DNA of 64,000 nucleotides from Desulfobacteraceae bacterium (GTDB lineage: Bacteria > Desulfobacterota > Desulfobacteria > Desulfobacterales > Desulfosarcinaceae), in contig JABDIN010000072.1 in assembly GCA_013003715.1 (NCBI GenBank), positions 1-64,000 on the forward strand, given 5' to 3'. Positions 1-64,000 of the stretch are shown here, piece after piece; the first letter of the stretch is position 1; each line of letters starts with the position of its first letter. A model generated the notes under the pieces. That model saw only the letters and a program-made list of their open reading frames with translations, was not told the DNA's origin and did no database searches. The translations under genes were made by a program, and so were the position numbers.

Positions 1-134
1 CCATAGGTGATGTGTTGAGGGCGAGCCTGCTGGAAAAGGATTTGACCATCAAGGAACTCAATTCCATCGCCAGTTGGGAATATTACGAAAACTGGGGATG
101 GGGCAGAAAACAAACCAAAAAGCCGAAAGCCTGA
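1..134 (+). CDS. C-terminal fragment of an unrecognised protein
   Basis: An open frame enters from the left edge (codons in phase with base 3) and stops with TGA at 132-134. It encodes the last 43 or so residues of a protein. The tail is hydrophilic, contains an aromatic patch (WEYYENWGWG) and ends in a lysine-rich stretch. I do not recognise the family. The 424-base gap and the promoter before nuoA suggest it is not part of the complex I operon. Confidence 0.55.
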   Translation, partial: IGDVLRASLLEKDLTIKELNSIASWEYYENWGWGRKQTKKPKA

Positions 135-211
135 CCCGATTGCATGTATACCCGGCATGGCAGTATATATTTTATTTTCTGTCTGCACCTGGAAGCAACA
201 GACAGAAATAA

Positions 212-254
212 TGTCCAATTAAAAAACACAAATGCCGGATGAAGGCATTCCACC
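212..254 (+). repeat. Diverged copy of a dispersed palindromic repeat
   Basis: By hand alignment without gaps, this segment matches about 30 of 43 bases of the copy at 27931-27973, including the shared end GATGAAGGCATTC / GATGGTATTC. It also contains a short stem AATGCC/GGCATT (231-236 with 244-249). It lies in the non-coding region upstream of nuoA. The most diverged of three copies seen in the window. Confidence 0.45.
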
Positions 255-380
255 GAAATTAAATTTCATGTCTTACCGTGCCGATTTTCCAATAAAGTGG
301 CACCGGGGTGTTTGTCCGGTAGAGCCGCTTGCCCTCTGCATCGTAATAAGAAACGCCCCTGCCCTGTCAACACACTCCCC

Positions 381-409
381 TTGACTTTAAAAATGCCTGA
401 ATTTATAAG
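381..409 (+). promoter_or_regulatory. Sigma-70 type promoter for the nuo operon
   Basis: TTGACT at 381-386 and TATAAG at 404-409 are separated by 17 bases, a close match to the housekeeping -35/-10 consensus. Transcription would start near 416, giving a leader of about 140 bases before nuoA. Apart from the repeat copy and this promoter I see nothing functional in 135-558. Confidence 0.55.
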
Positions 410-558
410 AAAGATGAAAAACGATCCAGGAAAGCATTACCAAAGCTGCATAATCCATTTCATATCTTTAAACCCGTTCATTTTCAGTAAATAAAGACGA
501 TTCGGCGTTTTCTGCGCCATGCCGCTGAATAAAGGCGCTGAAAACATGGGATAGGCTT

Positions 559-966
559 ATGGATCCTGTTAACACCGTAGGGCTGCTCTCACCATGGGAG
601 CCGGGAATATTTTCACTGGTTCTTTTTGGTGCTTTAGTGGTCGGTATCATTACCGTCCTCCACTACATATCCGCCGTGATCGGTGAGCAAAAGCCCGGCA
701 TCGAAAAATCAAGAGTTTACGAAAGCGGCATCATCCCCACCGGCAGTGCCCGGCTGAGATATCCCGTCCCGTTTTTTCTGGTCGCCATATTCTTTCTGAT
801 TTTCGATATCGAAGGGGCCTTCATTTTTGCCTGGGCAGCCGCCATGGGCGATCTGGGGTGGGCTGGTTGGTTTCAGATATCCTTTTTTATTATCGTGCTG
901 TTGATCGGATTGCTCTACATTTGGCGGAAAGGGGGGCTTGAGTGGGGGCCAAAGCCCGGGAAGTGA
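559..966 (+). CDS. nuoA: NADH-quinone oxidoreductase subunit A
   Basis: NuoA, 135 residues, a small membrane subunit of complex I next to the quinone site. It has three hydrophobic helices (about residues 16-38, 73-94 and 105-124). The connecting loop has the family signature around [17 protein letters not shown], followed by [10 protein letters not shown], the conserved acidic motif of the second helix. The length is normal for bacterial NuoA. It is the first gene of the nuo operon, and its 3' end overlaps the proposed GTG start of nuoBCD by 25 bases, so translation is probably coupled. Confidence 0.95.
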
Positions 967-3335
967 TATCTACGGACAAGGAAAAACCGAACGGTCTGGA
1001 CATTCTCATCAACTGGGCCAGGTCGCGGAGCCTGTGGCCTATGTTTTTCGGTCTATCCTGCTGTTTCGTCGAAGAAGCCACGGCCATAACGGCCCGCTAC
1101 GATATTGCCCGGTTCGGCGCCGAAGTATTCCGGCCGTCGCCTCGCCAGGCAGACCTGTTGATTGTCTCGGGCACGGTATTTAAAAAGATAGCGCCGGTGG
1201 TTCTGCGGCTTTATGAGCAAATGCCGGAACCCAAATGGGTCATCTCCATGGGCTCCTGTTCCAACACCGGCGGCATGTATGATGTGTACTCGGTGGTTCA
1301 GGGTGTAAATCAAATATTGCCGGTGGATGTCTATATCCCCGGATGCCCGCCCCGGCCTGAGGCGGTCCTGCAGGGACTTACCCTGCTGCAGAAAAAGATC
1401 GCCGAAGAAAGCCCCAGCCGCCCTGTTTTTCACCTGAACGGCGGCAACCAGGGCACCCAGACACCGGTACTCGTGGACGGTGTTTCCAAATCCAGGGACC
1501 CCCGTGGGCCGGGAATGACCGGCGCTCGCATTCGTGGCCGTTCCGCGGCACCACCGGATTTCTGGCAGAGCCGGTCCGATCTCATGTGGGAAGCAAAAGC
1601 CCATCGGATTACCTTTACCGATAATGAGCAGCATCTGATCGATACAGTAAAGCAGCGATTCGGTGAAGATGTACAATCGTCGGATGAGACAGCGGACATG
1701 CCCACCTTGCATGTACCTCCCCAGGTGGCCGGCAAGGTGCTTGCTTTTTTGAAATCAGACGGTGGGTCGCGCTTTAACCGATTGGAAGATCTTACGGCCA
1801 TCGATGAATCGGCGCATCGTAAACCCGGTGATTACTCTGACTACACCGTTGTTTACCACCTGCTCTCCCTGGACCATGCCCGGCGGATACGCATTAAAGT
1901 CCCGGTTGCAGGCGATACCCCATCGATTCCCAGCATCACGGACATATGGCCGTCGGCCAACTGGTACGAACGCGAAGTGTTTGACATGTTCGGTATCGGT
2001 TTCGACAGGCACCCTGACCTGCGCCGTATCCTCATGCCGTCTGACTGGGAAGGCCACCCCTTGCGCAAAACACACCCGAATCGGGCCACGGACATGCCGG
2101 CGTATACGCGCAAAGATGCGCAGGAGCGGCAGCCCGGGGACGCAGGCCTTTTCTTGCAGCAATCCGATGGTCGTGAATCCATGCTTTTGAATTTAGGACC
2201 ACACCATGTGAGCACTCACGGGTTGATGCGGTTTGTCATCGCGCTTGATGGCGAAGTGATAGATGACATGGACATGGAAATCGGTTATCACCACCGGGGA
2301 GCTGAAAAAATCGGCGAACGACAGACCTGGCACCAGTTCATCCCCTACACCGACCGCGTGGATTACCTGGCCGGGGCGGCCAACAATCTGCCTTATGTCC
2401 TCTCGGTGGAGCAGCTTGCGGGGATACAAGTGCCGGACCGGGCGCAATATATCCGGATAATGCTCAGTGAGTTATTCCGTCTCTCCAACCATCTCGTCTA
2501 CTTCGGTACGCTGGCCCATGATGTGGGTGCCATGACCCCCACTTTTTACACCTTCCGCGAGCGGGAAATGATCCTCGATATCGTGGAATTGATCACCGGT
2601 GGCCGGCTTCATCCGTCCTGGCTGAGGATCGGCGGCGTGGCGGCGGACCTGCCCGGCGGATGGAAGGAATCCATTGCGGACTTTGAGAAGATATTCCTCA
2701 AACGCCTGGATGAATATGAATCCCTCATCACCAAAAACGCCATCTTCAGGGCCCGAACAATGGGAATCGGCCGGCTCACCGCCGAAGAGGCCATTGACTG
2801 GGGCGTGACCGGTCCGAATCTGCGGGCGTGCGGTGTGGAATGGGATTTGAGAAAAAACATCCCCTACTCCGGCTACGAATCCATTGATTTTGATATTCCA
2901 ACGGCTCAGGCCGGCGACTGCTACGACCGCTATCTCGTGCGTGTGGAAGAGATGCGCCAGAGCCTGAAGATCATCCGCCAGCTAGTGGCAAACATGCCGC
3001 CCGGCGGACATGTGACCGACGACTATCGCTACGTTGTGCCCAGACGCACGGATATGCTCAAGGACATTGAAACCCTGATCCACCACTTTATCAACGTGAC
3101 CCGCGGCCCCAAAATCCCCTGCGGCGAATCCTATGTGGCCTGTGAAATCCCCCGTGGCGAGCAGGGATATTACGTGGTGAGCGATGGTGTGGGGTACGCG
3201 TACCGCATGCGGATCCGGGCACCGGGATTCGCCAATGTCCAGATACTGCCGAAAATGGCCAGGGGATGGAGTATCGCCGATTTGATCGCCATCATCGGTT
3301 CAGTGGATTATATATTACCGGATATTGATCGATAA
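942..3335 (+). CDS. nuoBCD: NADH-quinone oxidoreductase, fused subunits B, C and D
   Basis: One 797-residue polypeptide combines three peripheral-arm subunits. Residues 1-160 are NuoB: the N2 cluster ligands are visible as tandem Cys in LSCCFVEE, Cys in [11 protein letters not shown] and Cys in [11 protein letters not shown]. Residues about 215-385 are NuoC ([29 protein letters not shown]). Residues about 410-797 are NuoD, the 49-kDa subunit, with [19 protein letters not shown] and the quinone-pocket histidines. NuoB and NuoC are joined by about 50 divergent residues. The start is taken as GTG 942 behind a G-rich stretch (about 931-937); GTG 963 is an alternative. C-D fusion is classical in E. 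coli. Triple fusions are annotated in some other bacteria, including Geobacter as I recall. The stop lies 22 bases before nuoE. Confidence 0.93.
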
Positions 3336-3357
3336 TATCCATCCAGACAGGAAAAAG

Positions 3358-3846
3358 ATGCTGCCGGCAGACCTTAAAAAAAATCTGCAGACCAAAATCG
3401 CCACCGTGTCACACCCCCGGGAACTGGTGGTGGATGTGCTGTTCGACATCCAGATGCACTACGGCCACCTCACCGATGAAGCCATCCATGAGGCCGCCGA
3501 ACTTTGCGGGATGGCACCTGTGGAAGTGGAAGAGCTGGCCACCTTTTACACGTTCACCTTCCGGGAGCCCGTGGGTAAATATGTCATCCATGTATGTGAC
3601 AGCGTGGTTTGCTGGATGAACGGATACCAGACCATTCGTGAGTATTTGTGCAGCAAGCTGAATATCAACATGGGCGAAACCACCCCGGACGGTCTGTTTA
3701 CACTGATCCCTGTCTGCTGCATCGGGTATTGCGACCGGTCGCCGGCCATTCTCGTGAATCGGAAGGTACACGGCAGTCTGACACCGGCAAAACTGGATCA
3801 ATTGATCGAAAAAATAAAAATGGAAAATCCGGCACATGTCGAATAA
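3358..3846 (+). CDS. nuoE: NADH-quinone oxidoreductase subunit E
   Basis: NuoE (24-kDa type), 162 residues from ATG 3358, carries the N1a [2Fe-2S] cluster of the NADH-input module. The four cysteine ligands are visible in CDSVVC and in CCIGYC, spaced as in E. coli. An N-terminal thioredoxin-fold helical part precedes them. ATG 3358 is chosen over an upstream in-frame TTG (3325) because AGGA lies a few bases before it and the length then matches the family. The gene overlaps nuoF by 11 bases. Confidence 0.93.
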   Translation: MLPADLKKNLQTKIATVSHPRELVVDVLFDIQMHYGHLTDEAIHEAAELCGMAPVEVEELATFYTFTFREPVGKYVIHVCDSVVCWMNGYQTIREYLCSKLNINMGETTPDGLFTLIPVCCIGYCDRSPAILVNRKVHGSLTPAKLDQLIEKIKMENPAHVE

Positions 3847-5113
3847 GTATCCGCAAATTCTATTTCAAAACCGGAAACCAGACCGCATCGCTACAATGGC
3901 GGAATACAAGGAGAGCGGTGGATACCAGGCGCTCGCCGATGCGCTGTCCAACCGGTCCCCGGCCCAGGTTCAGGAAGAGATCCTGGACGCCGTGTTGCTG
4001 GGGCGCGGGGGCGCCGCATTCCCGGCGGGCCGGAAATTGGAAACGGTGGCCGAAGATGCACCCCATCCGCGATACGTCGTCTGCAATGCCGATGAGATGG
4101 AACCGGGCACCTTCAAGGACAGGGTTCTGATCCACGCTGACCCGCATATGCTCATCGAAGGGATGATCCTGACCGGTTACGCCGTCAACGCGGATAAAGG
4201 CATTGTATTCATCCGCCCGGAATATGAAGGCGCCGCTAAAATACTCGAGCGCGAGATCCGCTTTGCGGAAAAGGAAGGACTGCTCGGTGAGAATATACTG
4301 GGATCCGGATACACCTTTTTCATCGATGTGCATCGGAGCGGCGGCCGGTATATCTGCGGTGAAGTCACGGCACAGCTCAACGCCCTCGAAGGGCGGCGCC
4401 CGAATCCGCGAAAACCGCCGCCTTACCCGACACAAAAAGGGCTGTGGGGGCAACCGACGATTTCTCACAACGTGGAAACCTTATGCTGTTTCCCCCATAT
4501 TCTCAGGAACGGCGCCCGGTGGTTCCGCGACCTTGCCCTCACCGAAACAGGTGCCGGCACCAAGATATTCAGTATCAGCGGCAAGGTGAACCGGCCGGGG
4601 TGCTACGAATTGCCCATGGGGGTCCGGTTGAGTGAAATCATCGAGGTCCATGCCGGCGGTATGGTGGAGGGATCGACATTCAAGGCATGTTTGCCGGGCG
4701 GCGCCTCCACAGGATTCCTGACCCCGGATTTTTACGATATTGAGATGGACTTCGACACCCTTCGCAAAAAGGGACATCGGCTGGGCACCGGGGCCATCAT
4801 GGTTTTTGACCAGAAAACATGCCTCACCGCCGCAACCGTCAACCTCCTTGAATTCTTTGCCAGGGAGTCCTGTGGCTGGTGCACGCCCTGCCGGGAGGGG
4901 TTGCCGTATATCAAACATCTGTTGACGCTCATCGAAAACGGGCAAGGCAGCGAAGACATGATCCCGACCATCAAAAAAATGAGTGCCCAGCTCTGGAACT
5001 CTTACTGTGCCTTTGCGCCCGGCGCGGTGGCACCGGTTGAAAGCTTACTCGTATATTTCGAAGGCGAGGTGAGGGAACATATTAAATTGGGAAGATGCCT
5101 TTTGGGGGACTGA
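3836..5113 (+). CDS. nuoF: NADH-quinone oxidoreductase subunit F (NADH/FMN binding)
   Basis: NuoF (51-kDa type), 425 residues, binds NADH and FMN and carries the N3 [4Fe-4S] cluster. GRGGAAFPAG is the glycine-rich NADH loop and CNADEMEPGTFKDR the FMN region. ESCGWCTPCREG plus a later Cys in SYCAFAPGA supply the N3 ligands. Two positions are unusual against E. coli NuoF: GEETAL near the NADH site reads GEVTAQ, and VNNVETL reads SHNVETL. The start ATG 3836 lies inside the end of nuoE. A 181-base AT-rich gap separates it from the nuoG start. Confidence 0.94.
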   Translation: MSNKYPQILFQNRKPDRIATMAEYKESGGYQALADALSNRSPAQVQEEILDAVLLGRGGAAFPAGRKLETVAEDAPHPRYVVCNADEMEPGTFKDRVLIHADPHMLIEGMILTGYAVNADKGIVFIRPEYEGAAKILEREIRFAEKEGLLGENILGSGYTFFIDVHRSGGRYICGEVTAQLNALEGRRPNPRKPPPYPTQKGLWGQPTISHNVETLCCFPHILRNGARWFRDLALTETGAGTKIFSISGKVNRPGCYELPMGVRLSEIIEVHAGGMVEGSTFKACLPGGASTGFLTPDFYDIEMDFDTLRKKGHRLGTGAIMVFDQKTCLTAATVNLLEFFARESCGWCTPCREGLPYIKHLLTLIENGQGSEDMIPTIKKMSAQLWNSYCAFAPGAVAPVESLLVYFEGEVREHIKLGRCLLGD

Positions 5114-5147
5114 AGCTGCGGATACAATAAGGTGGCGGAGGGGGGTG

Positions 5148-5205
5148 TTAAATTTTAAATACTTTCAAATACTTTTAAATTTTAAATCAATTTTAAATGA
5201 GTAAA
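5148..5205. repeat. AT-rich TTTTAAAT repeats between nuoF and nuoG
   Basis: Four occurrences of TTTTAAAT, plus two of AAATACTTT, lie within about 55 bases in the gap between nuoF and nuoG. Composition is far more AT-rich than the flanking genes. No hairpin terminator with a T-run is visible. It could be an insertion scar, a curved or H-NS-like binding segment, or an internal promoter region. Confidence 0.4.
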
Positions 5206-5294
5206 ATTATAAACACGACCAGTAATGTCGGGAGATCCTTTATATATTTCATGTGATGGTGAAGATTCATTTAACCAGAGGACACACGAATACA

Positions 5295-7805
5295 ATGCCC
5301 ACTCTGACCATTGACAGCCGACAAATCAGCGTGCCCGGGAATACCAAAGTGATCGATGCCGCTGAGCGGCTCGGCATCATGATTCCCCGGTTTTGCTATC
5401 ATCCGGCTCTCGGGGCCGTTGGTGCCTGCCGGGTGTGTGCCGTCAACGTCAAGGAAGGACCCATGACCGGCATTCAAATGAGCTGCATGCTCGATGCCGG
5501 CGACGGTATGGTGATCTCAACCCACGATAAAGACGCCGTGGATTTTCGCATGGCGGTCATCGAATGGTTGATGATGAATCATCCCCACGATTGCCCGGTG
5601 TGTGACGAGGGCGGGCATTGCCTGCTGCAGGACATGACGGTGTCCGGCGGGCACGGCATGCGCCGCTATCCCGGCCCCAAGCGCACCCACCAGGACCAAT
5701 ACCTCGGCCCCCTGGTGCAACATGAGATGAACCGGTGCATCCAGTGCTACCGCTGCGTGCGGTACTACCGCGAATACACCGGGTACAAGGACCTCGGCGT
5801 CCTGGGTATCGGCAGCCGCGTATATTTCGGCCGGACCGGGGACGGGCGTCTGGAAAGTCCGTTTGCCGGCAACCTTATCGATATCTGCCCCACCGGTGTT
5901 TTCACGGACAAGCCGGCCCGGTTCAAAGGCCGCAAATGGGATTTTGAACGCGCTGCCACGGTCTGCACCCATTGCTCCCTGGGATGTTCAACCATAACCA
6001 GTTCCCGGTACCGGGAAATCATCAGGCAGGAAGCCGGTATTTCCCCGGATACCAACGACTGTTTTATCTGTGATCGCGGGCGGTACGGATTCGGATATGC
6101 AAACCTCCCGGACAGACCCCGGCAATACAGGGTGAACGGGAATCCATGCAGCCGCCAAACCGCATGGGCGAAAGCGCTTGATCTGCTCGACACCACTGCC
6201 AATACAAACAATCCATCAACAGTGGCCCTGCTCGTCTCAGCACGCTGCACACTGGAAACCCTGGTGACGGCCAAACACCTGTGTCATCGGAAAGGATGGC
6301 ATGGACCGGTTTGGGATGCACCGTCGGGCAACGACATAAAATCCAGAAACGCCCTTGATGCGCTGGCACCGGAACTGGTCGCCACAATGAAAGATGTCCG
6401 CGAATCGGATTTTATCCTGGCCATCGGCACAGACCCGGTCAATGAAGCGCCGGTTCTCACCCTGGCCCTCAGGCAGGCGCAGCGAAACGGGGCCCACATC
6501 ACTGTAATCGATCCACGGCCCGTCTCCCTGCCATTTGATTTTGAACATCTTCCCACCTCCCCTGAAGAGATGGGCGACCAGTTAGCCGCCATCGTATGCG
6601 CCGCCCTCGGGGGAACGGATCTGTCACATCTCTCGCCGGCAGGCAAAGCTTTTTACGACGATCTGGTGCTACGGAATGCGGCAGCGACAGTCCCGGACGA
6701 AATAGTCGTCGCGCTGAAAAAGAGCCGGCACCCGGTAATCGTTTGCGGAACCCATATGGTGAATGAGGACCTACCGGTTCTGGCGGGTGAATGCGCCCGG
6801 ATGATAAACCAGCCGGAAAGATCCGCCGGGTTGTTTTATGTGCTGCCGGGCGCCAACGGCTTCGGCGCCGCCATGTTCACGGAAACCCATACCAACGCCG
6901 GTCTTCTGCTGGATAAAATCAAGTCCAACGATATAAAAACACTCATCGCCATCGAGCCCGAGGGATGTGCCCACGTTCATTCATCACCGGCAATGGCCGG
7001 CATACTAAAATCCCTGGATTGCCTCCTGGTCATGGATTATCTGGAATCTCCCCTCAGCAGGGCGGCGGATGTTTTTATCCCGACGGCCACCGTTTTTGAA
7101 TCCGGCGGTATTTTCATCAACCAGAACGGTACCGGCCGGTCCATGCAACCGCTGTATATGGGAGGTACACCGATTTTCCAGACCGGTCGGACCGGTCCCC
7201 CCCCGCGCCTGTTCGAGTCCGACATTCCGGGAGCCGAACATGTACCGGCCTGGCTGCCCCTGGCCGATTGGATGGGCCTGTCCCTTTCACCGGACAATTC
7301 GAAACGCCGGTTGGAAATTCTCAAATATACCATTGAAAATGAACCATGGTTGTCGGCGCTGCCCATAAGTGGTGACACGGGGGAAACCGGCATCAAACTG
7401 CGCATCCCCAATCGCCGGTTGAACGAGTTCGCATCACTCCCCCATACCCGCAACAACGCAGGAAACAGCAATTCCCCGGAGATAAGCCTTTACACCGTTG
7501 AACAAACCTTTGGCACCGAGCTTCTGTCTTCGGGCTCTCCGGCACTTGACGAGGTCATTCCACAGATCAGGGCAGCAATGCACCCGGCCGATGCCGAGTT
7601 CCTGAACCTGGCGGATGGAGAAAATCTGACCTTGGTTTTGGACGAAAATCATGAACTCCCTTGCAATGTAAAAATCGAGACTGACATGGCCCAAGGATTC
7701 ATCTTTATCCCCCGCCGTCCGGATCTGCCGTGGCCCGTGCCCGGTTTTGCACCCATACCCCTTCACCCGGATCAGATCCGTCGGGAAAAAGGAGACCTGC
7801 GATGA
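5295..7805 (+). CDS. nuoG: NADH-quinone oxidoreductase subunit G
   Basis: NuoG (75-kDa type), 836 residues, carries the electron-transfer clusters N1b, N4 and N5. The N-terminal ferredoxin domain has CYHPALGAVGACRVC and a distal Cys. HDCPVCDEGGHC holds the His-Cys ligands of N5, and CIQCYRC with DICPTG those of N4. The additional cluster N7 is also present: CTHCSLGC and, about 27 residues on, CDRGRYG, as in E. coli. The molybdopterin-oxidoreductase-like C-terminal domain is degenerate, as usual. The start is ATG 5295 (MPTLTID), which begins the ferredoxin fold; AGAGGA precedes it by 12 bases. A GTG at 5253 would add 14 residues. It overlaps nuoH in ATGA. Confidence 0.94.
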   Translation: MPTLTIDSRQISVPGNTKVIDAAERLGIMIPRFCYHPALGAVGACRVCAVNVKEGPMTGIQMSCMLDAGDGMVISTHDKDAVDFRMAVIEWLMMNHPHDCPVCDEGGHCLLQDMTVSGGHGMRRYPGPKRTHQDQYLGPLVQHEMNRCIQCYRCVRYYREYTGYKDLGVLGIGSRVYFGRTGDGRLESPFAGNLIDICPTGVFTDKPARFKGRKWDFERAATVCTHCSLGCSTITSSRYREIIRQEAGISPDTNDCFICDRGRYGFGYANLPDRPRQYRVNGNPCSRQTAWAKALDLLDTTANTNNPSTVALLVSARCTLETLVTAKHLCHRKGWHGPVWDAPSGNDIKSRNALDALAPELVATMKDVRESDFILAIGTDPVNEAPVLTLALRQAQRNGAHITVIDPRPVSLPFDFEHLPTSPEEMGDQLAAIVCAALGGTDLSHLSPAGKAFYDDLVLRNAAATVPDEIVVALKKSRHPVIVCGTHMVNEDLPVLAGECARMINQPERSAGLFYVLPGANGFGAAMFTETHTNAGLLLDKIKSNDIKTLIAIEPEGCAHVHSSPAMAGILKSLDCLLVMDYLESPLSRAADVFIPTATVFESGGIFINQNGTGRSMQPLYMGGTPIFQTGRTGPPPRLFESDIPGAEHVPAWLPLADWMGLSLSPDNSKRRLEILKYTIENEPWLSALPISGDTGETGIKLRIPNRRLNEFASLPHTRNNAGNSNSPEISLYTVEQTFGTELLSSGSPALDEVIPQIRAAMHPADAEFLNLADGENLTLVLDENHELPCNVKIETDMAQGFIFIPRRPDLPWPVPGFAPIPLHPDQIRREKGDLR

Positions 7806-8794
7806 CCTTGTGGATTTCCGGGTACATATTACTCCTGGTAAAATTCGGACTGGTGCTCGGTTGCCTGCTGTTTCTGGCAGCTTACCTGGTATGGGCGGAA
7901 CGAAAACTGCTGGCCCGTCTGCAAATTCGATACGGACCGAACCGCGCCGGCAAATTCGGGTTGCTTCAACCCATCGCCGATGCGGTTAAAATGATAACCA
8001 AGGAAGACATTATTCCCGCTGAGGCCGACCAGTCCATCTTTTTACTTGCCCCCACGGTGGTGGCGGCCACCGCCCTGCTGATGTTCGCCGTGGTCCCCTT
8101 TGGTGAAAGCCTGGCAATCATGGGTCAACGGATTCCCCTGGTCATTACGGATCTCAATGTGGGTCTGCTGTTTATTTTCGCGCTGTCTTCCCTCGGGGTG
8201 TACGGTGTGGCTCTCGGTGGATGGGCGTCCAATTCAAAATACAGCCTTCTCGGCGGTATCCGGGGTGCCGCCCAGATGATCAGCTACGAGCTTGCACTGG
8301 GCCTTTCACTGGTACCGGTGGTCATGCTGGCAGGGTCCTTCAGTCTGGTGGATATTGTGAACGCCCAATCCGGCTATCCATATATCCTCGTGCAGCCCGT
8401 CTCTTTTGCCGTTTTCTTCATCAGCGCCATGGCGGAGAGCAAACGCATCCCATTTGATCTGCCCGAGGCGGAAAACGAGCTTGGGGCCGGTTATCATACG
8501 GAATACAGCGGTATGCGCTTCGGCCTTTTTTTTATCGGAGAATATGTGCACATCCAGGTGCTCGGGGCGCTGACCGCCGTATTTTTCCTTGGCGGATGGC
8601 ACGGCCCCTTTCTGCCGCCGTTTGTATGGCTGCTGGTAAAAATGATTTTTATCGCCCTGGTGATGATCTGGATCAGGGGCACCCTGCCGCGACTGCGATA
8701 TGACCAGCTCATGGCCCTGGGATGGAAAGTCCTGGTACCGGTGTCGCTGGTCAATATTATCGTCACCGGCGCCGTTATACTCATGGTGGGGTAG
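7802..8794 (+). CDS. nuoH: NADH-quinone oxidoreductase subunit H
   Basis: NuoH (ND1), 330 residues with eight predicted membrane helices, forms much of the quinone chamber. Diagnostic motifs are the N-terminal [21 protein letters not shown] and the quinone-loop stretch [15 protein letters not shown] followed by TEYSGMRF. The start ATG 7802 overlaps the nuoG stop (ATGA), with GGAG a few bases upstream. It is followed after five bases by nuoI. Confidence 0.96.
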
Positions 8795-8799
8795 ACCAT

Positions 8800-9357
8800 A
8801 TGACAGAGATTCAGCAAAAAAACATCAGCATACTCACCGCCATCACGGCAATCGGGCAGGGGTTTGCCACAACCTTCAAACATCTGTTCCGTAAACCCAT
8901 TACCGAACAATATCCCGAGGAAAAACGAGAACTGCCGGCCCGGTCCCGTGCCCGTATCGTATTGACCCGTGATCCGGACGGCAGGGAACGGTGTGTGGCC
9001 TGCTACCTGTGCTCAGCGGTGTGCCCGGTGAGCTGCATCTCCATGCAGTCGGCTGAAAAACCGGATGGACGGCGGTATGCGGCCTGGTTCCGGATCAATT
9101 TCGGACGGTGTATTTACTGCGGGCTGTGCGAAGAAGCCTGCCCCACATCAGCCATCCAGCTCACCCCCGACTTTGAAAACTGCAGAAGAGATATACTCAC
9201 CCTTGTCTATGAAAAAGAAGATCTCCAGGTGGATCATGGGGGCAAGGATGCGGCATATAACTTTTATGAATATGCAGGTGTGGCCACGGATGAGGGGCCC
9301 AAGGGCTCCCATGAAAAGGAGTCGCCGCCGGTGAATGTGAGGAGTAATATGCCGTAG
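8800..9357 (+). CDS. nuoI: NADH-quinone oxidoreductase subunit I (2x[4Fe-4S])
   Basis: NuoI, 185 residues, passes electrons through clusters N6a and N6b toward N2. Both ferredoxin motifs are intact: [12 protein letters not shown] near residue 65 and [12 protein letters not shown] near residue 105. ATG 8800 gives MTEIQQKN and the usual amphipathic N-terminal helix; longer in-frame extensions overlap nuoH and are unlikely. The C-terminal tail is hydrophilic. A 243-base non-coding gap with a repeat copy follows, the largest break in the operon. Confidence 0.95.
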
Positions 9358-9436
9358 GCTGGGGCAGACAGGTCCGGACGACTAAAATTTTCCGGCCGCC
9401 AGCGTCATACGTTTCGGGCAAACCGGAACAGGACAA

Positions 9437-9479
9437 GGTCAAATGTCAAAGCTCAATTTGCAAATGAAGGAATGTTGTC
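9437..9479 (+). repeat. Dispersed repeat copy between nuoI and nuoJ
   Basis: Matches about 34 of 43 bases of the copy at 27931-27973 by hand alignment; the shared block includes GTCAAATG, CAAAGCTCAA and CAAATGA. It accounts for part of the 243-base gap (9358-9600); the rest shows no gene or obvious signal. Here only one arm is clear, whereas the 27.9 kb copy has an inverted second arm. Confidence 0.6.
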
Positions 9480-9600
9480 TGTTTTATGTTTTCAGGCAGA
9501 ACCTGAGCATGGGTAATATAGTATTCTTAAGATGCGTCAATTTTCCGGGTCGTGCCTTTGCCGGTCAAAAAAGGTATAAATTGAAACAACTCAAAACAAT

Positions 9601-10128
9601 ATGACAATACACAGCATCATATTTTATCTGCTTTCATCGGTGGTCATCGTCTCGACGGGTATCGCCGTCACCCGACGGGACCTGGTTCATGCGGTGGTGT
9701 ACCTGATTTTTACCTTTTTCGGCACCGCCATGATCTTTTACCTGCTGGGTGCACCGCTCCTGGCGGCCCTGGAGGTGATTATTTATGCCGGCGCCATCAT
9801 GGTTCTGTTTCTATTTATCATCATGATGATACGCACCGAACCGTCCACCGCACCGCTGATTCCTCCCGGTCAATGGTGGCCGGTTATAGGTTTCTGCCTG
9901 CTGTATATCACAGCCGGCTTCTTGTTCATGTACCAGGAGCCGGACTTTTGGGTATTTCTCACCCCGGCCATGGCCACACCCGGTGCATTCGGCAGATTCC
10001 TTTTCCAGACCCATTGGTTGTCCATCGAAATTATTTCGCTGCTATTGCTCATTGCCGTCATCGGCGCCCTGGTGCTGGGTAAACCGGCGGGTAAAAAACC
10101 CAACAAAACAAACGGGAACCGCATATGA
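9601..10128 (+). CDS. nuoJ: NADH-quinone oxidoreductase subunit J
   Basis: NuoJ (ND6), 175 residues with five membrane helices, lines the membrane arm. The glycine/tyrosine-rich third helix (ALEVIIYAGAIMVLFLFIIMM) contains the conserved pi-bulge region that couples quinone chemistry to the proton modules. The C-terminus is short and basic. The Shine-Dalgarno is weak, and the gene follows the repeat-containing gap. It ends in an ATGA overlap with nuoK. Confidence 0.94.
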   Translation: MTIHSIIFYLLSSVVIVSTGIAVTRRDLVHAVVYLIFTFFGTAMIFYLLGAPLLAALEVIIYAGAIMVLFLFIIMMIRTEPSTAPLIPPGQWWPVIGFCLLYITAGFLFMYQEPDFWVFLTPAMATPGAFGRFLFQTHWLSIEIISLLLLIAVIGALVLGKPAGKKPNKTNGNRI

Positions 10129-10430
10129 TCGTACCCTATGGACATGTTATCGTATTGGCCGGCATCATATTTTTGCTCGGCCTGCTCTGCGCGGTGACCC
10201 GGCGCAATCTCATCATGATCGTTCTGGGCATTGAAATCATGCTGAATGCCGGTGCCCTGGCATTCATCGGCGCATCCCTGCGCTGGCAACAGATGGGGGG
10301 GCAGGCCGTGGCCTTATTCATTCTCGCTATTGCCGCAGCCGAGGTGTCCATCGGACTGGCGTTAATTGTCAGTGTGTACCGGAAATACGGGACGATTCAT
10401 GTGGATATACTGGAGAAATCAACTCGTTAA
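10125..10430 (+). CDS. nuoK: NADH-quinone oxidoreductase subunit K
   Basis: NuoK (ND4L), 101 residues with three helices. The two buried glutamates of the E-channel are present: Glu in IVLGIEIMLNAG and Glu in AIAAAEVSIGLAL. The length is typical. It overlaps nuoJ by four bases and lies 32 bases before nuoL. Confidence 0.95.
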   Translation: MIVPYGHVIVLAGIIFLLGLLCAVTRRNLIMIVLGIEIMLNAGALAFIGASLRWQQMGGQAVALFILAIAAAEVSIGLALIVSVYRKYGTIHVDILEKSTR

Positions 10431-10462
10431 AACGCTTGAACAATAGAGACAAGTAATCACCC

Positions 10463-12382
10463 ATGACAACCACCGCATTCACACATCCATCCGTCCTGGC
10501 CGCCGTCTTAACGGCGCTGCCGCCGTTTCTGGCCTTTGTGCTCATCATGCTCTTTTTACAACGGCACCGGGTCCTTGCCGCGGCCTTGGCCATCGGGACT
10601 TCCGGCCTGTCGCTGTGCACCGCCGTATACTTGTTGGTGCGCCACGGATCAGGCGTCCCGGCCGTGCAATACCAGGCGGAATGGCTGGTTTCGGGCAATA
10701 TCAAAATCTCTGCGGGTGCCGTGTTGGACCCCACCAGTATCTTCATGCTTTGCGTGGTGACGGTCATCTGCTTTCTGGTCCAGGTCTATTCCCTGGGGTA
10801 TATGGCCAAGGATCCGGGTTTTTCCAGATATTATGCCTATATGGCCTTTTTTGAAGGTGCGATGACAGCCCTGGTGCTCTCCCCTTCCCTGCTCCAGCTC
10901 TATGTATTCTGGGAACTGGTTGGCCTGGCCTCCTATCTGTTGATCGGTTTCTGGTATGAAAAATTCAGTGCCAGCGAAGCCGGTAAAAAAGCCTTTGTCA
11001 TGACCCGGCTGGGAGATGTGGCTTTTCTGCTGGGCATGCTGGTGCTCCTGTCCCACCTGGGGAACCTGGACATCAACGAACTGAATTCAGCCGGGGTGAT
11101 CAATGCGCTGTCACCCGGCGTTCTCACCATGTCCGTCTTATTGATCTTCGGCGGCATCATCGGTAAAAGCGCCCAGTTCCCGCTGTTAACCTGGTTACCG
11201 GACGCCATGGAAGGCCCGACACCGGTGAGTGCCCTGCTCCATTCGGCCACCATGGTGGCCGCCGGTGTATTTCTGTTCGCACGGTTGTTTCCTCTTTTTT
11301 CGGCTTCATCGACAGCCATGAGCGTGTGCCTGGCCATCGGCACCATCAGTATGCTTCTCACCTCCACCATGGCCATGGTGAGCCGGGATATAAAAAAAGT
11401 ATGGGCCTACTCCACCATCAGTCAACTGGGGTTTATGATCATGGGGCTGGCCGCCGGCGGATTTGTGGCCGGGACCTTCCACCTCACGACCCATGCCGGA
11501 TTCAAGGCCCTTCTGTTCCTATGCTCCGGTGTGTTTATCCACCATTATAACACCAATGATATTTTTGAAATGAGCCGGATGGGGGCTAAAAGTCTGAAAA
11601 TCCCCATGTTTTTCATCATCATTGCCGCTGCCGCACTGGCCGGTATACCGCCGTTTTCCGGTTTTTTCAGCAAGGAACTCATCCTCATGCAATTGAGCGG
11701 GCTGGACAACCCGCTCTGGCTGGCAGCCGGTGTGATCGGGGCGATTCTCACCTCCTACTACAGCTTTCGCCTGATTTTTATCCTCCTCAGGCCCGGTGCA
11801 AATATGGGAGCAGCAGATCGATCGATCCGGACAAACTCGAACACCCACGGCCATCACCATGATTCCCGGTCGGAATGGTTGATGGGCCTTCCCCTGTTGT
11901 TTTTGGCCCTCGTGACCGTCTCCATCGGTTTTTTCCAGGATCAGTTTTCACATCTGCTCAGTCCGGAAGCCACGGCAGATGCCGCCCATGCGGCTGAACA
12001 CATCAGCTGGCTGCCGTTTCTGGCCGTTGGACTTTGCGTGTCCGGTGCCCTTTGGGCCTGGGTTGAATATGGCCGCCGCGGATCTGCTCAAATCGGTATC
12101 GCCGAACGCCTCCCCGTGATCCGGGCTCTTTTTGCAGAGCGCTGGTACATGGACAAGATATATCGCTGGCTGCTGGATCATGTGATCTACGGCGGTGTCT
12201 CCCGTGCCTGTGCCACCAACGATAAAAAAGTGATTGACGGCAGCCTCGACAGTTTTGCCCGGGGGGCGGTTGATTCCGGCAAAATACTTTCAAAACTTCA
12301 CATGACGAATATACAGGCCAAATTAATGTCGGCGTTTGTGATCATTTTGTTGCTGGCGTTGTATTCATTTTTCGAGGCATAA
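10463..12382 (+). CDS. nuoL: NADH-quinone oxidoreductase subunit L
   Basis: NuoL (ND5), 639 residues, the distal antiporter-like proton pump with the long lateral helix at its C-terminus. Pumping residues are present: Glu in FWELVGLASY (equivalent to E. coli E144) and Lys in GKSAQFPLLTWLPDAM (K229 equivalent), followed by GPTPVSALLHSATMVAAG. A His-rich loop lies near residue 460 (NTHGHHHD). Length and motifs are ordinary for the family. Confidence 0.95.
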   Translation: MTTTAFTHPSVLAAVLTALPPFLAFVLIMLFLQRHRVLAAALAIGTSGLSLCTAVYLLVRHGSGVPAVQYQAEWLVSGNIKISAGAVLDPTSIFMLCVVTVICFLVQVYSLGYMAKDPGFSRYYAYMAFFEGAMTALVLSPSLLQLYVFWELVGLASYLLIGFWYEKFSASEAGKKAFVMTRLGDVAFLLGMLVLLSHLGNLDINELNSAGVINALSPGVLTMSVLLIFGGIIGKSAQFPLLTWLPDAMEGPTPVSALLHSATMVAAGVFLFARLFPLFSASSTAMSVCLAIGTISMLLTSTMAMVSRDIKKVWAYSTISQLGFMIMGLAAGGFVAGTFHLTTHAGFKALLFLCSGVFIHHYNTNDIFEMSRMGAKSLKIPMFFIIIAAAALAGIPPFSGFFSKELILMQLSGLDNPLWLAAGVIGAILTSYYSFRLIFILLRPGANMGAADRSIRTNSNTHGHHHDSRSEWLMGLPLLFLALVTVSIGFFQDQFSHLLSPEATADAAHAAEHISWLPFLAVGLCVSGALWAWVEYGRRGSAQIGIAERLPVIRALFAERWYMDKIYRWLLDHVIYGGVSRACATNDKKVIDGSLDSFARGAVDSGKILSKLHMTNIQAKLMSAFVIILLLALYSFFEA

Positions 12383-12391
12383 GGATACCAT

Positions 12392-13867
12392 ATGGACATT
12401 ACCAATGCCCAGTTTCCGTTTCTCTCCACCATACTGCTCGTCTGCATTGCGGGATTATTGGGTATTTTATGCACACCAGGCCATCGGCATTCCATGATCA
12501 GGTGGATCAGTACCCTATGCGCGGGTATCACCATGGTATTATCCGCATATCTGTTTTTCGCCTATGACAAGGTGACAGGCGGATATCAGTTTGCTGAGAA
12601 TATACCCTGGGTGCCGTCCATGGGCATCCAGTATTTCAACGCAGTGGACGGATTCAGCCTCCCCATGCTGCTATTGACCGGTATTGTCTTTTTCACCGGC
12701 GTTTTAGCCATGTGGGATCTGGAATACAGGGTAAAAGAATTTTTCGGCCTCATCGTCCTCCTGGTGCTTGGTGTTTACGGCATGTTCATGAGCCTGGACC
12801 TGTTCTTCATTTTTATCTGGTACGATGTTTCCCTTTTCCCTATGTACCTGCTCATCGCGGTGTGGGGCAGCACCCGTAAAGAGTATGGGGCCATGAAGCT
12901 GACGCTCTACCTGTTGGCCGGCAGTGCACTGATCCTTCCGGCCCTGGTCTATATCTATACCGCATCCGGGCTCAATACATTCAATGTACTGGCACTTTCC
13001 CAATCCGGCCTTTTTTCCACCGACCAACAGAAATTCCTATTTATCCTCATCTATATCGGATTCGGGATTCTCGCCGGCATCTGGCCTTTTCATACCTGGT
13101 CTCCGGTGGGACATGTGGCCGCACCCACAGGTGTGAGCATGATCCACGCCGGTGTTCTGATGAAGATCGGCGCATTCGGCGTCCTGCGGGTCGGTATGTT
13201 TATATGCCCGGAAGGATGGCAGTACTGGGCGCACCTTATGGCCGTTCTTGCGACCATCGGAATCGTTTACGGCGTCTTTGCCGGGTTGCAGCAGACGGAT
13301 CTGAAGTATGTCATCGGATACTCAAGTGTCTCCCACATGGGCATTGTCGGCCTCGGACTGGCCACAATGACCGTCGAGGGATTGAACGGCGCGGTATTCC
13401 AGATGTTCGCCCACGGCATCATGACCGCTTTGTTCTTCTCGGCCGTGGGGTATATTTATGACCATACGCACACAAAGTCGATTCCGGAACTGGGCGGGTT
13501 GACGAAAATCATGCCCCGGGCGACCTTTTATTTCATCTTCGCGGCACTTACCGGTATCGGTGTACCCTGCCTGGCAAGTTTCTGGGCGGAGTTGACGGTG
13601 TTCATCTCGGCGTTCAGGACTTATCCCCTTTATGGTACTTTGGCCGTGTGCGCGCTGGCGGTAAGTGCGTTGTACATGCTCCGGGTGGTTCAGCGCACCT
13701 GTTATGGCCCGAAAAACGACAAGTTTGCCCATATACCGGATATTTCGTTGACCAGAAGCATCCCCCGGATGATTCTGGTGTCGGTGATCGTCTTATTCGG
13801 ACTGTTTCCATCCATCATGTTCGATATCATCCGAACCGCTTCCACAACATTTATGAACAGGCTGTAG
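12392..13867 (+). CDS. nuoM: NADH-quinone oxidoreductase subunit M, divergent pumping residues
   Basis: NuoM (ND4), 491 residues and about 14 helices, an antiporter-like subunit. Two residues central to proton pumping in E. coli NuoM differ. The helix-5 glutamate (E144) is Asp145 in FIWYDVSLFPMY. The helix-7 lysine (K234) aligns with Leu227 in GFGILAGIWPFHTW, and the following WLPDAH reads WSPVGH. The helix-8 lysine (HAGVLMKIG) and the helix-12 glutamate (FWAELTVF) are kept. The frame is intact, so this is divergence, not decay. It starts nine bases after nuoL and ends two bases before nuoN. Confidence 0.95.
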   Translation: MDITNAQFPFLSTILLVCIAGLLGILCTPGHRHSMIRWISTLCAGITMVLSAYLFFAYDKVTGGYQFAENIPWVPSMGIQYFNAVDGFSLPMLLLTGIVFFTGVLAMWDLEYRVKEFFGLIVLLVLGVYGMFMSLDLFFIFIWYDVSLFPMYLLIAVWGSTRKEYGAMKLTLYLLAGSALILPALVYIYTASGLNTFNVLALSQSGLFSTDQQKFLFILIYIGFGILAGIWPFHTWSPVGHVAAPTGVSMIHAGVLMKIGAFGVLRVGMFICPEGWQYWAHLMAVLATIGIVYGVFAGLQQTDLKYVIGYSSVSHMGIVGLGLATMTVEGLNGAVFQMFAHGIMTALFFSAVGYIYDHTHTKSIPELGGLTKIMPRATFYFIFAALTGIGVPCLASFWAELTVFISAFRTYPLYGTLAVCALAVSALYMLRVVQRTCYGPKNDKFAHIPDISLTRSIPRMILVSVIVLFGLFPSIMFDIIRTASTTFMNRL

Positions 13868-13869
13868 AT

Positions 13870-15288
13870 ATGAACTGGACGCTGTTTCAACCCGAGCTCT
13901 ATTATTTCATGGTCGTCATGGTATTTCTCACCGTTTCCATGTTGAATTCGGTTTCCGTAAAGACCAATTACTATACGGCTTTGATATCAGCGGTAATCGG
14001 TGTGGCTGTCTGCACGATGAGCCTACGGGTGAACGGAACCCTGTTCTACAATACCTATCGCGTGGATTTATATTCCCAATTGTTCAAACTGATGCTGGCC
14101 GTGGGCATGTTCCTGGTCATTTCCGTCTGTAATAAACTCAAATCGGTTGACGACTCAAGGCATCCCGAATTTTATCTGCTGGTGGCTACTGCCACCCTGG
14201 CGATGATGATGCTGACCAGCGCCGTTCATCTGCTCACCATTTATATCTGCCTGGAATTGTCGAGCTACTCCCTGTATATTCTTGTTTTCCTGAGAAAAGA
14301 CCAAGAAACGGGTGTAAACACCGCCTTGAAATACTTCCTCACCGGTGCATCCGCTTCCGCCGTCATGCTGTTTGGATTCGCGCTGGTATACGGAAAATTT
14401 CCATCCATATATCTGGCTGATCTGGTTGAAAGTATACCCCGGTTTATCGATCAACCGTCCGTATCCATCGGTATGCTCCTGATGCTCTGCGGTTTCTTTT
14501 TCAAACTCGGTGTGTTTCCGTTCCACTTCTGGCTACCGGACACTTACGAGGGGTCGGCAAACGAAACAACAACGTTCATCGCCACTGTATCCAAGGTGGC
14601 GGCCATCGCCATCATGATCCGGATGGTGGCCCTCATTGGCGGCAACAGTGTTTACCTGATCAAGGTCCTCATCGGCATCAGCGTGATCACCATGACCCTG
14701 GGCAACCTTTGCGCCATTGCGCAACAGGACCTCAAACGCTTGCTGGCATACTCGAGTATTGCCCATGCCGGTTATGTGCTTCTCGGTATCCTGTGCATGA
14801 GCCCCAACGGATACACCGGGGCTGTCTTTTATGCGGTGACGATTCTGCTGCTGAAGTTCACCTGCTTTATGGTCGTGATATCCATCTCCAAAAAGGGCGA
14901 GAGCCCTTCAGTGGATCAACTGGCCGGTCTGCACCGCCGTTCACCCCTGTTGGCCCTGGCCCTGATGCTCGCCCTGTTCGGCCTGGCCGGTATCCCCCCC
15001 ACCATCGGCTTTTCCGGAAAACTGCTGATCTTTACGGCAGCGATGAACAACGGATACTTCCTACTGGTGTTTATCGCCATGGTGAACGTGGTCATCTCCC
15101 TTTATTATTATCTGCTGGTGCTCAAGGCCGCCTACCTGAAGGAGCCGGTGGATGACATCCAACCCCTGCACGTCCCATTTCCCCAAAAGGTATTGACCAC
15201 GGCGCTGATTATCACGATTGTCACCATCGGCATATTCCCGACATATCTGATTGATCTGGCCGATGCTGCCGTGAAATATCTGATGTAG
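13870..15288 (+). CDS. nuoN: NADH-quinone oxidoreductase subunit N
   Basis: NuoN (ND2), 472 residues from ATG 13870 (MNWTLFQPEL), an antiporter-like subunit at the centre of the membrane arm. Glu in ICLELSSYSLY, Lys in FFKLGVFPFHFWLPD and Lys in ATVSKVA correspond to the known functional residues. The usual AP-rich segment after YEG reads SANETTTF, a divergent variant. It is the last gene of the complex I operon; no strong terminator hairpin is visible downstream. Confidence 0.94.
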   Translation: MNWTLFQPELYYFMVVMVFLTVSMLNSVSVKTNYYTALISAVIGVAVCTMSLRVNGTLFYNTYRVDLYSQLFKLMLAVGMFLVISVCNKLKSVDDSRHPEFYLLVATATLAMMMLTSAVHLLTIYICLELSSYSLYILVFLRKDQETGVNTALKYFLTGASASAVMLFGFALVYGKFPSIYLADLVESIPRFIDQPSVSIGMLLMLCGFFFKLGVFPFHFWLPDTYEGSANETTTFIATVSKVAAIAIMIRMVALIGGNSVYLIKVLIGISVITMTLGNLCAIAQQDLKRLLAYSSIAHAGYVLLGILCMSPNGYTGAVFYAVTILLLKFTCFMVVISISKKGESPSVDQLAGLHRRSPLLALALMLALFGLAGIPPTIGFSGKLLIFTAAMNNGYFLLVFIAMVNVVISLYYYLLVLKAAYLKEPVDDIQPLHVPFPQKVLTTALIITIVTIGIFPTYLIDLADAAVKYLM

Positions 15289-15385
15289 ACCTGCATGACA
15301 AACCCTATGCATCGATGCAAATGTAACGCATAAAAATAACAATGCGCTTGTGTGATAACTGAAAAAGAAAAGGGAGTGACACCTC

Positions 15386-16804
15386 TTGAGAGAAACACTG
15401 AAAAGATTATTCGAACTGATTGACGACTACCTCAATATAACCGCAACGGATCATCCGGTGGTGAACTACCTGCCCCCCGAAGAATTGTCTGCACGCCTGC
15501 CATTGACCATCGGAGAAGATGGAGAGGATATCAAGCAATCGCTCGAACACATCAGCACCTATTTGAAATATGCGGTACAAACCGGTAATCCGTTTTTTCT
15601 GAATCAGCTCTATGCCGGATTCAATATGCCGGCATTTATCGGTGACGTCATCACCAGCCTGACCAACACTTCCATCTACACTTATGAAGTGGCGCCGGTG
15701 GCCGTAATGATGGAACTGGAGCTGGTAAAAAAAATGAACGAATTCACTGGATTCACAGATGGTGACGGCACCTTCCTCACCGGGGGCAGCAATGCCAATC
15801 TGGTGTCTATGTTCACGGCCCGAAATCAAAAAATATCCGATGTCAAGCAATCCGGATTGTATGGTCAGAAACCCCTCATCGCCTACGTATCGGATCAGGC
15901 CCACTATTCATTCGGTACAGCCGCCAATATGCTTGGATTGGGCGTCGGAAACCTCGTTAAAATAAAAACCGATGCCGGGGGGCGCATGATCGTCTCCGAT
16001 TTGGTGGATCATATCGAAGGTTCCATTGCATCCGGACATGTGCCGTTTTTCATCGGGGCAACAGCCGGCACAACCGTTAAAGGCGCCTTCGATCCCATCG
16101 ACGAGATTGCGGACCGGTGCAAAGAATATGGCTGCTGGCTACACGTGGACGGCGCATTCGGCGGTTCCGCCATACTGAGCCGAAACCACCGGCACCTGTT
16201 AAACGGCATCGGCCGGGCGGATTCGTTTGCATGGGACCCTCACAAACTGATGAACATCCCCTTGATCTGTGCGGCACTTCTTGTCAAAAAGAAGGGGATC
16301 TTCAACCAGAATCTGATCGCGCTGGACACGGATTATCTCTACCATGAAAGCGAATCGTGCGCCTATGACCTTGGGAAAAAGTCCATTCAATGCGGCAGAC
16401 GGGTGGATGTGTTGAAATTGTGGCTCTCCTGGAAATATCATGGGGATGCCGGATATGAAAAAAGAGTGATGCGTTTATTTGACCTGGCTGATTATATGGC
16501 GGAATGTGTATCACGCGCCGATAATCTGGAGCTTTTGGCACCTGTCCAGTCGTTCACCGTCTGTTTCAGGTACAAAGCCCCGGCCGGTAAGGATGCAAAT
16601 GCACTCAACAAAACCATACGCGACAATCTATGGACCAGGGGTCAATGCATGGTGAATTACGGATACGTAAACGAACGGCTCGCCATCCGCTTTGTAGCCG
16701 CCAATCCCGATCTGGACAACTCCCACATTGACCGGTTCATCTCCTACATTCAAGAAGAAGGCGCCCGGCTACTCGCCGCCCCGGGTGACGAAATGAAATA
16801 TTAA
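15386..16804 (+). CDS. PLP-dependent decarboxylase of the animal GAD/CSAD type
   Basis: Group II PLP decarboxylase, 472 residues. The strings TAGTTVKGAFDPIDEIAD, WLHVDGAFGGSAILSR, HRHLLNGI, WDPHKLMNIP (PLP lysine) and QCGRRVDVLKLWL resemble animal glutamate and cysteine-sulfinate decarboxylases more than E. coli GadB. Glutamate (to GABA), cysteine sulfinate (to hypotaurine) or aspartate (to beta-alanine, as for PanP-like enzymes) are all possible substrates; I cannot choose from sequence. The start is TTG 15386 with AGGGAG nine bases upstream. It follows nuoN by 97 bases and is convergent with the AEC permease. Confidence 0.85.
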   Translation: MRETLKRLFELIDDYLNITATDHPVVNYLPPEELSARLPLTIGEDGEDIKQSLEHISTYLKYAVQTGNPFFLNQLYAGFNMPAFIGDVITSLTNTSIYTYEVAPVAVMMELELVKKMNEFTGFTDGDGTFLTGGSNANLVSMFTARNQKISDVKQSGLYGQKPLIAYVSDQAHYSFGTAANMLGLGVGNLVKIKTDAGGRMIVSDLVDHIEGSIASGHVPFFIGATAGTTVKGAFDPIDEIADRCKEYGCWLHVDGAFGGSAILSRNHRHLLNGIGRADSFAWDPHKLMNIPLICAALLVKKKGIFNQNLIALDTDYLYHESESCAYDLGKKSIQCGRRVDVLKLWLSWKYHGDAGYEKRVMRLFDLADYMAECVSRADNLELLAPVQSFTVCFRYKAPAGKDANALNKTIRDNLWTRGQCMVNYGYVNERLAIRFVAANPDLDNSHIDRFISYIQEEGARLLAAPGDEMKY

Positions 16805-16812
16805 AATTAGGC

Positions 16813-16848
16813 GCATGCGATGATAATTCCGCCATTATCGCCGTATGC
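16813..16848. terminator. Imperfect stem-loop between convergent genes
   Basis: Two 15-base arms (16813-16827 and 16834-16848) match at 12 of 15 positions around a six-base loop, between the convergent decarboxylase and permease genes. No T-run follows, so a terminator role is only suggested by position. Confidence 0.3.
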
Positions 16849-16910
16849 ATATGTCTCAGAGAGCCGCCACCTGTTCAAAGATACCCCGGATAACTTTAGA
16901 CCGCCTTCTG

Positions 16911-17822
16911 TCAGATCAACCAGGTAATCAAATAGTAGAGCATCGGGAGGGTCGCAAAACTGGCGATAACGCCGATACCCACCAGGGCGGCCGTGAGCGA
17001 TGGCGACAACCTCGCCGAAACCGCCAGGGCACCGGCCGAAACCATGGGCGGCATACCGGATTCGAATATCGAAACTTCCACAATTTCTCCGCTCAGTCCC
17101 AGCACCCGGCAACCGAAAAGGGCCAAAACCGGCATCGCCACAAGCTTGACCAATAGACCGATTGTCAACTGGGATCTCACATCCTTACGAAGCCGGAAAC
17201 TGAGTTGGAATCCAACGGCGGTCATGATGACCGGCACCAGAGTTGAGGCCAGCATTTCCAGTAGTTCAACCATAATCGCCGGATAAGTCGCCGGTTTAAG
17301 TAGAAACCCAAGGACCAGTGCCATAAAGGGTGGGAAAGCGATAATATTTTTCGTCACCTGACCTGCCGAGGTTTTTCCGGCATCACCGCCATAAACGGCA
17401 ACAATCACCGCCCCATAAACGGCCAGGGCGAGAAAAGACCCCAGTTGATCATAAATAACCGCATAAGGGACAGCCTGATCACCAAAAAAAACCTTTACCA
17501 TCGGTATTCCGAGAAAAGAGGTGTTTCCCAGTGGGATCAGCAGCAGCATGCAACCCGTTGTCGAACGCTCCCATTTCCGCCAATGGGATAAGATGAGGAC
17601 GGCCGCAACTGATATGGCCAGCATACCCCAGGGCATTACTGCGGGTACCAATACCCGGGTCGACAACACCAGCTCCTGAATCTTCAGTAAAATAAGCGCC
17701 GGAAGTGAGATATAAATGACAAAAAGATTCAGCATATTTCCGGTTCCCTCCGGAAAAACACGAATGCGCCTGAGGATGATTCCTAATATCATTAAGGTGA
17801 CGATGACGATAAAGTTTTCCAA
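16911..17822 (-). CDS. AEC-family (auxin efflux carrier type) permease
   Basis: An integral membrane protein of 303 residues with about ten helices in two halves, the arrangement of AEC/YfdV/MdcF transporters. Characteristic features are the N-terminal LGIILRRI, N-P-rich helix breaks (PLGNTSFLGIP) and the C-terminal FESGMPPMVSAGALA. Members export or import organic acids or amino-acid-like anions; the substrate is unknown here. Being convergent with the decarboxylase does not by itself imply joint function, though amino-acid/amine exchange is conceivable. About 1 kb of non-coding accessory DNA lies upstream of it. Confidence 0.85.
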   Translation of the reverse strand: MENFIVIVTLMILGIILRRIRVFPEGTGNMLNLFVIYISLPALILLKIQELVLSTRVLVPAVMPWGMLAISVAAVLILSHWRKWERSTTGCMLLLIPLGNTSFLGIPMVKVFFGDQAVPYAVIYDQLGSFLALAVYGAVIVAVYGGDAGKTSAGQVTKNIIAFPPFMALVLGFLLKPATYPAIMVELLEMLASTLVPVIMTAVGFQLSFRLRKDVRSQLTIGLLVKLVAMPVLALFGCRVLGLSGEIVEVSIFESGMPPMVSAGALAVSARLSPSLTAALVGIGVIASFATLPMLYYLITWLI

Positions 17823-18371
17823 AATTGAACCACTCCGTTAATACCTTTGGGTGCAGAAGAGTTTTTGGTTATACCACCTTAAGACTTCCTGATAAGTCCG
17901 GAAAGACCCTTCAACCGCAGCAACCGGATCATTTTATCATGGGTCGCCTTCAACTCCTGCCCGTTTCGGTCTTGTTGCTATACCGATTTATCCTTCTTTT
18001 GCCTGTTTGACTTGCCATTCCTCTCTGGATCATCCAATATGATTTATTATATATCTGAATCTTGCACCGCATGACAGAAGACGCAAAGACCTGTAACCCA
18101 TTCAAGGTAAAACAGAACCATTTTTCCCGATATTTTCGTCTTATTTTTCTACAAGCTGCTAAATTCATCCATCATCATTATTAGCAAATAATGGGGACAG
18201 CGCCAACATCCATAAATTCACATATTGACTTATTTATATTTTGATGGAGGTAGGCCTATTAGTATGATTCTATGTATGTTTAACCTTAACCATCTGATAA
18301 TATACATATAATTCTATTTTTAGAACAACTGTTCGCATGACAGGTGGATTTGGACGAATTGTCAAATAAAT

Positions 18372-18432
18372 AGTTGACTCATTAGTCTACCAACTCGAGG
18401 ATAAAGGGTATTTTCAGACTGATAAGTCAACT
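18372..18432. repeat. 17-bp inverted repeat with 27-base loop
   Basis: The arms AGTTGACTCATTAGTCT (18372-18388) and the reverse complement of 18416-18432 agree at 15 of 17 positions. The two differences (C/T and T/C) leave G-T type pairs in a folded strand. No T-run follows. Likely a palindromic mobile or REP-like unit. Confidence 0.5.
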
Positions 18433-18521
18433 AACGAAATTTTGTCGGCCAAACAGGTTGAAAATAACTGGACTATTTGGTCTTTAAAACGCTATTCGTT
18501 ATGCTTTGATTGAATTTTAAA

Positions 18522-18651
18522 GTCCCGTAGGGGTAAGTTTTGAGAAACTGGTGCCCTAAATTTAAACGGTCAAAAGACCTATTTTATGGAATTAAATATT
18601 CTACGATTAGGTATTGATAGAATTGTTGTATTACCTTGCAGCCTACGGGAC
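18522..18651. repeat. 130-base unit bounded by perfect 10-bp inverted repeat
   Basis: GTCCCGTAGG at 18522-18531 is the perfect reverse complement of CCTACGGGAC at 18642-18651. The enclosed 110 bases are AT-rich and non-coding. The outer sequence resembles GTCCCGTAGGGAC-type dispersed palindromes known from other bacteria (from memory, unverified). A small non-autonomous element is plausible. Confidence 0.45.
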
Positions 18652-18835
18652 AGCAAAGGCCGGGCCACTTCGGGAAATAGTGGACGTTGAGGACGCCGGT
18701 CAGTAATTCTGCTTTCAATAGATCGATTATTTGCAACAATCGACTCAAAAGGTAAAGCCACCTTGACTGTATTGACGGGTGTGGCTAAAAATCCCTAAAG
18801 AGCCGATAACACTAAGTAGTTAATATGGATTTCTC

Positions 18836-19285
18836 ATGAAAAAACTATGGCATATAAGGAAAGCAGTGATAGATGATTCGATAGGCCTTCAAAATTGTAT
18901 GGAAACAGCTTATTCCTTTTACATGAGTAGAATGGGAGGAAAGCGTCTTCCACCAATGGATGTAGACTATTCACTTGAAATAAAAGAATTCCCATGTTGG
19001 GTTGCTGAGCATGAAGGTAAAATTATCGGTGGCTTAATCATGATGATTGATGATGAGCATGCATCAATTGCCAACGTTGCAGTACTCCCTGATATTCAGG
19101 GTCAAGGATTAGGAGGTGGGCTAATGAGATTTGCGGAAAGCATTGCCCACAAAAAGAATTTTTCGGAATTACGTTTAGCCACCCACGTGCTACTAACAGA
19201 AAATATATCTTGGTATCTACAACTAGGGTGGATTGAAATTGATAGAGATGATGTTCGAGTTTATTTTAAGAAAGAAATCAAATAA
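18836..19285 (+). CDS. GNAT-family N-acetyltransferase
   Basis: 149 residues with the GNAT fold. The acetyl-CoA loop is NVAVLPDIQGQGLGGGLM (residues about 79-96), preceded by a strand carrying WVAEHEGKIIGGLIM, and the protein ends in SWYLQLGWIEI, the usual final strand-helix-strand. The substrate is unknown. The codons are AT-rich compared with neighbouring core genes. The gene is immediately followed by an attC-like site, and small GNAT genes are frequent integron cargo, so horizontal acquisition is likely. Confidence 0.85.
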   Translation: MKKLWHIRKAVIDDSIGLQNCMETAYSFYMSRMGGKRLPPMDVDYSLEIKEFPCWVAEHEGKIIGGLIMMIDDEHASIANVAVLPDIQGQGLGGGLMRFAESIAHKKNFSELRLATHVLLTENISWYLQLGWIEIDRDDVRVYFKKEIK

Positions 19286-19308
19286 ATAGAGGCGATATTT
19301 TCCGAAAT

Positions 19309-19385
19309 ATCTAACATATAGGCGAACCAAACGGTAAACACTGTCCGCGGGAACTGCCCTGCTACACGTCAGCTCACCGTTAGGT
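19309..19385 (+). other. attC-like integron recombination site
   Basis: The segment starts with ATCTAAC (19309-19315, fits RYYYAAC) and ends with GTTAGGT (19379-19385, fits GTTRRRY), 77 bases in all, within the usual attC size range. The GC-rich centre (CCGCGG and flanks) can form a short stem. Inner L-box pairing is weak by eye. It begins 24 bases after the GNAT stop and ends 11 bases before the next start codon, exactly where cassette sites lie. Confidence 0.5.
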
Positions 19386-19396
19386 TCTGAAAAAAA

Positions 19397-19825
19397 ATGA
19401 TTAAGTATTTGGTACTAAGAGATACTCAAGAGTACGCGAAAGTCAGTTATCTATCTCAAGAAGAGGTTAAGTGGCTTTGGATAACCGATTATTTTGATGG
19501 ACCTCTGGAAGGCATGGTGGAGGTAGCCGCAGAGATGTTTCTGTGCAAATTCGCAGAAGAAGTTGAAGAGGAAGCCGACGAAAACTGGTTCAGGAAATAC
19601 TGGATAATAAAATTGACGCCGGTGCAGCTTGATATTGAAATATATTGGCACCAAGAATTTTGCAAATATGTGGGAGAGCATTTTGTTTGTAATGAAGATG
19701 GTACTCGAAAAACAAGCGGCCCTAAACATCATAGAATAGAATGGGACAAATTTTATAAGCCGTATAAAAGAAACTACAAGCCTGATTTTACCAATAATGA
19801 AGTAATAGGATGGTGCCAACTTTGA
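19397..19825 (+). CDS. Hypothetical protein, possible cassette gene
   Basis: 142 residues, unrecognised. It is rich in aromatic and acidic residues (several Trp, FAEEVEEEADENW), has no membrane segment or signal peptide, and shows no known motif. The ATG sits 11 bases after the GTTAGGT core site with only a poly-A tract before it and no clear Shine-Dalgarno, as is common for integron cassette genes. Codon use is AT-rich like the GNAT and VOC genes beside it. The 3' flank is interrupted by a group II intron remnant starting 10 bases after the stop. Confidence 0.6.
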   Translation: MIKYLVLRDTQEYAKVSYLSQEEVKWLWITDYFDGPLEGMVEVAAEMFLCKFAEEVEEEADENWFRKYWIIKLTPVQLDIEIYWHQEFCKYVGEHFVCNEDGTRKTSGPKHHRIEWDKFYKPYKRNYKPDFTNNEVIGWCQL

Positions 19826-19835
19826 ATACGAACAT

Positions 19836-20474
19836 AATCGGATAGCCGGAGGGTTATCCCTCAGTTTCCACACCACCGGGCATGCGGGTTCGCAATAGCC
19901 GGTTCACGAAGAAAATCAGGCCATATCCTGATAAAAAGCGGGCCATAGTTCGTTGACAAGCGCGGTACCTGTGATTGCCCCTGGGTTTCAAATATTCCAT
20001 AACGCGCCCGTGGATTGCCCCCCATTCGAGTTCATCGCATGACGGAGCTTATGGTTAAAAGCCCATCTTCATGTTCGGTCCTTCAGCAGGGTGAGTCCTC
20101 CACGATTGCCTAACAAGATCTCCCGCAACTCGTACCCAGCTGTATCGCCGCATGACACAGCGTCCCATGGCTACTATGGCCTCTATTGACTTCTGACCGA
20201 TCACCCACTATTTTTCCATAGTGCGCGCTTTCGCGAGACCGTATGCCGGACAGATCTCCCCGGATAATAACGTGAACTTTCGAACACAGCCGCGGCAATT
20301 ACCCTATTTCCTGAATCGTGGGTTTCGTAATGCTGTGCTAACTTTCCCGGAAACCGGGCCTTGTATGTCCCGCCATGACGGGATTCGCCGGCTCATGACG
20401 TTGTACTTAGGGTTGGGCGCTCCCTATGGTCGCTCTCGCCTGCGGCGAGCATTCCGCCCTTGCCGGGCAGACAC
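19836..20474 (-). mobile_element. Group II intron remnant without reverse transcriptase
   Basis: Read on the minus strand, the left end has a domain V-like hairpin (GAACCGG, then TGCG-AACC-CGCA, then CCGGTGGTGTGG), followed by a domain VI-like stem and the end TATCCGATT. This matches the common bacterial intron end GAACCG...GGTGGTGTG...CTACTCGATT. Further upstream on the same strand are GAGGCCATAGTAGCC and GAAGGACCGAACATGAAG, the typical lead-in to an intron-encoded reverse transcriptase. No RT frame follows: only about 210 bases separate this from domain V, so the ORF is deleted. The 5' end is tentatively GTGTC at 20474-20470. Boundaries are approximate. Confidence 0.6.
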
Positions 20475-20510
20475 AAATTACAGCACTATATTTTACTTTG
20501 CTGCGCTCCG

Positions 20511-20537
20511 GATATACCAGTGAGTATATCGTTAGGC
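20511..20537 (+). other. attC-like right end: hairpin plus GTTAGGC core
   Basis: GATATAC (20511-20517) and GTATATC (20524-20530) form a perfect 7-bp stem around CAGTGA and abut GTTAGGC (20531-20537), which fits the integron core GTTRRRY. It lies 24 bases before the VOC gene. The matching left half is not recognisable, possibly because the intron remnant entered here. Confidence 0.45.
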
Positions 20538-20560
20538 ATCACTTTCTAAGGAGGTAAATA

Positions 20561-20923
20561 ATGAAGAATAAAATTATCAGCGTAACTGTTGGTCTACCTG
20601 TCACTGATCTCGATCGAGCCATTGATTGGTATCGCCAACTTTTAGGTGAGCTAGAAGAGATAAACCCAGTGGAAGGTGTCTGGGAGATATGCGTTACACC
20701 TTCATTTACATTACAACTTTTTGCGATGGAATCCGAAGAATCCAGTTCAAAAAGCGTAGGCTTCGAAACCAGTAATATTGAGCGTAGTCACGAGTTAACT
20801 CTAAGCCTTGGAGTGAAAGTTGGAGAAATCGAAACAGTACCTGAGGCAGTACACTATTTTGAATTCAGTGATCCGTATGGAAATCTGCTTTCGTTTTATC
20901 AGCTTGTAGATAACAATGCCTAA
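20561..20923 (+). CDS. VOC-superfamily (glyoxalase/bleomycin-resistance-like) protein
   Basis: 120 residues, a single vicinal-oxygen-chelate unit pair. The start VGLPVTDLDRAIDWYRQLLG and the end YFEFSDPYGNLLSFYQ are the typical first and last motifs of the fold. The metal-ligand positions are not clearly conserved, so catalytic activity or antibiotic binding cannot be claimed. A strong AAGGAGG lies six bases before ATG. The stop codon overlaps GCCTAAA, whose first six bases are the reverse complement of TTAGGC at the front of the same unit, as expected for the two ends of one integron cassette. Confidence 0.82.
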   Translation: MKNKIISVTVGLPVTDLDRAIDWYRQLLGELEEINPVEGVWEICVTPSFTLQLFAMESEESSSKSVGFETSNIERSHELTLSLGVKVGEIETVPEAVHYFEFSDPYGNLLSFYQLVDNNA

Positions 20924-21029
20924 ATAGGCTAATTACAATCGCCCACAAAAAACGTGGGCTGGACTCGCTAACGCTCGCCTGTGGTGGCAGCAAGGTAGGC
21001 TTGGAGGGAAAGCTATATGAAAGTTAAAC
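20918..21029 (+). other. Possible attC-like site after the VOC gene
   Basis: Begins with GCCTAAA (20918-20924; the last base deviates from RYYYAAC), contains a CCCAC/GTGGG stem near 20943-20959, and may end at GTTAAAC (21023-21029, fits GTTRRRY). A separate small stem GGCATG/CATGCC lies at 21079-21093. Pairing of the inner boxes is not convincing by eye. I see no gene in 20924-21168. Confidence 0.35.
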
Positions 21030-21168
21030 GTATGGTTTCAAACATTAAGGTATCAAACGTGGAAAGGCATGCCTGAATGGCATGGTTCATGCCCAAGGAT
21101 CTCCGGAACATCCTATTCAAGTGGGCGTGTACCGGGGGTTCCATTTGATCCCCATCTATCCGACGATG

Positions 21169-21921
21169 CTAGGTGCCGCTATCCCCGGCGGTCAATGCTT
21201 CAAAAACCGCTTTCGTGATTTGAATATCCTGAACGGCCACACCGGTAAGATCCACAACGGTCCGTTGATCATCGGATGTCCGGCGCGGTGCATCACCGCT
21301 GATGACATTGCCCAGCTCAATCAGGTTGGCGGGGTCAAGCAGTTGTTTTTTGATGGCCTGGTGGATCTCTTTGCGTTCCACGCATTGGGCGATGCTGTCG
21401 GCGATCACGATATCTTCATTGGAAATGATCATCGGGTCCAGTTCATTTTTCTCAGAGGTATCCGCTCCCATGGCCGTCACGTGGGTTCCGGGCATCATCT
21501 GGTCAAGTTGCAGCAACGGATTTTTTGAAGGGGTGGCCGTGATGATGAGATTGCAATTGGCGGCCACGGCCCCTGCGGCAGCGGTACGGATATTGGTCAG
21601 GTGGCCTTCGTCCAGAAGAATACTCACCAGCTCACCGGTGCGTTGACTGAAGAGGAGCATCAGCCCGTTTGTCGCCGATAACCCCAGCTTGGGGTTATCA
21701 TAAAATCCCGAAGCGATTTTGATCACGTAATACGCGTCGTTCCGGATATATCCGTATTTGATGTGGGTATCACCCGGCGGATCATCGAAAATCAGTTCGC
21801 CCACCGGCGGGACCACCGCCATACCCTGTGAGTATTTGACAAATCCGGATGCGATTGCCTCGATGGGATCGAGGATTTCGAGAACATCTTGAATCTGTTG
21901 CAGATCGTATATTTTCGTTAT
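21169..21921 (-). pseudogene. Ornithine cyclodeaminase-like gene, NAD-domain deleted
   Basis: The frame matches the ornithine cyclodeaminase/mu-crystallin family at both ends: HLTNIRTAAAGAVAA, then LIITATPSKNPLL, HVTAMGADTSEKNELDP and VVDLTGVAVQDIQI. The join AVAA-NCNLIITAT skips the glycine-rich dinucleotide-binding strand and helices (GxGxxA...), roughly 70-75 residues, in frame. The natural start position reads ATA (21921-21919) behind GGAAGG. The only upstream ATG (22020) lies inside the dehydratase gene. I infer a dead enzyme. Intact relatives use NAD(P) to deaminate ornithine or reduce cyclic imines. It is downstream of the dehydratase in the same orientation, resembling the EutB-EutC pairing. 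Confidence 0.7.
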
Positions 21922-21947
21922 TGGGTACCTTCCAGTGTTGTGAATGA

Positions 21948-22925
21948 TTACGGTGTTTGGACCGCTTGCGGTGTTGAAATCACGGATAAAAATTTTTCCA
22001 GGACAATATTGCGTCCACAAAGCACCACACCGGCCTTCCCGCCCTTATACGCGTCGGGATGCTTCAGCAATGCGGCCAATGCCACCCCGGCAGCCCCTTC
22101 GACAATCCATCGTTCATGCTCAGCCAGCAGCCCCATGGCTGCGTATATCTTCTGTTCCGAAACGAGCACATGCCGGTCGATATGTTCGGCGCATAATGGG
22201 TAGGTGATGGATCCGGGTTCCACAGGTCCAGCCGTACCGTCGGAAATGGTGGGGTGTTCCGGGGCATCCACAATGCGGCTGGCCTTGATGGATTCGTACA
22301 TGGCCGCGGAATTCTCCGGCCAGCAGCCCACAATCCGGATGTCTGGATTCATGGCCTTTAAAAAAACGGAAATCCCTGATATCAGGCCACCGCCGCCCAC
22401 CGATACGAACACCGTCTCCAGGTCCGGGCATTGCTCGAACATTTCAAGTCCCACGGTTCCCTGCCCGGCAATCACGTCGATATCGTTGTATGGCGAGATG
22501 AAGGTTATCCCCTGTGATTCAGCGGTTTTCCGCGCGGTGAGTTCGGCGTTCAGGCAGTCTCCCGGAACCTTCGTCAGGATGGCGCCCAATTTTTCAATAT
22601 GATCCAGCTTGGCCGGTGATGCGGTTTCAGGGGTGAAAATAGTGGCGTTCATCCTGAGTCGCCGGCATGCCGTCGCCACGGCCAGCCCATGGTTTCCCGT
22701 GGAGGCGGTGATGACACCCTGTTGCCGCTGTTCATCGGTCAACGACAGGATTTTATGGGTGGCGCCGCGAAACTTGAAAGAGCCGGTTTCCTGCAGATGC
22801 TCGCATTTCAGATGTACTTCGGCACCACATATGCGACTCAAGGCCATGCTGTATTCCAATGGCGTGTAACGCACCTGCGGACGAATCCGTTTTGAAGCAT
22901 TTGTTATTTTTCCGACGAGATCCAT
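21948..22925 (-). CDS. Threonine dehydratase-like PLP enzyme
   Basis: 325 residues of fold-type II PLP enzyme. ETGSFKFRGA carries the PLP lysine, STGNHGLA the phosphate-adjacent Asn loop and SVGGGGLISG the glycine loop. There is no C-terminal ACT domain, so it is of the catabolic or EutB-like size. Serine/threonine deamination or a beta-elimination in hydroxyectoine or diamino-acid breakdown are possible. It begins 12 bases after the LysR gene and precedes the decayed cyclodeaminase gene, so the three probably form one transcript. Confidence 0.85.
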   Translation of the reverse strand: MDLVGKITNASKRIRPQVRYTPLEYSMALSRICGAEVHLKCEHLQETGSFKFRGATHKILSLTDEQRQQGVITASTGNHGLAVATACRRLRMNATIFTPETASPAKLDHIEKLGAILTKVPGDCLNAELTARKTAESQGITFISPYNDIDVIAGQGTVGLEMFEQCPDLETVFVSVGGGGLISGISVFLKAMNPDIRIVGCWPENSAAMYESIKASRIVDAPEHPTISDGTAGPVEPGSITYPLCAEHIDRHVLVSEQKIYAAMGLLAEHERWIVEGAAGVALAALLKHPDAYKGGKAGVVLCGRNIVLEKFLSVISTPQAVQTP

Positions 22926-22937
22926 ATTGTTTCCTTA

Positions 22938-23828
22938 TTATTTCCTTAATTTTTTGGTTGCACCCAGCAGAAGAGTTTGGGTAAGCTTTTCCAGCAACGG
23001 CGAATTCAGGTTCCAGCAATGCCAATACAATTCCACTTCCATCCGGTATTCCGGTGCCAGATCGATCAGCCGGCCACCGTCGATCAGTGATCGGCACTGA
23101 CTCTCCGGAATCAACCCATAGGCGAGACCGGCCGCGATAAAATCAACATATTTTTCCGATGAAGGCAGATAGTGCATTGGAATAGCCGCTGGCGGTTGAT
23201 CAATTAATTGAAACAACATCTTGTTATGCAGATCATCTTTATGATTGAACATGAGGGCGGGTGCCGTGGATACCGATTCATCGTTCAGTCCCCGGGCGAA
23301 CCACTCATCAGCGAATTCAGGGGCTGATACCAGTAGATATTCCATCCGTCCGAGATAAAATTTATGACACCCCTGGATCGGATGGTTTGCTGTACCGATA
23401 CACCCCACGACATCTCCATTTCTAAGGAACCGGTGCGTGCGTTCCTGATCTTCGACAATGACGTCTATGAGAATTTTCATTTCTTTGAGCAGCGGGATGA
23501 CGGCATCCAGAAACCATATGGCAAGACTGTCCGCGTTGACGCCGACGGCAATATGGGCGAATTGACGCGTGGGAGCCGGATTGAGGACGTCAAAGAGATC
23601 GCTCTCCAATTGCGTGACCTGACGATAGTGTTTGAGCATTTGCCGCCCAGCAGGTGTGGCTTGGGGTGGGGTTGTCCGGGCCAACAGGATTTGTCCGGTC
23701 TGCTCCTCCAGCAGTTTTATGCGCTGGGATACGGCCGACTGGCTCAAACGAAGTCGTCTGGCCGCCTTGTCGAATCCGCCGTCCCGGACCACGCAGGCCA
23801 GGGCCTCCACGAGTTTGTAATCGAGCAT
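22938..23828 (-). CDS. LysR-family regulator, ArgP/LysG-like
   Basis: 296 residues. The N-terminal winged helix (LRLSQSAVSQRIKLLEEQTG) is followed by LLARTTPPQATPAG, very close to LLVRTVPPRPTEQG of ArgP, the lysine/arginine-responsive regulator. The C-terminal half is the periplasmic-binding-like effector domain. ArgP proteins usually control LysE-type exporters; none is adjacent here, and the neighbour is a dehydratase. It is divergent from an aminotransferase across a 123-base AT-rich region, so self- and neighbour regulation is likely. The effector could be a basic amino acid (inference from family). Confidence 0.85.
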   Translation of the reverse strand: MLDYKLVEALACVVRDGGFDKAARRLRLSQSAVSQRIKLLEEQTGQILLARTTPPQATPAGRQMLKHYRQVTQLESDLFDVLNPAPTRQFAHIAVGVNADSLAIWFLDAVIPLLKEMKILIDVIVEDQERTHRFLRNGDVVGCIGTANHPIQGCHKFYLGRMEYLLVSAPEFADEWFARGLNDESVSTAPALMFNHKDDLHNKMLFQLIDQPPAAIPMHYLPSSEKYVDFIAAGLAYGLIPESQCRSLIDGGRLIDLAPEYRMEVELYWHCWNLNSPLLEKLTQTLLLGATKKLRK

Positions 23829-23951
23829 AGTTTATTATAAATTTAATTAATGATGATTAAAATTAATTAATTTTACTTTTAATACAATTTTTATTATATT
23901 CCTGTCAATCATATTTTTAACGCTGACATACAGCGGAAAGGACCTAAAATC
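23829..23951. promoter_or_regulatory. AT-rich divergent control region
   Basis: Between the divergent LysR and aminotransferase genes lie several TTAATTAA-type palindromes (TTTAATTAATG at about 23840, AAATTAATTAATTTT at about 23860). They are plausible LysR binding sites of the T-N11-A kind. No -35/-10 pair stands out unambiguously. Confidence 0.4.
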
Positions 23952-25085
23952 ATGGTATTTCAACCATTTCTAATGGAAAGAATGATGTCCAAATTCGAGC
24001 AGACCGTGGACTTTAATTTGTCGGAAAGCGGTGTGCATCCGGTTCTTCTGGAAGAATTGCTGGGCGATGATCCAAAGCATCTGCAGGACCTATTGAAAAC
24101 CGAACTGAATTACCCCCATGTCAACGGCAAGCCGGAACTGCGGGAGAACATATCCGCCCTTTACAACGGGGCATCCGTTTCCAATATTCTGGTTACCGTC
24201 GGCGCCATCGAAGCAAATTATATCAGCGTGCGCACCCTGCTCGATGCAGGTGATGAAATCATTGTCATGCTGCCCAACTATATGCAGATCTGGGGTATCG
24301 CCAAAAACCACGGTTACGCGATGAAGACGTTCGATCTTCGTGAAGACAAGGACTGGTCGCCGGATCTGGACCAACTTGACGCGGTGGCCTCAGAGCGAAC
24401 CAAGCTTATCGCTGTCTGCAATCCGAACAATCCCACGGGCTATATTATGTCGACAGCGGAAATGGAACGCATCGTTGCCATCGCTGACCGATGCGGGGCA
24501 TGGATCCTGGCGGATGAAGTTTACCGCGGTGCGGAACGGCTGGTGGATGTGGACTCCCCTTCCTTTTACGGCATGTATGACAAGGTCCTGGCCATTGGCA
24601 GTATGAGCAAGGCTTACGGATTGCCGGGGCTTCGCATGGGATGGGTGGCCGGGCCTGAAGACATCCTCGATGAAATATGGGCCAGGCACGAATACCTGGC
24701 CATCAGCGCCACCATGCTCTCCAACAAGCTGGCCACCATCGCCCTGAGCCCCGAGGTGCGGCCGCGATTGTTGCAGCGCACCCGTGACTATATCCGCAAA
24801 GGCTACCCCGTGCTGAAGCAGTGGATGGACAGCCACACCGGCATGTTCTCCATCACACCGCCCCAGGCGGCGGCCATCGCCTTTGTCCGTTACCACCTGG
24901 ATGTCAACTCCACCCTGTTGATGGAGCGGTTGCTGAAGGAAAAAAGCGTCCTGATCGTGCCAGGCGACCATTTCGGTAGGGATAACTATCTCCGGATCAG
25001 CTATGGTCTGCCCCACGATTACCTGACCGGTGCGCTGGATCGTATTCATGAGCTGATTGATGCCTCAGGGTTCGCGCAAAAATAA
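23952..25085 (+). CDS. Class I/II pyridoxal-phosphate aminotransferase
   Basis: 377 residues, fold-type I. NPNNPTGYIMS, ILADEVYRG and GSMSKAYGLPGLRMGW (PLP lysine in SMSKAYG) are the diagnostic blocks, and the C-terminal arginine-containing YLRISYG fits substrate-carboxylate binding. Overall it resembles the branch that includes capreomycidine-synthase-like enzymes; the exact substrate is unknown. ATG 23952 has AAGGA nine bases upstream; ATGs at 23982 and 23985 are alternatives. It is divergent from, and possibly controlled by, the ArgP-like regulator. Confidence 0.85.
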   Translation: MVFQPFLMERMMSKFEQTVDFNLSESGVHPVLLEELLGDDPKHLQDLLKTELNYPHVNGKPELRENISALYNGASVSNILVTVGAIEANYISVRTLLDAGDEIIVMLPNYMQIWGIAKNHGYAMKTFDLREDKDWSPDLDQLDAVASERTKLIAVCNPNNPTGYIMSTAEMERIVAIADRCGAWILADEVYRGAERLVDVDSPSFYGMYDKVLAIGSMSKAYGLPGLRMGWVAGPEDILDEIWARHEYLAISATMLSNKLATIALSPEVRPRLLQRTRDYIRKGYPVLKQWMDSHTGMFSITPPQAAAIAFVRYHLDVNSTLLMERLLKEKSVLIVPGDHFGRDNYLRISYGLPHDYLTGALDRIHELIDASGFAQK

Positions 25086-25177
25086 ATTTACAAATTTTCG
25101 TGGGGCAGGTGCCTAGTCAGCAAGACGCGAAAATAAAGGGGAAGCGCTTCTGCCGGATTGATCCATCGGCGACAGGA

Positions 25178-25960
25178 CTACTCTCCACCCCAGCTCTTCA
25201 GCGCCACCTTGACCGATCGCCGCATTTCATCCGAGAACGAAGAACCGGTTTTTCTCAGGTAATTGTGCTGACCGAAATTGACGGCGTTTCTCAAATAGTT
25301 TTTTCCATGGCAATCCTTCTGATCACGTTCACTGAACATATCGGTGAATTCCGCGGGTTCGAGGCGCCGGTACGTGTTTTCAAAGCAGATATATTTTTTA
25401 TCGAAACGTGAAGATACCGGACGTCCGCGTTGACTGTCCTTGTAATGCCCGAAGCATACCATGATCGTCGGGAACACATACGCCGGTAATTGGAACATCT
25501 CCCGGTGAATTTCGATGTTTTCGACAATATCACCGATGTAGCAGGAGCCGATACCCAGGGATTCCGCGGCGATTACGGCATTCTGGGCGGCGATCAGCGC
25601 ATCGCAATTGGCCAGCAGTAGATCCGCCTCCCGGGGTTTTACAAAATCCACGCGATTTTCCCTGCAGAGATCCGGCACCTTGCAATGCGCATAGTAGTCA
25701 TACCATCGTTGCATATCCGCCATGAACATCAGAACCAGGGGGGCTTTGGCAATAAACGGCTGGTTATCACAGGTGGTGACGAGACGCTTCTTTTTTGCCG
25801 GGTCGGAAACCTCCAGGATGCTGTAAAGCATCATATTACCGGCGGTCGGCGCTCGCAGGGCATAGTGGAGGATCGCCTCCTTTTCGGCCTCCGAGATGGG
25901 TTTGTCCGCATAGACCCGCTGGGATCTCCTGTTCGCAATTATGTGCAGGGTTTCATTCAT
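25178..25960 (-). CDS. Nitroreductase-family flavoprotein
   Basis: 260 residues. The N-terminal RRSQRVYADKPIS and ALRAPTAGNMMLYSILEV match the FMN-binding start of NfsA/FRP-type nitroreductases, and IAAESLGIGSCYIGDI is the conserved middle helix-strand. The C-terminal extension (YLRK repeats) is typical of the longer NfsA group. Such enzymes reduce nitro compounds, quinones or flavins with NAD(P)H. No partner gene indicates the physiological substrate. Confidence 0.85.
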   Translation of the reverse strand: MNETLHIIANRRSQRVYADKPISEAEKEAILHYALRAPTAGNMMLYSILEVSDPAKKKRLVTTCDNQPFIAKAPLVLMFMADMQRWYDYYAHCKVPDLCRENRVDFVKPREADLLLANCDALIAAQNAVIAAESLGIGSCYIGDIVENIEIHREMFQLPAYVFPTIMVCFGHYKDSQRGRPVSSRFDKKYICFENTYRRLEPAEFTDMFSERDQKDCHGKNYLRNAVNFGQHNYLRKTGSSFSDEMRRSVKVALKSWGGE

Positions 25961-26023
25961 CGCTTGTCTCCTTCAAATATGGTCGTTTCTTTATGCATGA
26001 ACTTCATAAATTATTTTTCCCAC

Positions 26024-26248
26024 CTATTTCTCCGGATGAGGCCATGGTTCATCGATGGATTCTTCCACGCTATAGCAGAAACGATTCCATTCGAATTCAC
26101 GTTTTGAAATCGGACAGCGCAGTTTCACTTTCCGTTCGGAAACGCCGATGACCTCCCAATCCCCATAGCGTGGCCCCTCTTGAATAAAAATACGTTGCCC
26201 GGGTGTAAATGGATATGGTTTGAAAATAGAGACCTTTTCCGTGCTCAT
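26024..26248 (-). CDS. Small conserved-looking protein of unknown function
   Basis: 74 residues with a perfect-looking ribosome site (AAAGGAG six bases before ATG on the minus strand). The composition is balanced: PFTPGQRIFIQEGP, DWEVIGVSERKVKLRCPISKREFEW. It reads like a small beta-barrel or SH3-like domain with two cysteines. No signal peptide or membrane segment. I do not recognise the family. It may share a transcript with the nitroreductase 63 bases downstream. Confidence 0.65.
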   Translation of the reverse strand: MSTEKVSIFKPYPFTPGQRIFIQEGPRYGDWEVIGVSERKVKLRCPISKREFEWNRFCYSVEESIDEPWPHPEK

Positions 26249-26310
26249 ATCTCACTCCTTTCTATTTGTGGTCTTACTTGATATGGTAATAATGTCAATT
26301 TATCAATTAG

Positions 26311-26370
26311 ATATCGTTATATATCGTTATACACCGTTGAATTCCGTTTGACACCATTGAACTGCATTTT
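26311..26370. repeat. Six phased 10-bp repeats upstream of a PLP enzyme
   Basis: Consecutive decamers read ATATCGTTAT, ATATCGTTAT, ACACCGTTGA, ATTCCGTTTG, ACACCATTGA and ACTGCATTTT. The first two are identical and the others are related (consensus AYAYCGTTRW). The period equals one helical turn, and the array ends about 40 bases before the next start codon. It suggests a cooperative operator or bent DNA. Confidence 0.5.
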
Positions 26371-26409
26371 CCAATTGACGACTATAACCCGTGAATGTCA
26401 GGAGCCATG

Positions 26410-27546
26410 ATGATACCTTGCCAGAGACACCTGTTTGACCTGCCGGAGGACCTTGCCTATCTGAATTGTGCCTACACGTCACCCCTGTTGAAATCCGCTT
26501 CGGCGGCGGGTCTCAAGGCCATTGATCAGAAAAAAAGACCGTGGGGCATAACCCCGCAGCACTTTTTCGAAACCGCCGAGGAAAATCGGACGCTCTTCAG
26601 CCGCCTGGTTAGCGGCCATCCGGATAATGTGGCCATTATTCCTGCGGTTTCGTACGGCATCGCCCTGGCCGCAAAAAACCTGCCGGTGGCAAAGGGTCAA
26701 ACCATACTTGTCATTGCGGATCAATTCCCATCGAATATTTATGCCTGGCGGCGGATCGCCGAATCCAGCGGGGCGGTGATAAAAACCATACCAAGACCGG
26801 AGAATTACGATTGGACCACTTCGGTTTTAAACGCCATAGATCGAGGCACCGCCATTGCAGCACTCCCCAATTGCCATTGGACCGACGGTACCGTATTGGA
26901 TCTGGTGCGTATCGGCGAACAATGCCGTTCGGTGGGAGCGGCACTCGTGGTGGACGGAATTCAATCCTTGGGGGTCATGCCCTTCTCCGTTGAAGCGGTT
27001 CAACCCGATTTTTTGGCCACAGCGGCGCACAAATGGATGTTGGGTCCGTATACCTATGGATTCTGCTATATCGCCGACAAGTGGTTGAATGGCACCCCAT
27101 TGGAGGAAAACTGGCTGAACCGCCGGGATTCCGAAGATTTTTCACGTCTGGTGGACTATCGAAACGATTATCAGCCGGGTGCACGCCGGTTTGACATGGG
27201 AGCCCACAGTTCGTTTTTCCTCGCCCCCATCGCCAATGCGGCCCTGAACCGGATATTGTCGTGGGGGGTGGAACGGATTGCGGCGACTTTACAGCAGAAG
27301 ATAGCGGAAATCGCCGCATTCGCGATTGATCTCGGATTCACCATCGCACCGGAACACGCCCGGGCCAAACATATGATCGGGCTCTACATGCCGGATGGGC
27401 TGCCCGCGGATGCAGGCAAGCGCCTGGCTAAGGAAAACGTTTTCGTGAGCGTTAGGGGTAACGCTATCCGGGTTGCGCCGCATCTTTATAATTCAGCCGA
27501 TGATTTGTCCAGGCTCCGCCTGGCCTTGAAAAAAACCATCCGTTAA
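26410..27546 (+). CDS. Class V aminotransferase-fold enzyme
   Basis: 378 residues from ATG 26410, chosen because AGGAG (26400-26404) is five bases upstream; in-frame ATGs also lie at 26395 and 26407. ALVVDGIQSLG supplies the PLP aspartate, and TAAHKWMLGPYTYGFCYI the lysine (AHKW). It belongs to the cysteine desulfurase/kynureninase-like class V group, but no active-site Cys loop of a desulfurase is evident, so aminotransferase, lyase or epimerase activity are all open. It is preceded by a phased decamer array and followed after 36 bases by a small TIGR04076-like gene. Confidence 0.82.
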   Translation: MIPCQRHLFDLPEDLAYLNCAYTSPLLKSASAAGLKAIDQKKRPWGITPQHFFETAEENRTLFSRLVSGHPDNVAIIPAVSYGIALAAKNLPVAKGQTILVIADQFPSNIYAWRRIAESSGAVIKTIPRPENYDWTTSVLNAIDRGTAIAALPNCHWTDGTVLDLVRIGEQCRSVGAALVVDGIQSLGVMPFSVEAVQPDFLATAAHKWMLGPYTYGFCYIADKWLNGTPLEENWLNRRDSEDFSRLVDYRNDYQPGARRFDMGAHSSFFLAPIANAALNRILSWGVERIAATLQQKIAEIAAFAIDLGFTIAPEHARAKHMIGLYMPDGLPADAGKRLAKENVFVSVRGNAIRVAPHLYNSADDLSRLRLALKKTIR

Positions 27547-27582
27547 CGATCACGCTATGGTCAACAAAGGGAGGACATAATT

Positions 27583-27861
27583 ATGGACCGGATTAAAGGC
27601 AATTCATACCGGATCACGGCAACGATAGTGGACATCAAAGGCACATGCAGCGCCGGACACAAGAAAGGAGACACCTTCGACATAAGCTGCCATAACCCCG
27701 GTGGTTTGTGTGGTTATTTTTACCATGACATATTTCCCAGCCTGCAGACATTTGAATTCGGCGGCACCATGCCCTGGTGGAAAAACGACAGCATGGAACT
27801 CCGATGCCCGGACTACCATAACCTGACAACCATCAGGCTTGAAAGAACCCGGGAAGGATGA
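27583..27861 (+). CDS. TIGR04076-like small protein
   Basis: 92 residues. The pattern CSAGHKKGDTFDI, GLCGYFYHDIFPSL, FGGTMPWW, RCPD matches the TIGR04076 family of small cysteine-containing proteins of unknown function. Cys and His residues are suitably placed for metal or substrate binding, but nothing is established. A GGGAGG motif lies 9 bases upstream of ATG. Probably co-transcribed with the class V enzyme. Confidence 0.75.
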   Translation: MDRIKGNSYRITATIVDIKGTCSAGHKKGDTFDISCHNPGGLCGYFYHDIFPSLQTFEFGGTMPWWKNDSMELRCPDYHNLTTIRLERTREG

Positions 27862-27928
27862 TCACTGATCACAGGGCAATCGCAAATTAAAATGATACGG
27901 TTAAAATCGATGTCCGATGAATTGGGGC

Positions 27929-28056
27929 AATGTCAAATGACAAAGCTCAAATTTCAAATGATGGTATTCTATCAATTTTATAAAAAACCGGTAATACCGG
28001 AAATTAAAAATCGGCAGAATGCCTTCATTTGACATTTGTCATTTTAAAGTGGGCAT
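27929..28056. repeat. Palindromic dispersed element with inverted arms
   Basis: The left arm (27931-27973: TGTCAAATGACAAAGC, then CAAATTTCAAATGATGGTATTC) and the right arm (about 28015-28056) are inverted: the reverse complement of the right arm reads AAATGTCAAATGAAGGCATTC against AAATTTCAAATGATGGTATTC. The centre contains a CCGG-TAATA-CCGG stem (CCGGTAATACCGG). It is non-coding and looks like a small non-autonomous palindromic element. The rest of 27862-28217 shows nothing else I can support. Confidence 0.6.
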
Positions 28057-28217
28057 TATCACCGTCTCGTCTAAATACTGTATTCTTAAAAAATCCGAAC
28101 CGATTCCAAACGCGGTTGCCCTGCCATCCACAACTTCATGCCTTGACATCCCCTCTTGCGCTTCAAATTATGATATTATCGATTGATTAAAAAGAGATGC
28201 GGAAAGGGGGTAACCCG

Positions 28218-28952
28218 ATGCGAAAACATACTAAAGCCATTTCAAGGCGGAAATTCCTGGTGCAAACAGGCGGTATTGTCGCCGGGATCGGGCTGCCGGG
28301 GGTATTCAAAACACTATCCCATGCGGAGACACAAGCCATCCGGGAACAACTACGGCCCGATGGAAAGCCCCGTATTCCCCCCGGACAGACAGCCGTGAAG
28401 CAGATCCGGGATATGGGCGGTACGCCTCCGGATACCCCTATTTCGGACTGGCGGCTCGTTGTTTACGGGGATGTTGCGCAACCGTTGGCGCTTAGCCTCG
28501 ATGCCCTGTTGGGTCTCGGCGTGGTCGGTCTGACCTGCGATATTCATTGTGTCACGGGTTGGACGCTGCTCGACTCCCGATGGTCGGGGATTCGCCTCGG
28601 AACACTGATCGAGAAGGCAAAACCCGTATCATCGGCAAAATTTGTAAGTTTTGAGACAGCCGGGTACAGCGCCAATATTCCGATGGTTGAGGCCGTCAAG
28701 GAAAACGTCCTTCTTGCCCACGAATACGCGGGATCTCCGCTGCCGGGACGCCATGGCTTTCCGCTGCGTGCGCTGGTACCGGACCGTTACCTGTATAAAA
28801 GCACGAAATGGGTGGAGAAAATCAAAATTACCACGATCGACGAACCCGGTTATTGGGAAACCCGGGGGTACAGCAACAGCGCCGATCCATGGACCGAAGA
28901 CCGCTATGACCAGGAATACACGATCAAACCGGCTGATGGGGAGCAGCAATAG
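28218..28952 (+). CDS. Tat-exported molybdopterin-dependent oxidoreductase (sulfite-oxidase fold)
   Basis: 244 residues from ATG 28218, seven bases after AAGGGGG. The N-terminus has a twin-arginine signal (SRRKFLV followed by a glycine/valine-rich hydrophobic stretch and a cleavage region near SHAET). The mature part has CDIHCVTGWT, where Cys before VTGW is the likely molybdenum ligand, and HGFPLRALVPDRYLYKSTKWV, both hallmarks of the sulfite oxidase/MsrP (YedY) domain. It likely acts in the periplasm. Substrate and electron partner are unknown: no cytochrome or MsrQ-like membrane gene is adjacent. Confidence 0.85.
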   Translation: MRKHTKAISRRKFLVQTGGIVAGIGLPGVFKTLSHAETQAIREQLRPDGKPRIPPGQTAVKQIRDMGGTPPDTPISDWRLVVYGDVAQPLALSLDALLGLGVVGLTCDIHCVTGWTLLDSRWSGIRLGTLIEKAKPVSSAKFVSFETAGYSANIPMVEAVKENVLLAHEYAGSPLPGRHGFPLRALVPDRYLYKSTKWVEKIKITTIDEPGYWETRGYSNSADPWTEDRYDQEYTIKPADGEQQ

Positions 28953-28994
28953 CCGCTATGCGACAGCCTGAATCCGGTTTCACCCACGAGATGA

Positions 28995-29483
28995 TCAGCG
29001 GCCGCAGCACTTTTTATATTTTTTTCCGCTGTTGCAGGGACAGGGTTCATTTCTACCGACCTTGGGCCCCTGCCGGATGGATTGTACCGCTGCGGGAGGT
29101 TGGCCGTCCTTGAAAAACCATTGGTCATCTTCCTTTGAAAACTCGGCCACTTCATGGTGCTGGAAGCGGCTTCCGTCTTTTCGGTACCGGGCAATGAATT
29201 CAACGGTTCCGGTGGTGTCCTCCGGACCGCCGTTTTCGGCACGAACGATTTCCAAGCCCATCCATTCAAAATTTTTTGTCCATGATGCACCGCCGTCCGT
29301 ACTATACTCTTCACGCTTGGTGGCGTGGGTGGTTTCGTGAATATGGTCGAATTCTTTTTTGACGAAAGCGGTGTAGCGGGAACGCATCAATATTTCGGCG
29401 GTCTGCGCCTTTTTCGGATCTTCAATCAGGGGTTCACAGCAATCCGAATAGGGATTACCGCTTCCGCACGGGCATGTTTCCAT
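28995..29483 (-). CDS. ychJ: YchJ-family protein with two SEC-C zinc motifs
   Basis: 162 residues. [16 protein letters not shown] at the N-terminus and [18 protein letters not shown] at the C-terminus are SEC-C zinc-binding motifs that flank an NTF2-like domain ([18 protein letters not shown]). The architecture is that of YchJ/UPF0225 proteins, whose function is not established. ATG 29483 is preferred over an upstream in-frame start because AAGGAG lies seven bases before it. Confidence 0.88.
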
Positions 29484-29621
29484 GTGCCATCTCCTTTTTA
29501 TCCCGGTGGTTCTTATTAATATCAATACCGGTCACCGCCTATAATCGGCATGAACCCTTGTTGTCAAGGGAAACCTGTGTCAACCCGTACCGGCTCATGG
29601 TGCTTATGCGGCGATTTTAAT

Positions 29622-29651
29622 TTGACGCCGATGTTTGTTTTCTTCTATAGT
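29622..29651 (+). promoter_or_regulatory. Sigma-70 type promoter candidate
   Basis: TTGACG (29622-29627) and TATAGT (29646-29651) are spaced by 18 bases in the divergent region between ychJ and the next plus-strand gene. It would drive the 29812 gene and possibly pgi and the Nudix gene. I see no other signal in 29484-29811. Confidence 0.45.
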
Positions 29652-29811
29652 TTTGCTGCATCACGACAGATGATTATCCGATATGTGTCACCTTTAATAT
29701 TCTTCATAATCGAATCGTAACGGGGCATTTTAATCAATGCCAGGAAGTCGGCCCCGGATTGTCGCGTCACCCGACGGGGTTGAAATGACTGGAAACATCG
29801 TGGAGGATGCA

Positions 29812-30132
29812 ATGAAAACAGAAATCATCAGAGTGGGGAAGCAGCACCGTCCGCTTAAGGCCGCAAGGGTGCTGAGGGAGCTGCAAAGAGAATTTCCGGA
29901 ATATGAAGCCATCCCTTTGACACCGCAGAACCAATCCCTTGTCATACGCGAGTCCCGGTTTGCCGGTGCCCGCGTCGACATCCACGCCAAAGCGTTTGGT
30001 CTTAAGGGAAAAGTGCCGGACCCCATGGCGCGGATCCTCGATCTGGCGCTATTCGGCACTATTTCGGCAGTAAAAACACCCAATGTGGTAAATCAATTGA
30101 AACGATTTCTGAAAACCCGGTATGCAGGATAG
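29812..30132 (+). CDS. Hypothetical protein upstream of pgi
   Basis: 106 residues from ATG 29812, with GGAGG five bases upstream. It is basic and helical in appearance (KAARVLRELQREFPEYEAIP, VVNQLKRFLKTRYAG). No signal peptide, membrane segment or recognised domain. An in-frame ATG at 29737 lacks a ribosome site. It lies 26 bases before pgi, so the two may be co-transcribed. Function unknown. Confidence 0.55.
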   Translation: MKTEIIRVGKQHRPLKAARVLRELQREFPEYEAIPLTPQNQSLVIRESRFAGARVDIHAKAFGLKGKVPDPMARILDLALFGTISAVKTPNVVNQLKRFLKTRYAG

Positions 30133-30158
30133 CCTCCATACCCCCTAAGGAGCGGTAG

Positions 30159-31823
30159 TTGAAAAAAAAACCGACCCGAACAGAGAGCTGGAAACGGCTG
30201 AATGCCCATTTCCGGGAAATGAAGCATATCCATTTAAAAACCCTGTTCAGCAATGATCATCGCAGATTCGAAAAATTTTCCCTGCACGTCAATGATATCT
30301 TCGCAGACTATTCTAAAAATCATGTCACTGAAGAAACCATGGGGCTGCTTTTTTCCCTGGCACGGGAGATGAAACTCGACACCGCCGTCGATGAGATGTT
30401 CAGCGGGGGGAAGATCAACGAAACCGAGCAGCGGGCTGTTCTCCATACCGCCCTTCGGGATCAGTCGGTGACGCCGCTGGAGGTGGACGGCAGAGATATC
30501 ATGCCGGCGATCCGCAGCGTGCTGGGACGTATGAAATCCTTTTCGGAACAGATACGGTCCGGACGCTGGAAAGGCTACACCGGCAAACCGATAACCGACG
30601 TCGTCAACATCGGAATCGGCGGATCGGACCTGGGCCCCGTGATGGTTACCGAAGCCTTGAGACCTTATGCCCGGGACGGACTGCGGCTGCACTTCGTATC
30701 CAATATCGATGGTGCGCACATCGGCGAGACCTTGAAACAAATCAATGCGGAAACCACACTGTTCATGATCGCCTCGAAAACGTTCACCACCCAGGAGACC
30801 ATGACCAATGCACATACCGCGCGCTCGTGGTTTTTACGTTTTGCCGGGGACACAACGCACATCCGAAAACACTTTGTGGCCCTCAGCACCAATGAGCGGG
30901 ATGTGACCGCCTTCGGTATCGACCCGGAAAACATGTTTGAATTCTGGGACTTTGTGGGCGGCCGGTTCTCTTTATGGTCGGCCATCGGGTTATCCATCGC
31001 ATGCCATCTCGGATTCGATGGTTTTGAAGCGATGCTGGCCGGCGCCAACGAGATGGATGCACATTTCAGAACCGCACCGATGGAAAACAACATGCCCGTG
31101 ATTCTGGCCCTCATCGGCATCTGGTACAACAACTTCTTCAAGACCGAAACCCAGGCGATTCTACCCTACGACCAGTACCTGCACCGTTTTCCCGCTTATC
31201 TGCAGCAAGCCATAATGGAGAGCAACGGCAAGTGTGTGGATCGCAATGGGAAGCGCGTCGGCTACCAGACCAGCCCCATCATCTGGGGTGAACCCGGCAC
31301 CAACGGCCAGCATGCCTTTTACCAGCTTATCCACCAAGGCACAAAGTTGATCCCGGCCACCTTTTTGGCGGCGGCCCAACCGGTAAATCCGGTGGGTGAC
31401 CACCATGATATCCTGTTGTCCAACTTTTTTGCACAGACCGAAGCCCTGATGCTGGGGAAAAGCGCTGATCAAGTGAAGGCCGAATTGCAGGCCGGGGGGC
31501 TTTCCCCACAGGAGATTCAACGGCAGTTCCCCTACAGGGTATTCGAGGGGAACCGGCCCACCACGTCGATTCTATATACTAAAATGACCCCCAAAACACT
31601 CGGTGGCCTTATTGCGTTGTACGAACATATCATCTTTACCCAGGGCATCATCTGGAATATATACAGTTTTGATCAATGGGGGGTGGAGCTTGGGAAGCAA
31701 TTGGCGGGGAAAATCCTGCCGGAATTGAGGAGCGGCGGTCATGTCTCTTCCCATGACGCTTCCACCAATGGATTAATGAACAAAGTCAAATCCATGCGAT
31801 CTCTAACGGCACTAGCGGAATGA
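30159..31823 (+). CDS. pgi: Glucose-6-phosphate isomerase
   Basis: 554 residues, normal for the long bacterial/eukaryotic type. It interconverts glucose-6-phosphate and fructose-6-phosphate in glycolysis and gluconeogenesis. [18 protein letters not shown] is the sugar-phosphate loop, [13 protein letters not shown] the first family signature, [12 protein letters not shown] with its Glu the catalytic region, and the C-terminal [14 protein letters not shown] the second signature. The start is TTG 30159 with AAGGAG six bases before it. The Nudix gene follows after 12 bases. Confidence 0.95.
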
Positions 31824-31835
31824 TGAGGGATATGG

Positions 31836-32339
31836 ATGGTAGAGTATCTAGACGTTGTCGATTCGGATGATCGCGTGGTTGGAGTGGCAAGCCGGGAGGA
31901 AGTTCACGGCAGACCTCACCTGATTCACCGCATTGCGCGGGTATTGGTGTTCAACTCAGCCGGCGACTTATTCCTCCAGAAACGAAGCGAGAACAAGGAT
32001 GTCCAACCCGGCAAATGGGACACCTCCGTTGGCGGTCATGTGGATCGCGGAGAGAGCTATGATGCGGCGGCTTACCGTGAAACCCAGGAGGAACTGGGCA
32101 TTCATCCGCGCAAACTGACGTTTCTCTACAAGCATTTATACCAGGACGGTTACGAATCGGAATATGTTCAATCCTATGCATTCACCTGGGACAGTGAGTT
32201 TCACCTGAATACCGATGAAATCCAGGACGGACGATTCTGGCAACTGGATGACATCACCACCGCAGTTGATCCATCCCGCTTCACACCGCAGCTTCTGGAT
32301 GAATTGAAGCATTATTATAAACATCTTCGCAGTGCCTGA
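31836..32339 (+). CDS. Nudix hydrolase (YfcD/IDI-like)
   Basis: 167 residues. The Nudix box is complete (GHVDRGES...RETQEELGI). The N-terminal EYLDVVDSDDRVVGVASREEVHGRPHL resembles the YfcD and isopentenyl-diphosphate-isomerase-like branch, which starts with a short beta segment before the Nudix fold. Substrate not predictable; isomerase-specific residues are not evident. GAGGGA lies five bases upstream of ATG 31836. Last gene before a 488-base non-coding region. Confidence 0.85.
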   Translation: MVEYLDVVDSDDRVVGVASREEVHGRPHLIHRIARVLVFNSAGDLFLQKRSENKDVQPGKWDTSVGGHVDRGESYDAAAYRETQEELGIHPRKLTFLYKHLYQDGYESEYVQSYAFTWDSEFHLNTDEIQDGRFWQLDDITTAVDPSRFTPQLLDELKHYYKHLRSA

Positions 32340-32827
32340 ACAGAGGATCATCCACGCAAAAAAATCCGTAATGAATTGAAGTTGGAGCCAAAAACCACCT
32401 GCCCCTCCCTTCCGCCAAGCAAATGACCGGGCCGTTGCTGTCACCTCTGGGAATCAACGATGATCAACGAAATTGCCGAACAACACAACCTATCGTTATC
32501 TTTCTTTTTAGAAAGCGTTAAAGATTAAAAAAGACCTGTCGATATAAATGTCAGGCTTCCAACATTTTTAATATGCTGGGTGGTCGTTTCAACTTTTGCT
32601 GATGTAATCGTGAATTTGTTTAAGAATTCAGGTGTTACCTTCTTTTCGAGTTCACGTTGATACAGAATAGAGATAAGGATCTGGTTCCAAGACGCTCAGA
32701 GACAAGCTAGTTTCAATTGTTCATGCTACCTGCGAAATCCACCTTATATCCTCGTTTATCAGCCATATCCCCTGTGGAGTGTTGAATCGATCCCACCCGT
32801 ATGCCAGGCAAAAGAGACGAATCGATT
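32340..32827. other. Non-coding leader of the chemosensory locus
   Basis: No gene found. The left part shows no terminator with a clear T-run. At 32519-32545 there is a sigma-28-like promoter (listed separately), after which about 280 bases of AT-rich leader lead to the first chemosensory gene. Confidence 0.5.
32519..32545 (+). promoter_or_regulatory. Sigma-28 (FliA)-like promoter candidate
   Basis: TAAA (32519-32522), a 15-base spacer, then GTCGATAT (32538-32545) matches the flagellar/chemotaxis consensus TAAA-N15-GCCGATAA at 10 of 12 positions. Orientation is toward the chemosensory genes. The long distance (about 280 bases) to the first start codon is a caveat. Confidence 0.4.
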
Positions 32828-34039
32828 ATGATCTATTTCTGCGAAGAGTGTGGAGAACAGATAAGTCCCCCCCCCACGACGGGCAATGCAAAACAAGTCG
32901 TCCTGACCTGCGGAGGATGTAACGACTCCGTCATCGTTCCCCTGAACAATACGGCCGGACTGCGCCAGTCCACACCGGTGATGACCAATGCCCCGGATTC
33001 CCGGTTGAAGGTGTTGGTGGTAGACGATTCAAAATTTATACGGCGTGTAATCCGTGAAATCATCAACACCGATGGTTCGCTTCAGGTGGTCGGTGAGGCT
33101 GAAAATGGTGCTCATGCCCTGGAGCTGATTCCACAGCTCGATCCGGATGTGATTACATTGGACATCAACATGCCGGTGATGGACGGACTTACCACTTTAA
33201 AACACATCATGGTCAGGTTTCCGCGACCGACGGTAATGTTCAGCTCCCTCACCAAGGAAGGCGCAAGTACCTCTTTTGACGCCTTGAAATACGGTGCTGT
33301 GGATTTTTTGGAAAAGCCCTCGCAAATGCGCGATGAAGACCAGGAAAACCAACAGGCATCGATTATCGATAAAATAAAAATGGCGGCAGGGGTAAGACTC
33401 GGATCGATCCGTTTGATTCGAAGACAGAATCCACAAAAGGGAAAAGCGTCGGTATCCGCAGAATCCATTGACACCATTTACGCGATTGGAGCGGCTGAAG
33501 GCGGTTATGCAAGCCTCCTTCAGTTTCTTCCGCAACTGAAACCGGGTTCGCGGGCTGCGTATGTGGTGGTTTTATACGCAACGGCGGCACACCTACATGC
33601 CTTTACCGATTATCTGAACAATCTATGCTCAATTGAAGTTCGGCGTGCCGAACATGGAGGGTCTATTCGTGCCGGTGCCTGCTACATTACAGCCGGTAAT
33701 GAATATGTCACCCTTGAACCAAACGAGAATTCAATCACGCTTTCCGTGACCCCTTCTCCTTTTCCCGAAAGACGCGGTGCCATCAACATGCTTATGGTCT
33801 CACTTTCTGAAATGACGCAGGTTGCCAAGACCGGCGTTATACTGGCTGGAGACGGTGATGATGGCGTAGAAGGTCTTCTTGAAATAGAAAAAACCGGGGG
33901 AACTGCATTCATTCAGAATCCCGAAACATGCTTGTTTAAAAATATGGCAATGCTTGCCCACCAACGATGCGCTGCGGCAACGGTTGCGTCACCATCGGAG
34001 ATGGCAACAGCATTCAATCATGCACCAGACAACACTTAG
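32828..34039 (+). CDS. Zinc-ribbon / REC / inactive CheB-like protein
   Basis: 403 residues in three parts. Residues 1-40 form a zinc ribbon (CEEC at 5-8, CGGC at 28-31). Residues 60-185 are a receiver domain (acidic pair in LVVDDS, phospho-acceptor Asp112 in TLDINMPVMDG, Lys in FLEKPS). Residues about 215-400 have the CheB methylesterase fold, but the serine of GASTGG is Ala223 (GAAEGG) and the QH pair is LY (Tyr250); only the final Asp (Asp345, GDGDDG) remains. It should be phosphorylatable yet unable to demethylate receptors. The start ATG 32828 begins the zinc ribbon; an upstream in-frame ATG at 32801 is possible. First gene of the locus. Confidence 0.82.
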   Translation: MIYFCEECGEQISPPPTTGNAKQVVLTCGGCNDSVIVPLNNTAGLRQSTPVMTNAPDSRLKVLVVDDSKFIRRVIREIINTDGSLQVVGEAENGAHALELIPQLDPDVITLDINMPVMDGLTTLKHIMVRFPRPTVMFSSLTKEGASTSFDALKYGAVDFLEKPSQMRDEDQENQQASIIDKIKMAAGVRLGSIRLIRRQNPQKGKASVSAESIDTIYAIGAAEGGYASLLQFLPQLKPGSRAAYVVVLYATAAHLHAFTDYLNNLCSIEVRRAEHGGSIRAGACYITAGNEYVTLEPNENSITLSVTPSPFPERRGAINMLMVSLSEMTQVAKTGVILAGDGDDGVEGLLEIEKTGGTAFIQNPETCLFKNMAMLAHQRCAAATVASPSEMATAFNHAPDNT

Positions 34040-34057
34040 AAAATGTGGAGGATTACG

Positions 34058-36652
34058 ATGTTTTTTACAGCTGCTTTAAAAACCTTAAAGCTCAGACCCA
34101 AAATGCTTCTGGCCGGTATTACACTCTCTGTACTACCGGTATTGATTTTCGGAATTATCGTTTTTATTCAGGAAGAAGCTGCCACCAAAACTATTAATGC
34201 CGAAAATATGAAACTGGCCGTAGCCGAATTGGACCATATCGCCATCGGCGTTTATCAAATGGCAAAAACCCAGAATGAGCTACTCACCAAAAACCTCCGT
34301 TCATATCTAAGTATCCTGAGGCAGGAGTCAAAAGATCAGGGCGGTATTTCACTCAGTGCGGAGACAGTTAACTGGCGATCGATCAATCAGTACACAAAAA
34401 ATGCGAATTCCGTCTCCCTGCCGAAAATGATGGTGGGGGAAAAATGGTTGGGTAAAACAACGTCGCTGAACAGAAGCGTTAGCGTGGTGGATATCCTGAG
34501 ACGCCATGCGCCCGATGTTACCGCCACCGTATTTCAAAAAATGAATGTCAACGGTGACATGCTCCGGATTGCCACAAACGTAAAAAAGCTTGATGGCACA
34601 CGTGCCATCGGTACATACATCCCCGCCACCAATCCGGATGGACAACCGAATCCGGTTGTTTCCACGGTCATGAACGGGAATACCTTTCTGGGTCGTGCAT
34701 ATGTTGTAAATGCTTGGTATATTACCATATACGAACCAATTTATGACAATACACAACAAATTATCGGTATGCTGTATGCCGGTGTTCTCCAGGAGAGTAT
34801 TGCCAGTGTACGTGACGCGGTAATCAACACAGTGGTTGGTGACACAGGCTATGTTTACGTCATAGACAGCCTGGGCAACTATGTCATTTCCAAGGGCGGT
34901 GAGCGTGATGGCGCCAATATCTGGGGAGCTAAGGATGAAAATGACAACATGATTGTTCAGGACGCCATAAAAATGTCCAAAGGCACCAGTACCGGCAAAC
35001 TTGCCCAACAGGAATATTATTGGAAAAATCCCGGTGAAAAGGAATCACGTCTGAAAATTGTTCGTATCATTTATTATGAACCATGGGATTGGATTATTGG
35101 TGTGGGGTCCTATGAGGATGAATTTTTGAAAAGCATGAAGGTCATTGAAGAGATGGCAACCCGCGATGCCATCATTCTTGGTATTTTGCTCCTGATGACG
35201 TTGGCCGTATCCACATTTACCTGGCTGTTTATCTCCAAAGGTATTTCTGGACCCATCATTAAAATTGCGGATGTCGTAAATACCGTGTCTAAAACCAAAA
35301 ACCTCACCCTCCAGGTGCCTGTTGAAACCGAGGATGAAGTCGGCACTATGGCCCGGGAGTTCAACTCAATGATGAAACTTCTCCGCGAATCATTCAATGT
35401 TGTTTTGCGCGCCGCCATCGACGTCCGGGAATATGCTGCGGACGTTGCCAAAAGAGCGGGGTTGAACATGGAACGTGCCACCACTCAGGAAAAAATGATG
35501 CACGCCATGGAGCAAACCATTGCTGAAATGGGGCAGACCGCAGGTGAAGTTGCAATGGCGGCAGCGTCCCAGAAAGAGGCTGCTGAAAACTCAAACGAAA
35601 ACGTATCCAGCCTCATCGAAGGTATGTCCTCGGTGGCTGATGCGTCCTCAAAACAGTTGGATGAAGCCGGTATCGCAACAGACCGTGTTGGTGCCATGGG
35701 TGAAACCGGCTCAAAAGTTGTGGCAACAGCTCAACGACAGGGTGAGCAGGTCGTTACCGCAACATCAGCTGTGACCGAAATGGAACAGGCGGTTATAGAT
35801 TTGAACACGGCTGCGAACCAGGCCACCTTGTCAGGTGAAGAAGCACTAAAGGCGGTATCTCAGGGTCGTGATTCCGTTCATATGACAGCCGAAGGTATGA
35901 AGGCGATCGCAGATTCCTCGGAGCAGATATCCGAAATCATCACAGTTATTACGGACATTGCCGAACAGACCAATTTGCTGTCTCTGAATGCAGCCATCGA
36001 AGCTGCACGGGCCGGTGCCCATGGAAAGGGCTTTGCCGTTGTTGCCGATGAAGTCGGAAAACTGGCCCAGCGTTCCTCGGAAGCAGCCAAGGAAATCACC
36101 CAGTTGATCAAAGATTCAACTCTGCGGGTATCTGAGGGAACAAAGCTCTCTGACGAGTCTCGTCGCGCATTGGAGGAAATCGCGCGTGGTGGTGAGTCGA
36201 ATATGGCGGCAATTCAAGAAATTGCAAAAGCCTCCGAGCACTTGTCCCATGGTTCAAAAGCAGTCAATGAATTGATGCAGGAACTGAACCAACTGGCCGG
36301 GGAGATTGGGGGTATGGCCGGACAACAGGGTAAACGGCGTGAAGCCGCCCAGACAGCTCTCACCTCTCTTCAGGAAAAATCACATGCCATTTCAGAATTG
36401 GTGGCTTCAGCGGAAAACAGTGCCGCGTCCATTGGCGAACTGATGACCGGTGTTGTGGAAAGAACTTCCGGCATGACCGAAATGACCGGGAAACAGGCCG
36501 GACGTTCGAAAAAACTGATCGAAATTGCAAATGAGTCTTCCAGTGCTGCAAAACAGACACGGGAAGGTGCGGGTGATGTTGTTTCCATTACACAGAAACT
36601 GGAAGAACTGTCACAGGAACTTAACACTCAGGTGAATCAGTTTAAGGTTTAA
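34058..36652 (+). CDS. Methyl-accepting chemotaxis protein with Cache sensor
   Basis: 864 residues from ATG 34058, six bases after GGAGG. TM1 spans about 16-38 and TM2 about 371-391. Between them lies a large periplasmic Cache-type region ([33 protein letters not shown]). HAMP follows (about 392-445). A long coiled coil comes next, with the canonical kinase-contacting tip [20 protein letters not shown] and [18 protein letters not shown] near 626-670. There is no C-terminal CheR/CheB-docking pentapeptide. With no cheR in the locus, adaptation by methylation is doubtful. It is followed directly by cheW. Confidence 0.92.
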
Positions 36653-36663
36653 GGAGATGATCA

Positions 36664-37173
36664 ATGGAAACTGCCATTGCTAAAAAACCGGCGGAAAATA
36701 CGGCCAAGGACAGGCTGCTACAATTGGTGGGTTTTAAAATCGGTAAGGAAACCTTCGGTGTAAATATCTTAATGGTGCAGGAAATCATCCGCAAGGTAAA
36801 CATCACCAACATACCGGATTGTCCTGAATTCATCGAAGGTGTGATCAACTTACGGGGAAATATCATCCCTGTGATCGATCTAAGAAAACGGCTCAGATTA
36901 TATGATCCGGATAAATATGATGAAGGAAACTGGATTATTATCCTCAACATTCAGGGCCGGGTGACAGGGTTCATTGTGGACTCCGTTACAAAAGTACTGA
37001 AAGTACCACTAACGAGCTTCAGTCATCCACCGGACCTTGTGGTTTCAGGTCTCAAAAGCCACTATATTCACGGTGTTTGTAAAGTGGAAAAGGATCTTCT
37101 CATAATTTTGAATTTTGATCGTATTCTGCTGATAGATGAAATTAAAAAACTCAAGGAAATGAGAAGACACTAG
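36664..37173 (+). CDS. cheW: CheW-like coupling protein
   Basis: 169 residues with one CheW domain (LLQLVGFKIGKETFGVNILMVQEIIR, INLRGNIIPVIDLRKRL, FIVDSVTKVLKVP). It links the receptor tip to CheA. A short basic C-terminal tail follows. AAGGAG precedes ATG by 7 bases, and the gene lies 11 bases after the receptor gene, so the two are certainly co-transcribed. Confidence 0.92.
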   Translation: METAIAKKPAENTAKDRLLQLVGFKIGKETFGVNILMVQEIIRKVNITNIPDCPEFIEGVINLRGNIIPVIDLRKRLRLYDPDKYDEGNWIIILNIQGRVTGFIVDSVTKVLKVPLTSFSHPPDLVVSGLKSHYIHGVCKVEKDLLIILNFDRILLIDEIKKLKEMRRH

Positions 37174-37325
37174 TATATTGGCGGTATCATGAATCCTGCC
37201 CGATCGGTCTGACATTAGTCGGAAATGAAGAAGCGGTATAGTGTCCGAATGCGGAATATCTTCATCACATAATAGCCGGGAATCTGAGATTCTTATACAA
37301 CGACAATCTAGATGGAAACTGGATC

Positions 37326-37679
37326 ATGGGAAAACGAATATTAGTTGTTGATGACTCCTCCATTATGAGGAAAATGATAAAGGAAACACTTAGGCGTGGT
37401 GACCATGAGGTAATTGGTGAAGCCAAAAGTGGTGAAGATGCTGTCAAGCAATACTTGTCACTCGAACCGGATATTGTAACCATGGATATCACGATGAGAG
37501 GCATGGACGGACTTGCGGCAGCCCGGGAAATTTTCAAACAGGATAAAAACGCCCGTATCATTTTTTTGTCGAATCTGGATGAAAAAAAATATGGGGTACA
37601 AGCCTTGGAATTGGGTGCAGTCGGATATGTAAATAAACACAAATCCAAAAAAATATTGGATGTCATCGATACTATCTGA
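37326..37679 (+). CDS. cheY: CheY-like single-domain response regulator
   Basis: 117 residues, receiver domain only: LVVDDSSIMRKMI (acidic pair), VTMDITMRGMDG (phospho-acceptor Asp), IFLSNLDEKKYG (the usual Thr/Ser site is Ser) and the Lys of GYVNKHKSKK. No output domain, so it should work by protein contact, as CheY does, or as a phosphate sink. It sits between cheW and the membrane protein gene. Confidence 0.9.
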   Translation: MGKRILVVDDSSIMRKMIKETLRRGDHEVIGEAKSGEDAVKQYLSLEPDIVTMDITMRGMDGLAAAREIFKQDKNARIIFLSNLDEKKYGVQALELGAVGYVNKHKSKKILDVIDTI

Positions 37680-37694
37680 TTTTTTCAACAACCC

Positions 37695-38369
37695 ATGCAG
37701 TTAAACAACGGAAACCCGGAGCTTGAATTGAATCAAATGACTATGTCTCGATCACCATTTTCACCTGGAATAAACCTCACGATAGATGCGGATCTCAAGC
37801 ATCTATCCAGGGGCTCATCCATACGTTATACCGCCAGGATTGTTTTTGCCGTCATTTTTATATTTTTCATATTTTCCATAGGATTTTTTTTGTATTTCGA
37901 TGAAACCCTCAACAATATTTGGCCCTTGGGTGTCACAACCATGTTGATGGTTTTGACCGCTACAGGCTATTTATTTATCGAACTGTTCGTCTTCAGTCCG
38001 TTGGGAAAAATAGTAACCGCAGCCAGGAATATTTCTCACAGCAGACATGGTGGCGAGATCACCATCTCTGCTGAGAATGAGATCAATGTCATAAACGGCC
38101 TCCTTGAGGATATGATTGTGAATTTTCAGGAGATTATCCTTTATGTATGGAACATGACGGAAGAATCGATCGAAAACCTGAATTCGGTAGAGCAACTATC
38201 AATCGGAAAAAGTGATGGCGGACCAGATGAAACGACCATGGAAAATATAAAACAGGCTCATGATAATCTAGTTGAAATGAGATTGACCATGGAATCCATG
38301 AATTTATATGGTGTTCGATTTGAAGGTGGAAAAGCGCTGATTAAGGAAGACCCAAAATTACCGGACTGA
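37695..38369 (+). CDS. Two-TM HAMP-like membrane protein without output domain (1)
   Basis: 224 residues. A soluble N-terminus of about 45 residues precedes TM1 (about 48-68) and TM2 (about 77-99), separated by a very short loop. A HAMP-like segment then begins with FSPLGKIVTAARNIS, followed by about 80 residues ending in a charged tail. There is no kinase, cyclase or MCP signalling domain. Part of the cytosolic region resembles the second such protein at 46998 (NEI..I.GLLEDM..N.QEI.L...NM). Function unknown; a scaffold or signal-modulating partner of CheA or the receptor is possible. Located 79 bases upstream of cheA. Confidence 0.7.
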   Translation: MQLNNGNPELELNQMTMSRSPFSPGINLTIDADLKHLSRGSSIRYTARIVFAVIFIFFIFSIGFFLYFDETLNNIWPLGVTTMLMVLTATGYLFIELFVFSPLGKIVTAARNISHSRHGGEITISAENEINVINGLLEDMIVNFQEIILYVWNMTEESIENLNSVEQLSIGKSDGGPDETTMENIKQAHDNLVEMRLTMESMNLYGVRFEGGKALIKEDPKLPD

Positions 38370-38448
38370 TTACAACTCCCACAATTGTCGGCAATACACA
38401 GCAATTGTATGTTTATTACTTTTGAAAATACCTTAGAAGGGGAAAAAA

Positions 38449-41400
38449 ATGGCTGATATCTCTTTTCTTGAAGAATTTATCGCCGAAACACAGGATCACG
38501 TCAATGAGATGGAATCCAACTTGTTGCTTCTTAAAGATGCAGATGCAACCAAAGATCTCATTGATGATATTTTTCGCAGTGTTCATACGGTTAAAGGTTC
38601 CGCTGAGTATCTTGGAATGATCCGAATTGGCGGATTGTCGCATAGACTCGAGAATCTGCTGGATATTATCAGAAAAGACAAAATTGTGTGTGGTAAAGAT
38701 ATCATTGATATCTGTTTGGCTTCCATCGATCGTATAAACAAATTAATCAATGAGTTGAGCACATCACAGATCGAGTCAACCGACATCGAAGACCTCGTTG
38801 CCGATATCAATGAACTGATTGAACGAATAAAACCGGGGGAGGGTGACCAACCACTCGTTGATAATATCACTGAATCAACTGTTTTCGAGAACGATTCGGA
38901 ATCCGTGAACGCCGTCGCTACCGGCGAAGAGACCATCATCATCGAGGATGAAGACGTAGATGAAGAGTTAATGCAAATATTCATCGATCGTTTGGTGACA
39001 GGTTTTGATGAAATTCATGATCTTTCAAGGTTGACAGCCGGCAGTAAAAAGGGATCCAAACAAGCAATCGAAAAATGCGGTGCCGTAGTTGAATCCCTGA
39101 AATCATCCGCAAATTACATGGGGTATGCCTCCCTTTGCCAACTATATGAACAATGGTTGGCGGATATTTCTGATCTTGAAGAACCGGCTTCATCAGGATC
39201 ACTTGCACCGAAGCTTATCGTTGACACTTTACAGCCATACATGGAGAAGATAGCATCCATCTTTCCTGACGTTCAGCTGAAAACACAAATTGAGATTCCA
39301 TTACCAACCCCTCAATCACCTGCACAGAATTCAATTGTGAGCGAAAGCTTCGAACTTGATGAACCGGAGATCGGCCTGGATCAAGATCAAGATTCAGATG
39401 AGATTTTAGACGGGAATGATTTTTTTGATCTTATGCCCGAATCCGATGAAGGTCTGACCGAAGAAGCATCCGCAGCAGTATCTGATGAACAAATTTCATT
39501 TGAAGATGAGGACCTGAGTTTTGATGATCTGCTGGACGGTGATGAACCCGAAACCACATTAGAATTCGACAAACCGACCGACAATGCCCTGCTCGAAGAT
39601 TTCATTGACGAATCATCCGAACATCTTCAGGACATGGAATCCACGCTGTTGAAACTTCATGATTCACCTTCGGACAGTGAATTGATCAATGATGTATTCC
39701 GGGTTATTCACACGATAAAAGGATCTTCCGAATACATGGGGCTGAAAAATATTGCCCGGCTCTCTCACCATCTGGAAAACCTTCTCGATCTTATCCGTAG
39801 TGAAAATCGACTTATATCCGAAGAGGTCATTGATCTTCTGATTGACGCCAAAGACATATTATCGGCACTTCTGGACAACATGGAAGGACCGGAAGAAGCA
39901 ATGGATCTCGAGCCTATTCTATGCAGAATTCAAACTGCAACGGGAAACGACGAGCCCGCTGATTCGGTAGCGCCTGATAATCGTACGGCTGAGACGTCAG
40001 TTGACACATCACTGGATTCAGACTTTTTTGCACTTCTAAATGAGGATTATGATACCGAACTTTTTACCATTTTTCAGGATCAACACAAGGATGTCCTCGG
40101 CTTAATTAAAACTGAAGTTACTCAATTAGAAAAGAACGACAACCCGGCAGATAACTTGACCAATTGTTTAGCGCATGTGAACCAGTTGATATCCTCTGCA
40201 AATTATATGGGTTATGATCCACTTTGCGCACGATACGAAAAATGGGCTGCTGAAATTCAAGATCGAATTGACCGGTGTGAATCTGAATCATCGCCCGGCA
40301 TTGATGAATTTCTTAAAACAGTGATGACACCAGCCATTGATAAATTGATCCATCTTACCGATGCGGTCAACAATCTTACCCAGGGAGAACCAAAGTCGGA
40401 TGAGGCGGAGAATGACGAATTATATCTTGAAGAAATAGATAACAGCGCTGACAATACGGAAAACGCAACCGCCGAAACTTCCGAAGAGACCGCCGAGATC
40501 AAGGACGCAGAAACTTCCGATGATATTAATGAAGAATCTTCTTCACCTGATACGAGTGATTCCGAGGATACGGATGAACTATTTCGAAAATTAGATGGTG
40601 CCTTTGACCAGAGTATGATGCAGCTCGATGTGGAGTTGGACACTGCAGAAAGCGAAGGCATGGTCACCGATCTGTTTTCCAGTGAAAAAGATGTCCATTC
40701 CGTCCCCGAACAACCCATTGATGAAGAACCCGGATATAGTTCCGCATCAACTGATTCGGTTGATCATCTGGAATTGTATGCCGCCGGGTCCGAACCTGAA
40801 AACAAAGCGGGTTCCGGAACGACGGTCGATAATCCAGAGATGGAAGCCATTGATCAGGCTTCTGACGAACCGGTCGATGAACTTGAAATCAATGCAGCCG
40901 ATCCGGGGTCTGACGAACCGGCCGATGCAATTGAAATGGATGCCGCTGAAAAAGATGAAGATCCTGCCATCGAAGCGGATAACCCCGTTTTCGATTTTGA
41001 TGAAGGCGCTGGGGATGAGCATTCCGACACCGCCGACAATTTTGATTCAGCAGCCGATGATACCGTGACAGATGCCATCGATCCGGAGTCTGATACACCG
41101 GTGAATGCTGCCGGTCCGGGCTCTGAAGCACTGGTCCGGGAACCTGAGGGAGATACCGCCGGAACAGATGCAGATTCTGCCATCGAAGCAGCAAACCCTG
41201 TTTTCGATTTCGACGAAAACATTGAGGGCGAGCCTTTCGACACTGCCGACAGGTTTGATACAGCAGCTGATGATACCGGCATGGATGCCGTCGATCCGGA
41301 GTCTGATACACCGGTGGATTCCACTGGAATGGATACCACCGGTCCGGGACCTGAAGCACTGGTCCATGAACTTGACGGAGATGCGGCCGAAACTGATGCA

Positions 41401-43284
41401 GATCTTGCCTTCGAAACGGAAAACCCGGTATTCGATTTCGACGAAGGTGCTGTAGATGAGCATTTCGACACCTCCGGCGGATTTGAAACACCAATCGATG
41501 ATACCGGGATGAATGCCGTTGAACCAGCGTCTGGAACACTGGTCGATGAACTTGAACTGGACGAAACCGATCCGGTGTCCGAGGGAGCGATTAATGAACC
41601 GGATGAGGTCGCAACCGCCGATAATCCGGTCTTTGATTTTGAGGAAAGTCCTGTGAATGAAACTTCCGAATACGATTCGGAACCAGCAGCGCCTGTTTTT
41701 AAGGTCGATGATTTCACGGAAACCGAACATCAGGAATCAGCATCCCGGGACAGGGCTGCAGTTCCAGATCCGGATATATCCTCCGACGATACCTCCAAAA
41801 TCGTTTTACAGGAAATAATGGATATGTATGCAGCCCAATCATCCGTTATGGAGGGAGAGTTATCCGATCAGGAAGATACCGCTGATAATACCGCCGAATA
41901 TCCTGAAGAGCTCATATATGAAGGGGAGACCGTCCCGGATCCTGATGATTTTGCAGCCGAACCGATACCGGCGCCTGTTCAACCCATAGAAAAACCTGAC
42001 CCATCATCAGTGACAAAACGCACGCAGAGTCTTCGCGTTGATGCCATGAAAATTGACTCACTCATGAATCAAGTCGGCGAGTTGGTTGTTAACCGTGCCT
42101 CCCTTGCACAACTCAACAGCGACATGAGGGAATTACAGAATTATCTTCGCAGCCAAACGGGTTTGGATAAAAAGGATCTGAAAAGGATTAAGGGACTGTC
42201 ATTCAGACTGAGTGATGCTACCGTGGCTTTAGGGCGCGTTGCAAATGATCTGCAGGAAGGGGTCATGAAAGTGCGTATGCTGCCGATATCCCAGCTATTC
42301 GACCGGTACCCGCGTCTGATCCACGATTTAACCCGACATTTGGACAAACAGGTTAAATTGGAAGTAAAGGGTGAAGAGACAGAACTGGACAAAATGGTAA
42401 TCGAAAAAATCTCCGATCCATTGGTCCATATTTTGAGGAATTCAGTGGATCATGGTGTGGAATTGGCGGCTGACCGTCGCCGTGCCGGAAAACCTGAACG
42501 CGCCATTATTCTGTTAAATGCCTACCATGAAAGCAATCACGTTGTGATCGAAATTACGGATGACGGCCGGGGTTTGGATACGGATAAAATAAAAACCAAG
42601 GCTATCGAACAAGGTTTGCTAACTCAAAATGCGTCCGCTTCCATGACCGACAAGGATATTGCAAACCTGATAACCGTACCTGGTTTTTCAACAGCTGACA
42701 AAGTCACGCATACATCGGGCCGGGGCGTCGGCATGGATGTAGTGAAAAAGAATATAGAAAAACTCAACGGTTCGTTGGAAATTGAGTCAGAGCACGGAAA
42801 AGGCACCCGCCTGAAGATCAAAATACCACTGACCCTGGCGATTTTTCCGGCACTACTGGTAAAAGTGGCCGGAGAACTTTATACCATTCCACTGTCATCG
42901 GTGGAAGAGACGATTCGCCTATACAGCGATGAACTCACGATGATAGAAGGAGTTGAGGTGATTCATCTTCGAGATGAACCGCTACCGTTACTGCGGTTGA
43001 CTGAATTATTCAATATGAAGACCAGCCAGCCGGCCGAAGATAAAATGTTTGTTGTCGTGGTGAGTACCGGCAATAACCGGGTTGGCCTTGTTGTGGATTC
43101 TCTTATCGGTCAGGAGGAAGTCGTTATTAAACCCCTGGAAGATTATTTACAGGAAAACAGTGGTTTTTCAGGGGCCACGATACTCGGCGACGGACAAATC
43201 TCATTGATTCTCGATATTTATGAATTGGTCAGCCTGTGCATCGACAAACGAAACAAACTTCTGAAAAGCATGGTCCCTGCTTAG
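38449..43284 (+). CDS. cheA: Giant CheA histidine kinase with multiple HPt-like modules
   Basis: 1611 residues, about 2.5 times a normal CheA. Four HPt-like modules alternate. HPt1 has His46 (VHTVKGSAEYLG). A second has Glu215 in its place (VESLKSSANYMGY). HPt2 has His421 (IHTIKGSSEYMG). A fourth has Asn578 (VNQLISSANYMGY). An acidic region of about 450 residues with four NPVFDF motifs replaces P2. The kinase core looks active: dimerisation from about 1190, N box HILRNSVDHG near 1327, DDGRGLD near 1371, GRGVGMD near 1424, then a CheW-like P5. It should phosphorylate the locus REC proteins. Start ATG 38449 follows AGAAGGGG. Confidence 0.93.
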   Translation: MADISFLEEFIAETQDHVNEMESNLLLLKDADATKDLIDDIFRSVHTVKGSAEYLGMIRIGGLSHRLENLLDIIRKDKIVCGKDIIDICLASIDRINKLINELSTSQIESTDIEDLVADINELIERIKPGEGDQPLVDNITESTVFENDSESVNAVATGEETIIIEDEDVDEELMQIFIDRLVTGFDEIHDLSRLTAGSKKGSKQAIEKCGAVVESLKSSANYMGYASLCQLYEQWLADISDLEEPASSGSLAPKLIVDTLQPYMEKIASIFPDVQLKTQIEIPLPTPQSPAQNSIVSESFELDEPEIGLDQDQDSDEILDGNDFFDLMPESDEGLTEEASAAVSDEQISFEDEDLSFDDLLDGDEPETTLEFDKPTDNALLEDFIDESSEHLQDMESTLLKLHDSPSDSELINDVFRVIHTIKGSSEYMGLKNIARLSHHLENLLDLIRSENRLISEEVIDLLIDAKDILSALLDNMEGPEEAMDLEPILCRIQTATGNDEPADSVAPDNRTAETSVDTSLDSDFFALLNEDYDTELFTIFQDQHKDVLGLIKTEVTQLEKNDNPADNLTNCLAHVNQLISSANYMGYDPLCARYEKWAAEIQDRIDRCESESSPGIDEFLKTVMTPAIDKLIHLTDAVNNLTQGEPKSDEAENDELYLEEIDNSADNTENATAETSEETAEIKDAETSDDINEESSSPDTSDSEDTDELFRKLDGAFDQSMMQLDVELDTAESEGMVTDLFSSEKDVHSVPEQPIDEEPGYSSASTDSVDHLELYAAGSEPENKAGSGTTVDNPEMEAIDQASDEPVDELEINAADPGSDEPADAIEMDAAEKDEDPAIEADNPVFDFDEGAGDEHSDTADNFDSAADDTVTDAIDPESDTPVNAAGPGSEALVREPEGDTAGTDADSAIEAANPVFDFDENIEGEPFDTADRFDTAADDTGMDAVDPESDTPVDSTGMDTTGPGPEALVHELDGDAAETDADLAFETENPVFDFDEGAVDEHFDTSGGFETPIDDTGMNAVEPASGTLVDELELDETDPVSEGAINEPDEVATADNPVFDFEESPVNETSEYDSEPAAPVFKVDDFTETEHQESASRDRAAVPDPDISSDDTSKIVLQEIMDMYAAQSSVMEGELSDQEDTADNTAEYPEELIYEGETVPDPDDFAAEPIPAPVQPIEKPDPSSVTKRTQSLRVDAMKIDSLMNQVGELVVNRASLAQLNSDMRELQNYLRSQTGLDKKDLKRIKGLSFRLSDATVALGRVANDLQEGVMKVRMLPISQLFDRYPRLIHDLTRHLDKQVKLEVKGEETELDKMVIEKISDPLVHILRNSVDHGVELAADRRRAGKPERAIILLNAYHESNHVVIEITDDGRGLDTDKIKTKAIEQGLLTQNASASMTDKDIANLITVPGFSTADKVTHTSGRGVGMDVVKKNIEKLNGSLEIESEHGKGTRLKIKIPLTLAIFPALLVKVAGELYTIPLSSVEETIRLYSDELTMIEGVEVIHLRDEPLPLLRLTELFNMKTSQPAEDKMFVVVVSTGNNRVGLVVDSLIGQEEVVIKPLEDYLQENSGFSGATILGDGQISLILDIYELVSLCIDKRNKLLKSMVPA
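40981..41709 (+). repeat. Acidic repeat region with NPVFDF motifs inside cheA
   Basis: NPVFDF followed by Asp/Glu occurs at CheA residues 845, 916, 992 and 1059 (DNA 40981, 41194, 41422, 41623), with a degenerate APVFKVDDF at 1081. Intervals are 71, 76 and 67 residues. Between them, phrases such as DDTGMDAVDPESDTPVD and GPGPEALV recur. The repeats are diverged at DNA level. They could be docking sites for several copies of one partner. Confidence 0.75.
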
Positions 43285-43336
43285 AATAAGAATCGATATA
43301 CCAAAATGGAAATAGCCCTGTCTACCCAACCAGCAT

Positions 43337-44764
43337 ATGATGGAGATTCAACCAGAGATGTCCATGCCGTCCGATCATAAGGATGAGGGTTTTGCCGGAA
43401 CCCTGCGGAATCTCCACCTGACGGACATCATACAGATGTGTTGCCTGTCCGTGACGACCTTGGGAATTCGTGTGATGAAGGATGAAAAGGAGGGGGAAAT
43501 TATCATCCGTGACGGGGACATCGTGCACTCACAGGTCGGAAATATTACCGGTGAGGAAGCCTTTTACACCATAATGTGTTGGAAGAGCGGCAATTTTGAA
43601 AGCATCGATGTTGACCCGTCATCACCTAAAACCATCCAGCGGCATTATCAGTTTCTTATCATGGAAGCGGCCCGTCGAATGGATGAAAAAGACGAATCCA
43701 GGGAAGTCGGGACCAGGGAAGAGAAACTTCGAGTGATGATCGTTGACGACTCTTCGGTCATGTCCAGAATACTGACCGCGACCTTCACCGCGGAAGGTGA
43801 TATCGATGTTGTGGGTGTTGCCCGGAATGGTGAAGAAGCACTTGAAATGATAGACGCCGTCAAGCCCGATCTAATCACCTTGGACATGAATATGCCGGTG
43901 ATGGACGGAAAATCGGCCCTGAAACATATTATGATAAAAACACCATGTCCTGTGGTGATCATGAGTAATGTAGGTTCGGCCACCCAAAATACGGTCATGA
44001 AATTTCTGGAACTCGGTGCTGTTGATTTCATGAGTAAGCCGGTAAAAAATGAAAGTATACTCATCCAGCAGGAAATGATTGTAAAGCGGCTGCATCGTGC
44101 CGCCAAGGGAAGGATCAACCTTTTCAGAAGGACACAACCACCGCCTGTAGTTCCCCAGGACAAAAAGAAGGCAATTGGTAATGTCGGTTTCGATTCACTG
44201 GTGGTCGTCAATGCCGGGGCGGGAGCGCATTCCTATGTCATCCATTTACTGGCGGATATATGCAAGGAAATCGATTCGGGGCTCATCGCCCTGCAAACTC
44301 TTCCCCCCCAGTTGGTCCATTCACTCCCGGATTATTATAACCAGCGATGCAGCTATCAAGTGGAATCAGTTGAGGAACGGACGAAATTGGTCAGTAACAC
44401 ATGCTTCCTGATGTCCAATGGGGTTCCGGTGAATGTTGAAACAGGCGCCGAGGGATATTTCCTTCTTCCCGGCAAAAGTATGAATTCAATTACCTCCAAT
44501 AACGATCAATTTCTAACGGATCTGGCGGAGCATTACCATGGTGAAATTTTCATGCTTCTCCTGTCCGGAGCGGAGATCGGACAGCTTGAGGGATTGAAAC
44601 GAATAAGGGAAAACAGCGGTACGATTATCATCCAGGAGCGTGATACCTGCATGATCCGCGATCCCTTGGATATCGTATCGAAAGAAAAAATGGTGGACAT
44701 GGAAGTGAAAGTCAATGAAATGGCATCACTTTTAAAAAAAATGATACAAAGTTCCGGGGATTGA
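43337..44764 (+). CDS. PATAN(DUF4388) / REC / fully degenerate CheB-like protein
   Basis: 475 residues. Residues about 18-100 match the PATAN/DUF4388 domain (FAGTLRNLHLTDIIQM, GEIIIRDGDIVHSQVG). A receiver domain follows (IVDDSS at 135-140, phospho-acceptor Asp183 in TLDMNMPVMDG, Lys in FMSKPV). The last 190 residues align with CheB, but all three catalytic positions are lost: NAGAGA replaces GASTGG, LQTLPP replaces the QHMP motif, and GAEIGQ replaces GMGNDG. No methylesterase activity is expected. ATG 43337 is used; the ribosome site is weak and 43358 is an alternative. Confidence 0.82.
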   Translation: MMEIQPEMSMPSDHKDEGFAGTLRNLHLTDIIQMCCLSVTTLGIRVMKDEKEGEIIIRDGDIVHSQVGNITGEEAFYTIMCWKSGNFESIDVDPSSPKTIQRHYQFLIMEAARRMDEKDESREVGTREEKLRVMIVDDSSVMSRILTATFTAEGDIDVVGVARNGEEALEMIDAVKPDLITLDMNMPVMDGKSALKHIMIKTPCPVVIMSNVGSATQNTVMKFLELGAVDFMSKPVKNESILIQQEMIVKRLHRAAKGRINLFRRTQPPPVVPQDKKKAIGNVGFDSLVVVNAGAGAHSYVIHLLADICKEIDSGLIALQTLPPQLVHSLPDYYNQRCSYQVESVEERTKLVSNTCFLMSNGVPVNVETGAEGYFLLPGKSMNSITSNNDQFLTDLAEHYHGEIFMLLLSGAEIGQLEGLKRIRENSGTIIIQERDTCMIRDPLDIVSKEKMVDMEVKVNEMASLLKKMIQSSGD

Positions 44765-44881
44765 CAAATTACATATTTAGGATCGGGTGAAACCTGAATT
44801 ATCGTTTACCGTCCGAACACTTAGACGTCATTGGATATTAAGGAATAAACTTTTTTACGATCAATGATTGAGTAGGTTGTT

Positions 44882-45937
44882 ATGAGTGAAAAAATTAAAG
44901 TATTAATTGTGGATGATGCTCTTTTCATGAGAAAAGCCATAACCGAGATCATCGAATCAGATCCGGAGCTCGAAGTTGTGGATACCGCCAAGAACGGTTT
45001 GGTGGCTCTGGAAAAAATACGATTGTTGAAACCTGATGTCATTACGCTGGATATGGATATGCCGCTGATGGATGGATTGACTTGTATCCGGCATATTATG
45101 ATCAATTGTCCCGTGCCAATCGTCGTCCTCAGCTCCATGTTCGGAGACGGTGCCACTACCTTCGACGCGTTGCGTCTGGGTGTAGTGGATTTCGTCCCCA
45201 AACCCTCCGGGGCAGTGTCCCGGGATATTGAAACCGCTAAAAAGTTGATCATAGACCGCATAAAAATAGCCGCCGGCGTCAATATGGAAAACATACGGCG
45301 GGTTCGACTTGAAATGATCGATCCGAGATGGTCTTCGCCGAAACAGGGTCCGGACGAAGTGCCTCACTATATTCTCACCCTGGGAACCAGCCTGAGCGGT
45401 CCAAACACGGTAATACGCCTGATATCCCAATTACCGTCATCATTACCGACAGCGGTTGTTGTCGTTCAGGAGATATCAAACCATGTATTGCCCTCGTTCA
45501 CCAAAAAGTTCAATGAGCATACGGCCTGGCAGGTGAACGTCGTAACGGATAACCTCCGATTAAAACCCGGCACCTGTTATATTCACAGCAATGAGAACTC
45601 ATTACTCATCGAGTCCGATGCCCAAGGCAAACCGATCATGTCTATAAAGGAGCACCGCAGTAAACCGCTTGACCATCTTTTTAATTCAGCAGTGGATGTG
45701 TTTGGCCCCTACACCATCGGCATGATGCTCACCGGTATCGGCAGCGATGGTGCAGACGGGTTCAGAAAAATTCGGGAAAACTCCGGCTTCACCATCGCCC
45801 AGAACCAGCAATGCTGTGTTTATCCGAACCTTACGGATAATGTTATCAACCAGGGATTGGTTGATTTCGTGCTTGATGAGAGACAACTACCGGAAACCAT
45901 CGAAAAAATCGTAACCGATGGTGTCATGGCTGCATGA
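44882..45937 (+). CDS. REC / CheB-like protein lacking the catalytic histidine
   Basis: 351 residues in the standard CheB order. Receiver (LIVDDALFMRK, phospho-acceptor Asp57 in TLDMDMPLMDG, Lys in FVPKPSG), then a methylesterase domain from about 160. Ser170 (GTSLSG) and Asp289 (GIGSDGADG) are retained, but the catalytic His is Glu197 (VVVQEIS instead of VVQHMP). It is therefore the least degenerate of the three CheB-like proteins, yet still probably inactive. No N-terminal extra domain. It lies between the second CheB-like gene and parA. Confidence 0.85.
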   Translation: MSEKIKVLIVDDALFMRKAITEIIESDPELEVVDTAKNGLVALEKIRLLKPDVITLDMDMPLMDGLTCIRHIMINCPVPIVVLSSMFGDGATTFDALRLGVVDFVPKPSGAVSRDIETAKKLIIDRIKIAAGVNMENIRRVRLEMIDPRWSSPKQGPDEVPHYILTLGTSLSGPNTVIRLISQLPSSLPTAVVVVQEISNHVLPSFTKKFNEHTAWQVNVVTDNLRLKPGTCYIHSNENSLLIESDAQGKPIMSIKEHRSKPLDHLFNSAVDVFGPYTIGMMLTGIGSDGADGFRKIRENSGFTIAQNQQCCVYPNLTDNVINQGLVDFVLDERQLPETIEKIVTDGVMAA

Positions 45938-45957
45938 AGAAATAGTGTATCCGACGA

Positions 45958-45976
45958 TTTGCATTATCGATGCAAA
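45958..45976. promoter_or_regulatory. Small inverted repeat before the ParA gene
   Basis: TTTGCAT (45958-45964) and ATGCAAA (45970-45976) form a perfect 7-bp inverted repeat with a five-base loop, 12 bases before the ParA start codon. An operator or a hairpin that modulates the ribosome site is possible. Confidence 0.3.
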
Positions 45977-45988
45977 TGGAGAAAAATA

Positions 45989-46930
45989 ATGATTATTGTA
46001 TGCCAACAATGCGAGACTAAATTTCATCTTGATGATAATCGTGTATCAAAGAACCGTTTTCTGGTTCGATGCACGGAATGCAATGCCATATTTACCGCGT
46101 ATAAACCTGTCCGGGTGCAGGAAATTCGATTCATTGAACTTGATCGTGCCAGATCCACAGAACCGCTTCCGCGCATTATCGCCATCAGTAATCAGAAAGG
46201 AGGCGTGGCCAAAACCTCCACCTGCCTGAACCTCGGTATGGCACTGAGCTTAATGAAGAAAAGGGTTTTGCTGATTGATTTTGATGTTCAGGCGAATCTC
46301 TCCATTTCCTTGGGGTATCGCAATCAACCCTCATTTTACGATGCGGTAAATGCGTTTGACACACCGATGAGTTCATATATTACCAAAACCCGGTATACGG
46401 GGCTTTATCTTCTGCCCTCCAACAAAAACATGGTACTGCTCAATAAAAAATACTTCGGAGCCCAAAATTTCGAATATATATTAAAAGATCGTCTTGGAAG
46501 TGTTGTTGACGAGTATGATTATATCCTGATCGACACCCCCCCATCGATTGAATTTTTCACACTCAATGCACTCAGTGCAGCCGGATTGGCCATCATCCCA
46601 AGCCAATGTGATTATTTATCGACCCATGGAGTAGATCAAATATTACGGCTCATAAAACTCATCCGTGGAAAAACCAATCCGGGTATCAAGGCCCGGATCC
46701 TCATTACCATGTTCGACCGTGCCAACGTGGCGTCGAAAGTCATATACACCAAATTGCGGAAGATGTATCAGGGGAGAACATTTGATACAGCCATCGATCT
46801 GGACTGTAAAGTGAAGGAAGCACAGATAATGAGTGTTCCGGTCGCTCACTATGATGGCCAAAGTACGGCTGGACGGCAGTATTCGGATTTGGCCAGGGAG
46901 CTGATTGAAACACGGAGCAAGGCGGCATGA
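45989..46930 (+). CDS. Zinc-ribbon ParA-family ATPase
   Basis: 313 residues. The first 40 are a zinc ribbon (CQQC, then CTEC) of the MJ0042 type. The rest is a ParA/MinD ATPase: deviant Walker A SNQKGGVAKTSTCLNLG, Walker B-like VLLIDFDVQANLS, and the switch DYILIDTPPSIEF. Related ParA proteins (PpfA, ParC) position chemoreceptor arrays in other bacteria, which fits its place among che genes. The start is ATG 45989 behind GGAG. The stop overlaps a 21-codon ORF (46927-46992) that may couple translation to the next gene. Confidence 0.85.
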   Translation: MIIVCQQCETKFHLDDNRVSKNRFLVRCTECNAIFTAYKPVRVQEIRFIELDRARSTEPLPRIIAISNQKGGVAKTSTCLNLGMALSLMKKRVLLIDFDVQANLSISLGYRNQPSFYDAVNAFDTPMSSYITKTRYTGLYLLPSNKNMVLLNKKYFGAQNFEYILKDRLGSVVDEYDYILIDTPPSIEFFTLNALSAAGLAIIPSQCDYLSTHGVDQILRLIKLIRGKTNPGIKARILITMFDRANVASKVIYTKLRKMYQGRTFDTAIDLDCKVKEAQIMSVPVAHYDGQSTAGRQYSDLARELIETRSKAA

Positions 46931-46997
46931 CAACTCCGGAAACCTTCAATTGTCCGATGCCGGTGCGGTGGGTGTACCGCGGACTGCGGTAATTCAA

Positions 46998-47633
46998 ATG
47001 ACAATACCATCTGCGGCCTCATCATATACCCTTCAACGGATAATGATCATCTATTTCCTGCTCATTGGTGCCGCGTCATTGATGATGGGTGTCGAATTCC
47101 TTGCCGACACTCAAAGTAAAGGCATCGAAAAAGCTATCCTGGTTGAATTTCAAAACTACTCGGATGGTAAGGTAAACGGTGATGAAATTTTTAAACCGAT
47201 TCAACGGCTGCGTAGTAAAGCTATTCTGATGATCGGTGTCATCATGCTGGTAATCGTAATCGTACTCACGATGTTTATCAAAAATATTACCGAACCCCTG
47301 CAACACATGATTGAAACGGTCAGAGAAATATCAGCAGGAGATCTAAGCCGAACCGTACGAATACACTCCAACAATGAATTGGCCATGTTAGGCACGGTGA
47401 TCAACGAAATGTCCACCAACCTACAGGAAATCCTCGTTTTAACCGGAAATATGTGCGACACCGGACGGCAACTTTTTGAAACGACCAACGATTTAATAGA
47501 CACGAAAAAGCTGCCCGAATCGGATCTCATAGCGTTAAAAACGGCAATGGATCGTCATCATTCCGAGGTGATGATGATCACTGATGTCCTCGCGTATTTC
47601 AATTTCTATTCGGTGGAAAAAAAAGATGCCTGA
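46998..47633 (+). CDS. Two-TM HAMP membrane protein without output domain (2)
   Basis: 211 residues from ATG 46998. TM1 is about 15-35, then a short extracytoplasmic loop of about 38 residues, TM2 about 74-94, and a clear HAMP domain (NITEPLQHMIETVREISAGDLS, NELAMLGTVINEMS). The C-terminal 60 residues carry no recognised output domain. It resembles the 37695 protein just after HAMP (INEMSTNLQEILVLTGNM). The 3' end overlaps the TauE-like gene by eight bases, so the two are translationally coupled, suggesting the HAMP protein reports on the permease or shares a complex with it (inference). Confidence 0.72.
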   Translation: MTIPSAASSYTLQRIMIIYFLLIGAASLMMGVEFLADTQSKGIEKAILVEFQNYSDGKVNGDEIFKPIQRLRSKAILMIGVIMLVIVIVLTMFIKNITEPLQHMIETVREISAGDLSRTVRIHSNNELAMLGTVINEMSTNLQEILVLTGNMCDTGRQLFETTNDLIDTKKLPESDLIALKTAMDRHHSEVMMITDVLAYFNFYSVEKKDA

Positions 47634-48387
47634 TGAAGCTTGGTTGTCTTTTCCGGTTGGCATTATAATTGCCACAGTGGTCTCATCCGTGGGCATCGGC
47701 GGCGGTATTCTCTGGATGCCCTTTTTCCTGATCATTTTAAAAATGCGTCCCGAAACCGCCGTTTTGACGTCCCTTATGATTCAAACCGCCGGAATGGGAT
47801 CAGGCAGCGTGGCTTACCTGATAAAGAAAAGAGTGGACATACCATTGGCAACCCTCTGGCTGGTCGTCACGATACCCGGGATCGCTATCGGTGCCATACT
47901 GGTACAGACGATTTCCTCGATGCATTTGGAACTGGTGTTAGGCGCCATTACGCTAATGACCGCTTTTTTGTTTGTCTCCGCCAATCAAAAGTATACGGAT
48001 CGTGGCAAGGATCGGGTGGCGGTCAGAACAGCCGCACCTTACTGCTGGACCGTCGGTTTTTTCGCTGTTGGCAGCGGCATGCTCAGCGTCAGCATCGGCG
48101 AATGGCTTATCCCCATCATGCGGGGGAAAATGACCATGCGTATGCACGTCGCCGTGGCCACGAGCATATTTACGATATTCGGCACCTGTATCGTCGGTGT
48201 AAGCACGCACTTGATGTTGGGGGGAAATCCTTATGTCCCGGCAGTACTTTGGGGTGTTCCCGGTGTCATTATCGGGGGACAGATCGGTCCGAGGATAGCC
48301 GAAAAAATTAACGAACGATGGTTAAAAGATATTTTCATTTTTATGCTGACCTTGATTGGTATTCATCTGATTTACAACTCTTATTAG
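47626..48387 (+). CDS. TauE/SafE-family (sulfite/sulfonate-type) permease
   Basis: 253 residues with about eight membrane helices in two repeats. The signature is SSVGIGGGILWMPFFLIIL in the first half and GMLSVSIGEWLIP in the second. Family members move sulfite, sulfoacetate or related anions, usually outward. ATG 47626 overlaps the HAMP gene by eight bases; longer in-frame starts would overlap it further. Followed after 25 bases by an ABC permease gene. Confidence 0.85.
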   Translation: MPDEAWLSFPVGIIIATVVSSVGIGGGILWMPFFLIILKMRPETAVLTSLMIQTAGMGSGSVAYLIKKRVDIPLATLWLVVTIPGIAIGAILVQTISSMHLELVLGAITLMTAFLFVSANQKYTDRGKDRVAVRTAAPYCWTVGFFAVGSGMLSVSIGEWLIPIMRGKMTMRMHVAVATSIFTIFGTCIVGVSTHLMLGGNPYVPAVLWGVPGVIIGGQIGPRIAEKINERWLKDIFIFMLTLIGIHLIYNSY

Positions 48388-48412
48388 CTTGTGCTGAAAA
48401 CTAACGGCAAAT

Positions 48413-49204
48413 ATGAATTCACGTCTTGTAGGTAATATTAGAAATATTATAAATTCAGTGTTTTGGCCCATGGTGACCTTCATTGTGCTTTTCGGTGTAT
48501 GGGAGCTTATTCACCGATTCGGCACCTGGAGTGATCAGGTTTTTCCAAGTCCGTTTGTTGTATTGACCAGCCTGAAGGATCTCTTCGAAAATGGCACCTT
48601 GGTTAAACACATGGTGGCCAGTTTATACCGTGTCACCATCGGATTCTATGCCGCGGTGCTCGTCGGTATTCCAGCCGGCATATTGATGGGCCGGCTCGAG
48701 TTTGTCGGAAAGCTGTTGAATCCATTGCTGCAGTTTCTACGCCCGATTTCACCTTTGGCCTGGATCCCCCTGGCGATGTTATGGTTCGGCATTGGCGATG
48801 TACCGGCGATTTTTCTCATTTTTCTTTCGAGTTTTTTCCCTTTGGTCGTATCCACCATAGCGGCGGTTAAATCAATTAATCCGATATATTTTCAAGTCGC
48901 CGCAAATCTAAACTTCAATACCTGGGAAGTAACGACAATGATCACCTTGCCGGCCATCCTGCCGTCGGTGATTACCGCCCTGAGAATTTCCATAACGATT
49001 GCCTGGCTTGTGGTCGTCGCTGCCGAAATGATAGCGGTGCAATCCGGTTTAGGTTACTTGATCCTGGATTCCCGCAATGCCTTGAGAATGGACTATGTAA
49101 TGGCCGGAATGATTGTAATTGGTGCCATCGGATTGGTCCTGGATTTTTTAATGCGGCAATTGGAAAGAATAGAATCCGTTCAATGGGGAACACAAAAAAA
49201 GTAG
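48413..49204 (+). CDS. ABC transporter permease, NitT/TauT family
   Basis: 263 residues with six helices. The EAA-like loop is TMITLPAILPSVITALRISI. The N-terminal LWELIHRFGTWSDQVFPSP and LLNPLLQFLRPISPLAWIPLAMLWFGIG are typical of SsuC/TauC/NrtB-type permeases for sulfonates, taurine, nitrate or thiamine precursors. Forms one importer with the two genes downstream. Confidence 0.9.
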   Translation: MNSRLVGNIRNIINSVFWPMVTFIVLFGVWELIHRFGTWSDQVFPSPFVVLTSLKDLFENGTLVKHMVASLYRVTIGFYAAVLVGIPAGILMGRLEFVGKLLNPLLQFLRPISPLAWIPLAMLWFGIGDVPAIFLIFLSSFFPLVVSTIAAVKSINPIYFQVAANLNFNTWEVTTMITLPAILPSVITALRISITIAWLVVVAAEMIAVQSGLGYLILDSRNALRMDYVMAGMIVIGAIGLVLDFLMRQLERIESVQWGTQKK

Positions 49205-49214
49205 GTGCCGTGGT

Positions 49215-50012
49215 ATGTCCCGGATAGAAATACAACAATTGACCAAGCAATACCTGAATCGCAGAGTTCACCCACGGAGTGGGGATGACCCGGCTATCAA
49301 ACCGGGTGACACTTTCGATGTGATCAGCGCATTGGATTTGAATTTCAACAATGGCGAAATGGTATGCATTTTAGGGCCGTCCGGTTGCGGCAAATCCACG
49401 ATGCTCCGCATCATTGCCGGATTCGATGTCCCCTCATCCGGACAGGTGCTGATCGATGGCAGGAAAGTCAGGGAACCCGGTACCGACCATATTTTCGTTT
49501 TTCAACAAAATGGTTTGCTGCCCTGGATGACGGTTTGGGATAATATCGGGTTAGGTCTTCGGCACATGAAAGATAAAACGGAAAAAGAATCGACAATAAC
49601 CGAATTCATCGAAATGGTCGAACTCGATGGATTCGAACATCATTATCCGCACCAGCTTTCCGGTGGAATGCAACGCCGGGCGGAGCTTGCCCGCGCACTT
49701 GCCGTAAACCCGAATCTACTGATCATGGATGAACCTTTCAGCGGCCTGGATTTTCTGACCCATATGAAAATGCGTGAAGAAGTGGTCAATATGCATGAAT
49801 ATCTCCGAAAGACAACACTGGTGGTTACCCATGACATAGATGACGCGCTGATCATGGGTGACCGGATTGTCGTGCTCAGCAGCAGTCCGGCGACCGTTCG
49901 CCTGGATTGCCACCTCGATTACGACCGACCGCGTGATTTTGAGAAATTACCGGAATTGAGTCAGCTGCGCAGTGAAATCTTTTTTATGTTGGGTGTGAAT
50001 TATGCGGTTTGA
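49215..50012 (+). CDS. ABC transporter ATPase, NitT/TauT family
   Basis: 265 residues. Walker A GPSGCGKSTMLR, Q-loop VFQQNGLLPWM, signature LSGGMQRRAELARAL, Walker B LLIMDEPFSGLD and the H-loop VVTHDIDDA are all intact, and the order matches SsuB/TauB. Residues 10-30 contain a short polar insertion (HPRSGDDPAIKPGD) between the first beta strands. It overlaps the binding-protein gene by 11 bases. Confidence 0.92.
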   Translation: MSRIEIQQLTKQYLNRRVHPRSGDDPAIKPGDTFDVISALDLNFNNGEMVCILGPSGCGKSTMLRIIAGFDVPSSGQVLIDGRKVREPGTDHIFVFQQNGLLPWMTVWDNIGLGLRHMKDKTEKESTITEFIEMVELDGFEHHYPHQLSGGMQRRAELARALAVNPNLLIMDEPFSGLDFLTHMKMREEVVNMHEYLRKTTLVVTHDIDDALIMGDRIVVLSSSPATVRLDCHLDYDRPRDFEKLPELSQLRSEIFFMLGVNYAV

Positions 50013-51066
50013 TTTTGGTCAACGATTTGGTTTTATCATGACACCGGCACGGTGGGTCGGCTTGTTATCGATTCTCTGGATCATATTCATCTGCCTTCTG
50101 CATTTCCATAACGTTGCTGCCGTCTCTTCCGTTCAGGTCGTCCGTATGGGATATATGCCTGTCATATCCAACTTGGCTGCCCCGATCCTGGATCATGTCA
50201 GCAGAAAAAGTAAAGAAATCCGTTTCGAAACCATCAAGTTCTCATCATTCGCTGAAATGGCGGAAGCACTCCGAAACAACAATATTGATGCGGCATTTAT
50301 GATCGCACCGCTATCCATTGTCCTGCGTCAGCAAAAAGAAGATATTAAAGTAATATATATCGGCAACCGCCATGAGAGCACACTCGTAGCGCGCAAGGAA
50401 TTGAATGCCGCTAAGATTGAAGACCTCATCGGAAAAACCATCGCGGTTCCCATGAGATACTCCGGCCACAACATCGGCTTGAATCTGCTGCTCGAACAGC
50501 ATTTATTGCAAGGTAAAATCAACATTGTTGAGATGAATCCCCCGGACATGGCATCGGCCCTGGCGGCCGGGAGCCTGGACGCGTATTTTGTCGGGGAGCC
50601 GTTCGCGGCACAAACCCTTAAAAGCGGCGATTCACGGCGGATTCTGTATGTGGAGGAATTGTGGGATAAGTTTATCTGCAATCTTACGATTGTCAAAAAG
50701 GAGTTTATCCAGCGGAATCCGGAAGCTGTCCGATTGCTTGTCCAGGGTGCCGCCAGATCCGGCGTCTGGGCGTCCAAGAACCCCAAAGCGGCGGCAAACA
50801 TCGCTTCCATGTATTGGAACCAGCCACAGGAACTCGTCCACTATGCCCTTACAACACCGGAAAAACGTATCATATATGATCAATTCATCCCACTCGATAC
50901 GGAATTACAATACCTTGCCGATCTCATGACCAGATACGGCCTATTGGAATCCAATAATATAGACGGGCTGGTGGACGGTCAATTTGCAGCCGCAGCAAAT
51001 ACAAGGAATGTAACCGATTTGAAGAGCATCCTCGAGCCCCACCCCATTGACCTGTCAAGCCGATAG
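50002..51066 (+). CDS. ABC substrate-binding protein, NMT1/SsuA-like
   Basis: 354 residues with an N-terminal hydrophobic segment (about 17-40), either a signal peptide or an anchor; an uncleaved anchor is suggested by the absence of a clear signal-peptidase site. The mature part is a SsuA/NMT1-like fold: VRMGYMPVISNLAAP, AEALRNNNIDAAFMIAP, AAGSLDAYFVGEPFAAQ. The ligand is unknown; family members bind nitrate, taurine, alkanesulfonates or pyrimidine precursors. ATG 50002 lies within the ATPase end; ATG 50038 is an alternative. It is convergent with pruA, leaving only 22 bases between stops. Confidence 0.85.
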   Translation: MRFDFGQRFGFIMTPARWVGLLSILWIIFICLLHFHNVAAVSSVQVVRMGYMPVISNLAAPILDHVSRKSKEIRFETIKFSSFAEMAEALRNNNIDAAFMIAPLSIVLRQQKEDIKVIYIGNRHESTLVARKELNAAKIEDLIGKTIAVPMRYSGHNIGLNLLLEQHLLQGKINIVEMNPPDMASALAAGSLDAYFVGEPFAAQTLKSGDSRRILYVEELWDKFICNLTIVKKEFIQRNPEAVRLLVQGAARSGVWASKNPKAAANIASMYWNQPQELVHYALTTPEKRIIYDQFIPLDTELQYLADLMTRYGLLESNNIDGLVDGQFAAAANTRNVTDLKSILEPHPIDLSSR

Positions 51067-51088
51067 CCCGGCGCGCTCAATCGTCCGA

Positions 51089-52717
51089 TCACCCCATCGA
51101 TGGATACCGATAGTCTGTGGGCGCTGAAAATGATTCTTTTATCGTCCGCGGGCTGGTCCACCGCAATAAGTTCAGATGGGAACCTGCCTTGTCGTTCGTG
51201 CCGGATTTCCGTGATCCACCAAAGGGCTGTTGACCCACAACGGCGCCCGTGGGTTTATCGTTGACATAAAAATTACCGGCCGCGTTTCGCAGCACGGACC
51301 TCGCTTTAGCTACGGCATGGCGATCTCCGGCGAATACGGCACCGGTCAAGGCGTACCCGGAGGTCTCATCGCAGAGCTGCAGTGTTTTCCCGTAATCGCC
51401 GTCATCATATACGTAAACCGTCAGCACGGGGCCGAATATCTCCGCTTCCATGGTGATAAAGTGCGGATCGGTGGTGAGGATTACCGTGGGTTCGATGAAA
51501 AATCCCCTGGTGGCGTCGCTACCGCCGCCGGTTACTATTTGCGCCTTGTCGGAGGCCTTGGCCCGGTCAATAAAACCGGTGATGGTGCGGAACGCTTTTT
51601 CATCGATGACCGCGTTCATGAAATTGGAAAAGTCGGTGACATCTCCCATGGGGATACTCCCCACCGCATCGATAAATCTATCGCGTATACTGTTCCAGAA
51701 GGTCCGTGGCACGTACATCCGTGAGGCGGCACTGCATTTTTGCCCCTGATATTCAAACGCCCCCCGGATGGCGGCGGTGATCACGGATTCCGGGTCCGCC
51801 GAATCATGGACCATGATAAAGTCCTTGCCGCCGGTTTCACCGACGATGCGCGGATAACTGCGATAGGCGTCGATATTGCCGCCGATGCGTTGCCAGATGT
51901 CGTTGAAAACATGTGTCGAACCGGTGAAATGAACCCCGGCGAGGTGCGGATTCGCCAGAACCGGGTCCCCAACCTCTCCGCCGCTGCCCGGCACAAAATT
52001 GATGACGCCATCCGGCAGGCCAGCCTCCTTGAATACCTGCATCAGGTAATAACCGGATAAAACAGCTGTCGATGCAGGCTTCCACACAACGGTGTTGCCC
52101 ATGACGGCCGGCGCCGTGGCGAGATTCCCGGCAATGGCCGTAAAATTAAACGGGCTGACGGCGAATACAAATCCCTCCAGCGGCCGGTAATCCAATTGAT
52201 TCCAGATCCCCGGCGAATTGATCGCCGGTTGAACGCCGTAAATCTGTTGCATGAAGTGTACATTGAACCTGAGAAAATCCGCCAGCTCACAGGCGGCATC
52301 GATTTCCGCCTGAAATGCATTTTTGCCTTGATTGAGCATCGTCGCCGCATTCAGCGTATACCGGTATGTTGTGGAGATCAGATCCGCCGCCCGGAGAAAT
52401 ATCGCAGCCCGGTCACTCCAGTGCATGGCTTCCCAGGCCGGTTTTGCCGACAACGCCGCTGAAATGGCCGATTCGGCTTCCCCTGAACCGGCTTTTTGAT
52501 ATCGGGCCAGAACGTGTTGATGGTTGTGGGGACAGATGGATCGGCCCATATTTCCCGTTGAAACGGATTGCCCCCCGATGATCAAGGGCACTTCCGCTTC
52601 ATGTTGCATCTGTCGCCGCAATTCCGCCTGGAGAAGTTCTCTCTCCGCAGTACCCGGCGCATAGGTGAGCACCGGTTCGTTTGCCGGAGTTGGTGTATTA
52701 AAAAAGGTATTATTCAC
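51089..52717 (-). CDS. pruA: L-glutamate gamma-semialdehyde dehydrogenase
   Basis: 542 residues, the monofunctional 1-pyrroline-5-carboxylate dehydrogenase type. It oxidises glutamate semialdehyde to glutamate with NAD+, the second step of proline breakdown. SPFNFTAIAGNLATAPAVMG, HFTGSTHVF, GETGGKDF (catalytic Glu) and FEYQGQKCSAASR (catalytic Cys) are visible, with a C-terminal PFGGSRKSGTNDKAGS. No proline dehydrogenase domain is fused or adjacent, so the semialdehyde may come from ornithine or from elsewhere. It follows the ALDH7-type gene by 26 bases on the same strand. Confidence 0.93.
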   Translation of the reverse strand: MNNTFFNTPTPANEPVLTYAPGTAERELLQAELRRQMQHEAEVPLIIGGQSVSTGNMGRSICPHNHQHVLARYQKAGSGEAESAISAALSAKPAWEAMHWSDRAAIFLRAADLISTTYRYTLNAATMLNQGKNAFQAEIDAACELADFLRFNVHFMQQIYGVQPAINSPGIWNQLDYRPLEGFVFAVSPFNFTAIAGNLATAPAVMGNTVVWKPASTAVLSGYYLMQVFKEAGLPDGVINFVPGSGGEVGDPVLANPHLAGVHFTGSTHVFNDIWQRIGGNIDAYRSYPRIVGETGGKDFIMVHDSADPESVITAAIRGAFEYQGQKCSAASRMYVPRTFWNSIRDRFIDAVGSIPMGDVTDFSNFMNAVIDEKAFRTITGFIDRAKASDKAQIVTGGGSDATRGFFIEPTVILTTDPHFITMEAEIFGPVLTVYVYDDGDYGKTLQLCDETSGYALTGAVFAGDRHAVAKARSVLRNAAGNFYVNDKPTGAVVGQQPFGGSRKSGTNDKAGSHLNLLRWTSPRTIKESFSAPTDYRYPSMG

Positions 52718-52743
52718 TGCATTATCCTTTTAATATTATCGTT

Positions 52744-54276
52744 TCATACCTTGAATTCTATTCCCTGGGCCAATGGTAATCCCCTTCCCCAATTGATGGT
52801 ATTGGTTTGTCTACGCATGTATACCTTCCACGCATCGGAACCGCTTTCCCGGCCGCCCCCCGTATCTTTCTCACCACCAAAGGCGCCGCCGATTTCAGCT
52901 CCGCTGGTGCCGATGTTGACATTGGCAATCCCGCAATCACTGCCGGCGTGGCTGAGGAATGTCTCACTTTCCGTAATCGAATCGGTGAAAATGGCTGAAG
53001 ACAAGCCCTGGGGCACATCGTTATGAATGGCAATGGCGTCATCGAGGTCCTCGTATGGAATGATGTACAACAGGGGGGCAAAAGTCTCTTCCTGAACCGT
53101 GCGGTAGTGATTCGCGACTTCCATTATAGCCGGTTTTACATAAAACCCGCCCTCCAGGCCATCAGGTGCTGTCCGTTCGCCGCCGCAGAGAAGTTTACCG
53201 CCTTCAGACACGGCGCTCTTTATGGCCGATTGCATGGCATCGATCGCCCCGGTATCCACAACCGGGCCCATGATGGTGTTTTCGTCCTGGGGGTCACCGA
53301 TGCGGATCTGTTTGTAGGCCTCGATTAACGCTGAGACGAATTGATCTTTTATGGACTTGTCGATGATGATTCGCCGGGTGGAGGTGCAGCGTTGCCCGGT
53401 CGTACCGATGGCGCCGAACAAGGTGGCATTTAGGGCCATGGGGATATCAGCGTTTTTCGTGATGATAATCGCATTGTTCCCACCGAGCTCAAGCAAGGTG
53501 CGGCCCAACCGCCCGGCAACGGTTTCGCCGATGTGACGCCCCATCCCCGTGCTTCCGGTGGCGCTGATCAACGGAATGCGCCGGTCCGTAATCATGGTTT
53601 CCCCCACGTCGCTCCCTTTGCCCACCACCAGATTGAACACACCGTCGATATCGTATTCATCCACAATGGGCGAGATGATGTTCTGGACGGCGATGGCTGT
53701 CAATGGGGTTTTGGAACTGGGTTTCCATACCACCACATCTCCGCACACGGCCGCGATCAGGGCATTCCAGCTCCAGACTGCCACCGGGAAATTAAAGGCC
53801 GTCACCACCCCCACTATGCCCAATGGGTGCCATTGCTCATACATCCTGTGACGGGGTCTTTCGCTGTGCATGGTCAACCCATGAAGCTGGCGGGACAACC
53901 CCACGGCAAAATCCGCGATATCGATCATCTCCTGGACTTCGCCATAACCCTCCTGGATGGTCTTTCCCATTTCCAACGTCACCAGCTTTCCCAGCGGCTC
54001 CTTGTATCTCCGGAGCGCTTCCCCGATTTCACGGACGATCCGCCCGCGCTGGGGCGCCGGCACCATACGCCATTTTTCAAAGGCATGTTGGGCCTTTTTC
54101 ATCACCATCGCATAATCGTCGGCCGTGGCCTGGGTAATCGCCGCAATGGGTTTTCCATCTATCGGCGATACGGATGTCAACTCACCACCACCGGTGTTGA
54201 GCCAACCATTGCCACCGCCGCTCGTCGCACCCGGGTTCACGGTGTCTATACCCAACTTTTGTAAGACATCAGACAT
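52744..54276 (-). CDS. ALDH7-type semialdehyde dehydrogenase (AmaB-like)
   Basis: 510 residues. The closest recognisable group is ALDH7 (antiquitin, alpha-aminoadipic semialdehyde/piperideine-6-carboxylate dehydrogenase, AmaB). Supporting motifs are LLELGGNNAII, TGQRCTSTRR (catalytic Cys), QEETFAPLLYI and the C-terminal NVNIGTSGAEIGGAFGGEK. It would oxidise aminoadipate semialdehyde in lysine catabolism. First gene of a two-gene operon with pruA and divergent from a LysR gene, so the pair may serve lysine/ornithine-derived semialdehydes (inference). Confidence 0.88.
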   Translation of the reverse strand: MSDVLQKLGIDTVNPGATSGGGNGWLNTGGGELTSVSPIDGKPIAAITQATADDYAMVMKKAQHAFEKWRMVPAPQRGRIVREIGEALRRYKEPLGKLVTLEMGKTIQEGYGEVQEMIDIADFAVGLSRQLHGLTMHSERPRHRMYEQWHPLGIVGVVTAFNFPVAVWSWNALIAAVCGDVVVWKPSSKTPLTAIAVQNIISPIVDEYDIDGVFNLVVGKGSDVGETMITDRRIPLISATGSTGMGRHIGETVAGRLGRTLLELGGNNAIIITKNADIPMALNATLFGAIGTTGQRCTSTRRIIIDKSIKDQFVSALIEAYKQIRIGDPQDENTIMGPVVDTGAIDAMQSAIKSAVSEGGKLLCGGERTAPDGLEGGFYVKPAIMEVANHYRTVQEETFAPLLYIIPYEDLDDAIAIHNDVPQGLSSAIFTDSITESETFLSHAGSDCGIANVNIGTSGAEIGGAFGGEKDTGGGRESGSDAWKVYMRRQTNTINWGRGLPLAQGIEFKV

Positions 54277-54392
54277 TTCATCCCTCCAGAATCATTTATG
54301 TTATTCTGCTTGTAAAATAACCACAAAATTCGTAAAAATAAAATTCATAATATTTATAGTAAAGATGAAATGAATTCATGTGGGGTTTCACG

Positions 54393-55316
54393 ATGGATCT
54401 CTATCAACTCAAAACGTTTTTCACATTGGGAAAAGTAAAAAGTTACACGGGAACCGCGGCTGTCCTGCACGTCACGCAATCAGCGGTGAGTCATGCCGTC
54501 AAAAAACTGGAAACGTCGGTGGAAACCGGCCTGATTCAAAAAAAAGGCAAGGACTTCAAACTCACCGCCGCCGGCCAGATCCTGTTCCGGTCATGTGAAA
54601 TGATTTTTACTGAAATCGAGAATGTCCGGGACACCCTGAAAGTGCACACCCAGAATGCGTTCCGTCACATATATCTGGGAAGTCCGGTGGAATTCGGCAC
54701 CACTATTCTTATACGGCACATCAGGGAGTTCATGGAGACCAATCCCCTTTTCCACCTGGACTTTCTCTTTTCCCACAACCTCAGGGAACCCCTTGTGAGC
54801 GACGAAGTGGATTTCATCATAGACTGCAACGATCATCCGCTACCGGGGACTGAGAAAATTTTTTTGTTTCGTGAACAATACGTCACCATTTGTTCACCGG
54901 ACTACAGGGACCGGCATAGGATCGCAGGCGTGACGGATTTGCAGCGGGTCCATATCCTTTCCATGGACACGGAGACCGTATGGTGGAAAAATTTTATCAT
55001 TACCCTGCCCCCGGAAATGCGTTTGATCCTTAAAAACGTTATCCAGATAAATCATGTGCGCGGCATTATCAATGGAGCCATCAATGGTCTAGGCATCGGC
55101 TTTGTGCCAAAGTATACGGTGATCAATGAATTAAAGACCGGTCTGCTGGTCAATCCTTTTCCGGATATCATTCCGGCGGCCGATCACTTCAACATCTTCA
55201 TCAAACGGCACAAACTGAGACTTGAGAAGAACAAGACGCTGATCGGGTTTCTGACCCGACTCCAGCCCGTGGAGTTTGGCGCGGAGATTATGGAAAATAA
55301 TTACACCTTGACTTAA
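54393..55316 (+). CDS. LysR-family transcriptional regulator
   Basis: 307 residues from ATG 54393 (MDLYQLKTFFTLGKV). The helix-turn-helix is TGTAAVLHVTQSAVSHAVKKLET, followed by the linker helix and a type 2 periplasmic-binding effector domain. It is divergent from the ALDH7/pruA operon with about 115 AT-rich bases between, the standard arrangement for a LysR activator of the neighbouring genes. The inducer is unknown. An in-frame ATG at 54378 would add five residues. Confidence 0.87.
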   Translation: MDLYQLKTFFTLGKVKSYTGTAAVLHVTQSAVSHAVKKLETSVETGLIQKKGKDFKLTAAGQILFRSCEMIFTEIENVRDTLKVHTQNAFRHIYLGSPVEFGTTILIRHIREFMETNPLFHLDFLFSHNLREPLVSDEVDFIIDCNDHPLPGTEKIFLFREQYVTICSPDYRDRHRIAGVTDLQRVHILSMDTETVWWKNFIITLPPEMRLILKNVIQINHVRGIINGAINGLGIGFVPKYTVINELKTGLLVNPFPDIIPAADHFNIFIKRHKLRLEKNKTLIGFLTRLQPVEFGAEIMENNYTLT

Positions 55317-55425
55317 ATTTTTTTAGTGCTATAGAATTTCAAGAGCTGATCAATCTTCAACCTGCCCTCGGCGTTCATTCCGGTCGGCGGCAGGCCTTCC
55401 CCGATGGTTCCACGAGGTTTACCAG

Positions 55426-56031
55426 ATGAAAGAGAATATACCTCCATTTAGGATCGGCGCCACATTAAGGACAAGAAGGCGCATGCTGAATCTCACCCTT
55501 AAGGCGGTCAGCGAGGCCACCGGGTTGTCGGTCGGTTTTCTGTCCCAGGTGGAGCGCAACCTGACTTCGCCTTCACTCTCGTCGTTGGTCAGTATATCCA
55601 AAGCGCTGAAAGCCAGTGTGGACTACTTTCTGGTGACCCCCTCCAACACCGGCCTGGTCAATTCCAGGAAAAATCGTAAACGTTTTTCGGTGGACGGTCT
55701 GCCGCTCACCTATGCCCGCGTCAGCAATGATCTGCCCAATGGCCAGATTCACAGCGTCATTACGGAAGTGCCCCCCCATTGGGAATCCGAGACCTCCTCC
55801 CATGAAGGCGAGGATTTCATTTATATCATCAGTGGTACAGAGCTGATAATTGTCGGTGGCGAGGAGTACGTGCTCGAAGAAGGGGATACCATTCATTACG
55901 ATGCCTCTATTCCCCATAGCTGGGGTAATCGCAGCGACAAACCGGCCGTCAGCCTGTTCGTCGGCACCCAACCGTTGTTCCCGGGCACCAGAGGTCCCGG
56001 GAGAAAAACCAACCCCCAAAAAAAGGACTAG
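55426..56031 (+). CDS. XRE-cupin transcriptional regulator
   Basis: 201 residues. An N-terminal XRE helix-turn-helix (TLKAVSEATGLSVGFLSQVERN, residues about 25-46) is joined to a cupin sensor domain (ETSSHEGEDFIYIISG, EGDTIHYDASIPHSWGN). Such proteins, like PuuR, commonly repress amino-acid or polyamine degradation genes. It heads the operon with the small cupin, the peptide-type ABC importer and hyuA, and is likely their regulator. Confidence 0.88.
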   Translation: MKENIPPFRIGATLRTRRRMLNLTLKAVSEATGLSVGFLSQVERNLTSPSLSSLVSISKALKASVDYFLVTPSNTGLVNSRKNRKRFSVDGLPLTYARVSNDLPNGQIHSVITEVPPHWESETSSHEGEDFIYIISGTELIIVGGEEYVLEEGDTIHYDASIPHSWGNRSDKPAVSLFVGTQPLFPGTRGPGRKTNPQKKD

Positions 56032-56036
56032 CAGGT

Positions 56037-56372
56037 ATGAAAATCATCGATATCGGCCGGGTACCATCCGAAGAAGGGTTGCCGGCCACCTTAAAGCGTC
56101 TGTTTGAAATCGATATCACCGATAAAACCAAATTTTCCCTCGGCGTTGCCACTTTCCCACCCGGCGTAAGGATTCCCCCGGAGGGTGATGGTGTGCATGC
56201 CGGAGACGAATTCTCCATCATCATCAAAGGAGAAATCGTCTCTGTTAACAATGGCAAAAAGCAGCGCCTCACCGCCGGTCATGCCGTGTATATTCCGGCC
56301 GGCGAGTCCCATTGGGCGGTGAACGAATCCCACGAGGATTGCGAAATTGTCTGGGTATTGGTCGACCCATAG
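56037..56372 (+). CDS. Small cupin-domain protein
   Basis: 111 residues, one cupin barrel. The first motif is GVRIPPEGDGVHAGDEFSIIIKG and the second GHAVYIPAGESHWAVNE, with His and Glu in the metal-ligand positions. Not obviously an enzyme of known type; it could bind or isomerise the imported compound. Begins six bases after the regulator gene. Confidence 0.8.
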   Translation: MKIIDIGRVPSEEGLPATLKRLFEIDITDKTKFSLGVATFPPGVRIPPEGDGVHAGDEFSIIIKGEIVSVNNGKKQRLTAGHAVYIPAGESHWAVNESHEDCEIVWVLVDP

Positions 56373-56505
56373 TTCACGGTGCGACCGACCCCGGACAATA
56401 TATGGACAGGTGCCGCGACCACAGGCCGTCAGGGACACAAGACCTGACGAACTTGCAACCGGGCCGCGGATTTCACTCAAGACGGAAAGTGAAAAGGAGG
56501 TAGCG

Positions 56506-58098
56506 ATGAAAGTTCTGCTGAAAGCACTGGGAGGTATAGTTGTTTTTACGTTGGCATTTTCATGCATTGCCCAAGCGGCCGACAGGCCGTTGCGCACCAC
56601 CTGGGCCTGGCCGACTTACATTGATCCGGCTGTCGGTTCGGACAACTCGAGCACCAATGCCTTGGGCAATATGTACGACACACTGGTGGTGCCGGATAAA
56701 ACCGGTGCTCCCCAACCCCATCTGGCCACCTCATGGAATGTCTCGAAAGACGGCAAAGCCTGGACGTTCAAGTTGCGCCGGGATGTCAAATTTCATAACG
56801 GCGACCCCCTCACATCATCGGATGTAAAGTTCTCCATGGACCGGATGTTGACCATCGGCGAAGGTTTTGCCCATTTGTTCTCCGGCAAAGTGGATGCCGT
56901 GGAAGCGCCGGACACAAGCACTGTCATTTTCAAACTGAAAGATCCATTCGGACCGTTCCTGAGCACCCTCTTCCGATTGTATGTGGTGAATCAGAAACAG
57001 GTCATGGCCAATGTCATCACCCCCGGTCCATACGGGGACAAGGGTGATTTCGGTAAAAAGTGGCTGGTGTCACATACGGCTGCGTCCGGGCCTTACAAGC
57101 TGAAGGAGTTCAAGGTTGAAGAGCGGCTGGTCATGTCCCTCAACACCGATTACTGGCAAACGCTGGATCCGTTGGTTCCGGATGAATATACCATGCTCGG
57201 CACCACCGAAGCCATTACGGTGCGCACCCTGATGTCACGCGGTGAACTGGAGGTGGCCGATCGCTGGCAGTCCAATGAGAGTTTGAACGCCCTGTCCAGG
57301 ATCAAGGGTGTGGGCCTGGCCAAGATTAACGGGCCCGGGCAGTTCTACGCCATGATCCATACGAAAAAACCGCCCACGGACGATATCCATTTTCGAAAAG
57401 CCATGGCCTATGCCATGGATTACGATACGGTCACCACGCATCTGTTCCCCGGAACCACCCAGGCCAAAGGCCCCATCCCCCGGATGATGCCCGGCTTTGA
57501 CGATTCGGTCTTCCAATACCGCCGGGATCTGGACAAAGCCAGGGCGGAGCTCGAAAAATCCAGATACTATAGCGCGTTAGACAAAAACCCCGTAGTCATC
57601 CATTGGATCGCGGAAGTACCTGACGAAGAGAAAGTGGCGTTGCTGTTCATGTCCAATATGGCGGAAATCGGCATCAATGTGGACGTGGTCAAGGTGCCCT
57701 GGATGAGCGTCGTGGAGGAAACCGCGGCCATGGATACCAGCCCCCATATCGTCACCATCTTCGATGAAGCTCACTACCCCGAGGCGGCGGCCCTGCTGCA
57801 ATCCCGATATGCATCGCCCTCCGCCAACACCTGGGAACAGAACGAATGGCTGCTGGACAGCACCTATGACACCATGCTGGAAGAGGCGCTGAAAACCATG
57901 GACCGGGAGAGCCGGTTCAAACAATACGCCGAATTACAGCACTATATCGTGGAACAATGCCCGACCCTGTTCATGTTCGATGTCATGAGCCGTCATGCCT
58001 ACCGGTCCGACATCATGGACTGGCCGGCTGCCCGGGGTGAAGTCCCGCCCGTTCAGGGTTACGAATTGCTGGGACGGTATATTAAAATCCGGAAGTAA
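56506..58098 (+). CDS. Peptide/opine-type ABC substrate-binding protein (family 5)
   Basis: 530 residues from ATG 56506, with AAGGAGG directly upstream. A Sec signal peptide is present (hydrophobic core VVFTLAFSCIAQ, cleavage near AQAA-DRPL). The mature part is a family 5 solute-binding protein: NALGNMYDTLVV, LATSWNVSKDGKAWTFKLRRDVKFHNG, SDVKFSMDRM. Family 5 proteins bind oligopeptides, nickel, opines or glutathione. With hyuA downstream the ligand may be a small cyclic or modified amino-acid derivative (inference). Confidence 0.9.
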   Translation: MKVLLKALGGIVVFTLAFSCIAQAADRPLRTTWAWPTYIDPAVGSDNSSTNALGNMYDTLVVPDKTGAPQPHLATSWNVSKDGKAWTFKLRRDVKFHNGDPLTSSDVKFSMDRMLTIGEGFAHLFSGKVDAVEAPDTSTVIFKLKDPFGPFLSTLFRLYVVNQKQVMANVITPGPYGDKGDFGKKWLVSHTAASGPYKLKEFKVEERLVMSLNTDYWQTLDPLVPDEYTMLGTTEAITVRTLMSRGELEVADRWQSNESLNALSRIKGVGLAKINGPGQFYAMIHTKKPPTDDIHFRKAMAYAMDYDTVTTHLFPGTTQAKGPIPRMMPGFDDSVFQYRRDLDKARAELEKSRYYSALDKNPVVIHWIAEVPDEEKVALLFMSNMAEIGINVDVVKVPWMSVVEETAAMDTSPHIVTIFDEAHYPEAAALLQSRYASPSANTWEQNEWLLDSTYDTMLEEALKTMDRESRFKQYAELQHYIVEQCPTLFMFDVMSRHAYRSDIMDWPAARGEVPPVQGYELLGRYIKIRK

Positions 58099-58191
58099 GC
58101 CTTCTGCGCCATGGCCGCACCGGTTGAAGTTTACCGTCCTGCAGGCCGGTCGCGTGTTATTCTGGATTCATCGTAAAACCAAGGAGGGACC

Positions 58192-58213
58192 GGCGGAGCA
58201 GCCATGCTCCGCC
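58192..58213 (+). promoter_or_regulatory. 8-bp perfect hairpin between binding-protein and permease genes
   Basis: GGCGGAGC (58192-58199) and GCTCCGCC (58206-58213) pair perfectly around a six-base loop. AAGGAGG lies just before it (58181-58187) and the permease ATG nine bases after it (58223). Folding would bring the two to roughly 13 bases apart. It may tune expression between the abundant binding protein and the membrane subunits. Confidence 0.55.
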
Positions 58214-58222
58214 CGAAATTCC

Positions 58223-59245
58223 ATGAGACTTGTCCGCTTTTTAGCCAAACGGCTGATGCACGCCGCATTTGTCCTGATCGGACTATCGATCCTTATCTTC
58301 CTGATCGCGCGGGTGATGCCCGGCAATCCGGCGAGAATGGCCATGGGACCGAGAGCGCCCCAATGGGCCATCGAAAAACTCGAAAAGCAGATGTATCTGG
58401 ACAGACCGCTGCCCATTCAATATTTCTACTGGTTCAAAAGCGCCATCTCAGGAGATTTCGGCGACTCCCTCGTGACCAAACGCAGTGTGAGCGAGGATAT
58501 CATCGAGTACTTTCCGGCGTCCCTGGAGCTGGCGATTTATGCGGCGGTTTTCATGGGGATTGCCGGCGTCGTCCTGGGCACCGTATCCGGTTGGTTCGCC
58601 AACACCTGGATCGATAACCTGGTGCGGGTCATCGCGTATATCGGCATTGTAACGCCCTCATTCGTATTCGCCATTTTTTTCGTTCTCATCTTCAGCTATT
58701 GGTTGGAGTTATTCCCCACCATCGGCAGACTATCGTCGGGTATCGACGGGCCGCCCGTCATCACCGGCATGGTGACCCTTGATGCCCTTATCACGGGAAA
58801 TCCGGCCGCCTTCTGGGATGGATTGAAACACATCTTCCTGCCGGCGGTGAGCCTGGCCATGGGCCCCATGGCCCAGGAGGCGCGCATCACAAGATCCTCC
58901 CTCGCCGACAATGCCGGGAAGGATTTCATCGCTGCCGAACGGGCTTGCGGCATTCCCGAACGGACCATCATGTTCAAGTATCTGCTCAAACCATCGCTGA
59001 TTCCCACCATTTCCATTTATGGTCTCGATTTCGCTTCCCTCATGGGCAATGCGTTTCTCATCGAACTCATATTCAACTGGCCGGGACTTTCACGTTACGG
59101 CATGAACGCCATTTTACAAAAGGATCTGAATGCCGTGATAGCGGCCATCATGGTATTCGGAGTTGTCTTCGTCATCGTCAATATCGCTATTGACCTGGCT
59201 GTTGAGCGTCTGGACCCCCGCATCAGGTTCAGGACAGGAGGCTGA
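58223..59245 (+). CDS. ABC permease, DppB/OppB type
   Basis: 340 residues with six helices. MRLVRFLAKRLMHAAFVLIGLS and VMPGNPARMAMG are the typical start of DppB-like permeases, and the EAA loop ERACGIPERTIMFKYLLKPSL lies at about 240. The start ATG 58223 is the only sensible one, since upstream in-frame sequence overlaps the binding-protein gene. The ordinary ribosome site is displaced behind a hairpin. Confidence 0.88.
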   Translation: MRLVRFLAKRLMHAAFVLIGLSILIFLIARVMPGNPARMAMGPRAPQWAIEKLEKQMYLDRPLPIQYFYWFKSAISGDFGDSLVTKRSVSEDIIEYFPASLELAIYAAVFMGIAGVVLGTVSGWFANTWIDNLVRVIAYIGIVTPSFVFAIFFVLIFSYWLELFPTIGRLSSGIDGPPVITGMVTLDALITGNPAAFWDGLKHIFLPAVSLAMGPMAQEARITRSSLADNAGKDFIAAERACGIPERTIMFKYLLKPSLIPTISIYGLDFASLMGNAFLIELIFNWPGLSRYGMNAILQKDLNAVIAAIMVFGVVFVIVNIAIDLAVERLDPRIRFRTGG

Positions 59246-59247
59246 TC

Positions 59248-60141
59248 ATGGCAGTCACCCGGATTCTCACCACAGGAACGGCACCAAATAGAGGAGAAAA
59301 TGCCCGGCGGAACTGGTATCGTTTTTCCCGGAACCCGCTGTCCATCATCGGCCTGACCATGGTGATTCTCATACTAATCCTGGCAGTGGCGGCCCCCATC
59401 ATCGCGCCGCATCCACCATCGGCCGGAAAATTTCTGAATTTCAGCATGGCGTCCCGGGCGCCCAGCGCCGAAAACTGGTGCGGCACCGATGTATTCGGCC
59501 GGGATATTCTGACCCGGGTCCTGTACGGCTTTCGTTTTTCGCTCATGATGGTTGTCGTCGTGTTGAGCCTGGTGGTGCCGGTGGGCGTATTCTTCGGGCT
59601 TCTGGCCGGATATTACCGGAGCACCTGGATCGATACCGGCATCATGCGCATCACCGATATTTTCGTCTCCATTCCACCGCTGGTGCTGGCCCTGGCCATC
59701 TGCGCCGTGCTGACGCCGGGGGTTTTTAACGCCATGGTGGCCGTATCCCTGATGTGGTGGCCCTGGTACACCCGCATGGTTTACGGTGTGGCGTCATCGC
59801 TCAGGGGTGAGTTTTTTGTCCAGGCGGCCGAATTGACCGGCGCCGGTAAATGGCACATCCTTTTCAAGGAGATACTGCCCAATTGTCTGTCATCCATTTT
59901 GACGAAAATGAGTCTGGATGCCGGATGGGTTATCCTGATCGGTGCGTCCCTCTCTTTTGTGGGGTTGGGCGCCCAGGCCCCCACCCCCGATCTGGGCAGC
60001 ATGGTGGCCGAAGGCAGTAAATACCTGCCCGACCAGTGGTGGATATCGGTTTTCCCGGCCTTCGGAATTATGCTGGTGGTCCTGGCATTCAATTTATTGG
60101 GCGACGGCATTCGAGACATGTTCGGAACGGAAAGGGGGTAA
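59248..60141 (+). CDS. ABC permease, DppC/OppC type
   Basis: 297 residues. The N-terminal helix is followed by the extracytoplasmic segment WCGTDVFGRDILTRVLYG, diagnostic of DppC/OppC permeases. The EAA loop is AAELTGAGKWHILFKEILPNC. AGGAGG lies six bases before ATG. It starts three bases after the preceding permease gene and ends four bases before the ATPase gene. Confidence 0.92.
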   Translation: MAVTRILTTGTAPNRGENARRNWYRFSRNPLSIIGLTMVILILILAVAAPIIAPHPPSAGKFLNFSMASRAPSAENWCGTDVFGRDILTRVLYGFRFSLMMVVVVLSLVVPVGVFFGLLAGYYRSTWIDTGIMRITDIFVSIPPLVLALAICAVLTPGVFNAMVAVSLMWWPWYTRMVYGVASSLRGEFFVQAAELTGAGKWHILFKEILPNCLSSILTKMSLDAGWVILIGASLSFVGLGAQAPTPDLGSMVAEGSKYLPDQWWISVFPAFGIMLVVLAFNLLGDGIRDMFGTERG

Positions 60142-60145
60142 CCGA

Positions 60146-61135
60146 ATGACGCAACCACTCCTGGCGATACAAGGACTCAATGTCGGCTTCAAGGTCTTCG
60201 AAGGTGAGATGAAGGTCCTCAAAGAAGTGAACATGACGGTAAATGCCGGCGAGAAAATCGGCCTCATCGGCGAGATGGGCTGCGGTAAAACCACCACCAT
60301 GAAAACCATCATCCGATTGCTGGCGGAACCGGCAGCTAACATCACCGGTGGCCGGATCATGTTCAACGGAACGGATACCCTCTCCATGAGCCGCGGGGAA
60401 TTCCAGAAAATCCGGCGGAACTCGCTTTCTATGATTTTTGAAGACCCCACGGCGGCACTGAATCCGGTGTATACCATCGGTACACAGGTGCGTGATGCCG
60501 TGTATGCCGCCGGCAATTTCAAATCCAAACCCACCCGGGCCGAGGTTCAGGCCAGGGCTGTCCGGGCTTTGGAAGAGGTCGCCCTGCCCGACCCTGAAAG
60601 AGTGTTGAACAACTACCCGGTTCAGCTTTCAGGTGGGATGCGTCAGCGCGTTTGTATTGCCATGGCCCTGTTGTCGGCGAGCGATCTGCTCATCGCGGAC
60701 GAGCCGGACACCTCCCTGGATGTGACCATCAAGGATCAGGTTCTGCGCCTGTTGAACGACCTGGTGGAGAGGAAGGGCACCTCAATCATCCTGGTCACGC
60801 ATAGTCTGGGCGCGGTCCGGAAAATGACCGACCGCATCTACGTAATGTACGCCGGTTCGATAATGGAAACCGCCCCGACGAACATGTTTTTCACAGAACC
60901 CCTGCACCCCTACTCACGTGTGCTGGTGGCTTCCGCGCCCCGTCTCACCGGCCGGGGGATCGGTGAGGGCATTGCCGGCCGGATACCGGATTACATCAAT
61001 CCGCCCGCCGGTTGCCGGTTCAGCCCCCGTTGCGAGCTGGCCGTTGACGAGTGTATCCACCATCGACCGGAGATGCGGGAGATCAGGCCTGATCACTTCG
61101 TGGCCTGTCCGCAGGTGGACCCGGTTGTGGCTTGA
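60146..61135 (+). CDS. ABC ATPase, DppD/OppD type
   Basis: 329 residues from ATG 60146. Walker A GEMGCGKTTTM, signature QLSGGMRQRVCIAMAL, Walker B LLIADEPDTSLDV (usually DEPTTALD) and H-loop VTHSLGAV. The C-terminal oligopeptide-type extension has spaced cysteines (CRFSPRCELAVDEC...CPQ), which bind an iron-sulfur cluster in some relatives. Energises the importer with the next ATPase. Confidence 0.92.
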   Translation: MTQPLLAIQGLNVGFKVFEGEMKVLKEVNMTVNAGEKIGLIGEMGCGKTTTMKTIIRLLAEPAANITGGRIMFNGTDTLSMSRGEFQKIRRNSLSMIFEDPTAALNPVYTIGTQVRDAVYAAGNFKSKPTRAEVQARAVRALEEVALPDPERVLNNYPVQLSGGMRQRVCIAMALLSASDLLIADEPDTSLDVTIKDQVLRLLNDLVERKGTSIILVTHSLGAVRKMTDRIYVMYAGSIMETAPTNMFFTEPLHPYSRVLVASAPRLTGRGIGEGIAGRIPDYINPPAGCRFSPRCELAVDECIHHRPEMREIRPDHFVACPQVDPVVA

Positions 61136-61205
61136 ATGAACGGGATAGCGTCCGGATGAAAAGGGACCGGTCGGTTGATATCCACCCCTTGAAAGAAGAT
61201 ACGAT

Positions 61206-62159
61206 ATGAGCATTCTCTCCCTCATGGACGTCAAAAAATTCTTCCCCACTGCCCAGGGTGTCGTGAGAGCTGTGGACGGCGTCAGCTTCGACATCGGCAA
61301 AGGTGAAACACTTGGACTGGTCGGTGAATCGGGCTCGGGAAAAAGCACGGTGGCCTATACGGTGATCGGCAGCCATGCCCCCACATCAGGCAGCATCTCC
61401 TTCGAAGGCGAGGATATCGGACTCCAGGCATCGAAGCGCCCACTGTCGATCAAAAAACGCCTGCAGATTGTTTTTCAGGATCCCGGCACCTCCCTCAACT
61501 CAGCGCGAACCATCCGCCAAACCTTGGAAGTGCCGCTGAAGGTCCACGGCAATGGTATGAGCAGGCAACAGCGGCTTGAGCGGGTGGTGGGGCTTCTGGA
61601 CCTGATACAATTGCCGCCGGCGTATATGCACAAAACCCCGGGGATGCTCTCGGGTGGTGAAAAACAAATGGTGGGCATCGCACGGGCCCTGGCCACCGGG
61701 CCGTCTTTTGTCATTCTGGACGAACCCACCAGCGCCCTGGATGTATCGGTTCAGGCCAAAATCATCACCATGCTCATGGATTTCCAACGAAGGTTCGAGC
61801 TCTCCTACCTGTTCATCACACACGATCTGAGCCTGATGCGAAATGTGGCCTCCCGCGTGGCCATCATGTATCTGGGCAAATTATGCGAAGTGGCCGGGAC
61901 CAGTGAGTTTTTCAGAAACCCGCTACACCCCTATACACAACTGCTGCTCTCCTCCATTCCGGTATTGTCCGATGAAGAGGAGCGGCTAAAACCCGGCCAG
62001 GTGATCTCCAGAGGCGAGATTCCCAGCCCGGTGAACATCCCCAGCGGTTGCAGTTTTCATCTGCGCTGTCATCGCAAGATGGAGATTTGTGAGCACAAGG
62101 ATCCGGAAATGGTCGACACGGATCAAGGCCACCGGGTCCGCTGTCATCTATATCCGTAG
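61206..62159 (+). CDS. ABC ATPase, DppF/OppF type
   Basis: 317 residues. Walker A GESGSGKST, Q-loop VFQDPGTSLN, signature MLSGGEKQMVGIARAL, Walker B FVILDEPTSALDVSVQ and H-loop ITHDLSL. The C-terminal oligo_HPY-type tail contains CSFHLRCHRKMEIC. Second ATPase of the heterodimeric engine; starts 70 bases after the first ATPase gene. Confidence 0.92.
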   Translation: MSILSLMDVKKFFPTAQGVVRAVDGVSFDIGKGETLGLVGESGSGKSTVAYTVIGSHAPTSGSISFEGEDIGLQASKRPLSIKKRLQIVFQDPGTSLNSARTIRQTLEVPLKVHGNGMSRQQRLERVVGLLDLIQLPPAYMHKTPGMLSGGEKQMVGIARALATGPSFVILDEPTSALDVSVQAKIITMLMDFQRRFELSYLFITHDLSLMRNVASRVAIMYLGKLCEVAGTSEFFRNPLHPYTQLLLSSIPVLSDEEERLKPGQVISRGEIPSPVNIPSGCSFHLRCHRKMEICEHKDPEMVDTDQGHRVRCHLYP

Positions 62160-62231
62160 CCGGAGAAAAAGCGCTTGATGCAGCAACGGCAACGGCTCCC
62201 TACTCATCTATTGTAAATAAGGAGGTCACCC

Positions 62232-64000
62232 GTGAGTTTGAACCACACACTGCGTATTGCCACCGATGTCGGCGGGACATTCACCGATCTGGTGTTCCTG
62301 CGGACCGGAACCGACGGTACCCAGCGAATCGGCACAGCCAAATCGGACAGCACACCACCCGATTTCGAGCAGGGGGTGATGGATGTCATCGTTCAGGCTG
62401 AAGTGGATGCCGCCGAATTCGATTTTTTCGCCCACGGCACCACCGTCATCATCAATGCGCTGACCGAGCGAAAAGGCGCCAAGACTGCCCTTATCACCAC
62501 CGAGGGTTTCCGGGACGTGCTGGAAATCGCCAGGGGAAACCGGCCGGATTTTTTCAATCTGGATTATCGGAAACCCGAACCGTTCGTGCCGCGCTACCTG
62601 CGCCGGGAGGTGCCGGGACGAATCTCCTACAAGGGCCGGGAGATGAAACCGCTTGATTTATCCGGTTTGCCGCTGATCCTGAATGATTTCAAGGCTGAAG
62701 GCGTGGAGGCCGTCGCGGTCTGTTTCATCAACGCCTATGCCGATCCGGCCCATGAAATCGCCACCGTAGACCGGATCAAGGAACTCTGGCCCGGCATCGC
62801 GGTGGTTGCCTCCCACCAGATCAGCCGGGAGTGGCGGGAGTATGAAAGAACAAATACCACTGTATTATCCGCCTATGTCAAGCCCACGGCACGGCACTAC
62901 CTGGACCGGCTGACGAAACGCCTGGCGGATGACGGCATGAAAGGCACACCGTATATCATGCAATCCAATGGCGGGGTCGATACCGTTGCCGGCGCCCGGG
63001 AGATCCCCATCACCATGGTGGAATCCGGTCCCGCCAGCGGGGTCTGGGGCGCAGCCGCCCTGGGTGGAATAATCGGAGAACCCAATGTAATCGCCCTGGA
63101 CATCGGTGGAACCACTGCCAAATGTTCGCTGATCGCCGATGGCCGGATTCAGATCAATACCAACTACATGGTCGAACGCACGCCCACATCGGCCGGTTAT
63201 CCGGTCATGGTGCCGGTGGTTGATCTGGTGGAAATCGGAAACGGCGGCGGCAGTATCGCGTGGGTGGACGAATTCAGGAAACTCCATGTGGGTCCACGAA
63301 GCGCCGGCGCCATGCCGGGACCGGTGTCGTATGGGAAAGGCGGCACCGAAGCCACCACCACCGATGCCAACCTGGCCCTGGGACGGATCAACGCAGACTA
63401 TTTTTGCGGCGGCACCATCACCACCAATATCGACGGGGTCCACCAGGCCCTGGACCGGTTGGCCAGTCAGCTGGCATGCGACCGCCGCCAGGCTGCCCGG
63501 GGAATTGTCCGCATCGCCAACAATAACATGGTCAATGCCATTAAACTGGTATCCGTGAATCGCGGCCATGATCCCCGGGATTTCACCCTCGTCGCCTTTG
63601 GCGGAGGCGGGGCCATGCATGCTTGTTCCCTGGCAAAGGAGCTGAGCATCCGGAAAGTGGTCATTCCGAAGCAGTCGGCGGTTTTCTCAGCCTGGGGTAT
63701 GCTCATGTGCGATATCCGCAGGGATTTCATCCTCACCCGGATCGTGGATATGACGAGTGAGAACGCCTCCCGGACCTTGACCGACATACTCCTCGGGCTG
63801 GAAAAAAGAGCCCTCACTGAATACAAGGCCGAGGATATCGATGCCGCGCGCGTCGGTTTCACGCGATTCGGCCGTTTCCGCTATCAGAACCAGGAGCATT
63901 CAGTGGAAGTCCGGATGCCTGACGGAGACATCTCACCGGCCTTGATCGCTTCCATCTGCGACGCTTTCCACGAGGACTATGAACGTGAATATACCTACAG
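62232..64000 (+). CDS. hyuA: Hydantoinase/oxoprolinase subunit A (partial, runs off window)
   Basis: The frame is open from GTG 62232 (GGAGG six bases upstream) to the window end, 589 codons without a stop. The start RIATDVGGTFTDLVF is the ATP-binding phosphate-1 loop, and HGTTVIINALTERKG, VESGPASGVWGAAALGG and ALDIGGTTAKCSLI are classical for HyuA/5-oxoprolinase/acetone-carboxylase beta proteins. These use ATP to open cyclic amides such as N-methylhydantoin or 5-oxoproline, normally with a HyuB partner, expected beyond the window. Operon position suggests action on the imported ligand. Confidence 0.9.
   Translation, partial: MSLNHTLRIATDVGGTFTDLVFLRTGTDGTQRIGTAKSDSTPPDFEQGVMDVIVQAEVDAAEFDFFAHGTTVIINALTERKGAKTALITTEGFRDVLEIARGNRPDFFNLDYRKPEPFVPRYLRREVPGRISYKGREMKPLDLSGLPLILNDFKAEGVEAVAVCFINAYADPAHEIATVDRIKELWPGIAVVASHQISREWREYERTNTTVLSAYVKPTARHYLDRLTKRLADDGMKGTPYIMQSNGGVDTVAGAREIPITMVESGPASGVWGAAALGGIIGEPNVIALDIGGTTAKCSLIADGRIQINTNYMVERTPTSAGYPVMVPVVDLVEIGNGGGSIAWVDEFRKLHVGPRSAGAMPGPVSYGKGGTEATTTDANLALGRINADYFCGGTITTNIDGVHQALDRLASQLACDRRQAARGIVRIANNNMVNAIKLVSVNRGHDPRDFTLVAFGGGGAMHACSLAKELSIRKVVIPKQSAVFSAWGMLMCDIRRDFILTRIVDMTSENASRTLTDILLGLEKRALTEYKAEDIDAARVGFTRFGRFRYQNQEHSVEVRMPDGDISPALIASICDAFHEDYEREYTY

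Follow-up and report, generated by a model that had tools for sequence, protein, structure and literature searches.

Chemosensory arrays are usually understood as receptors operating with methylation feedback, and in the cytoplasmic cluster of Rhodobacter sphaeroides a ParA homologue, PpfA, is encoded beside the che genes. The locus described here lies within a 64,000-nucleotide stretch of DNA (the window), and it shares with that cluster (PpfA, CheA3/CheA4) both a ParA beside che genes and degenerate Hpt domains, which are known from R. sphaeroides CheA3 (PMC10782961). However, our locus has a transmembrane Cache receptor and additionally encodes an importer and pseudo-CheB proteins. The cheA3 operon (DVU2072) of Desulfovibrio vulgaris also contains a parA homologue, and a cheA3 mutant of this species has a motility-halo defect (PMC3944678). 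The likeness here is that of a sulfate reducer's che operon carrying a parA homologue, whereas importer, HAMP-only and CheB-trio genes are not described in the passages covered.

A further comparison is offered by the Tfp-class systems, which include Pil-Chp of Pseudomonas aeruginosa, with its kinase ChpA, and tax1 and tax3 of Synechocystis. ChpA has several Hpt domains, not all of which retain the histidine, and a CheA of this kind is common to the Tfp class and the present locus (PMC10782961). A PATAN-like domain on a response regulator is also shared (PMC7690835). Multi-Hpt Tfp CheA proteins usually carry a C-terminal REC domain (PMC10782961), but the CheA examined here does not. The locus also differs in that it lacks CheR and has no identified pil genes, and in that it encodes three CheB-like proteins whose catalytic triad is mostly incomplete, an ABC importer and ParA. 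No description of such a locus was found in the open-access literature, with subscription papers mostly outside this coverage. The arrangement appears to be a link between nutrient uptake and cell behaviour that has not been described before.

Gene content and conservation of the locus

The block spans positions 32801-51066 of the window in the order CheB1 (with a zinc ribbon), chemoreceptor (MCP), CheW, CheY, HAMPa, CheA, CheB2 (DUF4388/REC/CheB), CheB3, ParA, HAMPb, TauE, ABC permease, ATPase and substrate-binding protein (SBP). All of the genes named in the first-pass annotation were found, and all are on the plus strand. Its placement of the locus start at 32519 had to be given up because there are stops in frame at this position and no gene starts there. 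The first ORF opens at 32801, and the true start of CheB1 is probably at 32828, as judged from the conserved start MI[LI]FCEECG.

The core chemosensory set is complete, and comprises an MCP signalling domain, CheW (36664..37173; PF01584, 120 bits), a CheY-like single-domain response regulator (37326..37679) with 58-66% identity to the copies in relatives, and a CheA of 1611 amino acids (38449..43284) with Hpt motifs, a very acidic linker, and dimerisation, HATPase and CheW domains. A Pfam search of this CheA returned neither a P2 nor a REC (Response_reg) match. Its Hpt motifs at amino acids 45 and 420 contain the histidine while those at 214 and 577 do not, and there are up to six such motifs in the CheA proteins of relatives. 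This combination of His-bearing and His-less Hpt domains is one of the new features of the system, and the role of the His-less domains is left open by a survey of CheA proteins (PMC10782961).

There are 22 genomes of the same family in which the block was found again, with some of the loci cut by contig ends, and it is also present in about ten further families of the order and in another family of the phylum. The flanking genes (PGI, NUDIX and ALDH) are not conserved around it. The repetition of gene order across genera and families amid variable flanks indicates that the block is maintained beyond chance, and this conserved synteny rules out the view that the transport genes are chance neighbours of the che genes.

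The short overlaps reported earlier are exact. The ATG of TauE is at 47626 and the HAMPb stop is at 47631-47633, giving eight bases, while ATPase and SBP genes share the 11 bases at 50002-50012. Moreover, this 11-base overlap, set by the SBP ATG, is identical in 33 of 33 cases. The SBP clade is present as a single copy in 49 of 389 genomes, and is on the same contig as che genes in 37 of them. CheB2 likewise occurs in 49 of the 389, and 41 genomes have both; the associated Fisher p-values ignore the relatedness of the genomes and should be read as illustrations only. These observations bear out the earlier proposal that the transporter genes are part of the sensory unit. The first-pass annotation had named a lack of conservation of these genes beside the che genes in relatives as grounds against its reading, but the block is conserved there and the transporter genes are among its most constant parts. 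We consider it very likely that the locus is a single conserved functional unit. Scans for promoter-like sequences (29 versus 31.2 in shuffles) and terminator-like sequences (24 versus 19.9, sd 4.0) showed no clear excess and, with counts so close to those of shuffled sequences, are uninformative on operon limits.

A long receptor and degenerate CheB-like proteins

The chemoreceptor (34043..36652) has by Pfam a Cache_3-Cache_2 sensor, a HAMP domain and a long MCP signalling domain, the last with arms of about 30 heptads each (roughly 58-64H). Receptors elsewhere in the genome are about 42H and mostly have methylation motifs. None of the 20 cluster receptors matches the methylation consensus, compared with four of the six other receptors of the genome that served as a control; because the consensus is strict enough to miss two of six ordinary receptors, its absence is weak evidence by itself. 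As claimed in the first-pass annotation, the locus lacks cheR, and a tblastn search found no CheR-like gene in the related loci analysed except in G401. A long-type receptor without methylation motifs in a locus without CheR is a second new feature, and the array is probably methylation-independent.

The organism itself is not without cheR, a reading that is ruled out by a single CheR gene on another contig (C9), adjacent to the genome's one catalytically intact CheB. In principle, these two enzymes could act on the cluster receptor. Their presence, together with that of FliM in the genome, would fit a conventional flagellar chemotaxis operon that relies on the CheR and CheB of the C9 cluster. 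However, the receptor would then be an about 60H protein without motifs served by enzymes of a genome whose other receptors are shorter and mostly carry motifs, and a receptor of a given length class normally works with the kinase class that belongs to it. The system also persists in genomes that lack FliM (see below), and we regard this explanation as very improbable.

The three REC/CheB-like proteins noted at first pass are indeed present, and can now be described more precisely: each has the complete CheB architecture but a damaged catalytic site. CheB1 (32801..34039) has an N-terminal CxxC...CxxC zinc ribbon, whose cysteines are conserved within the family, followed by REC and CheB-like domains (Pfam; REC 86 bits, CheB_methylest 118 bits). 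CheB2 (43337..44764) has the order DUF4388, REC and pseudo-CheB, and CheB3 (44882..45937) consists of REC and pseudo-CheB. In the window, the positions of the Ser-His-Asp triad read AYD in CheB1, GTG in CheB2 and SED in CheB3, with the catalytic histidine of CheB3 replaced by glutamate, and all of these proteins score below the NCBIfam CheB cut-offs.

The same pattern extends to homologues. The CheB2 triad is intact in 0 of 43 and the CheB3 triad in 1 of 34, being incomplete in 14 of 14 members of the family and in 19 of 20 more distant sequences. The sole intact CheB3 is that of G401, whose locus also has the CheR-like gene. The CheB1 triad is incomplete in 30 of 35 homologues; the remaining five have all three catalytic residues, and residual esterase activity is therefore possible in some species. 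The phospho-aspartate (Asp56) is kept in all CheB-like sequences inspected. These proteins resemble CheB methylesterase in having REC joined to a C-terminal CheB fold, with the phospho-aspartate retained and with an AlphaFold model of CheB2 that matches CheB (1a2o; Z 33.1, rmsd 2.9, 332 aligned), but differ from it in their triads, which are incomplete throughout CheB2, in nearly all CheB3 and in most CheB1 proteins. This near-general loss of complete triads is also new.

The importer and the HAMP-only proteins

A TauE/SafE-type permease (47626..48387; PF01925, 138 bits) is followed by a complete NitT/TauT-type importer set, which consists of an ABC permease (48413..49204; PF00528, BPD_transp_1), an ABC ATPase (49215..50012; PF00005) with intact Walker A, Walker B and signature motifs, and an SBP of the NMT1_2/SsuA type (50002..51066). 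The best NCBIfam models for the ATPase are SaoA and NtrCD, both below cut-off, and no regulatory domain was found on it by Pfam. The SBP reaches 133.9 bits against the SsuA_fam model (cut-off 163.5) and 74.3 bits against the taurine SBP model (cut-off 304.25). Its structural model matches 3un6 (Z 34.4, rmsd 2.3, 283 aligned), CmpA (2i48; Z 32.2) and NrtA (2g29; Z 32.0). Thus, the SBP fold and the permease and ATPase families are those of SsuABC, TauABC, NrtABCD and CmpABCD. Unlike in those importers, the SBP adjoins a chemosensory operon and is apparently anchored in the membrane by an uncleaved N-terminal helix (WLxxIS.LH..LN), which is conserved beyond the family. This apparent anchor is another feature that is new here.

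Of the two HAMP-only membrane proteins proposed earlier, HAMPb (46998..47633) is upheld, with a C-terminal HAMP domain (PF00672, 46.8 bits) and then a short tail. HAMPa (37695..38369), located between CheY and CheA, is weakly conserved and has a HAMP-like region without a significant Pfam HAMP match of its own, although it is weakly similar to HAMPb. Outside the family, a HAMP-only protein is retained between CheY and CheA, whereas most of the family has lost it.

One possibility, raised in the first-pass annotation, is that the importer serves as an input to the kinase through its status or bound ligand; gene order is silent on the direction of signalling. We put this forward tentatively, at somewhat less than an even chance. 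Perhaps the importer merely takes up the compound sensed by the Cache receptor, and is co-expressed without signalling contact, with an SBP that functions only in transport. The ABC components look intact, operon-like spacing is enough for co-expression, and there are che cores without an importer among related loci, which shows that the core can do without one. However, plain transport needs neither the conserved HAMP-only proteins that adjoin the transport genes nor the conserved SBP helix, and we view co-regulation alone as rather unlikely.

A possible mechanism and its output

The proposal as a whole, a methylation-free array with its own NitT/TauT-type importer, seems to us evenly balanced between right and wrong. 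The long Cache receptor, CheW and CheA would form an array positioned by ParA. The tethered SBP, the importer and the HAMP-only proteins would constitute a second input, through which kinase activity would respond to the binding of a ligand or to its transport. CheA would phosphorylate CheY and also the REC/pseudo-CheB trio. The members of this trio might act as phospho-switched binding proteins rather than demethylases and may replace methylation feedback. CheB2 could then pass the output to a surface machine, for which the type IV pilus motor is the best candidate. In its most specific form, the tethered SBP and importer would signal through HAMP-only adaptors to the multi-Hpt CheA, and three esterase-dead CheB-like adaptors would both replace feedback and carry the output; this version is speculative and has perhaps a minority chance of being correct. 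If true, this system, which is retained widely across one phylum, would show in nature how adaptation can proceed without methylation and how nutrient uptake can be wired to a kinase. It also provides a setting for finding out what degenerate CheB and Hpt domains do.

The earlier label 'non-flagellar' holds in part. FliM is absent from 11 system-bearing genomes that are at least 90% complete, two of which are single-contig, and the output therefore need not be flagellar. Other flagellated genomes besides the host carry the system too, and there is no association with FliM in either direction (p = 0.88, with related genomes counted as independent), so that on this basis flagellar output is neither claimed nor excluded.

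A pilus is suggested by analogy. The pilus motor PilB1 of cyanobacteria is a target of PATAN response regulators (PMC7690835). PilT is present in the host genome, but its occurrence in 307 of 321 genomes of the order makes this non-discriminating, and no pilus genes were seen among the identified genes of the clusters. The domain DUF4388 of CheB2 is one that we take to be PATAN. Output on a type IV pilus is offered as a guess with a modest chance of being right.

Alternatively, signalling might run in the reverse direction, with phosphorylated CheY or pseudo-CheB proteins gating the ABC transporter or TauE, such that uptake rather than movement is regulated. The presence of four REC proteins that have no obvious partner in a flagellum, the retention of the system in genomes lacking FliM and the constancy of the transporter would agree with this. 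However, cores without the importer must have another output, and the ABC ATPase has no detected regulatory domain for such gating, which leaves this alternative improbable.

The zinc-ribbon ParA of the first-pass annotation (45989..46930), to which we would assign the positioning of the array, has an MJ0042 zinc ribbon at its N terminus. The ribbon cysteines C5, C8, C28 and C31 and the deviant Walker A motif KGGVAKT are invariant, and the best PDB sequence matches are ParA and Soj. By its Walker A motif and family sequence, this protein is a ParA/Soj-type ATPase.

Gene content and conservation of the block

The block extends from the CheB1 start at position 32801 (probably 32828) to the stop codon of the substrate-binding protein (SBP) gene at 51066, and all of its genes are on the forward strand. 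Pfam matches in the first half correspond to a REC/CheB protein (CheB1), a Cache_3-Cache_2 MCP, CheW, CheY, a multi-Hpt CheA, a DUF4388/REC/CheB protein (CheB2) and another REC/CheB protein (CheB3), and those in the second half to a zinc-ribbon ParA, a HAMP protein (HAMPb), TauE, an ABC permease, an ATPase and an NMT1_2 SBP. An N-terminal zinc ribbon in CheB1 was read from the sequence. Pfam gives HAMPa (37695-38369) no significant HAMP match, and this protein is named for its weak similarity to HAMPb and its position. The gene overlaps reported in the first-pass annotation are exact when checked against the window sequence.

There are 22 other genomes in the family with high-scoring CheB2 homologues. 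The common order in the family neighbourhoods fetched, several of which are truncated by early contig ends, is CheB1, CheW, CheY, CheA, CheB2, CheB3, ParA, HAMPb, TauE, permease, ATPase and SBP. Genus g3 lacks CheB3, no HAMPb/TauE pair was recognised in five family genomes, and in some loci the receptor is either unrecognised or placed ahead of CheB1. The genes flanking the block in relatives are not those that flank it in the window. Outside the family, about 10 further families of the order carry the block with its importer, as does family f114 of the phylum, and rearranged versions that keep the linkage occur in G144, G084 and G142. The block is thus well supported as a conserved unit.

In the loci of families f86 and f127, the che core is accompanied by ParA-like genes and by HAMP or TauE genes and the ABC importer is absent, and those of G453, G514, G704 and similar genomes are reduced to CheB3-CheB1-CheB2 plus CheA. 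The simplest reading, we infer, is that the che core is older and that the importer joined it later. Another core layout is seen in L301 (G120:C18), wherein HAMP and TauE-like genes sit between CheY and CheB2, and a second CheB2-CheB3-ParA set lies on the opposite strand.

Directly past the block in the window are two neighbouring aldehyde dehydrogenase genes (51089-54276, reverse strand), followed by LysR and cupin/HTH regulators; no such pair was seen next to the block in relatives. Elsewhere in the window, positions 20147-20227 (reverse strand) match the group II intron domain D1-D4-1 of Rfam with 39.7 bits and lie within a stretch of about 17.8-21.2 kb that has no listed ORF of at least 150 amino acids.

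The SBP and its linkage to the chemosensory genes

There are 49 SBP-bearing genomes among 389 in the order, each with a single copy, and this clade is sharply bounded because its weakest match (E 4e-134) is far from the search cut-off of 1e-60. CheB2 is likewise found in 49 genomes of the order, 41 of which are common to both proteins; p-values for co-occurrence are illustrative, since the genomes are related and hence non-independent samples. Match coordinates place SBP and CheB-like genes close together on one contig in 37 of the 49, and several of the other 12 have a match at a contig end. In all 33 genomes examined, the SBP gene starts exactly 11 bases short of where the ATPase gene ends, and this fixed overlap points to translational coupling.

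Structure 3un6 is the nearest match to the SBP model (mean pLDDT 90.4) and also the nearest by sequence search; CmpA, NrtA, TauA and SsuA come next in the model comparison. No NCBIfam ligand model reaches its own cut-off with the SBP. The N-terminal helix is hydrophobic and carries the pattern WLxxIS.LH..LN, which is conserved in distant genomes too, and no cleavage or lipobox motif was seen when these termini were read by eye. The helix is probably retained as a membrane anchor. We hypothesize that the transporter serves as an input to the chemosensory system.

CheB residues, receptor and kinase

CheB copies were aligned to E. coli CheB, whose triad is S164, H190 and D286. The phospho-acceptor Asp56 is kept in every copy printed. 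The complete triad is found in none of the CheB2 copies, either within the family (0/23) or beyond it (0/20). Glu replaces the triad His in all 14 family copies of CheB3, and the triad is incomplete in 19 of 20 distant copies; the sole intact one is from G401, whose locus also has a CheR-like gene. CheB1 is mixed, with all three residues kept in five of 35 copies. When modelled with AlphaFold (mean pLDDT 80.0), CheB2 matches the full-length CheB structures 1a2o and 6ymz with Z of about 33, and therefore the CheB fold is kept. The triad residues suggest that CheB activity has been lost.

The window genome has two more che clusters, on contigs C9 and C57 (L002, L004-L010, L015). The C9 cluster has CheA, CheW, an intact CheB and the genome's only CheR, and the C57 cluster has CheA, CheW domains and a receptor. 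The C9 CheB keeps GISTGG, QHMP and TGMGSDG, as would be expected of an active enzyme.

The arm of the block receptor has about 30 heptads, versus about 21 in six other receptors of the window genome. A motif scan found the methylation consensus in none of 20 cluster receptors and, as a control, in four of those six. Judged from residues and motifs, the system is likely to be methylation independent.

The CheA Hpt motif takes the form HTIKGSSEYLG, and in many members His-bearing copies alternate with His-less ones such as LGTLKSSANYMG, with a maximum of six motifs per protein. Pfam finds no C-terminal REC domain in the window CheA. Its acidic linker (31% Asp/Glu) includes an in-frame tandem repeat at 41111-41547 with a period of 228 bases (76 amino acids).

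Flagella or pili as possible output

FliM is missing from 21 of the 49 SBP-bearing genomes, and 11 of these 21 are at least 90% complete; flagella are therefore not required. Nor is FliM associated with SBP presence (28/49 versus 189/340, p = 0.88, with genomes of the order treated as independent). We hypothesize that the output is to pili. The distribution of PilT (307 of 321 genomes of the order) fits this output and is non-discriminating. The DUF4388 domain is presumably the PATAN domain. In cyanobacteria, PATAN response regulators are tied to pilus motors (PMC7690835), and in Myxococcus two PATAN proteins are listed alongside type IV pilus regulators (PMC11580455). This domain offers a lead towards a pilus connection for the present system.
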